NCBI GenBank assembly: GCA_001247695.2
Contig: LGRX02025811.1
Span: 42,016-106,015 of the forward strand
Origin: Cymbomonas tetramitiformis
Taxonomy: Eukaryota; Chlorophyta; Pyramimonadophyceae; Pyramimonadales; Pyramimonadaceae
Direction: 5' to 3'
Length of the DNA: 64,000 nucleotides
The translations under genes and the position numbers were made by a program. Below, piece after piece: positions 1 through 64,000 of the stretch (the first letter of the stretch is position 1; the number at the start of each line of letters is the position of its first letter). Below the pieces are notes generated by a model. That model made no database searches. It saw only the letters and a program-made list of their open reading frames with translations, and had not been told where the DNA came from.

Positions 1-1
1 A

Positions 2-66
2 CAGTTTTCTGATCTGGGGAGGGTGACTGGAAGTATGCCAGTCACCTCGAGCCGATCTGAAAACTG
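2..66. other. Two-tier hairpin at the left window edge
   Basis: Outer arms (2-14 and 54-66) match at 12 of 13 positions. The inner arms GGTGACTGG and CCAGTCACC (22-30 and 38-46) are perfect around a 7-nt loop. The arm word GATCTGAAAAC recurs near 695 and, inverted with one mismatch, just downstream of 66. It may be an untranslated part of a retroelement or a small inverted-repeat element; nothing identifies it. Confidence 0.5.
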
Positions 67-954
67 AGGTTTTCTGATCGGGCGTGAGCATGAGAAGCCC
101 TTCGGAGTCTCTGAGGGCTTCTTGCTCGTTAGCTGAATTACTGTGTGGACTGTTCCCACCCCTCACCCTTGTGCAGCAGGTGCAGCGGAGGCTGGCCCTT
201 CGGGCACCAAGTTCGGGTGAAGCTGGAGGGAGCAGCGGCGGCAGCTCAGCCCGTTCAGAGTGGGCCGTGGGCAACTGCTTGAGAAGACCTGCTTCGGACC
301 GACCGTCATTGCATGCAGTAGGCAATAGCATCCTCCATGGGGGCCTGCGATGGGTGACCTCACGCCTGCTGTATGTCAGGTCGGTAGCAGTAGGTTCCTT
401 CGGGACCTGGTTCGTTATTGCCAGGAGCATTGACATGAGCTGTGCAGTGCACTCTGAGCTTTTGGGGGTTTCAGCCCCGAAGGAGCAGATCATATTATAC
501 ATAGCAGTATGTCCGCTGTATGTCGTCGTCGGAGCCGTGGGCTCTTAGCCTGGGTTAGCACCCTGAGAGGTGGGACCAAGAATAGGAAATTGGGACTTAT
601 GGACTACCGGTATTATTTTGTTCACACACAGCTAGCCGGCCGGGTTGGCAGTCAAATGGCCTTGGGCATTTGTCATTGCTCCGAATGCGGAGCCCGATCT
701 GAAAACCTGCCGCATCTATATCATTGAACCATGATCCTGGGATTTGAACCACCACGGATAGGTCTACTTGCTCTTGCCCTGGATATTTTTTCAGCACTTC
801 ACAAGGAAGCGCACTCTGGGTGTGTTTTTTCTGCGGGACTGCGGTCCACCTCATCGGGATCGGCATTTTGTTGGCTTGCTGTTGCACGCCGTTCGAGGGA
901 AACTTTACGCTTGGCCTTGGGCGGTTTCAATTTCGAGTTTGGAAGGCTGGTTTA
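67..954. other. Unassigned region with UUCG-type hairpins
   Basis: I see no coding signal that outweighs chance. The stretch holds at least one classic tetraloop hairpin near 391-410 (7-bp stem with a G-T wobble closing on CTTCGG) and several other TTCGGG words. It lies upstream of a non-LTR retrotransposon fragment and could be retroelement untranslated sequence. That is inference only. Confidence 0.3.
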
Positions 955-1240
955 AGGGTTTGGCGATCGGGCACACGGAAAGATCCGAGCATCCGACGGG
1001 GTTCGGATGCGGGTCCTCATTTTTTAAAGATCTGACGGATGCGGGTTCTGGAACATTTCAGACTTGTCGGATGCGGATCGGGCCGGGTTCTGGTGATACG
1101 CGAAATTGTCGGATACGGGTCCTGCCGTTTTATGAATTCGTCGGGTACGGATCGGGCCGGGTCCCGATGTCATCTTGACCCAACGGATACGGGTTCTGAC
1201 AAAAACGATGACCCGGGTGTCGGATCCCGGGTCAGACTCG
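955..1240. repeat. Degenerate GC-rich tandem repeat (CGGATRCGGGT core)
   Basis: About seven imperfect copies of a core resembling CGGATACGGGTTCTG occur at irregular 20-70 bp spacing, some extended by CGGGCCGGGT. The open frame that runs through them into the downstream retroelement fragment is a by-product of the repeat, so roughly the first 70 codons of that frame should not be read as protein. Confidence 0.6.
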
Positions 1241-1249
1241 AATCCGTTG

Positions 1250-2349
1250 TCGACACTGTGGTCATGTTCCCGGCTGTTCGGGCCATGCTCCCGCACCTGG
1301 GGGCCCCGGAGGGGACGGAGGTCGGTGACCATCCGTTGGCGGCGGGCATGGTTGCGGCGATGGAGGACGTGCGGGGGGCACGCGCTCGGGTGGTGACCGC
1401 TTTGGGGGAGGGGCATCCGGTGCCGGAGAGCCTGCGGGTTCCGGAGGAGGCACCGGTTTGGGTGGGGTTCGGCTCTAGTCAGCCAACGCGCCAGAAAGTG
1501 CTATCAAATTATCAACACGGTTCTGACTGGGTGCGCTTGTTTGCGGATGCGGCGAACTCCCCCGTTCGGGCTCGGTTGCTCAGCCTCTCTCGGGATGGCG
1601 CTACGGCGCACCTGAACGCCCTTCCTATGGGTGGGTTTGTCCTTCGGCCCGCTGCTGCAGTCATTGCGGTGTGCCTCCAGCTCGGGGCTGCCGTTCCCCT
1701 TGTTCGAGAGGTCTCGGCGGTCGGTACGGGACGTTGTACATGCGGGGAGGTGGTGGACGAGTTTGGCTCCCACTATCTAGCGTGCAACATGCAGGGGATG
1801 TTCGCCTATCGTCACGACGCGGTCCAAGACGTTCTTTATGAGATGTTGCGCAAGGTGTTTGACCCGGCTTCGGTGAAGCGCACGCATGTTTATCACCGTA
1901 GCTACTCTCCGCGTTGGAGGCCGGACATCACGGTGCTTAACTACGACGGACGTGGGAGGCACCTCATCATTGGCGTTGTGGTCGGTTTTCCTTGTGCCCG
2001 GACCTACGTGGAGGGGGTTACGCCGCATAAGCTGGTACCCTTTGTAGTGGAAGTCTTTGGTGGCCTTGGAGTGCAGGCCAAGCAGTTCCTGCAGGATTGC
2101 TGTCTCAGACGGCAGGATCGGTTGGGTCCTGAGGTGGCTTCGGCGTCGTGGTCTACACCGACGTTTGCATCTTACTGGGGACAGAGAATCATGGTTGCTT
2201 TGCAGGGGGCGCAGGCCTTTGGCCTTTATGGCAGGGCCCTCGAGGACTTCCCTCAGCGAGCTCTTAGAGCTCCGGTGGGTTTGTGTTTGGGAATGTTCAC
2301 CTCACCCTTTCCATCACCGCCGGGAGTGGTGATAATGATTGATGAGTGA
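1250..2349 (+). pseudogene. Non-LTR retrotransposon fragment: post-RT CCHC and restriction-like endonuclease region
   Basis: This is the C-terminal part of a non-LTR retrotransposon protein of the kind that carries a restriction-like endonuclease (R2/NeSL-like group). Visible order: a helical post-RT stretch (about 1540-1700); a zinc-knuckle-like motif CTCGEVVDEFGSHYLAC (about 1735-1790); then RHDAVQDVL, RWRPDI, and a hydrophobic strand after GRGRHL matching the usual endonuclease core layout. The reverse transcriptase that should precede these is absent, and the frame enters from simple repeats, so the copy is 5'-truncated. It stops at 2349 exactly where it meets an inverted fragment of a similar element. 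The assignment rests on motif layout recognised by eye; the subfamily is not certain. Confidence 0.7.
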
Positions 2350-2475
2350 GTGGGCCCACCTCCTCCTCCACCCCCACCACCGCCACCACCTCCCCTCGTT
2401 CTCCACTACCCCCACCAAGCCCACCACCCCCACCAAGCTCACCACCACCACGAAGCCCTCCACTTCCCTCTCCCA
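2343..2475. repeat. C/A-rich low-complexity tract
   Basis: CCACC/CCTCC-rich simple sequence sits at the junction of two convergent retroelement fragments. It yields long proline-, threonine- or glycine-rich open frames on both strands that have no protein features. Confidence 0.7.
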
Positions 2476-4053
2476 ACCACTCCCGCATGCCCTCCGGGAC
2501 ACGGCCCGCAGCAAGATGGTTACAGACCTCCAACAGCGCGTCCCTCCCGCCGGAGACATGGACCACCCACAAGTGATCCCAATAATCCCACCGCCACTGA
2601 GAGCTTCCTGGTCCCGAGGCTCGCGGCACGTTCCGCATGACGTCGTCAAACACCCTCCCATCCAACTTGATAGCCTGCTCCTGAAGCTCCCGCCGCCGAT
2701 CCCCTTCGACCTCCTGCCTCCTGCCGGTCCCCGCCTGATGCAGCTGCTCCAGCCTCCGCAGCGCAGGGTCTCCTCCGTCGCCGGAGCCAGCTTGGCCAAC
2801 TCCAGCCTTTTCGCCGCATTCCCCTGCTGCCCCACCTTCACCAGCTGCACCGCATCCCGCAGAACCGCTCCTCCCCCGCATCCGCCATCACCCGACGACC
2901 CTCCGGCGCCTCGGCAAAAAGGCCCTCCCACTCCCCCCGCATGAACCTCGCACTGCTCCCGGATAACCTGCGCCACACCCTTCTTCAGCCCTAGCGGAAC
3001 CGACTGGAGTACCAAGCGCGGGACCAAAAAGAACAGCTTGTACGCCTCGAGATCCTCCGGGTCCACCCGCATCCTCGCCAGCGCAACCATGACACACTCG
3101 GTGAACAGCCCCCGCAGCCGCTTGGGGACCATCAAGGAGGGACAGTCACTGACAGCGCAAGCCCCCACACTCATCCCCCGCAACCACTCCCACCCCGCCC
3201 CCCTTGCTCACCAGCGCCCATGCCCCCACCCGCCCCCACCGAGCGTCCGCCTGCTCCCGCTGCCGCCCATCACGCCCCCACCCTCGCCTTCCACCCGGAC
3301 CGGCTCGCAACGCTGAGCGACGCCAGCCGCACAGCCCCCACCCCTCGAGCGATGCTGGCGCATGCCTGTCTCCGCAAGAATGGCCCCACAACTAGCCTCA
3401 GGGCACCGCGTCAGTCCCTCCACGGACAGCAAGCGGTTCGACGCATCCGGATGGCAACGCCGGAAGTGCTCCGTCAAGGCCCGCCTGCTCGCAAGGCGCC
3501 CCACAGTGCACCCATCCACCGGACACACCACCGCCCCGCCCCGCTCCGCCCACCACCCCGCCCGGGCCGCTCGCCGCTTCCTCCCGGACCCCCTGAGCTG
3601 CAGCACTCGCACACCCGGCCCCGCCTCTGACACCTCCAGCCGGAGCGAGAGATGAGGTTCCTCCACACCCCCCCGCTTCCCACCAACACCCCACCCTCCT
3701 GACCACCCACACCAGCGGCCACGCCTCCCCACCAACCCCACATCCCCAGCACCAACCATCCCCCCGCCTCCCCCGCCGCCATCTCCCTGAGGCAGCCGCC
3801 GCCAACCCATGAGCAGGCCCTTCTCAACCTCCCTGCTCCAACTGCCAACCGCCTCCACCGTGGTCTGGCGACCACCATTCCGCCTGAAAAGCCGGTCATC
3901 GTGCCCCCCCGGGCCCCTCGGCTCGCCCTCCAGAAACACCTCCTCCCTCACTGGGTTCCCATCAAAGTACTCAATCACCGTCACACCCTCCCCAGAACCC
4001 CCCGCCCCCACCCGCCCACCAAACCAATCGCTCGCCCGGCCAGAACACCTCAT
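2476..4053 (-). pseudogene. Non-LTR retrotransposon fragment: N-terminal C2H2 fingers and pre-RT region, frameshifted
   Basis: Read from 4053 leftward. The first 280 codons contain two zinc-finger-like motifs: CPVDGCTVGRL followed by HFRRCH, and CPEASCGAILAETGMRQHRS. After a frame change near 3190 comes the segment KRLRGLFTECVMVALARM with LFFLVPRLVLQ, then a part with LVKVGQQGNAAKRLE and LAPATEETLR. The matching continuation RLEQLHQAG lies in another frame from about 2760. This order (fingers, pre-RT helical region, short repeat region before RT) is typical of R2/NeSL-like non-LTR elements. RT motifs are not present. At least two frameshifts and loss of the RT make it a dead fragment. It faces the + strand C-terminal fragment but is not continuous with it. 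Confidence 0.65.
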
Positions 4054-4970
4054 TCAGGGTGCCCACTTGAAGCACCCCCACCCCTGCCACCGCTGAGCCC
4101 CCTAACATTTACACCATCTACAATATTTACACTATGCACAAGCCCCTCATTCGCCTGATTACTTCCTACCTCAGAACTCATCGAAGTCACCGCCCAGTGA
4201 CGCTCACCGCCTGCCACCGAGCAAAAAAACCCTAAACCTAAAGCGAACCAACAAACAGCATCCGGAAACTCACCGCCATGTAAATTGCAACCGGTCGTGG
4301 CCTCGGGAGTCCTGCCTCTCACCCCGGGGGACAGGTGCTATCCCCCCAAGCAGAGCATCCGTCATATTCACAAAACAAGAATATTTTGATACTGGGTGGA
4401 AAGCTGGGTAGACCTGGTGCTCAACTATGCCTACCGCGCAGAGGGCTGTAGTACTACATGTGGCTTATAACCGCGCCCAGAAGGTCTCCAGTACCCTATG
4501 TAAGCCAATGCCACCAGTGTAAAATCCATCCGCTGTCGGCTCCTATACACAACTCGAACGACACGTGTGTGCGAAATCCCAGACAGGGTTCGGACCGTAG
4601 AGAGCAACGGCAAGCGACGACCACCACACAAGTGCGGATCCGTCCTTACGAGCCCGGGTCCAAACCGCACCCAACCGGCACTACAAGCACACCAAGCTCA
4701 ACGGAAAATACATCCCACACAACACAAACCACACAAACAACACAAGCCACTCAACCAACACCACCACCAACCCTAGCCGTGTGGGGGGGTTCTACCCCTC
4801 AGCCGGCTAACGCTCCTCCCGCATTCTTTGTTTCCGCGCCAATCCGGCGCGGGTTAGGCCCCGGGGAGAGACTGTGTGTGCTTGGTGAGTGTGCGCGCGC
4901 AGGTGTGGGAATGCACCGCCCTGGTGATAAGACGGCAGGGGTAGCATTGAGTATGCAAAGCATACAAATC
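4054..4970. other. Gene-free spacer with an A/C-rich tract
   Basis: No supported gene. Positions 4685-4785 are a low-complexity A/C-rich run (ACACAA and CCAACC words). A short GC-rich inverted repeat (GCGCCAATCCGGCGC) lies near 4837. The tandem gene array begins at 4971. Confidence 0.5.
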
Positions 4971-4995
4971 ATGGCTGCCGTGGACAACAGTCTTC

Positions 4996-5519
4996 TTAGG
5001 GCAGTAGTAGGGTCGATTGCATACCGTATATGCGCTCATCCGCATCCGCACTTTGATAAAGTTGGACACCAACACGCATAGACATACGACGATGCCAGCT
5101 TTTTGGATAGATACGAACATAGCGTGTCAGAATGGGACTTTCAAAGTAGGCATACGCCCGCTCGTCACTGGGTGCATGTACCGAATTTCCTGGAAATATG
5201 GCCATGTTGTCCACCCACTTCCAGCCTCCATCGAAATGCGCATAAACGCAGAATGTCGTCACTCTTTGCTGGCTGGAGCCGCGCCGCGGTTGAATGACAA
5301 CTCCACTCACAACCCGCTCTATGTCCAAATCCATCTGGTGCCAACGGCCCCAATCGCTGCGAGATGAAAGCCAGGCCTCCGGCGAGTCCAGGCGACCGGT
5401 ATTATACCTATATCCTTGTCGATCACGGTAAGCTGCTTCTGTTGCATGCCGCCGGTCATAGGGGGGGTTGAATTCGACGCTGCTGGCGGACTGCTGCGGA
5501 TAGGTGATTCCGAGGCTCC
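4996..5519 (-). CDS. Gene 1 exon F: complete discoidin domain and C-terminus
   Basis: Terminal exon of 174 codons plus stop. It contains a whole F5/8 type C domain: SASSVEFNPPYDRRHATEAA, then GRLDSPEAWL, GRWHQMDLDIERVVSGVVIQ, a G..W..... strand, then LTRYVRIYPKSWHRRMSMRV. A short polar tail ends at a stop. The same frame is open upstream to 5601, but the acceptor CATCCTCCAG keeps phase 1. An alternative reading is a separate small gene, because a signal-peptide-like sequence (MPAALTCVCMCVSMVCVAVG) starts near 5591 in another frame and would need a short intron to join. Confidence 0.7.
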
Positions 5520-8500
5520 CTGGAGGATGTGTCCCACGGCAACGCAAACCATGGATACACACATGCACACACACGTCAGTGCTGCTGGCATTTTGTGGCA
5601 TTCTGCTGGTATGCTTGCTTGGATACTGGTCAAATACTTAGCCGAGCGATCACCGTGTATACTCCCTCACCACTCTTGCTTGCTTTGGACATTTAGGGAC
5701 ATCCCGCACAATCATGATTCAAGGTTGTACCGTACAGGACCCTACGTTCGCTATCCACAGTAGTCGCAGATACGCAGCTAGCAAGATGGTGTGCAGTTGA
5801 TGGGTAGAGTACGTGCTCACCTCCGCCATGTGTGAGCAGCCCCGCGCGCAAGGCGATTCGCAAGGTCCACATTTCCGGGCAGATGCGAATGTATCTTGCA
5901 ATCACCGCAACGTCAAACTCGCTCACCTTGAAGGTGCTCGCGTCAACATTTCCTAGAAAAACACGCCCGTCATCCACCTGCGTCCAGTTGGCTCCATCGT
6001 TGCTCGCCTGCACAGTGTATCCTGTCACATGGCCGCCATACTTCCCGGGCACGGCATGGCCTTGTGTGACCACGCCATGAATGGAGCGTACAGAGCCAGC
6101 GTCCATCTCGTGCCATGATGGCTGCGGGCGTGTAGTCCTCCACTTCGCAATGTCATCACCAGCATCTGGCGTGCAGCATCACACACAAATTGTCGACAAC
6201 AAGGATGGGAATTTTGATGAATCAATTGAACACTGGTATCAAAGTACAATCGATTGTGACTCCAAATAAGCAGGATTGTCATCTTGCCAACTTACAATCG
6301 AAACAGATTTCAACTTCGACTACTAACTGAATGTAATCGAATCGATTTGTGTAGTGAGGGAAACACAATCAAACAGGTTACATACGATAGCTAATGTACA
6401 CCAACCAAATCGGTTTTGGGAATGCTATTTTCAAAATGACACAAACACGGCAAATCGATTTGGACACCCAACACAATCTTGATATAGCTCGTGACGATGT
6501 TGCTTCATAAATCGTTAACAACAAGCAAACAACCCCATCCATCAGCAATAACATGATCAACGCCACACTGCTGTTCAATAATGCCCCCAAACACGCATAC
6601 ATGTTGTACTTCCTTACTCATCACAACATGCCTACGTCAAGTAATGCAATATAAAGTGTGAATATTGATGCAGCCTCATCATACCCATCTGTCACTGCAC
6701 GCGTACAAGGGTCTGCAAAATCCCATTTGCAACCAGCGGTCCCAACGCGAACACATTTGACCATCACTCAAAGAAGGATCCGAGTACTGTAGAGAAAGGC
6801 AAGGTCATCGGTCATCAGATTCCCCGCTCTTCAAAATGCAAACTAAACTAACGCATCAGCATACTACATTTATGCATCATCATCATCATATACATATATA
6901 TATATATATGTATGTATGTACGTACGCACCTGCCGACTTATCAGAAGCGTAGAAGTTGATGGCGCCAAGTGAAAACCATACGCCATTATCGTGATTGTTG
7001 TACATCATCAGCCTCCAGCAAGCAGCGTGGTACTCCGGGAATTCAAAGACCTGACTGGCCACAGTGCGAGCACCTGTGCCAGAGTACACGGCTACCCATG
7101 GTCCCGACAGGGTCTCTGCAGCTTGAAACGCGAAGCTCCGGAATTGATAGCCAGTGGGCCATGAGGGGTTGCCTCTAGTAGCAATTGCCGACAAAGTGAC
7201 GTTGGTCCGAAAATCAAATGCAACCCACTGATTGTGTCGACCGCGCCCCGAATGCCAGGCACTTCCCACGTCTCTGTCATTCAGCACATTTTCAGGTGGA
7301 TACGAATTGCTGTAAACGCCGCTTCGATAACTCGGGTCATTGGCCGTCCACGAGAGATTATTCTCCAGCCAGCCTTCGGCCACTGTAGCAGCCTCGTCGT
7401 CAGGAGAGAAGAAACAGATCCGTTGCACGCCAGCAGTGACGCTGCTGCTGATGCTCTCATCATGCTGATGACCACCGTGAAGTGCGGAGATGGTGATATT
7501 GACATAGCTTGTTCGAACTGCAGACAGAGAATATGTTGCTGTGGAGCAGTCATTTGGCACATTGTTCACGTGCTGTGTGCTCCCATCGCTGAATGCAATC
7601 ACCAGCGCCTGGCTCCTGCTGCTGGCGCCAACGCCACACATGTTGACAAACTGCATGCTGCCAATGGTGATGTTACGTCTAAACTGGACCTGTATCCAAG
7701 CGCCGATTCCTTCATTGTGAGTGCGCCATTCACTTGGGCTGCTGCTGTCAAAGGCATTGGTGCAGGTGTGGCTGCTGGAAGACTGGCTTGAAGCGGAGCA
7801 TTGAATCTCATCGAACCCTAATACTCCACACTCGAGGGGGTAGGATTCTGAGTCATCTGCCATCCAGCCAAGGGGTGACGACAGTCGACCTTGATTATTC
7901 CCGGTGCCTGCCGCGTCGTTATTCCATACAGATGAGGACTTGCGCGCTGAGTCCAGGGGATTGATTTCGCCCATGGGAGAGCCACTGATTGTCACCTCTT
8001 CATCCAGCTCGATCATCGACCCCTCTAGATCGATGTAGCTATTCAGCAAAACGTGGCTTTGAGCACCAAAACGCACCACTCCGTTTGATTGGCTCCTCAA
8101 ACAGGTGCTCACACCGTAGCCTCCCAGTGTTATATTACGATTGCCGGTGAAATATACATCTGAGCTGCTTGTGATGTCCACCATGCCACCCACGTCAACC
8201 ACACCCTGCGTGCCAATCACCATGCTACTACTATCGTTGATGCCTATGCGTACAGTGGAACTGTCGGATGCACTCAGCGCAAGCTCTTCATTCTGAGAAT
8301 TCACATTACGTCGATGACCAAAGCTGCGCACGGTGCTCATTAGTCGATCGCAGTGGATGCATACCACATCGCATTCTAAGTGCACTGTCGAGCCACCAGA
8401 CGCAATCAGATCTTCACCCAAAGTCGTCTCGCTTCCACTTTCCACACTCAGCCCAGAGCCTCCAGCCGCGCTCAGTCTGCCGCCAATCACCATACTGCCA

Positions 8501-11500
8501 CCAGAAAGTGCAGTCAGTGTCGAGCTGCTGGACACACTCATTGCAGCTCCCACAGTGGTGTTCCCGCCGCTGTGTACAGTCAGCGCTGAGCTGCTGGAAA
8601 CACTCATTGCAGCTCCCACAGTGGTGTTCCCGCCGCTGTGTACAGTCAGCGCTGAGCTGCTGGAAACACTCATTGCAGCTCCCACAGTGGTGTTCCCGCC
8701 GCTGTGTACAGTCAGCGCTGAGCTGCCGGAAACACTCATTGCAGCTCCCACAGTGGTGTTCCCGCCGCTGCTCACATTGATAGTTGAGCGGCCAGAAATG
8801 TGCAGATATTTGGTCACGTTGCTGCTGCTGGCACTCTGAATGGTTACCGCAGAGCTTCCTGAAATTGTGAGCCCCTGTCCCACTTCGCTGCTGCTACTCT
8901 CATTATTCCCAAGGCTTGCAATATTCACCGTGGATGTGCCCGAAACACTCATCGCGCTCCCCACCCGCACACGACCATTATGGCCATATATGTCCACAAC
9001 AGAGGTGCCTGTGGCGGTCAGACCATGGCCAACCTCCACAGATGAGCTGCTGTTGAGCTGTGCAGTGCATAGCGTTCGGGCAGCTACGCCATGACCAACT
9101 CGCACTTCGTCCCCCACCATGATGAGGCGGTCTCTGTCGTGCAAGTTCACTGCATGTGTCACATGGATCAACCCGAGACCAACGATGGTCAAGCTGCATC
9201 GGTCGTTCAGGTACACGTTGCCACCAATATCTGCAGAGGAAGAGCTGTGGATGTCAACTGTGGATCCTGAATTCCGGACTTCGAGCCCACCCGTGCTCAC
9301 TGATCGGCCTCTGACGTACACTGTACTGCCGGTGCTGACATAGGTAGATGGCTCAAGCATGACATCGACAGCGCTGCTGCCCAGCCTGAATTGGGTGGTA
9401 CTGACCCAATCGCTATCGAAGTGTACGCGCCAGTTCCTGTCTCTGCGCACCTGAGGCGCTTCCCACACAAAAGAGTTCATGCTGAACTGAATACGGCGAT
9501 ATCCATGACCTCCGGCGCCATAGTAGTCACAGGTATTGAAGTCTAGTGGAGCATCGACGAGGGAGGTGCCCCCGCCCTGCATGTGTATCCAGTGCTCGTT
9601 GTAGTGGCCTGTCTTGCCCTGGATGCAGAGCGTGAGCTTGCCCGTGTTCGCAAGGGCGCTGCGGAAGTACATGCGCCCCGTGTTGGTGTGGTGCCCTGTG
9701 AAGTAATGCTCCAGTATCATCTCCCCGGTGTTCTCCACGCTGTACTGTGGCGCTGAGCTCCCGGATTCAAACGACCCAAAATACATGTCCCCATTTATCG
9801 TGCCCGTGAGTCTCCTGCGCCTGCCGCTGACCTCGGGCGCGCCAGTGCTGTCCACCTTGGCTGTCCCGACGAAATCTGGCAGCTCTTGGCCGTCACTGTC
9901 ATATCCGAATGTCATGTTGTCATCTGGGTCACTGATGCTGGCATCGTCCTCCAGGTCGATGTCATAGTCCATCTCAAGCGCCACATCTTGCATTGCATGG
10001 TAATATCGGAAGTAATCCAGCTGGCTATAATACAGGTACTCCCTCGCCACGTCAACGGCTGTGCCATTGCTCGCGTACAAGTCCGTCAACTCTGGAGTTG
10101 GCTCCGTGTGGTCGGTGCTCTCCCAGCGTCCGTCCTCCACATTCCAAACATAGATGTACCCGTCGGTCAGATTCAGACAAATCCATACACCATCTTGGTT
10201 TTCTGCTTTCTGCATGTGTCCCAGCTTGTCATTGTAGTAATAAAACCCGTACTCTTGGGCTATGCGTGTATCATTTCCATTATCACTAATAATGCTATCA
10301 CTGTCCATATCAGAGCTGTCTTGAAACTGGTCCTGTTCTTGATAGAGTTCACCCTCAGAATTGCCAAAATACTCCACCATACGCACCATGTCCGGTTCTT
10401 CGTAATAAGGGTCGAAAACAGAGGAACGTGCTACAAGGTTGTCATCTTTATCCGAGTCTGCTAAACTATCAGCACTCGCGGCAGTCAAAGTATCACCAAC
10501 AGCAGAAGATGGCTCATCGGTCAAGTATGGCTCCGTATGGTCCTTGTCTATGGCACCGTTTTCAAACGTTGATTGGCCTGTAGTATCCACCGGCTCAGTC
10601 GAGTCCTTCTCAGCCGTATGCAGCTGCCTCCTCGTGTGACGACTATTTTTGTTTCCGCGCCTACTACTGCTCTCAAGCAGGCCACCGAAACGTTGGCTGT
10701 GTGTCATCAGTGGAGGGCTAATGCTGCGCACGTCGTCCATTACATGAAGTCCATAAAACGTATCCACATCGAGACCATAGAAAGCATCGCTTGATGGGCC
10801 GATGGTGTCCGCGGTAAAGTCACGTTGCCTCCAATCATCCGTTGGAATCCTCCCAGAATTTCTTTCGATCCACCCTGTGAATGCGGCATCGTGTGTGTCG
10901 ATGCGCCCGTTCCGCAGGCTGAAGTTCCCGTGATTCACCAAGTTGCCGAAGAAGTCCTTCATGCCAACATCCATGCTGCCTGTATTCACCACCTGCACTG
11001 CACTGTCCAGCGCCCACGAGTCCACAATGCCTGCGCACTGGAGGATCCCTGAGTTGTCAACCCCGATGGCACCACTCAACTTGAGGCAGGAGCTTGCAAA
11101 CACAATCTCTGCTCCCGGGGCATTCACAAGCATAGCAGAGGTGTTTTGCATGCTGCGAGAGCCTGCCAGTGCAAGTTGCCCATCCACGTCGATACGGCCA
11201 CGGTTCTGTATCATGAGGCTGCCTACGTTATATGCTCCGCTCTCGACACTCAATCGATTGTGTGTGGTCCATGCCCCATCTCCTTGCACTTCTCCATTCA
11301 CCCATAGTGTGTCAAACGAGCTTAGAGTTCCACTCAGCTTCAGTGAGCTTCCGCCTTTTATCACCGCCAAGCCACTGATCTTGACCGTCGCGTTTGCCGG
11401 AATGACGATATGCGGGCTGCTTTGTGGTCCTCCAAGAAATAGCACATTTGTCTCAGTGTGCCCGGAAGGAAAGCGTATGCAACCTGCACACATCAAATGG

Positions 11501-14500
11501 TGCGTGCAAAACACCAACCAAGCTCAGCCCACCATTACCGCATCAGGAACAGGCCACGGCCGTGGCAAACTGCATGGAAGCAGCAACAAGCCAAAAGCGA
11601 GTGGGCACCGAGCGAGCTGCTCCCCGCATCCACATTAACACGCACGTACACGGTAATAAAAATAAAGGCACACACTGAACGGCATGAGGTTCGCCGACAA
11701 AAGCCAGCCCACCATCGTTCCAGTGGATCGGATGTGAGAAACGAAGCATTCAGGTACAGTACTTTACAGCTGCACTCAATGACAGATGGAATCATCCCCG
11801 ATCGACCCGGGGGACTTTTCGTGCCTCACTCGCACGTGCCGCGCGCAGAATTTATAATAGGAAGCATCATTCAGGCAAGGGGGAGCGAGCCATGGGGGAG
11901 GAACTGGTGGGAAAGGAAGAGGTGAATGCGAGAGGAACAAGGGGCAAACAACGGAGAGCTACAACACACAAAAGATACATGGATACTGACGTGTGTCATT
12001 GTGTGACTATCACACGGACTATGCAAACCAATGGACGGACGATGGAAAATGCACGAAAGCATTATTAACCAGAAGCGGGCACCGAGGCGCTCCCCGCAGA
12101 GATCAAGGGAGGACACCGAGCAAGGCGGTCACCCCATCCTGCCTCTCCTTGCAAAGAAAGCAGACTACTCTGCCTCATTCCTCAAGAGGCAGTGTTCGCC
12201 AGAAAGGTACCACAGTGACAGCCACATCACATCACCCATATCCATCCAGTGGCCGTCCCCGTTCACGGCGGGGTGCCAGTCCCTCATCATAATTATCTTG
12301 GCTAACGATCATCAGTCCCCCATCCAGCAGGTGAAATAGCCATGCATCAGGTACATACCAGATAGACAGAAGGGAGAGCAAGTTTCAGACCAATCTGGTA
12401 TGTTCCCGAAGAGGCAGTGCCCGCCAGGAAGGCACCACAGCGACAGCCACATCCCATCGCCCACATCCATCCAGTGGCCGTCCCCGCCACTCACAATGAG
12501 GTGCCAAAGCCTCAAATCCAGGCTAACGAACACGAGTCCCCCGCCAAGTGTGCCAACCAAGAGGCACTGGACAAGAGAGGCCAATCTGTAAAGTCTTTCA
12601 AGAGGCATGACCGCCGGGACAGTGGCATCCCCCCAAAACAACTTCCAGCCCACGGCCGTTCCCGAAAAATCGAGCTACCAAAATAATCCCATAGCCAGGC
12701 CTCTAACACAAGCAAGTCCCCTTGCAAGTATAAATCCTAGAGGTGTCGCGGCAGCCGAAGAACAACCATCAGACAAATCTCGAATGCCCCCCCCACAAGT
12801 ACCCGCCAGCTGGGCACGTCAGGGCCAACCGCATTCCGTCAACCAAAACCACCCGGCGGCCATCCCCGTTCACACCATGACACGAGAACCGTCAAGCCTA
12901 TTATTTTTCATAAACTTGCCCCTGAAGTCGAGCATTCCAAGATGATTCCGTGATGCTCCTCAAGAGGCAGTGCCCAGGTGAGCAGGTGAGAGAGGCGCCA
13001 CAGGGATAAAATAAGACCCGCATCCCACCGCCCACAGCCACCTCCAGGCGATCATCTCTGTTCACAATCAAACTGGAAAAGGCAAAATGCTGGGTCATCC
13101 ACGACATATAGATGCACACATGCGGTACACAGAGTGATTGTGCAACAGGTGCGGCCTAGCGCGAGCAGATACCTATATATAGACTACTCTGAGATATCAT
13201 ATTGTCGTGACAAACCTGCACAAACCAGGACACCTGCGCGTAAACCAATTTGTCCATGAAAGCTTGTGGGGTATATGCGGATATACCGCGCTGTGACGAG
13301 CGCACTGAACAAGCTGGTCTTCTGTGTGTTGCGGTCCGAATTTCCCTGAAACATTGCTGCATCATCCACATCTATCCAGCTCGAGCCATTATAGCTCGCA
13401 GATACTCTGAATGCAGTAACCCACGCGTCCGAGTCTGCTTGGCCTTGAGTCACAATTCCAACGATAGACGTGACAAATCCCACATCCAGCTGATGCCATT
13501 CGTATATAGCTGCAGACGATTACGGCGCCCATTCAGATTCCCTCGTGCATGTTCTATGTTCTCCCTATTTTTGCCACGAGTGTGTATCATTATGCGCGCA
13601 AGCAAGGCGATAGCATGTACGTATAAAAGGCATAAGTGTATGTATACAACACATGCGATTGTGTAATATAATCCCTTTCGACACTCTGCCGTGACTGCGA
13701 CCTGCCGATGCATGGTTGGCGTGATGAGCACCCACACGACAACATCGAGGCCAGACGGTACCAACTCATCAGACTGTGCATATCAACCATCAAACGTTGT
13801 CCGCACATGCGCTTGCATGCATTTGACGCACCGAAGGTGCCGACGATTGCGATAGTATGCATATTTGAGATTAAAGCAATGTTCGCACATGCATGCGCTC
13901 GCAGCTGACGCAACGCACGTCGATCCCCTGCTGATTGCAATACCCACTTTATCATTTGGCCTCAGGCATGTTTTTGCAACGAACCCTTCCCTATTTATTC
14001 TTGTGCCTGGATTAGATATCTAGCCCCACTCATCTGACATAGCTTTGCGTCTGTGTGTGGACTGAGCGAGAAATCTGTTTCGATGCTCTCCTGTATATAT
14101 GTGAGCAGGATATCAATCAATAATACTAAGTCTTGGTGCAGCCAAGCCCCACTGAACACGTCAATAAGTACGTATTCATCCATCATCATCATACAATATA
14201 ACTATAACAATACTCATCATGCGTCAAATATGGATTGCATGACGCGCCCGCGCCTTCTTACCTGCCTGGTCTGCTGCGACTGTTGCAAAAGCAATACCCG
14301 TTAAGCTTAGCCAAGACCAATGATCCCCGCCAGCTTGCCATGCTACCGTGCCATTGACTTGAACGTCCACCCGTGCAGTGTACGCATTACAGTGCAGATT
14401 GAAGATTAGTCGATTTGATGGTCGACACTCCAGTGGCAGCTGCGCAAGATGACCCCACACACCCGGACGTACCAAGCCTTCCACGGTGCAGAATTTGTTA

Positions 14501-16493
14501 TCCTCAAGCGTGTACGTTGCTGTGCCATACTCCCCACCATAGTTTTCCCAGTTGTTGAGCAGAGGCAATGGCACCGTGTGCCAAGAAGCTCCAGTAGTAC
14601 GAAAAAAAATTCCAGATACACTTATCCACCCATGACTTCGCCCGCCTGCAACCCATCTCACGATTCCATCTGTCTGAACATCGACCCGTGACGTCTGCGC
14701 ATGATTGTTCACATTAAAGATCAATCGTTTATCTGGTCGGCATTGCACCGGAAGCTGAGCAAGCTCACCCCAACCCCCAGACCTGAGCAAGCCCTCAACC
14801 GAGCAATAACCATTCACAACTGTGTAAGTGGGTGTGCCAAATTCCCCACCATAAGATCGCCATGAATGCCTCAGAGGAAGTGAGCTTCCGCTTTCAGTTG
14901 AAAACCTGATTCCTGACAAGCTGACCCACGAACCATCTCGCCCACCAGCAACCCAATGAATGCGGCCATCTGTAAGAACGTCAATGCGTACGGTATTGGC
15001 ATCATTGTTCATGTTGAATATCAGGCGTTTTGTTGGCCGGCAAGCTGAAGGTAGCCGTGCGATTGTTCCCCAACTCCCACCAGACCTTACTCGGCCGTAC
15101 ACCACGCAAATGCTGTCGAAAATGTAATACATCGGTATACCATATTCACCGTCCAATGAATGCCAGTTATCAACCAGCACGACCGGTGCATTTGAGACTC
15201 CTGCGTGACCCATCACTCATCCTGATCACAAGTCTGATGGCATGCTACTAAGCAACTTGCATATGAACTTTCAAGCCATATACAAGTAACGTATATGCAT
15301 AAGCAAAATGTAAGGACGTGAACATACTTCCGATACGTATTCTGAAAGTCTGAAACCACAAAAATTCTGTTGCACTCCAATTTGAACATATAATGTGTAA
15401 TAGATATGATCAATTATATGCATATCGAGATAGATAGAGAGAGAGAGATATCCTCTCTGTAACGCAATGATGTAAGCAAGCCCCGGCCACGGTTTGACTG
15501 GGTTCCCAACTTGTGCTCTAGAGAGCAGCAAGGAAATGCGTACAACCATCCCCCAATACAATTCAACGCACTACAATGCAATGCAATGCAATGCATGCTT
15601 TCCCTGATCTTTTCCCGCCCCTACAGATCAAGCATGCTTTAGGCGGCCCAATTAAATCTTTAACGGCCAGGTCAGCGATGTTCACCTTTAGCAAGCCAAC
15701 CAGTAGGCGAGTCTAGGCTGCCCCGGTTATATCCTGTGCCTGCACCATGGTTAGCATATACAGAAGATGCGTTCCTTGCTGAGTCATCTGGGTTCAGCAT
15801 GCGACGACCTAGCATCCCTGCATCCTCCACGTACACCACAGCATCTGGGCTGGGGGGTCGAGGAGGCAGCCAATTCAGGGGATCGCTCCAATCACCAATA
15901 ATGCCCCCGCCAGATACATCACTGTTCCACAATCTTGGTTTAAACGCCGAATCGCTCACATTCCCTATGAAGATGACATTGGAATCCACTGTGCCACCAG
16001 CGGACGTATACTCGGCCGTGATGTATGTGGTTGGAGTGTAGCCTCGCGACTTTTGCACATGGCCTTCATTAATAAATTGGGTGCCAAGAGAACTAGCATT
16101 GCTATTTGCGATTCCCCAAAAAATGAAGGCATCCGTTTGTATGTCAAACACCGAGTTTGCTGAGTTGACAATGATGGTCTTGTTTTCTGCAAATATGAGC
16201 CCGAATCCAGTCCACGTGGTATTGCCACGCAACATCATTGTGACGCCGGCCAAATAAACACGATCAGAGTTTGCAATCTCCCAGGTATCCAGACTGATCA
16301 CTGCGTCTTGACTTCCACTTATTTTCCCGGATTCCCAACGCAAAATTTGCACCGAGGAGGAGAGGTCCAAGATTGCTCGTGATTCCAAGTGCAAGTGTGC
16401 CGCAAGCCGGTGATATGCCATTTCATCTGCACAGACCCACTTCCCACTGCCCCCGATGACAACGTACGTGGTGCTGTACAGCGTAATCCACAT
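4996..16493 (-). CDS. Modular secreted adhesin-like protein, gene 1 (six exons, F5/8 type C domains)
   Basis: Predicted exons in coding order: 16493-15686, 15200-14262, 13509-13216, 11483-6930, 6165-5821, 5519-4996, giving about 2,487 residues from the first in-frame ATG. The splice sites are inferred by eye. Each donor (GTGAAC, GTAAGA, GTTTGT, GTGCGT, GTGAGC) and each CAG acceptor is phase 1, and joining them keeps one frame to the stop. Order of modules: signal-like N-terminus, beta-helix-like region, half discoidin, three lectin-like repeats, second half of the discoidin, a 4.55-kb exon with serine/glycine repeats and two discoidin-like domains, then two more discoidin modules. No membrane anchor is visible at the C-terminus, so secretion or a surface/extracellular-matrix role with carbohydrate or protein binding is inferred. 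The start is uncertain: the open frame runs upstream to 16532 with only TTG, and CAG at 16519-16517 could be an acceptor for an unseen small first exon. The exons could also be alternatively spliced. Confidence 0.7.
5821..6165 (-). CDS. Gene 1 exon E: discoidin C-terminal half
   Basis: 115 codons, phase 1 at both ends, acceptor CACGCCAG and donor GTGAGC. The landmarks SWHEMDAGSVRSIHGVVTQG, ASNDGANWTQVDDGRVFLGN and ARYIRICPEMWTLRIALRAG are those of the latter two-thirds of an F5/8 type C domain. The expected N-terminal strand is missing locally and matches the unpaired GRLSSPLGWMADD segment inside exon D. Confidence 0.75.
6871..6926. repeat. CAT / TA / TATG compound microsatellite in intron D-E (gene 1)
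   Basis: Compound microsatellite directly next to the splice donor of exon D. Genes 2 (18586-18652) and 3 (about 30270-30340) carry longer CAT and TATG runs than gene 1, a length polymorphism among the tandem copies. Confidence 0.8.
6930..11483 (-). CDS. Gene 1 exon D: 1,518-codon exon with beta-helix repeats, acidic linker and discoidin-like domains
   Basis: Phase 1 at both ends. In coding order: a beta-helix-like stretch (11480-10850) with short G.L...G-type repeats; a charged, Asp/Glu-rich linker (about 10800-9900); a tetra-arginine site in SGRRRRLTG (about 9803-9832), which looks like a proprotein-convertase motif; a long Ser/Gly/Val repeat region (about 9330-8000) including four copies of a 22-residue repeat; the N-terminal half of a discoidin domain (about 7945-7855); two discoidin-like domains (about 7845-7475 and 7345-6945), the first with clustered cysteines. 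The unfinished half-domain appears to be completed by exon E. Many N-x-S/T sites fit a secreted glycoprotein. Similarity to bacterial adhesin repeats is compositional and does not prove homology. Confidence 0.75.
8536..8775 (-). repeat. Four tandem 66-bp coding repeats in exon D, gene 1
   Basis: Each unit encodes 22 residues around GGNTTVGAAMSVSSSSALTV. The units are nearly identical to one another, unlike the rest of the Ser/Gly-rich region, so they expanded recently or are kept uniform. The same block occurs in genes 2 and 3. Confidence 0.85.
12181..13080. repeat. Degenerate repeats (about 190-290 bp) in intron C-D of gene 1
   Basis: About four to five diverged copies share AAGAGGCAGTG...CCGCCAG, a GCCACATC-like word and CCAGTGGCCGTCCCC. 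Cores lie near 12184, 12409, 12600 and 12961, with a weaker one near 12850. They occupy most of the 1.73-kb intron and recur in gene 2 (about 23908-24811). I see no coding. Confidence 0.6.
13216..13509 (-). CDS. Gene 1 exon C: second half of a discoidin (F5/8 type C) domain
   Basis: 98 codons, phase 1 at both ends. It reads YEWHQLDVGF, GIVTQGQ, FRVSASYNGSSWIDVDD, MFQGN, then TARYIRIYPTSFHGQIGLRA. These are the standard C-terminal landmarks of F5/8 type C domains (WHQ.D, G..TQG, S.DG..W....., F.GN, ..ARYIRI.P..W....LR.E). The N-terminal landmarks are missing here but are present at the end of exon A. Such domains bind glycans, phospholipids or proteins at the cell surface. Confidence 0.75.
14262..15200 (-). 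CDS. Gene 1 exon B: three tandem lectin-like repeats
   Basis: 313 codons, phase 1 at both ends, with a strong donor (CAG then GTAAGA). It holds three repeats of about 95 residues. Each has W..YGGEYGTP.Y, then C..EGL.R.G.WG.LAQLP, CRP..RLIFN.N..A.T.RVDV, DG...W.AGG and W.SLSGI.F. The LP..CRP and DG.I...GG..W.SLSGI words resemble beta-sandwich domains found at the C-termini of phage tail and microbial surface proteins, which suggests carbohydrate or surface binding. I do not recognise a named family. The exon interrupts a discoidin domain whose halves lie in exons A and C, so it is either a nested insertion or an alternatively spliced cassette. Gene 3 lacks it. Confidence 0.65.
15425..15600. 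repeat. GA and TGCAA short tandem repeats in intron A-B
   Basis: An (AG)n run near 15430-15450 and an (AATGC)n run near 15576-15597 lie between exons A and B. The second unit has one more AATGC copy and a shorter AG run. Confidence 0.7.
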
Positions 16494-16516
16494 CACAATT
16501 GCAAAGAAAGGCCTAC
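15686..16516 (-). CDS. Gene 1 exon A: signal-like N-terminus, beta-helix-like stretch, first half of a discoidin domain
   Basis: About 277 codons. A hydrophobic segment (FFAIVMWITLYSTTYVVIGG) precedes a possible cleavage site near VCA. It is followed by short beta-rich repeats of the kind seen in parallel beta-helices and by the motif GDWSDPLNWLPPRPPSPDAV. The W..P.NW.PP..P...D.V pattern is frequent in secreted adhesin-like proteins and recurs at the N-terminus of gene 3. The exon ends in LDSARNASSVYANHGAGTG followed by GWLAK, which is the N-terminal half of an F5/8 type C domain, and is cut by a phase-1 donor. The rest of that domain is found two exons downstream. Confidence 0.65.
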
Positions 16517-16617
16517 CTGTTCCTCGTTGCAAATTAGTCCTGTTAACATTGACATCGGTTGTTCAAAAGAAACGTCGCATCTTCTTCCATAGCATGTGTA
16601 CGCTTCCCTCGGAATAA

Positions 16618-16632
16618 TGGGGTATAATGCGC
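16618..16632 (-). promoter_or_regulatory. Possible TATA-like site between gene 2 stop and gene 1 start
   Basis: On the - strand the spacer reads GCATTATACCCC about 130 bp upstream of the ATG at 16493. The whole gap between the stop of gene 2 (16705) and the open frame of gene 1 (16532) is only 172 bp, so any gene 1 promoter must be compact or overlap the 3' end of gene 2. The same arrangement recurs near 28301-28315. Confidence 0.2.
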
Positions 16633-16704
16633 CGTCCTAGTGATAAAAAGGAGATAAGCATCAAGCAAGCAGAGCATACATGGCTGCCGTGGGCAACAGT
16701 CTTC

Positions 16705-18615
16705 TTAGGGCAGTAGTAGGGTCGATTGCATACCGTATATGCGCTCATCCGCATCCGCACTTTGATAAAGTTGGACACCAACACGCATAGACATACGACG
16801 ATGCCAGCTTTTTGGATAGATACGAACATAGCGTGTCAGAATGGGACTTTCAAAGTAGGCATACGCCCGCTCGTCACTGGGTGCATGTACCGAATTTCCT
16901 GGAAATATGGCCATGTTGTCCACCCACTTCCAGCCTCCATCGAAATGCGCATAAACGCAGAATGTCGTCACTCTTTGCTGGCTGGAGCCGCGCCGCGGTT
17001 GAATGACAACTCCACTCACAACCCGCTCTATGTCCAAATCCATCTGGTGCCAACGGCCCCAATCGCTGCGAGATGAAAGCCAGGCCTCCGGCGAGTCCAG
17101 GCGACCGGTATTATACCTATATCCTTGTCGATCACGGTAAGCTGCTTCTGTTGCATGCCGCCGGTCATAGGGGGGGTTGAATTCGACGCTGCTGGCGGAC
17201 TGCTGCGGATAGGTGATTCCGAGGCTCCCTGAAGGATGTGTCCCACGGCAACGCAAACCATGGATACACACATGCACACACACGTCAGTGCTGCTGACAT
17301 TTTGTGGCATTCTGCTGGTATGCTTGCTTGGATACTGGTCAAATACTTAGCCGAGCGATCACCGTGTATACTCCCTCACCACTCTTGCTTGCTTTGGACA
17401 TTTAGGGACATCCCGCACAATCATGATTCAAGGTTGTACCGTGCAGGACCCTACGTTCGCTATCCACAGTAGTCGCAGATACGCAGCTAGCAAGATGGTG
17501 TGCAGTTGATGGGTAGAGTACGTGCTCACCTCCGCCATGTGTGAGCAGCCCCGCGCGCAAGGCGATTCGCAAGGTCCACATTTCCGGGCAGATGCGAATG
17601 TATCTTGCAATCACCGCAACGTCAAACTCGCTCACCTTGAAGGTGCTCGCGTCAACATTTCCTAGAAAAACACGCCCGTCATCCACCTGCGTCCAGTTGG
17701 CTCCATCGTTGCTCGCCTGCACAGTGTATCCTGTCACATGGCCGCCATACTTCCCGGGCACGGCATGGCCTTGTGTGACCACGCCATGAATGGAGCGTAC
17801 AGAGCCAGCGTCCATCTCGTGCCATGATGGCTGCGGGCGTGTAGTCCTCCACTTCGCAATGTCATCACCAGCATCTGGCGTGCAGCATCACACACAAATT
17901 GTCGACAACAAGGATGGGAATTTTGATGAATCAATTGAACACTGGTATCAAAGTACAATCGATTGTGACTCCAAATAAGCAGGATTGTCATCTTGCCAAC
18001 TTACAATCGAAACAGATTTCAACTTCGACTACTAACTGAATGTAATCGAATCGATTTGTGTAGTGAGGGAAACACAATCAAACAGGTTACATACGATAGC
18101 TAATGTACACCAACCAAATCGGTTTTGGGAATGCTATTTTCAAAATGACACAAACACGGCAAATCGATTTGGACACCCAACACAATCTTGATATATCTCG
18201 TGACGATGTTGTTTCATAAATCGTTAACAACAAGCAAACAACCCCATCCATCAGCAATAACATGATCAACGCCACACTGCTGTTCAATAATGCCCCCAAA
18301 CACGCATACATGTTGTACTTCCTTACTCATCACAACATGCCTACGTCAAGTAATGCAATATAAAGTGTGAATATTGATGCAGCCTCATCATACCCATCTG
18401 TCACTGCACGCGTGCAAGGGTCTGCAAAATCCCATTTGCAACCAGCGGTCCCAACGCGAACACATTTGACCATTACTCAAAGAAGGATCCGAGTACTGTA
18501 GAGAAAGGCAAGGTCATCGGTCATCAGATTCCCCGCTCTTCAAAATGCAAACTAAACTAACGCATCAGCATACTACATTTATGCATCATCATCATCATCA
18601 TCATATACATATATA

Positions 18616-18647
<32 letters not shown>

Positions 18648-21600
18648 CGTACGCACCTGCCGACTTATCAGAAGCGTAGAAGTTGATGGCGCCAAGTGAA
18701 AACCATACGCCATTATCGTGATTGTTGTACATCATCAGCCTCCAGCAAGCAGCGCGGTACTCCGGGAATTCAAAGACCTGACTGGCCACAGTGCGAGCAC
18801 CTGTGCCAGAGTACACGGCTACCCATGGTCCCGACAGGGTCTCTGCAGCTTGAAACGCGAAGCTCCGGAATTGATAGCCAGTGGGCCATGAGGGGTTGCC
18901 TCTAGTAGCAATTGCCGACAAAGTGACGTTGGTCCGAAAATCAAATGCAACCCACTGATTGTGTCGACCGCGCCCCGAATGCCAGGCACTTCCCACGTCT
19001 CTGTCATTCAGCGCATTTTCAGGTGGATACGAATTGCTGTAAACGCTGCTTCGATAACTCGGGTCATTGGCCGTCCACGAGAGATTATTCTCCAGCCAGC
19101 CTTCGGCCACTGTAGCAGCCTCGTTGTCAGGAGAGAAGAAACAGATCCGTTGCACGCCAGCAGTGACGCTGCTGCTGATGCTCTCATCATGCTGATGACC
19201 ACCGTGAAGTGCGGAGATGGTGATATTGACATAGCTTGTTCGAACTGCAGACAGAGAATATGTTGCTGTGGAGCAGTCATTTGGCACATTGTTCACGTGC
19301 TGTGTGCTCCCATCGCTGAATGCAATCACCAGCGCCTGGCTCCTGCTGCTGGCGCCAACGCCACACATGTTGACAAACTGCATGCTGCCAATGGTGATGT
19401 TACGTCTAAACTGGACCTGTATCCAAGCGCCGATTCCTTCATTGTGAGTGCGCCATTCGCTTGGGCTGCTGCTGTCAAAGGCATTGGTGCAGGTGTGGCT
19501 GCTGGAAGACTGGCTTGAAGCGGAGCATTGAATCTCATCGAACCCTAATACTCCACACTCGAGGGGGTAGGATTCTGAGTCATCTGCCATCCAGCCAAGG
19601 GGTGACGACAGTCGACCTTGATTATTCCCGGTGCCTGCCGCGTCGTTATTCCATACAGATGAGGACTTGCGCGCTGAGTCCAGGGGATTGATTTCGCCCA
19701 TGGGAGAGCCACTGATTGTCACCTCTTCATCCAGCTCGATCATCGACCCCTCTAGATCGATGTAGCTATTCAGCAAAACGTGGCTTTGAGCACCAAAACG
19801 CACCACTCCGTTTGATTGGCTCCTCAAACAGGTGCTCACACCGTAGCCTCCCAGTGTTATATTACGATTGCCGGTGAAATATACATCTGAGCTGCTTGTG
19901 ATGTCCACCATGCCACCCACGTCAACCACACCCTGCGTGCCAATCACCATGCTACTACTATCGTTGATGCCTATGCGTACAGTGGAACTGTCGGATGCAC
20001 TCAGCGCAAGCTCTTCATTCTGAGAATTCACATTACGTCGATGACCAAAGCTGCGCACGGTGCTCATTAGTCGATCGCAGTGGATGCATACCACATCGCA
20101 TTCTAAGTGCACTGTCGAGCCACCAGACGCAATCAGATCTTCACCCAAAGTCGTCTCGCTTCCACTTTCCACACTCAGCCCAGAGCCTCCAGCCGCGCTC
20201 AGTCTGCCGCCAATCACCATACTGCCACCAGAAAGTGCAGTCAGTGTCGAGCTGCTGGACACACTCATTGCAGCTCCCACAGTGGTGTTCCCGCCGCTGT
20301 GTACAGTCAGCGCTGAGCTGCTGGAAACACTCATTGCAGCTCCCACAGTGGTGTTCCCGCCGCTGTGTACAGTCAGCGCTGAGCTGCTGGAAACACTCAT
20401 TGCGGCTCCCACAGTGGTGTTCCCGCCGCTGTGTACAGTCAGCGCTGAGCTGCCGGAAACACTCATTGCAGCTCCCACAGTGGTGTTCCCGCCGCTGCTC
20501 ACATTGATAGTTGAGCGGCCAGAAATGTGCAGATATTTGGTCACGTTGCTGCTGCTGGCACTCTGAATGGTTACCGCAGAGCTTCCTGAAATTGTGAGCC
20601 CCTGTCCCACTTCGCTGCTGCTACTCTCATTATTCCCAAGGCTTGCAATATTCACCGTGGATGTGCCCGAAACACTCATCGCGCTCCCCACCCGCACACG
20701 ACCATTATGGCCATATATGTCCACAACAGAGGTGCCTGTGGCGGTCAGACCATGGCCAACCTCCACAGATGAGCTGCTGTTGAGCTGTGCAGTGCATAGC
20801 GTTCGGGCAGCTACGCCATGACCAACTCGCACTTCGTCCCCCACCATGATGAGGCGGTCTCTGTCGTGCAAGTTCACTGCATGTGTCACATGGATCAACC
20901 CGAGACCAACGATGGTCAAGCTGCATCGGTCGTTCAGGTACACGTTGCCACCAATATCTGCAGAGGAAGAGCTGTGGATGTCAACTGTGGATCCTGAATT
21001 CCGGACTTCGAGCCCACCCGTGCTCACTGATCGGCCTCTGACGTACACTGTACTGCCGGTGCTTACATAGGTAGATGGCTCAAGCATGGCATCGACAGCG
21101 CTGCTGCCCAGCCTGAATTGGGTGGTACTGACCCAATCGCTATCGAAGTGTACGCGCCAGTTCCTGTCTCTGCGCACCTGAGGCGCTTCCCACACAAAAG
21201 AGTTCATGCTGAACTGAATACGGCGATATCCATGACCTCCGGCGCCATAGTAGTCACAGGTATTGAAGTCTAGTGGAGCATCGACGAGGGAGGTGCCCCC
21301 GCCCTGCATGTGTATCCAGTGCTCGTTGTAGTGGCCTGTCTTGCCCTGGATGCAGAGCGTGAGCTTGCCCGTGTTCGCAAGGGCGCTGCGGAAGTACATG
21401 CGCCCCGTGTTGGTGTGGTGCCCTGTGAAGTAATGCTCCAGTATCATCTCCCCGGTGTTCTCCACGCTGTACTGTGGCGCTGAGCTCCCGGATTCAAACG
21501 ACCCAAAATACATGTCCCCATTTATCGTGCCCGTGAGTCTCCTGCGCCTGCCGCTGACCTCGGGCGCGCCAGTGCTGTCCACCTTGGCTGTCCCGACGAA

Positions 21601-24600
21601 ATCTGGCAGCTCTTGGCCGTCACTGTCATATCCGAATGTCATGTTGTCATCTGGGTCACTGATGCTGGCATCGTCCTCCAGGTCGATGTCATAGTCCATC
21701 TCAAGCGCCACATCTTGCATTGCATGGTAATATCGGAAGTAATCCAGCTGGCTATAATACAGGTACTCCCTCGCCACGTCAACGGCTGTGCCATTGCTCG
21801 CGTACAAGTCCGTCAACTCTGGAGTTGGCTCCGTGTGGTCGGTGCTCTCCCAGCGTCCGTCCTCCACATTCCAAACATAGATGTACCCGTCGGTCAGATT
21901 CAGACAAATCCATACACCATCTTGGTTTTCTGCTTTCTGCATGTGTCCCAGCTTGTCATTGTAGTAATAAAACCCGTACTCTTGGGCTATGCGTGTATCA
22001 TTTCCATTATCACTAATAATGCTATCACTGTCCATATCAGAGCTGTCTTGAAACTGGTCCTGTTCTTGATAGAGTTCACCCTCAGAATTGCCAAAATACT
22101 CCACCATACGCACCATGTCCGGTTCTTCGTAATAAGGGTCGAAAACAGAGGAACGTGCTACAAGGTTGTCATCTTTATCCGAGTCTGCTAAACTATCAGC
22201 ACTCGCGGCAGTCAAAGTATCACCAACAGCAGAAGATGGCTCATCGGTCAAGTATGGCTCTGTATGGTCCTTGTCTATGGCACCGTTTTCAAACGTTGAT
22301 TGGCCTGTAGTATCCACCGGCTCAGTCGAGTCCTTCTCAGCCGTATGCAGCTGCCTCCTCGTGTGACGACTATTTTTGTTTCCGCGCCTACTACTGCTCT
22401 CAAGCAGGCCACCGAAACGTTGGCTGTGTGTCATCAGTGGAGGGCTAATGCTGCGCACGTCGTCCATTACATGAAGTCCATAAAACGTATCCACATCGAG
22501 ACCATAGAAAGCATCGCTTGATGGGCCGATGGTGTCCGCGGTAAAGTCACGTTGCCTCCAATCATCCGTTGGAATCCTCCCAGAATTTCTTTCGATCCAC
22601 CCTGTGAATGCGGCATCGTGTGTGTCGATGCGCCCGTTCCGCAGGCTGAAGTTCCCGTGATTCACCAAGTTGCCGAAGAAGTCCTTCATGCCAACATCCA
22701 TGCTGCCTGTATTCACCACCTGCACTGCACTGTCCAGCGCCCACGAGTCCACAATGCCTGCGCACTGGAGGATCCCTGAGTTGTCAACCCCGATGGCACC
22801 ACTCAACTTGAGGCAGGAGCTTGCAAACACAATCTCTGCTCCCGGGGCATTCACAAGCATAGCAGAGGTGTTTTGCATGCTGCGAGAGCCTGCCAGTGCA
22901 AGTTGCCCATCCACGTCGATACGGCCACGGTTCTGTATCATGAGGCTGCCTACGTTATATGCTCCGCTCTCGACACTCAATCGATTGTGTGTGGTCCATG
23001 CCCCATCTCCTTGCACTTCTCCATTCACCCATAGTGTGTCAAACGAGCTTAGAGTTCCACTCAGCTTCAGTGAGCTTCCGCCTTTTATCACCGCCAAGCC
23101 ACTGATCTTGACCGTCGCGTTTGCCGGAATGACGATATGCGGGCTGCTTTGTGGTCCTCCAAGAAATAGCACATTTGTCTCAGTGTGCCCGGAAGGAAAG
23201 CGTATGCAACCTGCACACATCAAATGGTGCGTGCAAAACACCAACCAAGCTCAGCCCACCATTACCGCATCAGGAACAGGCCACGGCCGTGGCAAACTGC
23301 ATGGAAGCAGCAACAAGCCAAAAGCGAGTGGGCACCGAGCGAGCTGCTCCCCGCATCCACATTAACACGCACGTACACGGTAATAAAAATAAAGGCACAC
23401 ACTGAACGGCATGAGGTTCGCCGACAAAAGCCAGCCCACCATCGTTCCAGTGGATCGGATGTGAGAAACGAAGCATTCAGGTACAGTACTTTACAGCTGC
23501 ACTCAATGACAGATGGAATCATCCCCGATCGACCCGGGGGACTTTTCGTGCCTCACTCGCACGTGCCGCGCGCAGAATTTATAATAGGAAGCATCATTCA
23601 GGCAAGGGGGAGCGAGCCATGGGGGAGGAACTGGTGGGAAAGGAAGAGGTGAATGCGAGAGGAACAAGGGGCAAACAACGGAGAGCTACAACACACAAAA
23701 GATACATGGATACTGACGTGTGTCATTGTGTGACTATCACACGGACTATGCAAACCAATGGACGGACGATGGAAAATGCACGAAAGCATTATTAACCAGA
23801 AGCGGGCACCGAGGCGCTCCCCGCAGAGATCAAGGGAGGACACCGAGCAAGGCGGTCACCCCATCCTGCCTCTCCTTGCAAAGAAAGCAGACTACTCTGC
23901 CTCATTCCTCAAGAGGCAGTGTTCGCCAGAAAGGTACCACAGTGACAGCCACATCACATCACCCATATCCATCCAGTGGCCGTCCCCGTTCACGGCGGGG
24001 TGCCAGTCCCTCATCATAATTATCTTGGCTAACGATCATCAGTCCCCCATCCAGCAGGTGAAATAGCCATGCATCAGGTACATACCAGATAGACAGAAGG
24101 GAGAGCAAGTTTCAGACCAATCTGGTATGTTCCCGAAGAGGCAGTGCCCGCCAGGAAGGCACCACAGCGACAGCCACATCCCATCGCCCACATCCATCCA
24201 GTGGCCGTCCCCGCCACTCACAATGAGGTGCCAAAGCCTCAAATCCAGGCTAACGAACACGAGTCCCCCGCCAAGTGTGCCAACCAAGAGGCACTGGACA
24301 AGAGAGGCCAATCTGTAAAGTCTTTCAAGAGGCATGACCGCCGGGACAGTGGCATCCCCCCAAAACAACTTCCAGCCCACGGCCGTTCCCGAAAAATCGA
24401 GCTACCAAAATAATCCCATAGCCAGGCCTCTAACACAAGCAAGTCCCCTTGCAAGTATAAATCCTAGAGGTGTCGCGGCAGCCGAAGAACAACCATCAGA
24501 CAAATCTCGAATGCCCCCCCCACAAGTACCCGCCAGCTGGGCACGTCAGGGCCAACCGCATTCCGTCAACCAAAACCACCCGGCGGCCATCCCCGTTCAC

Positions 24601-27600
24601 ACCATGACACGAGAACCGTCAAGCCTATTATTTTTCATAAACTTGCCCCTGAAGTCGAGCATTCCAAGATGATTCCGTGATGCTCCTCAAGAGGCAGTGC
24701 CCAGGTGAGCAGGTGAGAGAGGCGCCACAGGGATAAAATAAGACCCGCATCCCACCGCCCACAGCCACCTCCAGGCGATCATCTCTGTTCACAATCAAAC
24801 TGGAAAAGGCAAAATGCTGGGTCATCCACGACATATAGATGCACACATGCGGTACACAGAGTGATTGTGCAACAGGTGCGGCCTATCTAGCGCGAGCAGA
24901 TACCTATATATAGACTACTCTGAGATATCATATTGTCGTGACAAACCTGCACAAACCAGGACACCTGCGCGTAAACCAATTTGTCCATGAAAGCTTGTGG
25001 GGTATATGCGGATATACCGCGCTGTGACGAGCGCACTGAACAAGCTGGTCTTCTGTGTGTTGCGGTCCGAATTTCCCTGAAACATTGCTGCATCATCCAC
25101 ATCTATCCAGCTCGAGCCATTATAGCTCGCAGATACTCTGAATGCAGTAACCCACGCGTCCGAGTCTGCTTGGCCTTGAGTCACAATTCCAACGATAGAC
25201 GTGACAAATCCCACATCCAGCTGATGCCATTCGTATATAGCTGCAGACGATTACGGCGCCCATTCAGATTCCCTCGTGCATGTTCTATGTTCTCCCTATT
25301 TTTTCCACGAGTGTGTATCATTATGCGCGCAAGCAAGGCGATAACACGTACGTATAAAAGGCATAAGTGTATGTATACAACACATGCGATTGTGTAATAT
25401 AATCCCTTTCGACACTCTGCCGTGACTGCGACCTGCCGATGCATGGTTGGCGTGATGAGCACCCACACGACAACATCGAGGCCAGACGGTACCAACTCAT
25501 CAGACTGTGCATATCAACCATCAAACGTTGTCCACACATGCGCTTGCATGCATTTGACGCACCGAAGGTGCCGACGATTGCGATAGTATGCATATTTCAG
25601 ATTAAAGCAATGTTCGCGCATGCATGCGCTCGCAGCTGACGCAACGCACGTCGATCCCCTGCTGATTGCAATACCCACTTTATCATTTGGCCTCAGGCAT
25701 GTTTTTGCAACGAACCCTTCCCTATTTATTCTTGTGCCTTGATTAGATATCTAGCCCCACTCATCTGACATAGCTTTGCGTCTGTGTGTGGACTGAGCGA
25801 GAAATCTGTTTCGATGCTCTCCTGTATATATGTGAGCAGGATATCAATCAATAATACTAAGTCTCGGTGCAGCCAAGCCCCACTGAATACGTCAATAAGT
25901 ACGTATTCATCCATCATCATCATACAATATAACTATAACAATACTCATCATGCGTCAAATATGGATTGCATGACGCGCCTGCGCCTTCTTACCTGCCTGG
26001 TCTGCTGCGACTGTTGCAAAAGCAATACCCGTTAAGCTTAGCCAAGACCAATGATCCCCGCCAGCTTGCCATGCTACCGTGCCATTGACCTGAACGTCGA
26101 CCCGTGCAGTGTACGCATTACAGTGCAGATTGAAGATTAGGCGATTTGATGGTCGACACTCCAGTGGCAGCTGCGCAAGATGACCCCACACACCCGGACG
26201 TACCAAGCCTTCCACGGTGCAGAATTTGTTATCCTCAAGCGTGTAGGTTGCTGTGCCATACTCCCCACCATAGTTTTCCCAGTTGTTGAGCAGAGGCAAT
26301 GGCACCATGTGCCAAGAAGCTCCAGTAGTACGAAAAAAAATTCCAGATACACTTATCCACCCATGACTTCGCCCGCCTGCAACCCATCTCACGATTCCAT
26401 CTGTCTGAACATCGACCCGTGACGTCTGCGCATGATTGTTCACATTAAAAATCAATCGTTTATCTGGTCGGCATTGCACCGGAAGCTGAGCAAGCTCACC
26501 CCAACCCCCAGACCTGAGCAAGCCCTCAACCGAGCAATAACCATTCACAACTGTGTAAGTGGGTGTGCCAAATTCCCCACCATAAGATCGCCATGAATGC
26601 CTCAGAGGAAGTGAGCTTCCGCTTTCAGTTGAAAACCTGATTCCTGACAAGCTGACCCACGAACCATCTCGCCCACCAGCAACCCAATGAATGCGGCCAT
26701 CTGTAAGAACGTCAATGCGTACGGTATTGGCATCGTTGTTCATGTTGAATATCAGGCGTTTTGTTGGCCGGCAAGCTGAAGGTAGCCGTGCGATTGTTCC
26801 CCAACTCCCACCAGACCTTACTCGGCCGTACACCACGCAAATGCTGTCGAAAATGTAATACATCGGTATACCATATTCACCGTCCAATGAATGCCAGTTA
26901 TCAACCAGCACGACCGGTGCATTTGAGACTCCTGCGTGACCCATCACTCATCCTGATCACAAGTCTGATGGCATGCTACTAAGCAACTTGCATATGAACT
27001 TTCAAGCCATATACAAGTAACCTATATGCATAAGCAAAATGTAAGGACGTGAACATACTTCCGATAATATATTATCATGTGTAATAGATATGATCAATTA
27101 TATGCATATCGAGATAGAGAGAGAGAGATCCTCTCTGTAACGCAATGATGTAAGCAAGCCCCGGCCACGGTTTGACTGGGTTCCCAACTTGTGCTCTAGA
27201 GAGCAGCAAGGAAATGCGTACAACCATCCCCCAATACAATTCAATGCACTACAATGCAATGCAATGCAATGCAATGCATGCTTTCCCTGATCTTTTCCCG
27301 CCCCTACAGATCAAGCATGCTTTAGGCGGCCCAATTAAATCTTTAACGGCCAGGTCAGCGATGTTCACCTTTAGCAAGCCAACCAGTAGGCGAGTCTAGG
27401 CTGCCCCGGTTATATCCTGTGCCTGCACCATGGTTAGCATATACAGAAGATGCGTTCCTTGCTGAGTCATCTGGGTTCAGCATGCGACGACCTAGCATCC
27501 CTGCATCCTCCACGTACACCACAGCATCTGGGCTGGGGGGTCGAGGAGGCAGCCAATTCAGGGGATCGCTCCAATCACCAATAATGCCCCCGCCAGATAC

Positions 27601-28176
27601 ATCACTGTTCCACAATCTTGGTTTAAACGCCGAATCGCTCACATTCCCTATGAAGATGACATTGGAATCCACTGTGCCACCAGCGGACGTATACTCGGCC
27701 GTGATGTATGTGGTTGGAGTGTAGCCTCGCGACTTTTGCACATGGCCTTCATTAATAAATTGGGTGCCAAGAGAACTAGCATTGCTATTTGCGATTCCCC
27801 AAAAAATGAAGGCATCCGTTTGTATGTCAAACACCGAGTTTGCTGAGTTGACAATGATGGTCTTGTTTTCTGCAAATATGAGCCCGAATCCAGTCCACGT
27901 GGTATTGCCACGCAACATCATTGTGACGCCGGCCAAATAAACACGATCAGAGTTTGCAATCTCCCAGGTATCCAGACTGATCACTGCGTCTTGACTTCCA
28001 CTTATTTTCCCGGATTCCCAACGCAAAATTTGCACCGAGGAGGAGAGGTCCAAGATTGCTCGTGATTCCAAGTGCAAGTGTGCCGCAAGCCGGTGATATG
28101 CCATTTCATCTGCACAGACCCACTTCCCACTGCCCCCGATGACAACGTACGTGGTGCTGTACAGCGTAATCCACAT
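16705..28176 (-). CDS. Modular secreted adhesin-like protein, gene 2 (six exons)
   Basis: Near-identical tandem copy of gene 1. Predicted exons in coding order: 28176-27369 (A), 26931-25993 (B, lectin-like), 25240-24947 (C), 23210-18657 (D), 17874-17530 (E), 17228-16705 (F). All splice motifs and phases are conserved, giving about 2,487 residues. Differences from gene 1 are few. In the last part of exon D gene 2 has D-to-N, G-to-S, V-to-A and H-to-R changes that gene 3 also carries, whereas its A-B-C exons match gene 1; an A replaces V in the SSAVD segment. Gene 2 therefore resembles gene 1 at its 5' side and gene 3 at part of its 3' side. Start uncertainty as for gene 1. Confidence 0.7.
18657..23210 (-). 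CDS. Gene 2 exon D (large repeat exon)
   Basis: Same module order as exon D of gene 1: beta-helix-like start, acidic linker, tetra-arginine site, Ser/Gly repeat region with four 22-residue repeats, unpaired discoidin half, then two discoidin-like domains. The donor is followed by a longer TATG microsatellite than in unit 1. Confidence 0.75.
20263..20502 (-). repeat. Four tandem 66-bp coding repeats in exon D, gene 2
   Basis: Same number of units as in gene 1, with one third-position change (GCAGCT to GCGGCT). Confidence 0.85.
25993..26931 (-). CDS. Gene 2 exon B (three lectin-like repeats)
   Basis: Copy of the gene 1 lectin-like exon. I see one amino-acid change within the repeats (a T-to-M at the start of the third repeat). 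The open frame and both phase-1 boundaries are intact, which argues that the exon is under coding constraint or was very recently copied. Confidence 0.65.
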
Positions 28177-28362
28177 CACAATTGCAAAGAAAGGCCTACC
28201 TGTTCCTCGTTGCAAATTAGTCCTGTTAACATTGACATCGGTTGTTCAAAAGAAACGTCGCATCTTCTTCCATAGCATGTGTACGCTTCCCTCGGAATAA
28301 TGGGGTATAATGCGCCGTCCTAGTGATAAAAAGGAGATAAGCATCAAGCAAGCAGAGCATAC

Positions 28363-30302
28363 ATGGCTGCCGTGGGCAACAGTCTTCTTAGGGCAGTAGT
28401 AGGGTCGATTGCATACCGTATATGCGCTCATCCGCATCCGCACTTTGATAAAGTTGGACACCAACACGCATAGACATACGACGATGCCAGCTTTTTGGAT
28501 AGATACGAACATAGCGTGTCAGAATGGGACTTTCAAAGTAGGCATACGCCCGCTCGTCACTGGGTGCATGTACCGAATTTCCTGGAAATATGGCCATGTT
28601 GTCCACCCACTTCCAGCCTCCATCGAAATGCGCATAAACGCAGAATGTCGTCACTCTTTGCTGGCTGGAGCCGCGCCGCGGTTGAATGACAACTCCACTC
28701 ACAACCCGCTCTATGTCCAAATCCATCTGGTGCCAACGGCCCCAATCGCTGCGAGATGAAAGCCAGGCCTCCGGCGAGTCCAGGCGACCGGTATTATACC
28801 TATATCCTTGTCGATCACGGTAAGCTGCTTCTGTTGCATGCCGCCGGTCATAGGGGGGGTTGAATTCGACGCTGCTGGCGGACTGCTGCGGATAGGTGAT
28901 TCCGAGGCTCCCTGGAGGATGTGTCCCACGGCAACGCAAACCATGGATACACGCATGCACACACACGTCAGTGCTGCTGGCATTTTGTGGCATTCTGCTG
29001 GTATGCTTGCTTGGATACTGGTCAAATACTTAGCCGAGCGATCACCGTGTATACTCCCTCACCACTCTTGCTTGCTTTGGACATTTAGGGACATCCCGCA
29101 CAATCATGATTCAAGGTTGTACCGTACAGGACCCTACGTTCGCTATCCACAGTAGTCGCAGATACGCAGCTAGCAAGATGGTGTGCAGTTGATGGGTAGA
29201 GTACGTGCTCACCTCCGCCATGTGTGAGCAGCCCCGCGCGCAAGGCGATTCGCAAGGTCCACATTTCCGGGCAGATGCGAATGTATCTTGCAATCACCGC
29301 AACGTCAAACTCGCTCACCTTGAAGGTGCTCGCGTCAACATTTCCTAGAAAAACACGCCCGTCATCCACCTGCGTCCAGTTGGCTCCATCGTTGCTCGCC
29401 TGCACAGTGTATCCTGTCACATGGCCGCCATACTTCCCGGGCACGGCATGGCCTTGTGTGACCACGCCATGAATGGAGCGTACAGAGCCAGCGTCCATCT
29501 CGTGCCATGATGGCTGCGGGCGTGTAGTCCTCCACTTCGCAATGTCATCACCAGCATCTGGCGTGCAGCATCACACACAAATTGTCAACAACAAGGATGG
29601 GAATTTTGATGAATCAATTGAACACTGGTATCAAAGTACAATCGATTGTGACTCCAAATAAGCAGGATTGTCATCTTGCCAACTTACAATCGAAACAGAT
29701 TTCAACTTCAACTACTAACTGAATGTAATCGAATCGATTTGTGTAGTGAGGGAAACACAATCAAACAGGTTACATACGATAGCTAATGTACACCAACCAA
29801 ATCGGTTTTGGGAATGCTATTTTCAAAATGACACAAACACGGCAAATCGATTTGGACACCCAACACAATCTTGATATAGCTCGTGACGATGTTGTTTCAT
29901 AAATCGTTAACAACAAGCAAGCAAACAACCCCATCCATCAGCAATAACATGATCAACGCCACACTGCTGTTCAATAATGCCCCCAAACACGCATACATGT
30001 TGTACTTCCTTACTCATCACAACATGCCTACATCAAGTAATGCAATATAAAGTGTGAATATTGATGCAGCCTCATCATACCCATCTGTCACTGCACGCGT
30101 GCAAGGGTCTGCAAAATCCCATTTGCAACCAGCGGTCCCAACGCGAACACATTTGACCATCACTCAAAGAAGGATCCGAGTACTGTAGAGAAAGGCAAGG
30201 TCATCGGTCATCAGATTCCCCGCTCTTCAAAATGCAAACTAAACTAACGCATCAGCATACTACATTTATGCATCATCATCATCATCATCATATACATATA
30301 TA

Positions 30303-30334
<32 letters not shown>

Positions 30335-33300
30335 CGTACGCACCTGCCGACTTATCAGAAGCGTAGAAGTTGATGGCGCCAAGTGAAAACCATACGCCAT
30401 TATCGTGATTGTTGTACATCATCAGCCTCCAGCAAGCAGCGCGGTACTCCGGGAATTCAAAGACCTGACTGGCCACAGTGCGAGCACCTGTGCCAGAGTA
30501 CACGGCTACCCATGGTCCCGACAGGGTCTCTGCAGCTTGAAACGCGAAGCTCCGGAATTGATAGCCAGTGGGCCATGAGGGGTTGCCTCTAGTAGCAATT
30601 GCCGACAAAGTGACGTTGGTCCGAAAATCAAATGCAACCCACTGATTGTGTCGACCGCGCCCCGAATGCCAGGCACTTCCCACGTCTCTGTCATTCAGCG
30701 CATTTTCAGGTGGATACGAATTGCTGTAAACGCTGCTTCGATAACTCGGGTCATTGGCCGTCCACGAGAGATTATTCTCCAGCCAGCCTTCGGCCACTGT
30801 AGCAGCCTCGTTGTCAGGAGAGAAGAAACAGATCCGTTGCACGCCAGCAGTGACGCTGCTGCTGATGCTCTCATCATGCTGATGACCACCGTGAAGTGCG
30901 GAGATGGTGATATTGACATAGCTTGTTCGAACTGCAGACAGAGAATATGTTGCTGTGGAGCAGTCATTTGGCACATTGTTCACGTGCTGTGTGCTCCCAT
31001 CGCTGAATGCAATCACCAGCGCCTGGCTCCTGCTGCTGGCGCCAACGCCACACATGTTGACAAACTGCATGCTGCCAATGGTGATGTTACGTCTAAACTG
31101 GACCTGTATCCAAGCGCCGATTCCTTCATTGTGAGTGCGCCATTCGCTTGGGCTGCTGCTGTCAAAGGCATTGGTGCAGGTGTGGCTGCTGGAAGACTGG
31201 CTTGAAGCGGAGCATTGAATCTCATCGAACCCTAATACTCCACACTCGAGGGGGTAGGATTCTGAGTCATCTGCCATCCAGCCAAGGGGTGACGACAGTC
31301 GACCTTGATTATTCCCGGTGCCTGCCGCGTCGTTATTCCATACAGATGAGGACTTGCGCGCTGAGTCCAGGGGATTGATTTCGCCCATGGGAGAGCCACT
31401 GATTGTCACCTCTTCATCCAGCTCGATCATCGACCCCTCTAGATCGATGTAGCTATTCAGCAAAACGTGGCTTTGAGCACCAAAACGCACCACTCCGTTT
31501 GATTGGCTCCTCAAACAGGTGCTCACACCGTAGCCTCCCAGTGTTATATTACGATTGCCGGTGAAATATACATCTGAGCTGCTTGTGATGTCCACCATGC
31601 CACCCACGTCAACCACACCCTGCGTGCCAATCACCATGCTACTACTATCGTTGATGCCTATGCGTACAGTGGAACTGTCGGATGCACTCAGCGCAAGCTC
31701 TTCATTCTGAGAATTCACATTACGTCGATGACCAAAGCTGCGCACGGTGCTCATTAGTCGATCGCAGTGGATGCATACCACATCGCATTCTAAGTGCACT
31801 GTCGAGCCACCAGACGCAATCAGATCTTCACCCAAAGTCGTCTCGCTTCCACTTTCCACACTCAGCCCAGAGCCTCCAGCCGCGCTCAGTCTGCCGCCAA
31901 TCACCATACTGCCACCAGAAAGTGCAGTCAGTGTCGAGCTGCTGGACACACTCATTGCAGCTCCCACAGTGGTGTTCCCGCCGCTGTGTACAGTCAGCGC
32001 TGAGCTGCTGGAAACACTCATTGCAGCTCCCACAGTGGTGTTCCCGCCGCTGTGTACAGTCAGCGCTGAGCTGCTGGAAACACTCATTGCAGCTCCCACA
32101 GTGGTGTTCCCGCCGCTGTGTACAGTCAGCGCTGAGCTGCCGGAAACACTCATTGCAGCTCCCACAGTGGTGTTCCCGCCGCTGCTCACATTGATAGTTG
32201 AGCGGCCAGAAATGTGCAGATATTTGGTCACGTTGCTGCTGCTGGCACTCTGAATGGTTACCGCAGAGCTTCCTGAAATTGTGAGCCCCTGTCCCACTTC
32301 GCTGCTGCTACTCTCATTATTCCCAAGGCTTGCAATATTCACCGTGGATGTGCCCGAAACACTCATCGCGCTCCCCACCCGCACACGACCATTATGGCCA
32401 TATATGTCCACAACAGAGGTGCCTGTGGCGGTCAGACCATGGCCAACCTCCACAGATGAGCTGCTGTTGAGCTGTGCAGTGCATAGCGTTCGGGCAGCTA
32501 CGCCATGACCAACTCGCACTTCGTCCCCCACCATGATGAGGCGGTCTCTGTCGTGCAAGTTCACTGCATGTGTCACATGGATCAACCCGAGACCAACGAT
32601 GGTCAAGCTGCATCGGTCGTTCAGGTACACGTTGCCACCAATATCTGCAGAGGAAGAGCTGTGGATGTCAACTGTGGATCCTGAATTCCGGACTTCGAGC
32701 CCACCCGTGCTCACTGATCGGCCTCTGACGTACACTGTACTGCCGGTGCTTACATAGGTAGATGGCTCAAGCATGACATCGACAGCGCTGCTGCCCAGCC
32801 TGAATTGGGTGGTACTGACCCAATCGCTATCGAAGTGTACGCGCCAGTTCCTGTCTCTGCGCACCTGAGGCGCTTCCCACACAAAAGAGTTCATGCTGAA
32901 CTGAATACGGCGATATCCATGACCTCCGGCGCCATAGTAGTCACAGGTATTGAAGTCTAGTGGAGCATCGACGAGGGAGGTGCCCCCGCCCTGCATGTGT
33001 ATCCAGTGCTCGTTGTAGTGGCCTGTCTTGCCCTGGATGCAGAGCGTGAGCTTGCCCGTGTTCGCAAGGGCGCTGCGGAAGTACATGCGCCCCGTGTTGG
33101 TGTGGTGCCCTGTGAAGTAATGCTCCAGTATCATCTCCCCGGTGTTCTCCACGCTGTACTGTGGCGCTGAGCTCCCGGATTCAAACGACCCAAAATACAT
33201 GTCCCCATTTATCGTGCCCGTGAGTCTCCTGCGCCTGCCGCTGACCTCGGGCGCGCCAGTGCTGTCCACCTTGGCTGTCCCGACGACATCTGGCAGCTCT

Positions 33301-34795
33301 TGGCCGTCACTGTCATATCCGAATGTCATGTTGTCATCTGGGTCACTGATGCTGGCATCGTCCTCCAGGTCGATGCCAAAGTCCATCTCAAGCGCCACAT
33401 CTTGCATTGCATGGTAATATCGGAAGTAATCCAGCTGGCTATAATACAGGTACTCCCTCGCCACGTCAACGGCCGTGCCATTGCTCACGTACAAGTCCAT
33501 CAGCTCTGGAGTTGGCTCCGTGTGGTCGGTGCTCTCCCAGCGTCCGTCCTCCACATTCCAAACATAGATGTACCCGTCGGTCAGGTTCAGACAAATCCGA
33601 ACACCATCTTGGTTATCCGCTCTCTGCATGTGTCCCAACTTGTCATTGTAGTAGTAAAACCCGTACTCCTGGGCTATGCGTGTATGATTTCCATTATCAT
33701 GAATGCTTTGACTGTATCCTCGGGCAGTGATGTTTGATCTATCCTCTTCATGCCGAATGTTGTGAGTACTGCCCATGTCATCTTGAGGATCATCATAGTC
33801 CACCATGTGCATTATGTCCGGCTCCTCAAAAGGATCGAACACTGATGCCGACATGCTGTGGTTTGCGTTTTGGGAAGAACTGCCTAAGGGAGGGTCTTCA
33901 TCTGTGAGCCATGCGTCTGCGTAGTCATCTTTTGATCCATCAATGAGAACATTACGCCGGCGTTGATCTTGCTCTCGATCGCCCAATTTGCGAGCGACAC
34001 CTGCAGCCATAAATCTATGGTACTCCACACTCCCTGCATCAGCCAGTATCCCAGTTCTGTGGAAAGTCTTTGTGGAAGACAAGTGTTCAACGAAGCGGTC
34101 TGGCACTGGAAATTCTTCTCGAGACCTTGTTCTCATGACTTGTTCTTCAGTGGGTCCATCGAGCGATCCGTGGGACTGCTTCTGTGCAGCGCTGTTGGTG
34201 GTACCCTCAAGGTTCTCTAAGGATATTACTGAGCTATACAGCAAAGTTCTAGCAAGATGAATGGAATACCCAATGTCTTCTCTTTCTTGGTCTTGGCTCG
34301 TTAGGCCATAGAAAGAGTTGCCCAAGCCATAAAAATCATAATTCTCTGGTGGTGCATTACTATCTCTGCCACTCATATCGGTGGTCTGGTATGCTCCTTG
34401 TACGGCTGACATTCTGTGAAGGTTCTGGCTAGTCCACCCTGTGAATGCGGGATCGTGTGTGTCGATGCGCCCGTTCCGCAGGCTGAAGTTCCCGTGATTC
34501 ACCAAGTTGCCGAAGAAGTCCTTCATGCCAACATCCATGCTGCCTGTATTCACCACCTGCACTGCACTGTCCAGAACCCACGAGTCTACAATGCCTGCGC
34601 ACTGGAGGATCCCTGAGTTGTCAACCCCGATGGCACCACTCAACTTGAGGCAGGAGCTTGCAAACACAATCTCTGCTCCCGGGGCATTCACAAGCATAGC
34701 AGAGGTGTTTTGCATGCTGCGGGAGCCTGCCAGTGCAAGTTGCCCATCCACGTCGATACGGCCATGGTTCTGTATCATGAGGCTGCCCACACCGT
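28363..34795 (-). repeat. Tandem gene-array unit 3, partial
   Basis: This unit repeats the two terminal discoidin exons, their introns and most of the large exon. Near-identity runs from 28363 to about 33690. It is interrupted by a diverged island (about 33700-34430), resumes for about 360 bp (34430-34790), and ends inside coding sequence. Beyond that point gene 3 has its own paralogous 5' end. The signal, lectin-like and first discoidin exons of units 1 and 2 are absent here. Confidence 0.85.
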
Positions 34796-35234
34796 AGGTA
34801 CCACTGTCCACAACCAGGCTATCTTGGTTTCTCCATAAGCCACTTCCATTTATCATTGCACCTCTTCTCCAAATGGTTTCCGCAGTGTGTAGCTCACCAT
34901 AAACACTTACACTACCAGCAACAAGATAGCTTAATCGGCTAATAACGAGCTTGCCACTTTGATTTACTTGAAGAAAGCCATTTGTATCCGGTGAGCCGAC
35001 TTGTAGGCTTGCAACAACAACTTCTGTAGAAATGTGTGCCAGTCCTCCATGAAGAATATAAACGTCATTTTCCTCTGTAGGAACGTATGGCGGGTTCCAA
35101 TTAGATGGAGTTTCCCATGAACCTCCATTGAAACCATTCCAAAACACAACACCCTCGCGCTGCCCAAATGTTTGACAGGCAGCATATTGCAGCAGCGTCA
35201 AACTGATAAAAGAAAGAGTGGCGCACAAGCCCAT
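28388..35234 (-). CDS. Modular secreted adhesin-like protein, gene 3 (three exons)
   Basis: Predicted exons: 35234-30344, 29557-29213, 28911-28388, about 1,919 residues. It starts at a clear ATG with a good signal peptide (MGLCATLSFISLTLLQYAAC) followed by FWNGFNGGSWETPSNWNPPY, the same W..P.NW.PP motif seen in exon A of gene 1. The first exon fuses this N-terminus directly to the region that is exon D in genes 1 and 2, so the lectin-like exon and first discoidin are missing. Downstream it shares the acidic linker, tetra-arginine site, Ser/Gly repeats, two discoidin-like domains and the two terminal discoidin exons. It is near-identical to genes 1 and 2 from about 33690 to the stop and again at 34430-34790, but diverged between those blocks and at the 5' end. 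It may represent the older gene form. Confidence 0.75.
31950..32189 (-). repeat. Four tandem 66-bp coding repeats in gene 3
   Basis: Same four-unit block as in genes 1 and 2. The unit number is constant across all three genes. Confidence 0.85.
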
Positions 35235-38200
35235 TACATACTTTTAAAACCCATATGCTGATCTGATTCCCAACTTGAGTTCACCAGGTAAGTTTGCGTG
35301 GGCTGTTTGCTGGGGTCAGAGTTGTCAGATCATATTGCGTTCGATAATGCCAGGCCTGAAAAACATTCCCCAAAGTGCAACAGTCGCGTCACTGCAAGGC
35401 TGAGGTGCAAGTACATATAGAACAGTAAAAAGTACTAACTACTGTTTATACTATGACAGCTTGAAAAAGACAGGTTAGATGTGCATATCAATAATACGAC
35501 TAGCCGCTTGCGTGTCATCTCTGGTTTAACTGTCAGTTTGAGAACTGTTAACATCCTGGTTCGGCGACTCAGTATAACTTTTGAGATTCCTCTGCAGTTT
35601 GCAAGGCTGACAACTACATATCTTCATGTCTATCTTAGGAGGGCCTGGAGCCTTTGGACTCTGTGCAGACTTCGTTTTTGGCCTACTACTGCTGCAGCCT
35701 TCTCCGCTCTTAGACACGTGTGTCGGGACCTTAGAATTTATAGTCTGCAGGAGAAAGGGACGTTGCTCGTGAGCTTATATGATGATCCCCTAGCAGCACT
35801 GAGCATGTTGTATGCATGGAGCAAGTCATTCATAAATGTGACAGTGCTGTGCCATTTGGGAGCACTATCGATATCCCGCAAAAGTAAGCCACCTATCACA
35901 GCTTCCAAGAATTTTACACGGCGCTCCTAAGTTATCAGGCAGTGCATACACCCCCGATGGTCTGGCTACTGCGTGCGTCCTGAGGTGGGACCGCGTTCTG
36001 AATTGGAGATGGTGCACCTGTGTATGTGCCAGAATCTGACGTTTTTGGCCAAAACCCTAACCCAGTTAGGGTTCTGCTGGATTTTGAACATCAACAGTCA
36101 ACAGTCGGAATCGGGCTGCGAATTTTTGCAGCGATTTAAAAAACCCATCGCGCGAGGACCCAAACGAAAAAAAAATGGCTTTCAACATATCATGACCGAG
36201 CTATTCACTGTGCCCACTGGTGACGCTTGCGTCAGATTTGATGTCAATTCTGGGCACACGCTTGCAAGGCATCCAAATGGCAGATTGAAGTGGTGGCATT
36301 AAAGCCACGTAGAGTACCGATCGATTTTTAATTCCTTGGCTTTACAGAACTTGATTATATGTAAATCTCTTCCAACTATGCAACCTTTTCCCTACAAGCT
36401 ATAAAATATTGCATGAAATTCGGGTTTGTATAGATATAAAGTGAGGCGTTTGGCCACCCACTGGCCCAGACATATGTGCACCATCTCATTGGTGCCATTT
36501 TCTGTCAGAAGCTCTTTGACAGTCTGGATCATCACGTATCAGAATGCAGACCACGGTACAGTCTGATAGCTAGGTATCGCACACATTACAGACAATGTTA
36601 GCCGGTATTTGCGTCGTATGTACTTGCAAGCGTTTCAATTCTTAACGATCAATCGAAACTTGTTCTTTATGAGTTGCGATGCTGGGAGAAAGACCCGTAA
36701 CTTCGGCATTTTTTTTTACACTGCGACGCGTCACATTCGCAGTCTTATCGAGTGACACAAGCAATTTGACGTAGTAGCTTGCGCAATGTACAGGGGATGC
36801 ACTCTCCAGGGCTGGCGACACGCAAACTATCAAGACTTCAGATGCCCAAATGGTGATGCGGATTTTCCATAATTTGCCGGCTTCCCCGTCTGACCTCTGG
36901 GAAAACCGGCGGTCATAATAGCAGGTCAGCCACGTCTGAGACTATCAAAGCTACAATGGTATCAGTTCGAACTGTCAGTGTAGGATTTGACCGACGCCCG
37001 ATCAACGCTTTGAATATCCCGGTAAAACTCCTTGTTTATTGTGACAGTCTGGAAAAAAAGAACAAGAGGACAAGACTGAGCACGACCTTTGCCGATTTGA
37101 CGCGCCGAACATTATGAGAATACTAGTGCGCTTTAATATGTTTTGCCTAAGCGGTGCTAAAGTCTGAGATCGCTGTGAGCCCGACGAACAGCCCAGTTCA
37201 CTGAATCGCCATTGAAGATAGTGCAGCTCTTCCTGGCAAAAGTAGCACTGTTGCCAACGGTGTACGACAATTGGCAACGTGCTTCAAATTCCAGGCTGGA
37301 TTTTGGCCTCGTGCATCTAAAAGCATCAAGACCTGCTCACAGTTTCCCGACATGTGGACTATGCTATGCCACTCAGGGTCTCACTGTAGGTTTTGGAGGA
37401 TACCTCAATTACGAATGCGCCTCGGTGCCGCAGGCGTATGAGATTACAACAAAACCCCGGTGAGGTTGTTTGAAGCTCTCTCAGATAGAGTACCGTCCTT
37501 AACACGGTGGAAACTCAAAGGATGACTCTTAGGAAGTCGGACGGGTGTTTACCCGGCCGAAATCTGAAAAGAAGGAAATCTTAGTAACCGTCGCAGAGAA
37601 GCTACTAAGTATTACTGTTGTTGGCTGGGAAGACAGTCTTAGCCTGACAGTGCCATGCAACACACATATGTCGATGTCTTTTCATCTTAGAAAACTATGT
37701 GGCAAAGGCACGCTGTCGCAACTTCTTTTCGTAATTTCGCTTACGTGAGGGTCGATCCCATTGGAGGGTGTAGGAACTCGATCTTTTCGTCCGACCAGAA
37801 ATCTTGGTGGTGACAACTCGCGGATGGCATGGGTTCAAAATAAAAAGGCGAAATTCACACAAGTATAGACGGGTGCGACACAGGATAGTGGGGAAACCTA
37901 CAAATGCAATTTCAGTATTATTAGCACACATATATGCACCGTCGTAGTCTACGACGATGCACAGTGCGGTGATATCACTGCATCCATTGCGCGATACAGA
38001 CTGTGCCGGGTGCAGCACTTCGGAGAATGAAAATTGAAACGGCGGGCTTCAGTAGCATGAGTATGGATCCGTCATTATCAGCTCCAAGCGACAGTGAAAT
38101 TCAAGTCACGGCGTCAGACACCGTAGTCGTCTCCCGACGATATTATGATAACGACAGTAGCACGTAGCATTTAAAGAAACATTTGTCGCTGGTAATTCTT

Positions 38201-38495
38201 TCAGCTGGGCCTTCGGGCCGGGAATGTCAGAGGGAGCCTCAGGGATTACTGCTCACCAGGTTTATGAATAGAGCTTTCAGGTATCTTTGAATTTTATTTT
38301 TGCAGCTTGTATAGGTTTCCTTCAATTTGGTTGTTATACTCGACCACTATGGCCTACTACCGCTACCGTAGGGTTTGGATGATTTTGATGAAATAAATGC
38401 GTGCATTCCTGTCGTGTGTGTCACTATGCAGTGACACACACGAAGTGTGACACGTCTCAGACGAGAGCGTTCGATGTAAACAAAAACATCTACAG
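35235..38495. other. Gene-poor spacer between the gene array and the transposon array
   Basis: I find no open frame with recognisable protein features; the longest, at 35481-35930, has no domain-like pattern. A perfect palindrome-type hairpin lies at about 38414-38444 (TGTGTGTCACT and AGTGACACACA arms, 4-nt loop), and a short inverted repeat of CCCTAAC/GTTAGGG lies near 36055-36072. The 5' flank of gene 3 should lie at 35235-35400; a TTTTAAAAG word sits about 10 bp upstream of its ATG. Confidence 0.4.
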
Positions 38496-38554
38496 TACCT
38501 ACCTGTGATCCTGTCGTGTGTCACACTCGACTGATCTGTATACTGTACAGTGCA

Positions 38555-38769
38555 GTAAGCCTTATAATGATAATGGCGGTGGTCCCGGTCAATTATCATT
38601 ATAAGGCTTATATCATTATAGGACTTACTAAGCCTTATAATGATAATTATCATTATAGGCCCTTATAATGATAATTATCATTATAGGCCTTATAATGATA
38701 ATTATCATTATAGGCCCCTATAATGATAATTATCATTATAGGCCCCTATAATGATAATTTATCATTATA
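38555..38769. repeat. Left subterminal palindrome array of the pogo-like element
   Basis: About seven AT-rich units occur, several being perfect 22-bp palindromes built from TATAATGATAA and its complement and separated by GGCC-type spacers. The array makes up the inner part of the inverted terminal region and recurs in each copy (about 42042-42256 and 45529-45743). Confidence 0.85.
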
Positions 38770-39276
38770 CTGCGGAACAACCCATAACACCCATGGGTAT
38801 CAGATTTTGGGTTTTAGTTATCCTATCCCAACAAACAATATATTGTTGTGTTTGTCCATGCAAGAACGATATGTATGCAAAGTTTCCCTATTATTTGCGG
38901 TAAGCACATAGGCACAAGAAATTGTCACATCGCACCTGGAGGGGCTCTAAAATGGGGATTTGGGTTAGGGTTTCAAAGTATTGATATATTTAACATAAAA
39001 CTATGATATATATATGTGTCTAAACACAATTCGATGTCGAGGGAAACGATGGTCTAATCCATTTTCCATGATTCGCACGGGTTCGGATGCTATTTTGGCT
39101 GAAACCCTATGGGGTGTCGCCGCGAAACATGCATGACCCATCTACACGTCACTTTAATTATGCCCAATGGTATCTTCCCTAGCGGGGTATGATTCCGCTT
39201 GTATCCTAACCATTATTTATGCACGTGCTTTCTTTTCATCATTTTAAGTAGCACAGATATTGCTCACTATACATTC

Positions 39277-41605
39277 TCACTTAAATCTAGCGCTCTCTTC
39301 CTCACTGCTGTATTCTACCTCGTCCTGGTCCGGGGACCACTTTTGCGCCCGCCCATCATAACCCATGGTCCGCACATTCCGCTGGGTGTAGCTTTCCTGA
39401 ACTACAGAACTAGGAACAGTCTCCGTTTCGGGAAGCTGGGTCTCATCTTCCCATGCACCAAGCTCAGCAACCTGCTCCTTTGCACAATTTGCCGGCGGAG
39501 TCCCATCCTCCCCATCACTAACTGATAGCTCAACATCCTGCTTACCAGCACCACCTGCCACCTCCATCTCATCTTCCCCATCACTAGCGGACAGCTCGGC
39601 ATCCGGCTCCTCTGCACTAGTTCCCTGCACTTCCATGCCACAAATGTCCCCATACGTGGGATCCTGCTCACAAGCCACATCGAACTCTTCATCAGAAGGT
39701 ACTGCAGAAGGTGTGGGTGCATCCCTCACGACTCTTTGGAAATAAGAGTGCATGGACCGTTGTAGCAGTCCAGCAGGAATGAATGCCCGTTGCAAGTCGT
39801 AATGCAGACGCCCCAAGGTGTCAACCGCCGCGTCTCCCAACGTGGCGGCATTGTCTTGGGTGAACTTCTCCAGCACTTTCACTGTCTGACGTGCTTGTGC
39901 TAGGGTAGCACTAGGCGGAATATCCACGAGAGGATCTTGCTCACGGTTCTCCTCGTCTGAGGATTCACCAGAGACATCGGACTCCACACCTATCCCAAGA
40001 CGTCACAAAGTCACACGCATGCATTGAAAAAAAAACACGACATATACACTCAGAAGGGCGAAGGTATAGTACATTTGTGGGTTCCTTACCAGTGTCCAAT
40101 GCTTCTGCAACGAGAGCCTCGTCGTTTACCACGTCCTCCACCTCGTCCTCGTCAGGGTCATGAATGAAGGTCGCGACATCTGAATTGTCCAGCTTCAGGT
40201 GCCCCAACAAGCGGGCCAATAACTCGACGCATTGAGCAGCTTCAGCGGGCACATCCAAACGCCCCACCTTGAGGCCACGTCGCGACCCAATAGCCTCAGA
40301 ATCTGCCCGAGCATCTAACTCGTCCAAGAGTGGCAAAATGCCTGCCCTCCGCCAGCAGTTACGCACGCACTCCTCGGTCACCTCGTCCCAAGCACCCTTA
40401 CACATTCCCAAAGCTGTGCGTATTTCGGGCTTGAAGTTCTCCAAATTCGCACCCTCTTCCTCTAACTCAGCAACAAGCAAAGTCAAAAAGCGACGCTTAT
40501 AGTAAGCCTTGAGGGCGGCTATCATGCCTTGGTCTGCTGGTTGCGCGTGGGAGGTGGCGTTGGGGTCAAAGAAGACGACCGAGACATTCCGCCAGACATA
40601 CCCAGAGCACCCCAAGTCACGAATCCATTTGGGTAGGGGCTTCGCATTGTTGGGGCGAATGTGCGAGCCGGCGTTGTCAAGGAATAACAGTTCTTCCCCA
40701 GACCCAACCCAGCTGCCAAACAAATGCAGAAAATGTGTGAACGTATCACCAGTTTGCCAAGCCTTGGTGGAATGCGTGTAGGGGATGCCTATGTTTGAAG
40801 GGGTCCACTTCTTCCCAAAGCAACGAGGACGTTTCGCTTTGCCGATCGCTAGCAAGGGAAACTTATGTCCAGACGCCGAAGTCGTGACACACAGCGTGAA
40901 ACGATCCTTCGCCAGCTTGCGACCAGATCGCTTGCGAGTAGCAAGCGAGCGACTTGGAAGTCGCTTCCAGAATAAGCCGGTCTCGTCCATGTTATGCGTA
41001 TGATCGAGGCCAAAGTGTTTGATTAAAGGTGGACCATACCGACGAATGTTCGCGACGCTCTCCAAGTCAGCGCTGTTGGCCTCTCCATGTTGTGGCTGGA
41101 AGCTGATACCCCGAGAGCGCTTAAAGCGATGCAACCAATCCAAAGAGTATTTGAAGTTCTCAGGAAGAGGGTTACCCGCATCGGCCAAAGCGGTTCCAAG
41201 CGTTTGCGCCTTCGCAATAATGATGTCGTCGGAAAGAGGGGCCCCTTTGGCTTCCATCCTCGCGAACCATGATTCAAGGGACTTGTTGAGGGAGTCCACA
41301 TTACTCTTCCTTTGCTTGGTCTTGGCCAACTGGTAGGTGGACTTATCCTCGGCTGCCTTCTGAATATGAGCCTTACTTTTAAGCACAGCCTGAATAGTGG
41401 GCTGCGCTGGCTCTTTTTCCAGTTCGAACTCTATCTGCGCTCTCACAGCAAGCGCCTTCTGCGTAGGGAGACGTCCATCGGCGTCAGGCACGTTCCATTC
41501 GATGATCGTGAGGCGTTGCTTATCGGTCAGCTTTTGTCGCTTCGAACCTTTTGCGAGAACCGTGCCCACCTTCCTGCCCCTGGTCTTGGGTGCGGTCGCC
41601 GACAT
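39277..41605 (-). CDS. Pogo/Tigger-like transposase, copy 1
   Basis: DDE transposase predicted from two exons, 41605-40090 and 39989-39277, with a 100-bp phase-1 intron (donor GTAAGG, acceptor TAG), 742 residues. Order: basic N-terminus with a psq-type helix-turn-helix (KLTDKQRLTIIEW, QKALAVRAQIEF); a CENP-B-type DNA-binding region (LESWFARMEAKGAPLSDDII ... YSLDWLHRFKRSRGIS); catalytic core with NMDETGLFWK (first Asp), LLFLDNAGSH (second Asp) and QPADQGMI (third Asp), the DDD pattern of pogo elements; then an acidic second exon rich in SDGEDE. The start is the ATG at 41605; the frame is open further upstream but without features. The copy looks intact. A domesticated CENP-B-like protein is possible, but TA-flanked inverted ends favour a transposon. 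Confidence 0.85.
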
Positions 41606-41726
41606 GGTGATGTTGGAAAAGAAATAAGGGAAACAATGGACACGTAAAGATTTTGTGTACAGTAACAGATTTTGTGACAGAGATGCCCGTGCCCAATGAA
41701 CGTCGGCAGAGAGTCGAATCTTCAAC

Positions 41727-41737
41727 AGTATAAATAG
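41727..41737 (-). promoter_or_regulatory. TATA-box-like site upstream of transposase (copies 1-3)
   Basis: The - strand reads CTATTTATACTG about 125 bp upstream of the transposase ATG, immediately next to the terminal palindrome array. It is conserved at the equivalent places in copies 2 (about 45214-45224) and 3 (about 48701-48711). Confidence 0.35.
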
Positions 41738-41738
41738 T

Positions 41739-41970
41739 CTTATAATGATAATTTATCATTATAGCTATAATGATAAATTATCATTATAGGCCTTATAATG
41801 ATAATTATCATTATAAGGCCTTATAATGATAGTATCATTACAAGCCTTATAATGATAATTTATCATTATAGCTATAATGATAAATTATCATTATAAGGCT
41901 TGCCAACTTGGTGGTCTCGGTCGGGTATCATTATAAGGCTTATATCATTATAGGACTTATCATTATAAGG
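41739..41970. repeat. Right subterminal palindrome array of the pogo-like element
   Basis: Counterpart of the left array, with variants including a unit with a changed centre (GATAGTATC). It shares the phrase GGTCTCGGTCGG or a close variant with the left end, so the inverted terminal region is longer than the 25-bp outer repeat. It recurs at about 45226-45457 and 48713-48944. Confidence 0.85.
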
Positions 41971-41982
41971 CTTACTGTACTG

Positions 41983-44900
41983 TACCTACCTGTGATCCTG
42001 TCGTGTGTCACACTCGACTGATCTGTATACTGTACAGTGCAGTAAGCCTTATAATGATAATGGCGGTGGTCTCGGTCAATTATCATTATAAGGCTTATAT
42101 CATTATAGGACTTACTAAGCCTTATAATGATAATTATCATTATAGGCCCTTATAATGATAATTATCATTATAGGCCTTATAATGATAATTATCATTATAG
42201 GCCCCTATAATGATAATTATCATTATAGGCCCCTATAATGATAATTTATCATTATACTGCGGAACAACCCATAACACCCATGGGTATCAGATTTTGGGTT
42301 TTAGTTATCCTATCCCAACAAACAATATATTGTTGTGTTTGTCCATGCAAGAACGATATGTATGCAAAGTTTCCCTATTATTTGCGGTAAGCACATAGGC
42401 ACAAGAAATTGTCACATCGCACCTGGAGGGGCTCTAAAATGGGGATTTGGGTTAGGGTTTCAAAGTATTGATATATTTAACATAAAACTATGATATATAT
42501 ATGTGTCTAAACACAATTCGATGTCGAGGGAAACGATGGTCTAATCCATTTTCCATGATTCGCACGGGTTCGGATGCTATTTTGGCTGAAACCCTATGGG
42601 GTGTCGCCGCGAAACATGCATGACCCATCTACACGTCACTTTAATTATGCCCAATGGTATCTTCCCTAGCGGGGTATGATTCCGCTTGTATCCTAACCAT
42701 TATTTATGCACGTGCTTTCTTTTCATCATTTTAAGTAGCACAGATATTGCTCACTATACATTCTCACTTAAATCTAGCGCTCTCTTCCTCACTGCTGTAT
42801 TCTACCTCGTCCTGGTCCGGGGACCACTTTTGCGCCCGCCCATCATAACCCATGGTCCGCACATTCCGCTGGGTGTAGCTTTCCTGAACTACAGAACTAG
42901 GAACAGTCTCCGTTTCGGGAAGCTGGGTCTCATCTTCCCATGCACCAAGCTCAGCAACCTGCTCCTTTGCACAATTTGCCGGCGGAGTCCCATCCTCCCC
43001 ATCACTAACTGATAGCTCAACATCCTGCTTACCAGCACCACCTGCCACCTCCATCTCATCTTCCCCATCACTAGCGGACAGCTCGGCATCCGGCTCCTCT
43101 GCACTAGTTCCCTGCACTTCCATGCCACAAATGTCCCCATACGTGGGGTCCTGCTCACAAGCCACATCGAACTCTTCATCAGAAGGTACTGCAGAAGGTG
43201 TGGGTGCATCCCTCACGACTCTTTGGAAATAAGAGTGCATGGACCGTTGTAGCAGTCCAGCAGGAATGAATGCCCGTTGCAAGTCGTAATGCAGACGCCC
43301 CAAGGTGTCAACCGCCGCGTCTCCCAACGTGGCGGCATTGTCTTGGGTGAACTTCTCCAGCACTTTCACTGCCTGACGTGCTTGTGCTAGGGTAGCACTA
43401 GGCGGAATATCCACGAGAGGATCTTGCTCACGGTTCTCCTCGTCTGAGGATTCACCAGAGACATCGGACTCCACACCTATCCCAAGACGTCACAAAGTCA
43501 CACGCATGCATTGAAAAAAAAACACGACATATACACTCAGAAGGGCGAAGGTATAGTACATTTGTGGGTTCCTTACCAGTGTCCAATGCTTCTGCAACGA
43601 GAGCCTCGTCGTTTACCACGTCCTCCACCTCGTCCTCGTCAGGGTCATGAATGAAGGTCGCGACATCTGAATTGTCCAGCTTCAGGTGCCCCAACAAGCG
43701 GGCCAATAACTCGACGCATTGAGCAGCTTCAGCGGGCACATCCAAACGCCCCACCTTGAGGCCACGTCGCGACCCAATAGCCTCAGAATCTGCCCGAGCA
43801 TCTAACTCGTCCAAGAGTGGCAAAATGCCTGCCCTCCGCCAGCAGTTACGCACGCACTCCTCGGTCACCTCGTCCCAAGCACCCTTACACATTCCCAAAG
43901 CTGTGCGTATTTCGGGCTTGAAGTTCTCCAAATTCGCACCCTCTTCCTCTAACTCAGCAACAAGCAAAGTCAAAAAGCGACGCTTATAGTAAGCCTTGAG
44001 GGCGGCTATCATGCCTTGGTCTGCTGGTTGCGCGTGGGAGGTGGCGTTGGGGTCAAAGAAGACGACCGAGACATTCCGCCAGACATACCCAGAGCACCCC
44101 AAGTCACGAATCCATTTGGGTAGGGGCTTCGCATTGTTGGGGCGAATGTGCGAGCCGGCGTTGTCAAGGAATAACAGTTCTTCCCCAGACCCAACCCAGC
44201 TGCCAAACAAATGCAGAAAATGTGTGAACGTATCACCAGTTTGCCAAGCCTTGGTGGAATGCGTGTAGGGGATGCCTATGTTTGAAGGGGTCCACTTCTT
44301 CCCAAAGCAACGAGGACGTTTCGCTTTGCCGATCGCTAGCAAGGGAAACTTATGTCCAGACGCCGAAGTCGTGACACACAGCGTGAAACGATCCTTCGCC
44401 AGCTTGCGACCAGATCGCTTGCGAGTAGCAAGCGAGCGACTTGGAAGTCGCTTCCAGAATAAGCCGGTCTCGTCCATGTTATGCGTATGATCGAGGCCAA
44501 AGTGTTTGATTAAAGGTGGACCATACCGACGAATGTTCGCGACGCTCTCCAAGTCAGCGCTGTTGGCCTCTCCATGTTGTGGCTGGAAGCTGATACCCCG
44601 AGAGCGCTTAAAGCGATGCAACCAATCCAAAGAGTATTTGAAGTTCTCAGGAAGAGGGTTACCCGCATCGGCCAAAGCGGTTCCAAGCGTTTGCGCCTTC
44701 GCAATAATGATGTCGTCGGAAAGAGGGGCCCCTTTGGCTTCCATCCTCGCGAACCATGATTCAAGGGACTTGTTGAGGGAGTCCACATTACTCTTCCTTT
44801 GCTTGGTCTTGGCCAACTGGTAGGTGGACTTATCCTCGGCTGCCTTCTGAATATGAGCCTTACTTTTAAGCACAGCCTGAATAGTGGGCTGCGCTGGCTC

Positions 44901-45469
44901 TTTTTCCAGTTCGAACTCTATCTGCGCTCTCACAGCAAGCGCCTTCTGCGTAGGGAGACGTCCATCGGCGTCAGGCACGTTCCATTCGATGATCGTGAGG
45001 CGTTGCTTATCGGTCAGCTTTTGTCGCTTCGAACCTTTTGCGAGAACCGTGCCCACCTTCCTGCCCCTGGTCTTGGGTGCGGTCGCCGACATGGTGATGT
45101 TGGAAAAGAAATAAGGGAAACAATGGACACGTAAAGATTTTGTGTACAGTAACAGATTTTGTGACAGAGATGCCCGTGCCCAATGAACGTCGGCAGAGAG
45201 TCGAATCTTCAACAGTATAAATAGTCTTATAATGATAATTTATCATTATAGCTATAATGATAAATTATCATTATAGGCCTTATAATGATAATTATCATTA
45301 TAAGGCCTTATAATGATAGTATCATTACAAGCCTTATAATGATAATTTATCATTATAGCTATAATGATAAATTATCATTATAAGGCTTGCCAACTTGGTG
45401 GTCTCGGTCGGGTATCATTATAAGGCTTATATCATTATAGGACTTATCATTATAAGGCTTACTGTACTG
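41983..45469 (-). mobile_element. Pogo-like DNA transposon, copy 2, with 52-bp leader
   Basis: The element proper is 42035-45469. The 52-bp leader 41983-42034 begins and ends with TA and is the same sequence that precedes copy 1. This copy is nearly identical to copy 1, apart from one A-for-T residue in the second exon and a few base changes. Confidence 0.85.
42764..45092 (-). CDS. Pogo/Tigger-like transposase, copy 2
   Basis: Exons 45092-43577 and 43476-42764, with splice sites and all three catalytic aspartates as in copy 1. It differs from copy 1 by a T-to-A residue in the QARQ segment of the acidic second exon. It appears intact and translatable. Confidence 0.85.
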
Positions 45470-48400
45470 TACCTACCTGTGATCCTGTCGTGTGTCACAC
45501 TCGACTGATCTGTATACTGTACAGTGCAGTAAGCCTTATAATGATAATGGCGGTGGTCTCGGTCAATTATCATTATAAGGCTTATATCATTATAGGACTT
45601 ACTAAGCCTTATAATGATAATTATCATTATAGGCCCTTATAATGATAATTATCATTATAGGCCTTATAATGATAATTATCATTATAGGCCCCTATAATGA
45701 TAATTATCATTATAGGCCCCTATAATGATAATTTATCATTATACTGCGGAACAACCCATAACACCCATGGGTATCAGATTTTGGGTTTTAGTTATCCTAT
45801 CCCAACAAACAATATATTGTTGTGTTTGTCCATGCAAGAACGATATGTATGCAAAGTTTCCCTATTATTTGCGGTAAGCACATAGGCACAAGAAATTGTC
45901 ACATCGCACCTGGAGGGGCTCTAAAATGGGGATTTGGGTTAGGGTTTCAAAGTATTGATATATTTAACATAAAACTATGATATATATATGTGTCTAAACA
46001 CAATTCGATGTCGAGGGAAACGATGGTCTAATCCATTTTCCATGATTCGCACGGGTTCGGATGCTATTTTGGCTGAAACCCTATGGGGTGTCGCCGCGAA
46101 ACATGCATGACCCATCTACACGTCACTTTAATTATGCCCAATGGTATCTTCCCTAGCGGGGTATGATTCCGCTTGTATCCTAACCATTATTTATGCACGT
46201 GCTTTCTTTTCATCATTTTAAGTAGCACAGATATTGCTCACTATACATTCTCACTTAAATCTAGCGCTCTCTTCCTCACTGCTGTATTCTACCTCGTCCT
46301 GGTCCGGGGACCACTTTTGCGCCCGCCCATCATAACCCATGGTCCGCACATTCCGCTGGGTGTAGCTTTCCTGAACTACAGAACTAGGAACAGTCTCCGT
46401 TTCGGGAAGCTGGGTCTCATCTTCCCATGCACCAAGCTCAGCAACCTGCTCCTTTGCACAATTTGCCGGCGGAGTCCCATCCTCCCCATCACTAACTGAT
46501 AGCTCAACATCCTGCTTACCAGCACCACCTGCCACCTCCATCTCATCTTCCCCATCACTAGCGGACAGCTCGGCATCCGGCTCCTCTGCACTAGTTCCCT
46601 GCACTTCCATGCCACAAATGTCCCCATACGTGGGGTCCTGCTCACAAGCCACATCGAACTCTTCATCAGAAGGTACTGCAGAAGGTGTGGGTGCATCCCT
46701 CACGACTCTTTGGAAATAAGAGTGCATGGACCGTTGTAGCAGTCCAGCAGGAATGAATGCCCGTTGCAAGTCGTAATGCAGACGCCCCAAGGTGTCAACC
46801 GCCGCGTCTCCCAACGTGGCGGCATTGTCTTGGGTGAACTTCTCCAGCACTTTCACTGTCTGACGTGCTTGTGCTAGGGTAGCACTAGGCGGAATATCCA
46901 CGAGAGGATCTTGCTCACGGTTCTCCTCGTCTGAGGATTCACCAGAGACATCGGACTCCACACCTATCCCAAGACGTCACAAAGTCACACGCATGCATTG
47001 AAAAAAAAACACGACATATACACTCAGAAGGGCGAAGGTATAGTACATTTGTGGGTTCCTTACCAGTGTCCAATGCTTCTGCAACGAGAGCCTCGTCGTT
47101 TACCACGTCCTCCACCTCGTCCTCGTCAGGGTCATGAATGAAGGTCGCGACATCTGAATTGTCCAGCTTCAGGTGCCCCAACAAGCGGGCCAATAACTCG
47201 ACGCATTGAGCAGCTTCAGCGGGCACATCCAAACGCCCCACCTTGAGGCCACGTCGCGACCCAATAGCCTCAGAATCTGCCCGAGCATCTAACTCGTCCA
47301 AGAGTGGCAAAATGCCTGCCCTCCGCCAGCAGTTACGCACGCACTCCTCGGTCACCTCGTCCCAAGCACCCTTACACATTCCCAAAGCTGTGCGTATTTC
47401 GGGCTTGAAGTTCTCCAAATTCGCACCCTCTTCCTCTAACTCAGCAACAAGCAAAGTCAAAAAGCGACGCTTATAGTAAGCCTTGAGGGCGGCTATCATG
47501 CCTTGGTCTGCTGGTTGCGCGTGGGAGGTGGCGTTGGGGTCAAAGAAGACGACCGAGACATTCCGCCAGACATACCCAGAGCACCCCAAGTCACGAATCC
47601 ATTTGGGTAGGGGCTTCGCATTGTTGGGGCGAATGTGCGAGCCGGCGTTGTCAAGGAATAACAGTTCTTCCCCAGATCCAACCCAGCTGCCAAACAAATG
47701 CAGAAAATGTGTGAACGTATCACCAGTTTGCCAAGCCTTGGTGGAATGCGTGTAGGGGATGCCTATGTTTGAAGGGGTCCACTTCTTCCCAAAGCAACGA
47801 GGACGTTTCGCTTTGCCGATCGCTAGCAAGGGAAACTTATGTCCAGACGCAGAAGTCGTGACACACAACGTGAAACGATCCTTCGCCAACTTGCGACCAG
47901 ATCGCTTGCGAGTAGCAAGCGAGCGACTTGGAAGTCGCTTCCAGAATAAGCCGGTCTCGTCCATGTTATGCGTATGATCGAGGCCAAAGTGTTTGATTAA
48001 AGGTGGACCATACCGACGAATGTTCGCGACGCTCTCCAAGTCAGCGCTCTTGGCCTCTCCATGTTGTGGCTGGAAGCTGATACCCCGAGAGCGCTTAAAG
48101 CGATGCAACCAATCCAAAGAGTATTTGAAGTTCTCAGGAAGAGGGTTACCCGCATCGGCCAAAGCGGTTCCAAGCGTTTGCGCCTTCGCAATAATGATGT
48201 CGTCGGAAAGAGGGGCCCATTTGGCTTCCATCCTCGCGAACCATGATTCAAGGGACTTGTTGAGGGAGTCCACATTACTCTTCCTTTGCTTGGTCTTGGC
48301 CAACTGGTAGGTGGACTTATCCTCGGCTGCCTTCTGAATATGAGCCTTACTTTTAAGCACAGCCTGAATAGTGGGCTGCGCTGGCTCTTTTTCCAGTTCG

Positions 48401-48958
48401 AACTCTATCTGCGCTCTCACAGCAAGCGCCTTCTGCGTAGGGAGACGTCCATCGGCGTCAGGCACGTTCCATTCGATGATCGTGAGGCGTTGCTTATCGG
48501 TCAGCTTTTGTCGCTTCGAACCTTTTGCGAGAACCGTGCCCACCTTCCTGCCCCTGGTCTTGGGTGCGGTCGCCGACATGGTGATGTTGGAAAAGAAATA
48601 AGGGAAACAATGGACACGTAAAGATTTTGTGTACAGTAACAGATTTTGTGACAGAGATGCCCGTGCCCAATGAACGTCGGCAGAGAGTCGAATCTTCAAC
48701 AGTATAAATAGTCTTATAATGATAATTTATCATTATAGCTATAATGATAAATTATCATTATAGGCCTTATAATGATAATTATCATTATAAGGCCTTATAA
48801 TGATAGTATCATTACAAGCCTTATAATGATAATTTATCATTATAGCTATAATGATAAATTATCATTATAAGGCTTGCCAACTTGGTGGTCTCGGTCGGGT
48901 ATCATTATAAGGCTTATATCATTATAGGACTTATCATTATAAGGCTTACTGTACTGTA
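45470..48958 (-). mobile_element. Pogo-like DNA transposon, copy 3, with 52-bp leader
   Basis: The element proper is 45522-48956, followed by TA (48957-48958) and then unrelated flank. It is the most diverged of the three but still very close, with G-to-W and N-to-K changes near the HTH region of the transposase. Confidence 0.85.
46251..48579 (-). CDS. Pogo/Tigger-like transposase, copy 3
   Basis: Exons 48579-47064 and 46963-46251. The frame is intact. It carries G-to-W in the MEAKGAP segment and N-to-K in HGEANSADLE, both in or near the DNA-binding half; the catalytic motifs are unchanged. These changes may reduce function, which cannot be judged from sequence alone. Confidence 0.85.
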
Positions 48959-48994
48959 CAAGTATCGTGAGTTCGTGACACGTTATAATCCGAA

Positions 48995-49180
48995 TGTCGT
49001 ACATGTCACTCGTACGCGTCAAGGTATCGCCCGGTTCTTTTATCGCCCAGTTCTGTGCCGTTAGATGGTGGTATCTGACGGCAATATCGCATTTTCAAGA
49101 ACCGGGCAACGGGCGAGAGAACTGGGCGAGATATCGATACCTAACCTTGACGCGTACAGTACATGTCGCTGTCGGGACAC
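48995..49180. repeat. Imperfect inverted repeat (MITE-like) next to the pogo array
   Basis: Left arm words ACATGTCACT, CGTACGCGTCAAGGTATCG and CCCGGTTCTT are matched inverted on the right (AGAACTGGGCGAG, GATACCTAACCTTGACGCG, ACATGTCG). No coding. A single arm-like copy lies near 54315-54350. Confidence 0.55.
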
Positions 49181-49313
49181 GATGTGACACACAAGCTTCC
49201 TGTCTCTACAGGCGAGGGAAGTGCGCAATCCGACTGCTTGACGCACGGCATTCCCACATAGAAAGCTTGAAAGCATAACGTGAAGGCGCCCTTCGGTGTT
49301 TGACTGCGATCTA

Positions 49314-49470
49314 ATTGGGGAAAAATCTTTAGATTGTCCCCCTCTTTGAAAAATCCGGTTTTTTATGTCACGCTTTTGTGTATTGGGGAAAAATCTTTAG
49401 ATTGTCCCCCTCTTTGAAAACTCCGGTTTTTTATGTCACGCTTTTGTGTATTGGGTAAAAAATCGGAGAT
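49314..49470 (+). repeat. 68-bp tandem repeat, about 2.2 units
   Basis: The unit starts ATTGGGGAAAAATC and ends CGCTTTTGTGT. The second unit begins at 49382 and a broken third at 49450. Confidence 0.85.
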
Positions 49471-49509
49471 GAAATCGAAGATTCCCCCTCTTTCTAACAA
49501 ATGTGGTCA

Positions 49510-49725
49510 CGCAAAATTCATGCAAGGCTTAACAGTGCTCATGCAAAAATCCTTAGCAGTGCGAACTGAAATTCATGCAAAATCCTTAACAGTGCGATCT
49601 GGAATTCATGCAAAATCCTTAACAGTGCGATCTGAAATTCATGCAAAATCCTTGACAGTGCGATCTGAAATTCATGCAAAATCCTTAACAGTGCGAGCTG
49701 AAATTCATGCAAAATCCTCAACATT
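49510..49725 (+). repeat. 33-34 bp minisatellite, about six units
   Basis: Core AATTCATGCAAAATCCTTAA followed by CAGTGCGATCTG. It keeps an open frame on both strands by virtue of its period, which I take as coincidental. Confidence 0.85.
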
Positions 49726-50813
49726 CTATTGGCTGAGCGTAGAAAGATATATCTAATTTTGAAGACACACATATATAAATTTTACACATCTATAAATTGA
49801 AACTTGTTTATATATACATGGATTTTTGCATGAAGCCTCCATTTATATATGTATATACAGATGTAAGAAGTTTAGTTTCATTTAAATATTACCGTGTGGA
49901 CAAAGCTTCAATATTATAAATATTCACAGTGTAATTGTTCGTGTTCCAGTGCCACGCTGCCACCGCGTCTGCACTCTGCATATGCCGCAATGCCACCCGC
50001 TCTGCATGGCACGCGCGATGTTCAGAAATCGGACTGCCCACGTTCACGTTCAGAACACCGTGCGATCTTATAAATAGATATTGCGCAAGAAAATGGGCCG
50101 AGATTTATATAACGTGAATTCAGAAACAGTGAATGCTATCCATACACGTGGCATAGAAATCCTTTGCTTCTGCCCCAACTTAGATTTCCATATTTATATG
50201 GATGCATTGTGGCATCGTTAAAAACAGTAATCACTATCTTTCTATTTTAAGACCAAAGGTCGATCGTTGGCGGATCGGGACATAAGAGTAGTAGCCTAAT
50301 CATTCGTTTTATAGCATTTCTGCCGGCTGCTATTCAATACAAATCATGAATAGAGAAGTGTGTCACTGTTGACCGTATGCTGTATCCATATTATATCATA
50401 TTGTAAATAAAAATTGAAACGTACCCAGCGTGCGGTATAAATGAGTAAGGTCACCCATGAATGACTGTGTTAATAATATAATTCAGGAGGGGGTCTGGGG
50501 CGGAGCCCCCAGGTATCCCCTAAGATAGAGATGGATAGACCAACACCGAGACGAATAAACGGGGTCACGTTAAGTATTTGTTTTTTGGAAAACAGAACGG
50601 GGGGCGGGAGGGAAGGGGGGGTGGATGAAATTCAGTCCGTTAACAGTGACATGCAATTACCAACCATACATTAAGCTCGCATATGCACTCATATTTCTTC
50701 TATTTGGCTCAAATGAGTGTGTGTGCTAGGAATTGATATGTTCCCTTGGATAAGAGATTTATTTTTTACCCACCTGTACGTTCACGTACCCCCTATAAAT
50801 ATTCGGGAGAACC
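49726..50813. other. AT-rich intergenic DNA
   Basis: No gene recognised. It contains a short GC inverted repeat (GGGGCGGAGCCCC, about 50500) and a G-rich run at 50599-50622 that fits a G-quadruplex pattern. Confidence 0.4.
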
Positions 50814-51025
50814 TGCTGGATGTGACACACCGACAGGATAATCTGTCACTTGTCACCTCCTAAAGTAGGCTGGGTGACCGTCACTAGTAGTCGGGAAACT
50901 CCCGTTAGTATTTGTGTGTATACCTCTTTTATCTATGCGACTTTTACCGTTCTGATCCCGAAACCCTTAACTCAGGGTTTATTTCCAGTTATCCGATATA
51001 TTCACTCCGAACTATATATCTGACA
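50814..51025 (+). repeat. 5' LTR
   Basis: Starts TGCTGGATGTGACACACC and ends ATATCTGACA. It differs from the 3' LTR at only a handful of sites, implying a fairly recent insertion. Confidence 0.85.
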
Positions 51026-51412
51026 GGTTTGGCCCCACTTACACTTTATTTAGCCACTGCGACACCGCTGAGATGATTGGCTAAAGCCGGACGCTTGGGA
51101 TGGAGTGAGGCGCTCCGCGCGTGGAAGTGCCGGCAGTCGCGGGTATGGCCAAAATGCTATGGGTTGATTTCCGGCGGCTGTAGGCCTTTGAGAGCATTTT
51201 TTCTACGGGATTTAACGTTGGATTGGTTTACGTATCCTGGTTGGTTACCACACCGTTTCGTATTGGCCGCCATCTACCACACGACTTCTCGGAATTGCTG
51301 CTCTCTCACGGCAGCCGTATCGACGACCCACCGCATTTCTTGGCCGCCCGAGACTGCCGCAATTTTTTTCCACGTCTTCTTGCCTCACTCCACCCCTATA
51401 GTCTTCTTCATC

Positions 51413-53738
51413 ATGGTCGCTTCTACTAGATCAACAGCTAGCATGGCGAATCGCCGCCGCACATTGAGCACGATTTTTGATTCCGTTGCTGCCAGGCATG
51501 CCAACACACCCGCGACTCCGCCAGCGGCACAGCCGCCCGCTAATTCGGCGGGGGCTACATTTTTGGCATCGGTACGCACATTGCAACGGGGGCACTTCGA
51601 CATGAAGGTAGCCAAGCACGTACAACGCAAGTTGTTCGACGGCAAGGAGGGGAGATTTTCCGGTGCGGAGTCCCACGCGGCGGCCATCTTCACGAGGATG
51701 GTCTCTGCGCTGCAGATAGCATTCGTCACTGAGGACATCGGTTTCGCTCCGCTCTTCACGCTGGACGACGCTACTTTGGCCGTCCGCGTGGAGGCCAACA
51801 ATTTGTTGTTCTCCACGCTCGAGCTGCTGGTAGACCCCTCCTCGCCCGCAGCGGACTGGATGGACTCGTCCCACGCCAGCTTCCCGACAGACGGTAAGCG
51901 TGTTCTGCTCGAGTTCGCCCGTCGGATGATCCCGGTTGGTGACCCCTTCCAGGGGCAAGCGGACATGTTCGCCGTCCGCATCCCTGCGGGCATGGACCCT
52001 CATGGACCGATCGAGGACTTCAACGCCGCGCTCAAGGCTGCGAGATCAAGGGCGACGCTCATGGACGAGGACGTGAAGTCCCTTTTCATCAAAGCCCTCG
52101 ACACCACCTTCTACCAGCCGGTGGTGCCCCGCTTGCTTCTTCACGACCAACGAGCCGCCCACGACCTCCTCACCATTCAGCAATGGGTACGTGAGTGCTA
52201 CGGCGAGCACGTGCGGGCCGGGCACCGCCACTGCGTCCGCACACCGGTACTCCCACGGCACGCACTTCATGGAGAAGGACATCTGTGATTCGGGCACGGC
52301 GGGTGAGATCGCGGACTTACGGACGATGGTACTCGACTTGAAGCGGCAATTGGCCGACTTCCTCGTCGCCGCCGAGTCCGAGCCGTCCCCACGGGGATTC
52401 ACACCTCGCGCGGACAAGCCGGACCGCCGCGTCAAGACCCGCTTCGCGGCCTCGCCCCTCCCCAAAGGGGGGAATTGGTCTCAATCCGTCTCAAGGAAGG
52501 TGGCCTTCCACCGAGACACCGGTGCGACCATCCCGTACTGCCAAAATCAGGTGTGCGCTAAGGGGAAAGCGCGGCATTGGCATCGGGACTGCCCGAACGG
52601 GGGCAGGACCGGACTCTCGGCCTACGCCTTCGCCGAGGAGGCCGAGAACTCCGTGCTGGCCGCGAAGTTCCAACACGCCATCGACCACGGCGACCCCGTG
52701 GAATTCGACGCCCTCTGCATGCTTGCGGGCGGGAAGCCGGAGGTCTTCACCGATCTTTCCGCGTGCTCGTTCTGCGAGGAGGACGGTGAGGTACTCGTGT
52801 CCGCTGTCACCGAGTTCTCCGAGATGGCACGCACGGCTGGGGCTTCACCGTTCAACATCAACACCTTCACTGCCGACTTGCCGGTGGTGTCGGAGCCGGC
52901 CGCACGCTCCCCAACCGCGTCGGTTGAATCCGAGGAGGAATGGACCGGTCCGCCGAACCCCTTCTGCCCTCCCGTCACTCGCACGTTTGCCGATTTCATT
53001 GAGAACACGGGGGTTGCGTTGGGGGCGCCCGACGAGCCGGCCACGAGCATGAAGTTGCTCTCCGCGGTTGAGGCACCGGAGCGCGTGATGGACTACTACA
53101 AGCCCGCGACCTACGCCACGAGCAACGATGGCGACGAGGATGCCTCGGTGGCACCGCCGCGGCCACGGTACGGCTGTGGGAACGCCATTCCGGGCTTCGG
53201 GAGATCTCTTCTCACTTCGTCCTTGGTGTGTGCGCTGTTTGTAATTTGTGCCACCGCCGCGCCGCACACCGTTGCCGATGTCGGTGGTGCCGGTGCGCGC
53301 ACATGCACGGCTCCGCCGGTCGGTGGTGCTACGTGGACTGCCTCGGCAGTCCCGGCTACAGGCACTTCGCCAACTGCAATGGTTCGTAACGATCTTGGCG
53401 ACGCGATGGGTGGTGCCAGCACGGCTGCTATTCCGCCGCATCGACAGACGCGGTATCGGGAGCTGCGGCAGGGATTCCACACTCTCCGCAATGTCCCACG
53501 GCCACCATGGCTGTATGAACCCGACCCTGTTGATTACGTTCCGCCGTCGCCGCCTTACCCGCCACCGCCGTACTCGTCCGATGACGAGGAGCCGAGCTCT
53601 GGTGACCATGCGGCTGTGATCGAGGATTCAACAATTTCTTCTACGAATGATTTACCACCAGCCCCGGAGGCCGGCAACTACTTCACCCTCACGCTGCTCC
53701 GGGCCGGGTCGCCAGCCCCGCGGACCCCTAGTGGCTGA
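51413..53738 (+). CDS. Gag-like protein of the LTR element (frame change near 52190-52290)
   Basis: The first frame (ATG at 51413 to 52288) is basic at its N-terminus and then helical, with a DGKRVLLEFARRM segment and GDPF that match the layout of copia-type gag cores. Coding then appears to pass to a second frame (to 53738). It starts with a coiled-coil-like LRTMVLDLKRQLADFLVA and continues into a zinc-knuckle-like CQNQVCAKGKARHWHRDC. The switch could be a short intron (a GTACGTGAGT donor-like site at 52187), a frameshift signal or a mutation. The C-terminal part has a hydrophobic stretch (LLTSSLVCALFVICATAA) and a proline-rich PPSPPYPPPPY motif resembling a late-domain signal. No enzymatic domain is visible. 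Confidence 0.6.
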
Positions 53739-53991
53739 GATTGGTCACGCCGTGCCTGCCTAGAGATTAGCTATTGCTTAGCCTCCTAGATGTGCAGAGG
53801 AGCTCTCTAAAATTGAGCTGTGTTTAGGGTTTCTTAGCAGTTAACACAGTATCTGTCAATCTTGTTGTGACCTGGGACCGCCCTGACCAAGAGTACAGGC
53901 CCCCAGGTGTGCTGCAGTTTCCTCCTGAAGTTGAGTAGGGAGTTTGTTTGCTTCGTTTCACTGCTAACTCCGGTCACCACCCTAGGTGGTG

Positions 53992-54203
53992 TGCTGGATG
54001 TGACACACCGACAGGATAATCTGTCACTTGTCACCTCCTAAAGTAGGCTGGGTGGCCGTCACTAGTAGTCGGGAAACTCCCGTTAGTATTTATGTGTATA
54101 CCTCTTTTATCTATGAGACTTTTACCGTACTGATCCCGAAACCCTTAACTCGGGGTTTATTTCCAGTTATCCGATATATTCACTCCGAACTATATATCTG
54201 ACA
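53992..54203 (+). repeat. 3' LTR
   Basis: Pairs with the 5' LTR over the full 212 bp. Confidence 0.85.
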
Positions 54204-54607
54204 TAACCGGGGGATAATGGGAGGCGTCAAGAGCGATTTGGGTCGTGACGCCTGTTCGACAAAGAAAAAAAAAAACCCACGCCCGTTGGCGCCTGTTCGA
54301 CAAACCGGTTAGTAGAACTGGGCGATACCTTGACTCGTACGCAGCGAAGCGAAGGCGCTGGATGGCTGCGCTCCCATACGATGGGTGATCCGATCGATGT
54401 ACAGCTACACCGAATATTCTGTGCATATGTACAACATATGTACATCTGAGTCGTCGCGTCGTAACGTTTGTCGTATAAACTTGGATAATCATAATAGCAC
54501 GGAAAGTTAGAGACGCCACTCGAAAAATCGAAGTCGTCCGATTGTGAATTTTAGGGTATCAAAATGACCGTTAGATCACCCTGATGATGAATAGGAACTA
54601 TATTATT
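54204..54607. other. Spacer with a dispersed-repeat fragment
   Basis: GCCTGTTCGACAAA occurs twice (about 54250 and 54291). At 54315-54350 lies an arm similar to the inverted repeat at 48995-49180. No gene. Confidence 0.4.
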
Positions 54608-54847
54608 CTGGGAGCAAATTTTGATTGTTTCCGAAACAATTAACTTTTGATTTTCCCCGTAACAATGAATTTTGACTACGAGAAAGCATATTTAGGGTTT
54701 AGTGTTAGGTTTTGGGGGTGCCTGGCTACTGGATAAACCCCATAAACTCTCACTAAACCCTAAATATGCTTGTCCGTAGCCAAAATCCGTTGTTACGGGG
54801 AAAATCAAAAGTTAATTGTTCCGGAAACAATCAAAATTTGCTCCCAG
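54608..54847. mobile_element. Foldback MITE, 240 bp
   Basis: Starts CTGGGAGCAAATTTTGATTG and ends with its complement. The two arms are about 98 bp each with roughly nine mismatches, around a short centre. No open frame. The target duplication is unclear: flanks are AT-rich and may extend the inverted ends. Confidence 0.8.
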
Positions 54848-56156
54848 AAAAATTAAAACCTTGAAGAATATATTCTTCATTCAGTCTCATGGGAGTATTC
54901 TAACAAATACTACGAGCAATTTTCGCGGGATGCACCATTTGGTGACGCTAATGCACTCCATGTGTCCATCCCTTCTACAAGAGGGTGCCGTATGAGTTCC
55001 TTGAGGGCTGGTTGTTATAACAACTCCAATCCGATGCATATGATTACACATGCATAACTCTTTTGCATCGGGGCGCAAATTTCTGATTTCGGGTTATCGA
55101 GAAAGTGCTTAGTATTCTGAGAAATACTACCGGGACAGCCTATAACATGCGTACCACTTATCTGTTTTGGTCCAAACTTAACTCATACATCCGCGTTGAT
55201 GTGATCTACAAAATGGACCCCGCCCTTTTTCCGAGATTCTCTCTTGATTTTTCTCAAATTGGCCTTGAGACGGACAGGTGAAATCCTGCAAAAATATGGC
55301 AATTTGCCCTAAAAAATACTCGATTGGTGAAGTTCATGGTACTGGTAAACAGAGCATGCGCAAGGGTTGGGTTATGCATCGCTTTTCTATGTAGGTTTTG
55401 GTCCTAATCTCGGGTTCGGCTAGGATAGATTGTACCTAGCCCACCATTTACTATTTTTCGTCTTGATATTTGCTCATAGTATTCTCACGGAGACACAGAC
55501 TTCCACCCCCCTGGGGGGAGGGAGCCCTGGTCTTTCTGTCACCCCTCGACCCAAGGTGCCAGGTCAGCTCCGTCATCATTGGTGGGGAAAATAAAAGTAT
55601 AAAACCCCCTGTATTTTACTTTCATGCATCTTAGACTGTGAAACCACCCGAGCATCTCGTCCCAGCTTCATAGAGTTTGTGGAGACTAAATAACAACACA
55701 TATATTCCACCGTTGTCGATTACACCCGCTGTTATTTCACCGTCTCTGTCAGGTGTTGGGCCTCACCACTGGCGAGTTGGCTCACGCTTTCATTTTCTTT
55801 TGTCTATTCTACTAATTTTTGGGCGGGTTAACAATACCTAAGAGCGATATTCGAGCACTCTAATATCCACAATAATTCGAGATATTGCATAAAACCCATG
55901 CTTGGCAATGTTGATTGTAGTTAGTTTTGTGTGTGGAAACTTTAATTTCTGCTACTTGGATGGGTATACCGGGCTGAAATGGCGTTCAAAGTTAGGGCGG
56001 GTTGGCTCGAAAATTACGGCGGGTTAATCCCTAACTTCGTTTATTGTTGCTCCGCGTAGGCTACGTGGTGGTCCCAAGGCACTAAGTGACAATATTTGAA
56101 GGAAGTTTTATGTTTTGTGACCTTAAATTTCGATATAGAGCACTTCCCTATCGGTA
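54848..56156. other. Intergenic DNA, no gene recognised
   Basis: AT-moderate sequence with no convincing coding. A GC-rich CCCCCTGGGGGGAGGG word lies near 55508. Confidence 0.4.
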
Positions 56157-56367
56157 TCTACCAATCCTCAGCCCAAAATGTGTGGCGTTCTGCCAACTTT
56201 TTGGGGGTAATTTTGAAGGTTGATAAACGCTTGTTGTTCCTACTTTTTGCCCGAAGTCGATTACCAATCCTCAGACCAAAGTGTCTGGAGTTCTGCCAAC
56301 TTTTTTGGGGTAATTTTGAGGGTTGATAAACGCCTGTTGTTCCTACTTTTTGCCCGGAGTCAATTAC
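56157..56367 (+). repeat. Tandem duplication, about 110 bp x 2
   Basis: Both units start ACCAATCCTCAG and run through TCTGCCAACTTTTT and GGTTGATAAACGC to TACTTTTTGCCCG, with several differences. Confidence 0.8.
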
Positions 56368-56404
56368 GCGCGCGATATCGTAGAAATGCCTAGGTATTGG
56401 TAAC

Positions 56405-56433
56405 CCGCCGTAACAACGTGTTACGGCGGGTTA
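56405..56433. other. GC-rich hairpin
   Basis: Arms CCCGCCGTAAC and GTTACGGCGGG are perfect around a short centre, followed by another GTTAACCCGCC word. Confidence 0.7.
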
Positions 56434-56545
56434 ACCCGCCTTTCGCGGAATAGACACTTTGATCCCGTACCTTGTGCGGTTCAAACACTTTTTCACGTGA
56501 TTTGGCAGAGCACCTTCGTCCTCTTCGCCACCATCTTCACCCCGC

Positions 56546-57535
56546 GTGCCCTTTGACACCGGGAAATTGTTCGAGCACCTTGTCCTCGACCGCATCGACC
56601 GTTATCGCACCAACGTTTCCAACATTTCGCATTACGTACTTCCCACGATGTCTGCGGAACGCATCACGCTTGCCAGCCGCCTTCGCGCTGCCCGACCCAC
56701 GGGCGGGGCTTCCCCTACCACCAGTGCCTTAAGTCCGTCGGGAGATTCGTCTGGCGACCCGGTGGTGCCCATGTCAACGCTCATTACCCGCCCTACACCG
56801 GTACCGCGTTCGCCCACTGCTGTCGAGTTCCATCACCGCAGCGGCGTATGGACATCAACACCTGTGCGAGCTTCCCAACGTGATGAATTTACTGAGAAGT
56901 TGGACTACGCCTTCGCTTATGGGGAGGAGCTGGCCAAGCACCTTCGCTCCCACGGATTCAAGTCGAACGTGGGCCTCTCCTTGGATGGACCTGATTCCGA
57001 GACTGGCTTCGCCGTACTGCTGGCGGACATGTACCACGTCTTCGGTCTTATTTCCCGCGACGAGGTCTTCAAACTTCTGGATCTGGACTTCGAGTACGAG
57101 GTCTACCACTACACCATCAACGAGCTTATTTTTACCGTGCTATCTACTGTGCTTCGTGGCATGGCGCTCTCCCTCTACGAGGAGTCCGCCTACATTTTCC
57201 CGCACGACGGGCGCTGCGCTTTACAGCGCTTGCGCTACCAGGTGGAGGGCATTGGCGACCCCGACACACATCGTTTCTGGGTCCGCCTTCGCTCGACCGT
57301 GATTGACGAGACCGTCGAGCCCGCCCCCCAACTGGCTGTCGTGCGCACCCTCGCGGACAAACATTGCCGGCTGCACGCTGACTACTCCGACCGCAACCTT
57401 GTGGAGGACCTGTACACCGTCCTCCGATCGTCCGCGGCCAAGTCGCCCTACGTCACGCCTTTGTATCTGGTGGTGCTGCGCGAGCTTGGCACGCACCAAC
57501 CACAACTGATACGGCGAGATAAACAGGCGCCGTGA
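56546..57535 (+). pseudogene. Second gag-like fragment, probably copia-type, 3'-truncated
   Basis: The open frame is best started at the ATG near 56648. It shares with the gag of the 50814-54203 element a proline/threonine-rich N-terminus, helical segments and the signature DGRCALQRLRYQVEGIGDPD. The sequences are clearly different, so this is a distant relative and not a copy. The frame stops shortly after ELGTHQPQ, before any zinc knuckle, and no LTRs or pol domains are seen nearby. Confidence 0.55.
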
Positions 57536-57889
57536 ATATATTATCAGTATACAAATAAACACTGCAAAGTTGGACAGCAATGCAAGTGTACGGATGAGCG
57601 GGTTTGTGAGTGCAGTCTCTGTAAGAAGATCTGCCGAAGCACAACGCTTCCTCACTTTTGTACCATACGTCTCCCATCATCTTAGATGGTACCGCCATTG
57701 GGTTGTGAACCCGAGACGTAGGTTGAACGACCAGCATGGTAATAACGACTAGTTCGTTCATGCTGCGCATGCGAGTTCCGCGCATGCTGAAAGCCAAGAT
57801 GGTTCTTGTTTGTATTCAAGATGTATCTTTGCTTTGCCATCTTCGAGTTCGACATACGAACTCTCGATGACAGGGATGCCTGATGATAT
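57536..57889. other. Spacer after the gag fragment
   Basis: No gene. It holds a short inverted repeat around CATGCTGCGCATGCG (57760-57790), and a segment near 57685-57710 ending in TACCA-type sequence that looks superficially like a tRNA 3' end. Confidence 0.35.
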
Positions 57890-58110
57890 GACATTATCAT
57901 CTGGCGACATGTACAGTCATCGTCGACCGTACTGACGACTGTCATATTAATATATGACGCGACTCGACATGTACAGTCATGATCGACCATACTGTCGACT
58001 GTCATAATAATATATGACACGACCGACTGTCATAATAATATATGACATGACATGGTATGACATGTCTGACAGGTATGACACGTATGACATGTATGACACA
58101 TATGTCATCG
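57890..58110. repeat. TGACA-rich tandem and inverted repeats
   Basis: Two units of about 60 bp start at GACATGTACAGTCAT (57908 and 57968), each containing complementary GACTGTCAT words and ATATATGACA. They are followed by short TATGACA(C/T)GT iterations. The region is palindrome-rich and has no coding. Confidence 0.75.
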
Positions 58111-59144
58111 GTCATGACCCTGACAGATCTCCCCTCTTAAAAGAGTTGTGACCTCACAACGGGCATACCTTTGTATATGTCTATGATGTCTTTGTTGTTG
58201 TCGCTTCTTGCTGGTACCAGTCTTCTTACACCGATTTGAGGCGTCCCTCATGGTGTTTTTAGGTTATTGGGGGGAACTGAGTCCACTTTAGTCCCTCACC
58301 TTACAGTTCTTAGGATGTAGCCCACCTTTCTGGAAATCGTATCGTATTTCAGAGTGACGTTTCAAGGTTCAATGAATTGCGTTTCGTGATGCAGATTGAC
58401 GCTGGATTACTGATTGATCCATACGTATCGTGCGTCAGAGTGACGATTCAAAGCATCCGAAGTGTACGTTACGGATTATTTGCGCTAGCCGTCGTCGCTT
58501 TAGCGAACGATGATCCCACGATTTAACGATTTATAATCGCACGATTCTCGGCCTGATATAGTGCACCCAACCCTTCCTCCCCTCCTTAAGCTACTTTGGA
58601 GGATCATAGGTGGCGATGGGGAGCCCGATTTTTGGGGCTTGTTTTTAATGCAAACGGAGTGGCCCTGCTTAACGGAATTGGACTTATAATCCTCAACCGG
58701 TCTGCTCAACTCCTCAATGTTTTTGTCCAGTACGCACGCTTTGACGAACATCTATCGCGATGAGTGAGAATGGATTCGCCACGTACTAATGTGAAATTTA
58801 TTTAGTTATGTTTGTCAAGCACAACTTAGGATCACAACTCCGTCTACCTCAGTCGATGTCTCCGGTAGCTTCGGATGACTGGCCAAGAATCCGATGACAA
58901 ACCACGGTTTTGGCAAAGGTAGCATTTAGCAGTTTTTATTTATCCACAGATATGATATCTCGCATGTGTGCGTATCTGTGCAAGGGTATGATTTTGAACA
59001 AGGCTCACTACACCTTTAGCAAGGAAGGATCAATTCCCGCTTCAATGCAACATAATGATAAACATTAAGAGCAAGGTTATATAGATGATCGACATGTATT
59101 AGTATATATTACAAGAAGTAAGGGCATACGGCTTAATATAATGG
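58111..59144. other. Intergenic DNA, no gene recognised
   Basis: No convincing open frame or RNA gene. It lies just downstream of the gypsy-like coding region, so it could include its 3' untranslated region and LTR, but I see no second LTR copy. Confidence 0.35.
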
Positions 59145-60140
59145 TTAGCCTTCATAGGCAGCTATAATGTCTGCTGCATTGGTCAGCTCTGTGGCTTTGA
59201 CCCAGGTGTCATGCTCAGGACCGTAGCCTGCATATCGTACTAAATAGTATTTGACACCTCTAGTGAACTTATCCGAGAGTATATGTGATATCTCAAACAG
59301 TGGTTGCCCTTCTTCGGTGATCATCTGTGGCAGAGGCAAAGGTGCTTGGATCGAGTCATTGTACAGCTCTAATCTGGATACAGGCTGTACCGGATGAATA
59401 CGGATATCAAGATTTCCGAAATCTAACTCGTATGCACGTCCATGGCTAAGCACTTTGGAAATGGTGAACGGTCCAATATATGGCTGCTTAAAGTGTCTGC
59501 CTGCCTCTGTCAAACCAGTCCATTGAATAAACTCGGTCCGTAAAACGGGAACTTTCTGCCCAACTGCAAACTGCTTAGGCATGTGAGTCTTATTGAATCT
59601 GGCTTGGCTAATTTCTGCTGCTCGGGAAATGTTGTCTACCGCGTTGGCATGAACAGCCGAGTACTGGTCAAAATGATCTCGAATAGCTCTTTGTATTGGA
59701 ACAGGAGCTTCTGGCGGAATAGTGATAACCAGGTCATGAGGCGAAAGTGGTTGCGCCATCGAGTCGAGATAAAATGGTGAATAACCAGTTGATGCAGAAA
59801 CGGTATTGTTAATTGCAAACTCCACCAGAGGCAACTTGTCCTCCCACGAATTGGCTGAAGTATCGTTGCAACAACACCTGAGGATGAAAAAAAATACTAC
59901 TTAATCAGTTTATAAACCAGAGGATGGTGAAATCATATCATGAATCAACAATTTGAAAAATACCTGAGGATGTCCTCAATGAAGGCATGGCTCCTCTCAT
60001 TGGCAGCATTCGACTGTGGATGGTGTGATGACGTCATGGACAATCTCGTACCAGTAGATTTCCACAGTGTCTGCCAGAATGTAGAGGTGAATCTGGGGTC
60101 TCGATCTGAGATGATGTTCCTCGGAAGACCATGGACACAA
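59145..60140 (-). pseudogene. Gypsy pol part 2: rest of integrase core and chromodomain
   Basis: Resumes at the HGLPRN motif, and carries the second and third catalytic residues and the chromodomain. A phase-2 intron-like sequence at 59963-59878 must be removed to keep the frame. The stop is at 59145. Confidence 0.85.
59878..59963 (-). other. Intron-like 86-bp insertion flanked by 11-bp direct repeats
   Basis: On the - strand it begins GTATTTTTC and ends with a T-rich tract and CATCCTCAG. The 11-bp word CATCCTCAGGT occurs at both boundaries. Removing the segment joins an interrupted arginine codon and restores the conserved integrase frame. It therefore behaves as a GT-AG intron, or as a small insertion that created its own splice sites through target duplication. 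Confidence 0.7.
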
Positions 60141-61001
60141 CATTCCTATGATCGATTCTGCGGTTCGCGACTGCATCGTGACACATTCCGGTTCGCGACG
60201 CGGCTGGACTGGCATTCTGTCAGGACTGTAAAGGGACAATATCGCGATACCTTCGGGAAGCTGGTATCTGAACGGGTCGAGCCTCCAAAATCCAGCGTGG
60301 CTGCAAACGTGGCTTCAAAGGACCCTCCGATCGAACTGCATGCTACGGTCAATTTTACTTTTAAAAATATGATATGTTAAGTACGAGACCTTATATACTG
60401 AAATATTTCTCTTGCTTGGATATTACTGGCGGTAAGAGGCCGGAGATATCGGATGTCGAACCATGTCGCCGATGTGGCGCTATAGCATTCACATCTTGGA
60501 TACATTACGTGATACAATAGTCCGAAGAAATTCGGTGCTGGAAAATCGATCATCTGAACCGTTCGCTGAAAATGTAGTAATATCTTTATTAAATCGTGCG
60601 CACCCGCAAAAAAGTTTACGCCACATTTCTTGGGTGGCATATGACTGCTTTCTCGGGATTTGCGTTTATATTTTTTGTTGAGAGAATCTTCAAGGGAGAC
60701 GACAGACGCATCCGTGATACTCGTACAGTTGAACAGTACAAACGCTTCCAATTTCCCCACTGACGTTCCTCGGAAGCGAGAAACTCGTCCACTGCCGTTC
60801 GTTTTTCGATCCAGCGGACACCGTGCGGTTTCCATCGGGCGTTTAAGTATGTGAAAACTGCTTTCCGTTCGCCAGCGGCAATACCCCTCGCTCTTTTAAA
60901 AATCATTACATTAGGAAAACATTTTTTCGGATAATAGATGTTTAGATAACACGATAGGCTATTCTTTGAGCTCTTGATCAAGTTCGCATGTGCCCGTTTC
61001 A

Positions 61002-61094
61002 GCTCAGTTTGCAGGCATGACTGCAAACTGAGCCGATGCCTTGAGTGCGCGCGACACTCAAGGGTCATCTTTGATCGCAAGCGGTCTCAAAGAT
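61002..61094. other. Three consecutive hairpins
   Basis: 61002-61033 has perfect 13-bp arms and a 6-nt loop. 61039-61063 has perfect 9-bp arms (CCTTGAGTG / CACTCAAGG) and a 7-nt loop. 61067-61094 has 8-bp arms (ATCTTTGA / TCAAAGAT). They lie within the 2.2-kb insertion. Confidence 0.75.
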
Positions 61095-61573
61095 ACTGGG
61101 ACGTAAGCCTTGTGCTTCAGGAAATATTTTAAATAAGATATGAGTATCAAGAATCTGAAGTTTCAGTTGTTGGGTCGAACGCATTACTCTAAACTGTCCT
61201 TGTGTTGTGGGTTTTGTATTCAAACCCAAACCCAAACCCAAGATGAGTAAAATAAATCGGCAGTTCCGGTGCGCGTAAGCTTATGAAACTCTTCAGATAT
61301 ATTCGCAATAGTCCTGGTAATATGATATTAGAAGCACGCCCTCTGATGTTAAGTACTGATTTAGTGATCTCAATTCTTCTTTCGGGAGAAAAATTTGTTC
61401 AAACCCTACCATGTTTAATAAATTCTAAACAGCCGAGGGGTTGCCGACCGTTTTAGCCTATGAAACTTCGTAAGTAGTTTCGAGAGACTCTAATAACTAA
61501 CATATATCTGGCACAAAGGCAGCGGGTTGGGTCTGAATACATTCAAACCTGTATTTAAACCCGGCGGTTTGGC

Positions 61574-61612
61574 TATCGGAAACGCGGATGATGAACAACC
61601 GCGTTTCCGATA
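61574..61612. other. Perfect 14-bp hairpin
   Basis: Arms TATCGGAAACGCGG and CCGCGTTTCCGATA with an 11-nt loop. A smaller hairpin (AAAGTC / GACTTT) follows at 61634-61650. Confidence 0.75.
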
Positions 61613-62342
61613 AAGCGAACCGCTGCCCTTCTAAAAGTCTACACGACTTTAATATGCATACGTGATATGAAATATGTGCAGATGCTGTGCATATTATGGC
61701 CTCGCAGGGCATGCGTGGAGTCCTCTGACTCGATTTCCCATACCCCATGACCCCCTCTCGCTAAACGTGCAGCAGTTCCTAATTTCTGCACGGATCTTGC
61801 CCATGAAAAAAATATGTTGTTCCCAACACACCTTAGAATCATAATGCACAGTTTTATTGCGTTCGGCATACCGCAATATACCGAAAACAATAGCCGCTGC
61901 ACGCTGACTCACGGGGTGGGAGGAGAACGAACATATTGAAAAACATTCACTCAGTATTTCGACTTTGTTCCCACGCATGCAGATCTTTTCCGACCGCAAC
62001 TGTGACGTGAGGTACGACACGTCATCATTTTTGGAGATGAGGTTGACAATATAATTTTGGTTTCGACTGATGACGCGTACTTTACATCGCAGACATTGCA
62101 TTGGCTAAAATTTATGAACGATGATTTCATTGGTTCAGTACGGTTGACCTGGCATGTTCCCCGACCCCTTCCTGAAGCGTATCGCGATACTGACGGGAAA
62201 CTAAAGGGGTCAACATCTCCGTAAGATTCTGCAAAACTTGGTCATTTGACGTGAAAGGACTCGTGAAGAGCTGAGATTCGCATCGAAGACCTTCCTTGAC
62301 ATGTCGCGTCATGTCGCGATACTAGAATCGATCATAGGAATG

Positions 62343-63346
62343 ATGTGGAGCTTGAAGATATGCTGCATATTGATAGAAGCAGTATGCCGAGCTGTCCAGG
62401 TCATGCTGAAGGGAATGAGATGACAACGATGAGAGAATTGGCACATTACCACAAATATACTGTCGTGCCCATTAGTGGTGATAGGCAGGTCAGTGATCCA
62501 ATCAAGAGATACATCTAGCCATTTTGTCTTAGGCACGGAATATCGTATATGTGCCTGACCATAAGGCTTGTGTCGCCTCGTTTTCTGGCGCTGACAAACG
62601 GGGCACTCCCGAATGTACTTGATGGCTGCCGTTGTCATTCCTGGCCAATAATACCGGCTACGCAGAAGATGAAGCATGCGATTTTTGCCTACATGACCAG
62701 AAATAGTGGCTGAGTGGCACTCATGAAGAAGAATGTGGCGAAGTTGTGTGATCTCACCGTCATCTGTGGGGACTTTAGCTGTTGGAGGAATGTACAGCTG
62801 TCTGCCATATATGGTCTTACGATAGATCAACCCCTGAATGAGCTCGAAGCTGTAGCTGCTGACTGACTGTGACGAAGTCGATGATGTCAGCTTAGCCAAA
62901 ATAGTCTGTGCAAATGTGTCACGATCATACTCGGATATAATGATGTCGTGTAGCTGATGAGCTGATGAAGAAGATATAAGAGCAATGAATGTAGGATCTG
63001 CAGATGGAATGACCTCGCTGATGTCCATATGATGAAGACAATCAGTAAGTTCAAAAAGTGCAGAGATACGCGTGAGTGCGTCTGCAACCTTATTCTTCTC
63101 GCCAGCAATGTGCTCTATACGGAAGTTGTATTCAGAGAGCTCATCCAACCACCGTGCCTGTTTGGGGCTCAGTGTGGATTTGGTCTGGAAATAAACCAGT
63201 GGCTGATGATCTGAGCGTACAATAGTCTCAGGAGCTCCCAACAAGATGTGGCGAAAGAATCGGAAGCCTTCTACAATGGCAAATAGCTCGATCTCAGGAA
63301 TAGGCCAACGTCTCTGTGTATCGGATAGACACTCACGTAAGGAATT
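62343..63346 (-). pseudogene. Gypsy pol part 1: RNase H end, integrase zinc domain, start of core
   Basis: The frame is open from the satellite junction (63346) to the insertion. The zinc-binding residues are H (HECHS), H (SGHVG) and the pair in CPVC. Only the first catalytic aspartate is on this side of the insertion. Confidence 0.85.
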
Positions 63347-63440
63347 TCCTAAGGGAACCTATATATTCCTATATTTTCTAGGATCCCTTAGGATTATATA
63401 GGATTATATAGGATCCTCTAGGATTATATAGGATCCTCTA
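63347..63440 (+). repeat. Short TAGGATTATATAGGATCCT repeats
   Basis: Irregular repetition of about 20 bp forms the transition from gypsy coding sequence into the satellite. Confidence 0.7.
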
Positions 63441-63710
63441 GGATCTTAACTTGAGCTTTTCAGCTCAGCGTAACAGTGGGATTATCATCTTTAAGTTCCT
63501 CTATGATCCTCTAGGATCTTAACTTGAGCTTTTCAGCTCAGCGTAACAGTGGGATTATCATCTTTAAGTTCCTCTATGATCCTCTAGGATCTTAACTTGA
63601 GCTTTTCAGCTCAGCGTAACAGTGGGATTATCATCTTTAAGTTCCTCTAGGATCTTAACTTGAGCTTTTCGGCTCAGCGTAACAGTGGGATTATCATCTT
63701 TAAGTTCCTA
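63441..63710 (+). repeat. 73-bp satellite, about four units
   Basis: Units start at GGATCTTAACTTGAGC (63441, 63514, 63587, 63650). The first two periods are exactly 73 bp and the last is 63 bp. Each contains GAGCTTTTCAGCTC, a short hairpin. Confidence 0.9.
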
Positions 63711-64000
63711 CATGAAGTTAAGCTTGCAGATAAGTTCCTACAGGAAGTTAAGCTTGCAGATAAGTTCCTACACGATGCTAAGCACGACAGATAAGTTCCT
63801 ACAGGAAGCTAAGCTGGATAAATAAGTTCCTATAGGAAGGTAAGCTTGACACATAAGTTCCTACAGAAAGCTAGGCTTGACAGATAAGATCCTACAGGAA
63901 GTTAAGCTTGCAGATAAGTTCCTACACGATGCTAAGCACGACAGATAAGTTCCTACAGAAAGCTAGGCTTGACAGATAAGATACTAAAGGAAGTTAAGCT
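63711..64000 (+). repeat. 30-31 bp satellite, about ten units, continuing past the window
   Basis: Units begin TAAGTTCCTACA and include GAAGTTAAGCTTG or variants (CGATGCTAAGCACGACAGA). Variant types recur in order, suggesting a higher-order repeat. The junction with the 73-bp repeat shares TTTAAGTTCCT. Confidence 0.9.

Follow-up and report, generated by a model that had tools for sequence, protein, structure and literature searches.

The window analysed here, a 64,000-nucleotide stretch of Cymbomonas tetramitiformis DNA, contains a tandem array of very large coding units, and the question raised by this locus is whether the array encodes three neighbouring proteins or a single giant one, and what kind of protein that would be. 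The GC content of the window is 50.5%; the value given for Cymbomonas in the available text of an earlier report is 51.4% (PMC10675990).

Self-BLAST of the window identified a direct tandem repeat of approximately 11.7 kb at 4958-28350 with 99.4% identity. Within it, 4958-15335 matches 16667-27066 at 99.4% identity, and 15389-22012 matches 27073-33699 at 99.3% identity. All copies lie on the minus strand and are read in the order C, B, A. Copy C is partial, with a matching range of 28350 to 33699 only plus a separate tract of 355 bp. Self-BLAST thus confirmed the two full 11.7-kb units and one partial unit of the first-pass annotation, whose proposal that very large modular proteins were duplicated recently and in tandem is supported. 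The N-terminal part of C is strongly diverged from A and B apart from the 355 bp, and near-identity begins at approximately 33699; this mosaic would fit gene conversion. A second array of near-identical tandem units was also found close by in the window by self-BLAST.

Spliced models of the copies, with GT-AG introns and without internal stop codons, give proteins of 2,487 (A), 2,487 (B) and 1,919 (C) amino acids, in agreement with the approximately 2,490, 2,490 and 1,919 residues first proposed. The features, with exons numbered E1 to E6 in each full unit, are as follows.

34433-34787, minus strand: 355-bp tract, probably a gene-conversion tract; 98.3% identity of C with A/B in diverged surroundings.
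30344-35234, minus strand: copy C, E4' (first exon); hydrophobic N terminus, acidic linker, beta-solenoid with four 22-residue repeats, DUF7402 and F5/8 C (open frame, Pfam, 66-bp repeat, solenoid model).
29213-29557, minus strand: copy C, E5; C-terminal part of an F5/8 C domain (spliced model; near-identical to E5 of A, the copy scanned).
28388-28911, minus strand: copy C, E6; F5/8 C, with TAA at 28388, or donor ACG/GTATGC with last exon base 28417 if read through (spliced and read-through models).
28110-28416, minus strand: putative 307-bp phase-1 intron from copy C to copy B (read-through model; E6 and E1 adjacent in a homologue).
27369-28109, minus strand: copy B, E1; module not matched by Pfam, with a beta-helix-like look by eye only; its last part is the N-terminal half of an F5/8 C domain; start codon at 28176 if the copies are separate genes (E1 of A was the copy tested; read-through model).
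25993-26931, minus strand: copy B, E2; three phage receptor-binding-protein-like head domains, a symmetrical 1-1 exon (near-identical to E2 of A, the copy tested).
24947-25240, minus strand: copy B, E3; C-terminal part of the F5/8 C domain whose N-terminal half is in E1 (spliced model; E3 of A was the copy tested).
18657-23210, minus strand: copy B, E4; acidic linker, beta-solenoid, DUF7402 and F5/8 C (spliced model; copies A and C tested).
17530-17874, minus strand: copy B, E5; C-terminal part of an F5/8 C domain (spliced model).
16705-17228, minus strand: copy B, E6; F5/8 C, with TAA at 16705, or donor with last exon base 16734 (spliced and read-through models).
16427-16733, minus strand: putative 307-bp phase-1 intron from copy B to copy A (read-through model).
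15686-16426, minus strand: copy A, E1; start codon at 16493 if the copies are separate genes (spliced and read-through models, homologue alignment).
14262-15200, minus strand: copy A, E2; three phage receptor-binding-protein-like head domains.
13216-13509, minus strand: copy A, E3; C-terminal part of an F5/8 C domain (Pfam, 70.9 bits).
6930-11483, minus strand: copy A, E4 (Pfam, F5/8 C 53.7 bits and DUF7402 37.2 bits).
5821-6165, minus strand: copy A, E5; C-terminal part of an F5/8 C domain (Pfam, 69.3 bits).
4996-5519, minus strand: copy A, E6; F5/8 C and stop codon (Pfam, 60.3 bits).

The protein encoded by the frame of C was used for a homologue search, in which two proteins, P0036 and P0037, were found at E<=0.001 among the 7,981 candidates with the most shared words, within length limits; further relatives may exist. 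P0036, from EukProt, is almost the same gene and follows the C linker from its GTYGVG onward. It has eight aligned residue differences from C, of which four agree with A and B, one with B alone and three with none of the copies; one stretch of C is lacking in P0036, where the gene model probably treated it as an intron. The second protein, P0037, is CYMTET_8050, an annotated prediction of 2,672 amino acids from Cymbomonas tetramitiformis in which the first ~140 residues look foreign by eye. It resembles the window in having E3-, E4-, E5-, E6- and E1-like parts in that order, and from E4 to E6 the identity is approximately 40%. Both contain F5/8 C and DUF7402, and in both the N-terminal half of an F5/8 C domain precedes a DUF7402 and F5/8 C pair. 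The window gene and the CYMTET_8050 family share their modules and module order, E2 and the C-terminal tail excepted. CYMTET_8050 differs in that no match to E2 and no near-identical tandem unit were seen within it, while an EGF-like (by eye) and proline-rich part that follows E1 was not found as such in the window.

The first-pass annotation took the array to be three genes, which is probably wrong. Only 211 bp lie between each stop codon and the next proposed start, and each full unit opens with E1, directly after E6 of the preceding copy. In P0037 the match to E6 stops at residue 2014 and the match to E1 starts at residue 2018, and the joined E6 and E1 protein aligns with P0037 in a single run of 306 columns at 40% identity. 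If the E6 donor ACG/GTATGC is spliced to the acceptor GTGCAG/ATG inside the E1 open reading frame, the frame from C through B to A is open over 15 exons, 20,496 nt and 6,831 residues, and the start codons proposed for A and B would then fall in an intron. It is the adjacency of E6 and E1 in P0037, the 211-bp gap and the open read-through frame together that argue against separate genes. One gene is, on this sequence evidence, probably a better description than three, and we lean towards C, B and A forming one giant gene for a secreted, multivalent surface-binding protein, or adhesin.

Several observations stand against a single gene. The stop codon of E6 is intact in all three copies, and the donor ACG/GTATGC is atypical, the other five donors all having AG before GT. 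Another GT in the same phase occurs a few codons earlier in E6 (by eye), and an alternative acceptor 3' of E6, TATCACTAG/GA (by eye), soon runs into a stop. When A alone was compared with P0037 by BLAST the E1 match reached back to residue 2, across the proposed intron; the first 22 residues of A contribute 3 identities in 21 and a gain of 0.6 bits. A search with the fused E6 and E1 protein, under length limits that excluded CYMTET_8050, found only two F5/8 C proteins covering about one third of the query. When CYMTET_8050 was run against the window by tblastn, neither an E1 nor an EGF-like exon was found downstream of A (1-4958), and the C-terminal end that the homologue would lead one to expect is therefore absent. 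The proline-rich matches that did occur at 1268-4219, on both strands, were interpreted as low complexity.

Three separate neighbouring genes, each with its own promoter and each ending at the TAA of E6, are a less probable but serious alternative. This arrangement needs no unproven splice from E6 to E1, and it would account for the same in-frame stop in 3/3 copies of E6 and for a start codon in frame with each E1. Against it, a promoter and a 3' end would both need to fit into the 211 bp, the homologue has E6 and E1 side by side, and the start region of A and B shows only 3/21 identities to the homologue over 22 residues. The same region lies outside the four most hydrophobic windows of A, which makes a signal peptide there doubtful. 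The N terminus of C is hydrophobic, with a mean hydropathy of 1.50, and an internal stretch of C is nearly equal at 1.48. Of the signal peptides first assigned to each unit we would retain a single, putative one at the start of C, secretion being predicted from hydropathy alone.

The differences between copies bear on whether the array is real. Between A and B, 16 of 7,464 exon sites differ compared with 33 of 4,185 sites outside exons, that is, in introns and the short intergenic part (Fisher p=9e-6), and all six indels lie outside exons. The introns are thus highly alike, as was first noted, but not as alike as the exons. Coding changes between A and B are 10 synonymous (1,801 sites) and 6 non-synonymous (5,660 sites), a dN/dS of 0.19 (p=0.0012). 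In the shared 3' coding part C differs from A by 10 synonymous and 12 non-synonymous changes (dN/dS 0.38, p=0.024) and from B by 9 and 9 (dN/dS 0.32, p=0.016). The exon-intron contrast, together with the excess of synonymous changes, leads us to reject random assembly or base-calling error as the source of the copies, because randomly scattered errors would ignore exon limits.

Alleles would show the same contrast, and unit B (or A) could be a false duplication in which two alleles were set in tandem by the assembler, the true locus being C plus one unit. A copy divergence of 0.2-0.8% lies within the range of allelic differences, and the second near-identical array nearby would also fit such an error. 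P0036 follows the C linker and then residues of A and B, one of them specific to B, which may reflect collapse, another haplotype or recombination. The conservation of E6 next to E1 in the homologue implies that at least C plus one unit is natural, and we regard a false duplication as unlikely.

The modules of the putative giant protein were examined by Pfam and by predicted structure. The suggested F5_F8_type_C (PF00754) search gave 60.3, 69.3, 53.7 and 70.9 bits in four exon open reading frames of unit A, above the cut-off of 28.2; in E4' of C the family scored 56.6 bits and DUF7402 37.1 bits. In unit A DUF7402 (PF24135) scored 37.2 bits against a cut-off of 27, and NADase_discoid (NF047619) 40.2 bits against a cut-off of 38. 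When the N-terminal half in E1 and the C-terminal part in E3 were joined without E2, the F5/8 C score rose to 75.8 bits (70.6 before), and the matched profile positions grew from 35-125 to 4-125 of 127. By its profile match this F5/8 C domain is complete though split by E2. Joining the N-terminal half in E4 to E5 changed the score from 70.4 to 70.6 bits and the coverage from 21-125 to 20-125, and the same type of join in P0037 gave 73.2 to 74.6 bits. The E4-E5 split flanks the DUF7402 and F5/8 C pair, and looks similar in P0037. By sequence, the open reading frame of C gave one match among solved structures, the discoidin domain of human CASPR2 (E 0.0063). The beta-helix-like repeats that had been proposed are borne out in E4 by a beta-solenoid in the AlphaFold model, with a 66-bp repeat in the DNA. 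A Foldseek search of the E4 solenoid model against structures gave no hits at E<=0.001; its resemblance to right-handed beta-helix proteins of bacteria and phages (antigen 43, EtpA, HK620 tailspike) is one of fold class only, with a large rmsd.

The lectin-like repeats first proposed, which lie in E2, are likewise upheld by AlphaFold models and, on predicted structure and sequence profiles, are phage receptor-binding-protein head domains; the head-domain fold was found on the predicted structure. E2 matched the phage families phrog_13022 (unknown function, 7.6e-17), phrog_3639 (minor tail protein, 4e-7) and phrog_7127 (receptor binding tail protein, 4.3e-5), while Caudo_bapla_RBP (PF08931) fell below its cut-off at 12.7 versus 26.7 bits. 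By sequence nothing was found for E2 among solved structures below E 0.5, and tblastn of E2 against 50,697 phage records returned 3 records only, with 29-32% identity over 45-60% of the query. Viral contigs were also scanned by pattern, a method of limited reach, with the E2 alignment, P0017 and P0036 as queries, and no relative was confirmed. Compared with the heads of Listeria phage PSA gp15 and of the lactococcal phages p2 and TP901-1, to which it has 11-19% identity, E2 differs in having three tandem heads in one chain, and the window gene in being eukaryotic, intron-containing and encoding a larger protein. The whole E2 trio is similar to the predicted model of a 700-residue minor tail protein of Microbacterium phage Truong (A0A6M3SZL4, BFVD; TMq 0.88, 2.5 Å) with 19% identity. 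The combination of domains, at first unrecognised, has phage-type heads and an architecture largely known from CYMTET_8050, with the E2 trio unmatched there.

In a length-limited search, 6 of 35 homologues have an E2-like trio fused to Peptidase_S74. A tree of E2 relatives was built from 30 of 32 rows, with P0030 and P0031 dropped for coverage and P0032-P0035 left out; the six S74-bearing proteins form one clade (support 1.0) and the placement of the window is weakly supported (0.684). Since the available text of PMC12220804 reports that Polinton-like viruses of protists commonly have Peptidase_S74 fibres, these fusions could hint at an insert that is decaying or came from a virus (a giant virus or a Polinton-like one) in place of an expressed host gene, but this is highly improbable for a multi-exon gene with exons more conserved than introns, with no viral family above cut-off in 20 window open reading frames scanned by Pfam, no match to P0036 among viral contigs in a pattern search of limited reach, and an algal protein as closest named relative.

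In the single gene that we favour, C, B and A would form one transcription unit in which a 307-bp phase-1 intron is removed between each E6 and the next E1, and the product would be a single protein of 6,831 residues with one signal peptide. The unit would be a symmetrical 1-1 cassette of 7,368 nt and 2,456 residues, so that its duplication would leave the frame intact. Unequal exchange within introns could add or remove a whole unit with the frame kept, and gene conversion could keep the units alike. Beta-solenoid stalks, F5/8 C (discoidin-type) domains and trios of phage-type heads would place many binding sites on long stalks, and from the domains alone this suggests avid attachment at the cell surface or in an extracellular coat. 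Candidate targets are prey bacteria, partner cells or the coat itself. To our knowledge, prey recognition in bacterivorous prasinophytes is an open question. In the part of a feeding study available, prasinophytes are reported to ingest live bacteria and not heat-killed bacteria or beads (PMC8245530), and the available literature places Cymbomonas among the bacterivorous prasinophytes. Phage-type heads in a putative surface protein of this lineage would be a testable candidate receptor for prey.

The phases of the introns raise a further possibility. Five distinct introns that are independent of the proposed read-through are all phase 1 (chance 0.004 if phases are equally likely); in the read-through model 14/14 predicted introns are phase 1 and the six unit exons are multiples of three. 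In its available text, a review regards exon shuffling of class 1-1 modules as confined to animals and raises the question of why this should be so (PMC8001218). A giant algal gene with all inferred introns in phase 1 and a 1-1 exon inside another domain would be a candidate counter-example to this restriction. In common with the animal class 1-1 exon-shuffled extracellular proteins, as described in that text, the gene has symmetrical phase 1-1 exons and beta-rich modules of extracellular type. It differs in its algal host, in an F5/8 C domain split by an inserted exon and in secretion predicted by hydropathy only. A phase-1 excess general to the genome is a possible alternative to shuffling as the source of the phases. 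The complete proposal, that phage-type heads were built into a giant surface adhesin of a bacterivorous green alga for gripping prey, with the number of grips set by in-frame gain and loss of 1-1 cassettes in one gene as a case of class 1-1 exon shuffling in a unicellular non-animal, is speculative, and we would give it a small though real chance of being right. No description of an architecture like this was found in a mostly open-access literature that included the available text of PMC8001218, PMC12220804, PMC8245530 and PMC12906663. Among the exons, E2 coincides with its module and the F5/8 C domains are split; with E2 as a symmetrical 1-1 exon set inside an F5/8 C domain, the gene looks like a product of the process known from animal 1-1 shuffling. 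Occasional skipping of E2, as a cassette exon, is a further possibility.

In our search of public proteins with the E2 exon of the giant modular gene, the same trio of phage receptor-binding-protein-like head domains was found fused to Peptidase_S74 in six proteins (P0015, P0017, P0018, P0021, P0022 and P0024), which form one clade. These are perhaps fibres of protist viruses, with the heads common to them and to the algal protein. Within the gene array itself, 355 bp of the partial unit, copy C (34433-34787), are 98.3% identical to copies A and B while the surrounding sequence is strongly diverged, and this stretch is probably a gene-conversion tract.

Other features located in the window were:

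1036-2349, plus strand, open frame of 437 aa
2314-3207, minus strand, open frame of 297 aa
3208-4053, minus strand, open frame of 281 aa
38491-48959, DNA transposon in three head-to-tail copies (self-comparison and Pfam)
49314-49723, satellite-like tandem repeats, units of 33-68 bp
59145-63358, minus strand, Ty3-like retroelement fragments (Pfam scan)
63379-64000, satellite-like tandem repeats, units of 10-154 bp

The three frames at 1036-4053 adjoin the end of copy A and could possibly belong to a retroelement; a Pfam scan gave no match for any of them. The region 50814-54203 has the appearance of a non-autonomous LTR element, bounded by 212 bp direct repeats (50814-51025 and 53992-54203) that are 97.6% identical and enclose two long frames, for which the Pfam scan likewise gave no match. 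The Ty3-like pieces contain a chromodomain, RNase H and an integrase zinc-binding domain. The DNA transposon copies are spaced at 3,487 bp and are 99.7-99.8% identical, with TACTGTAC at the inner junctions between them. The transposon contains 28-bp repeats and inverted repeats, together with a 595-aa frame carrying DDE_1 and HTH_Tnp_Tc5 (Pfam) and an overlapping frame of 241 aa.
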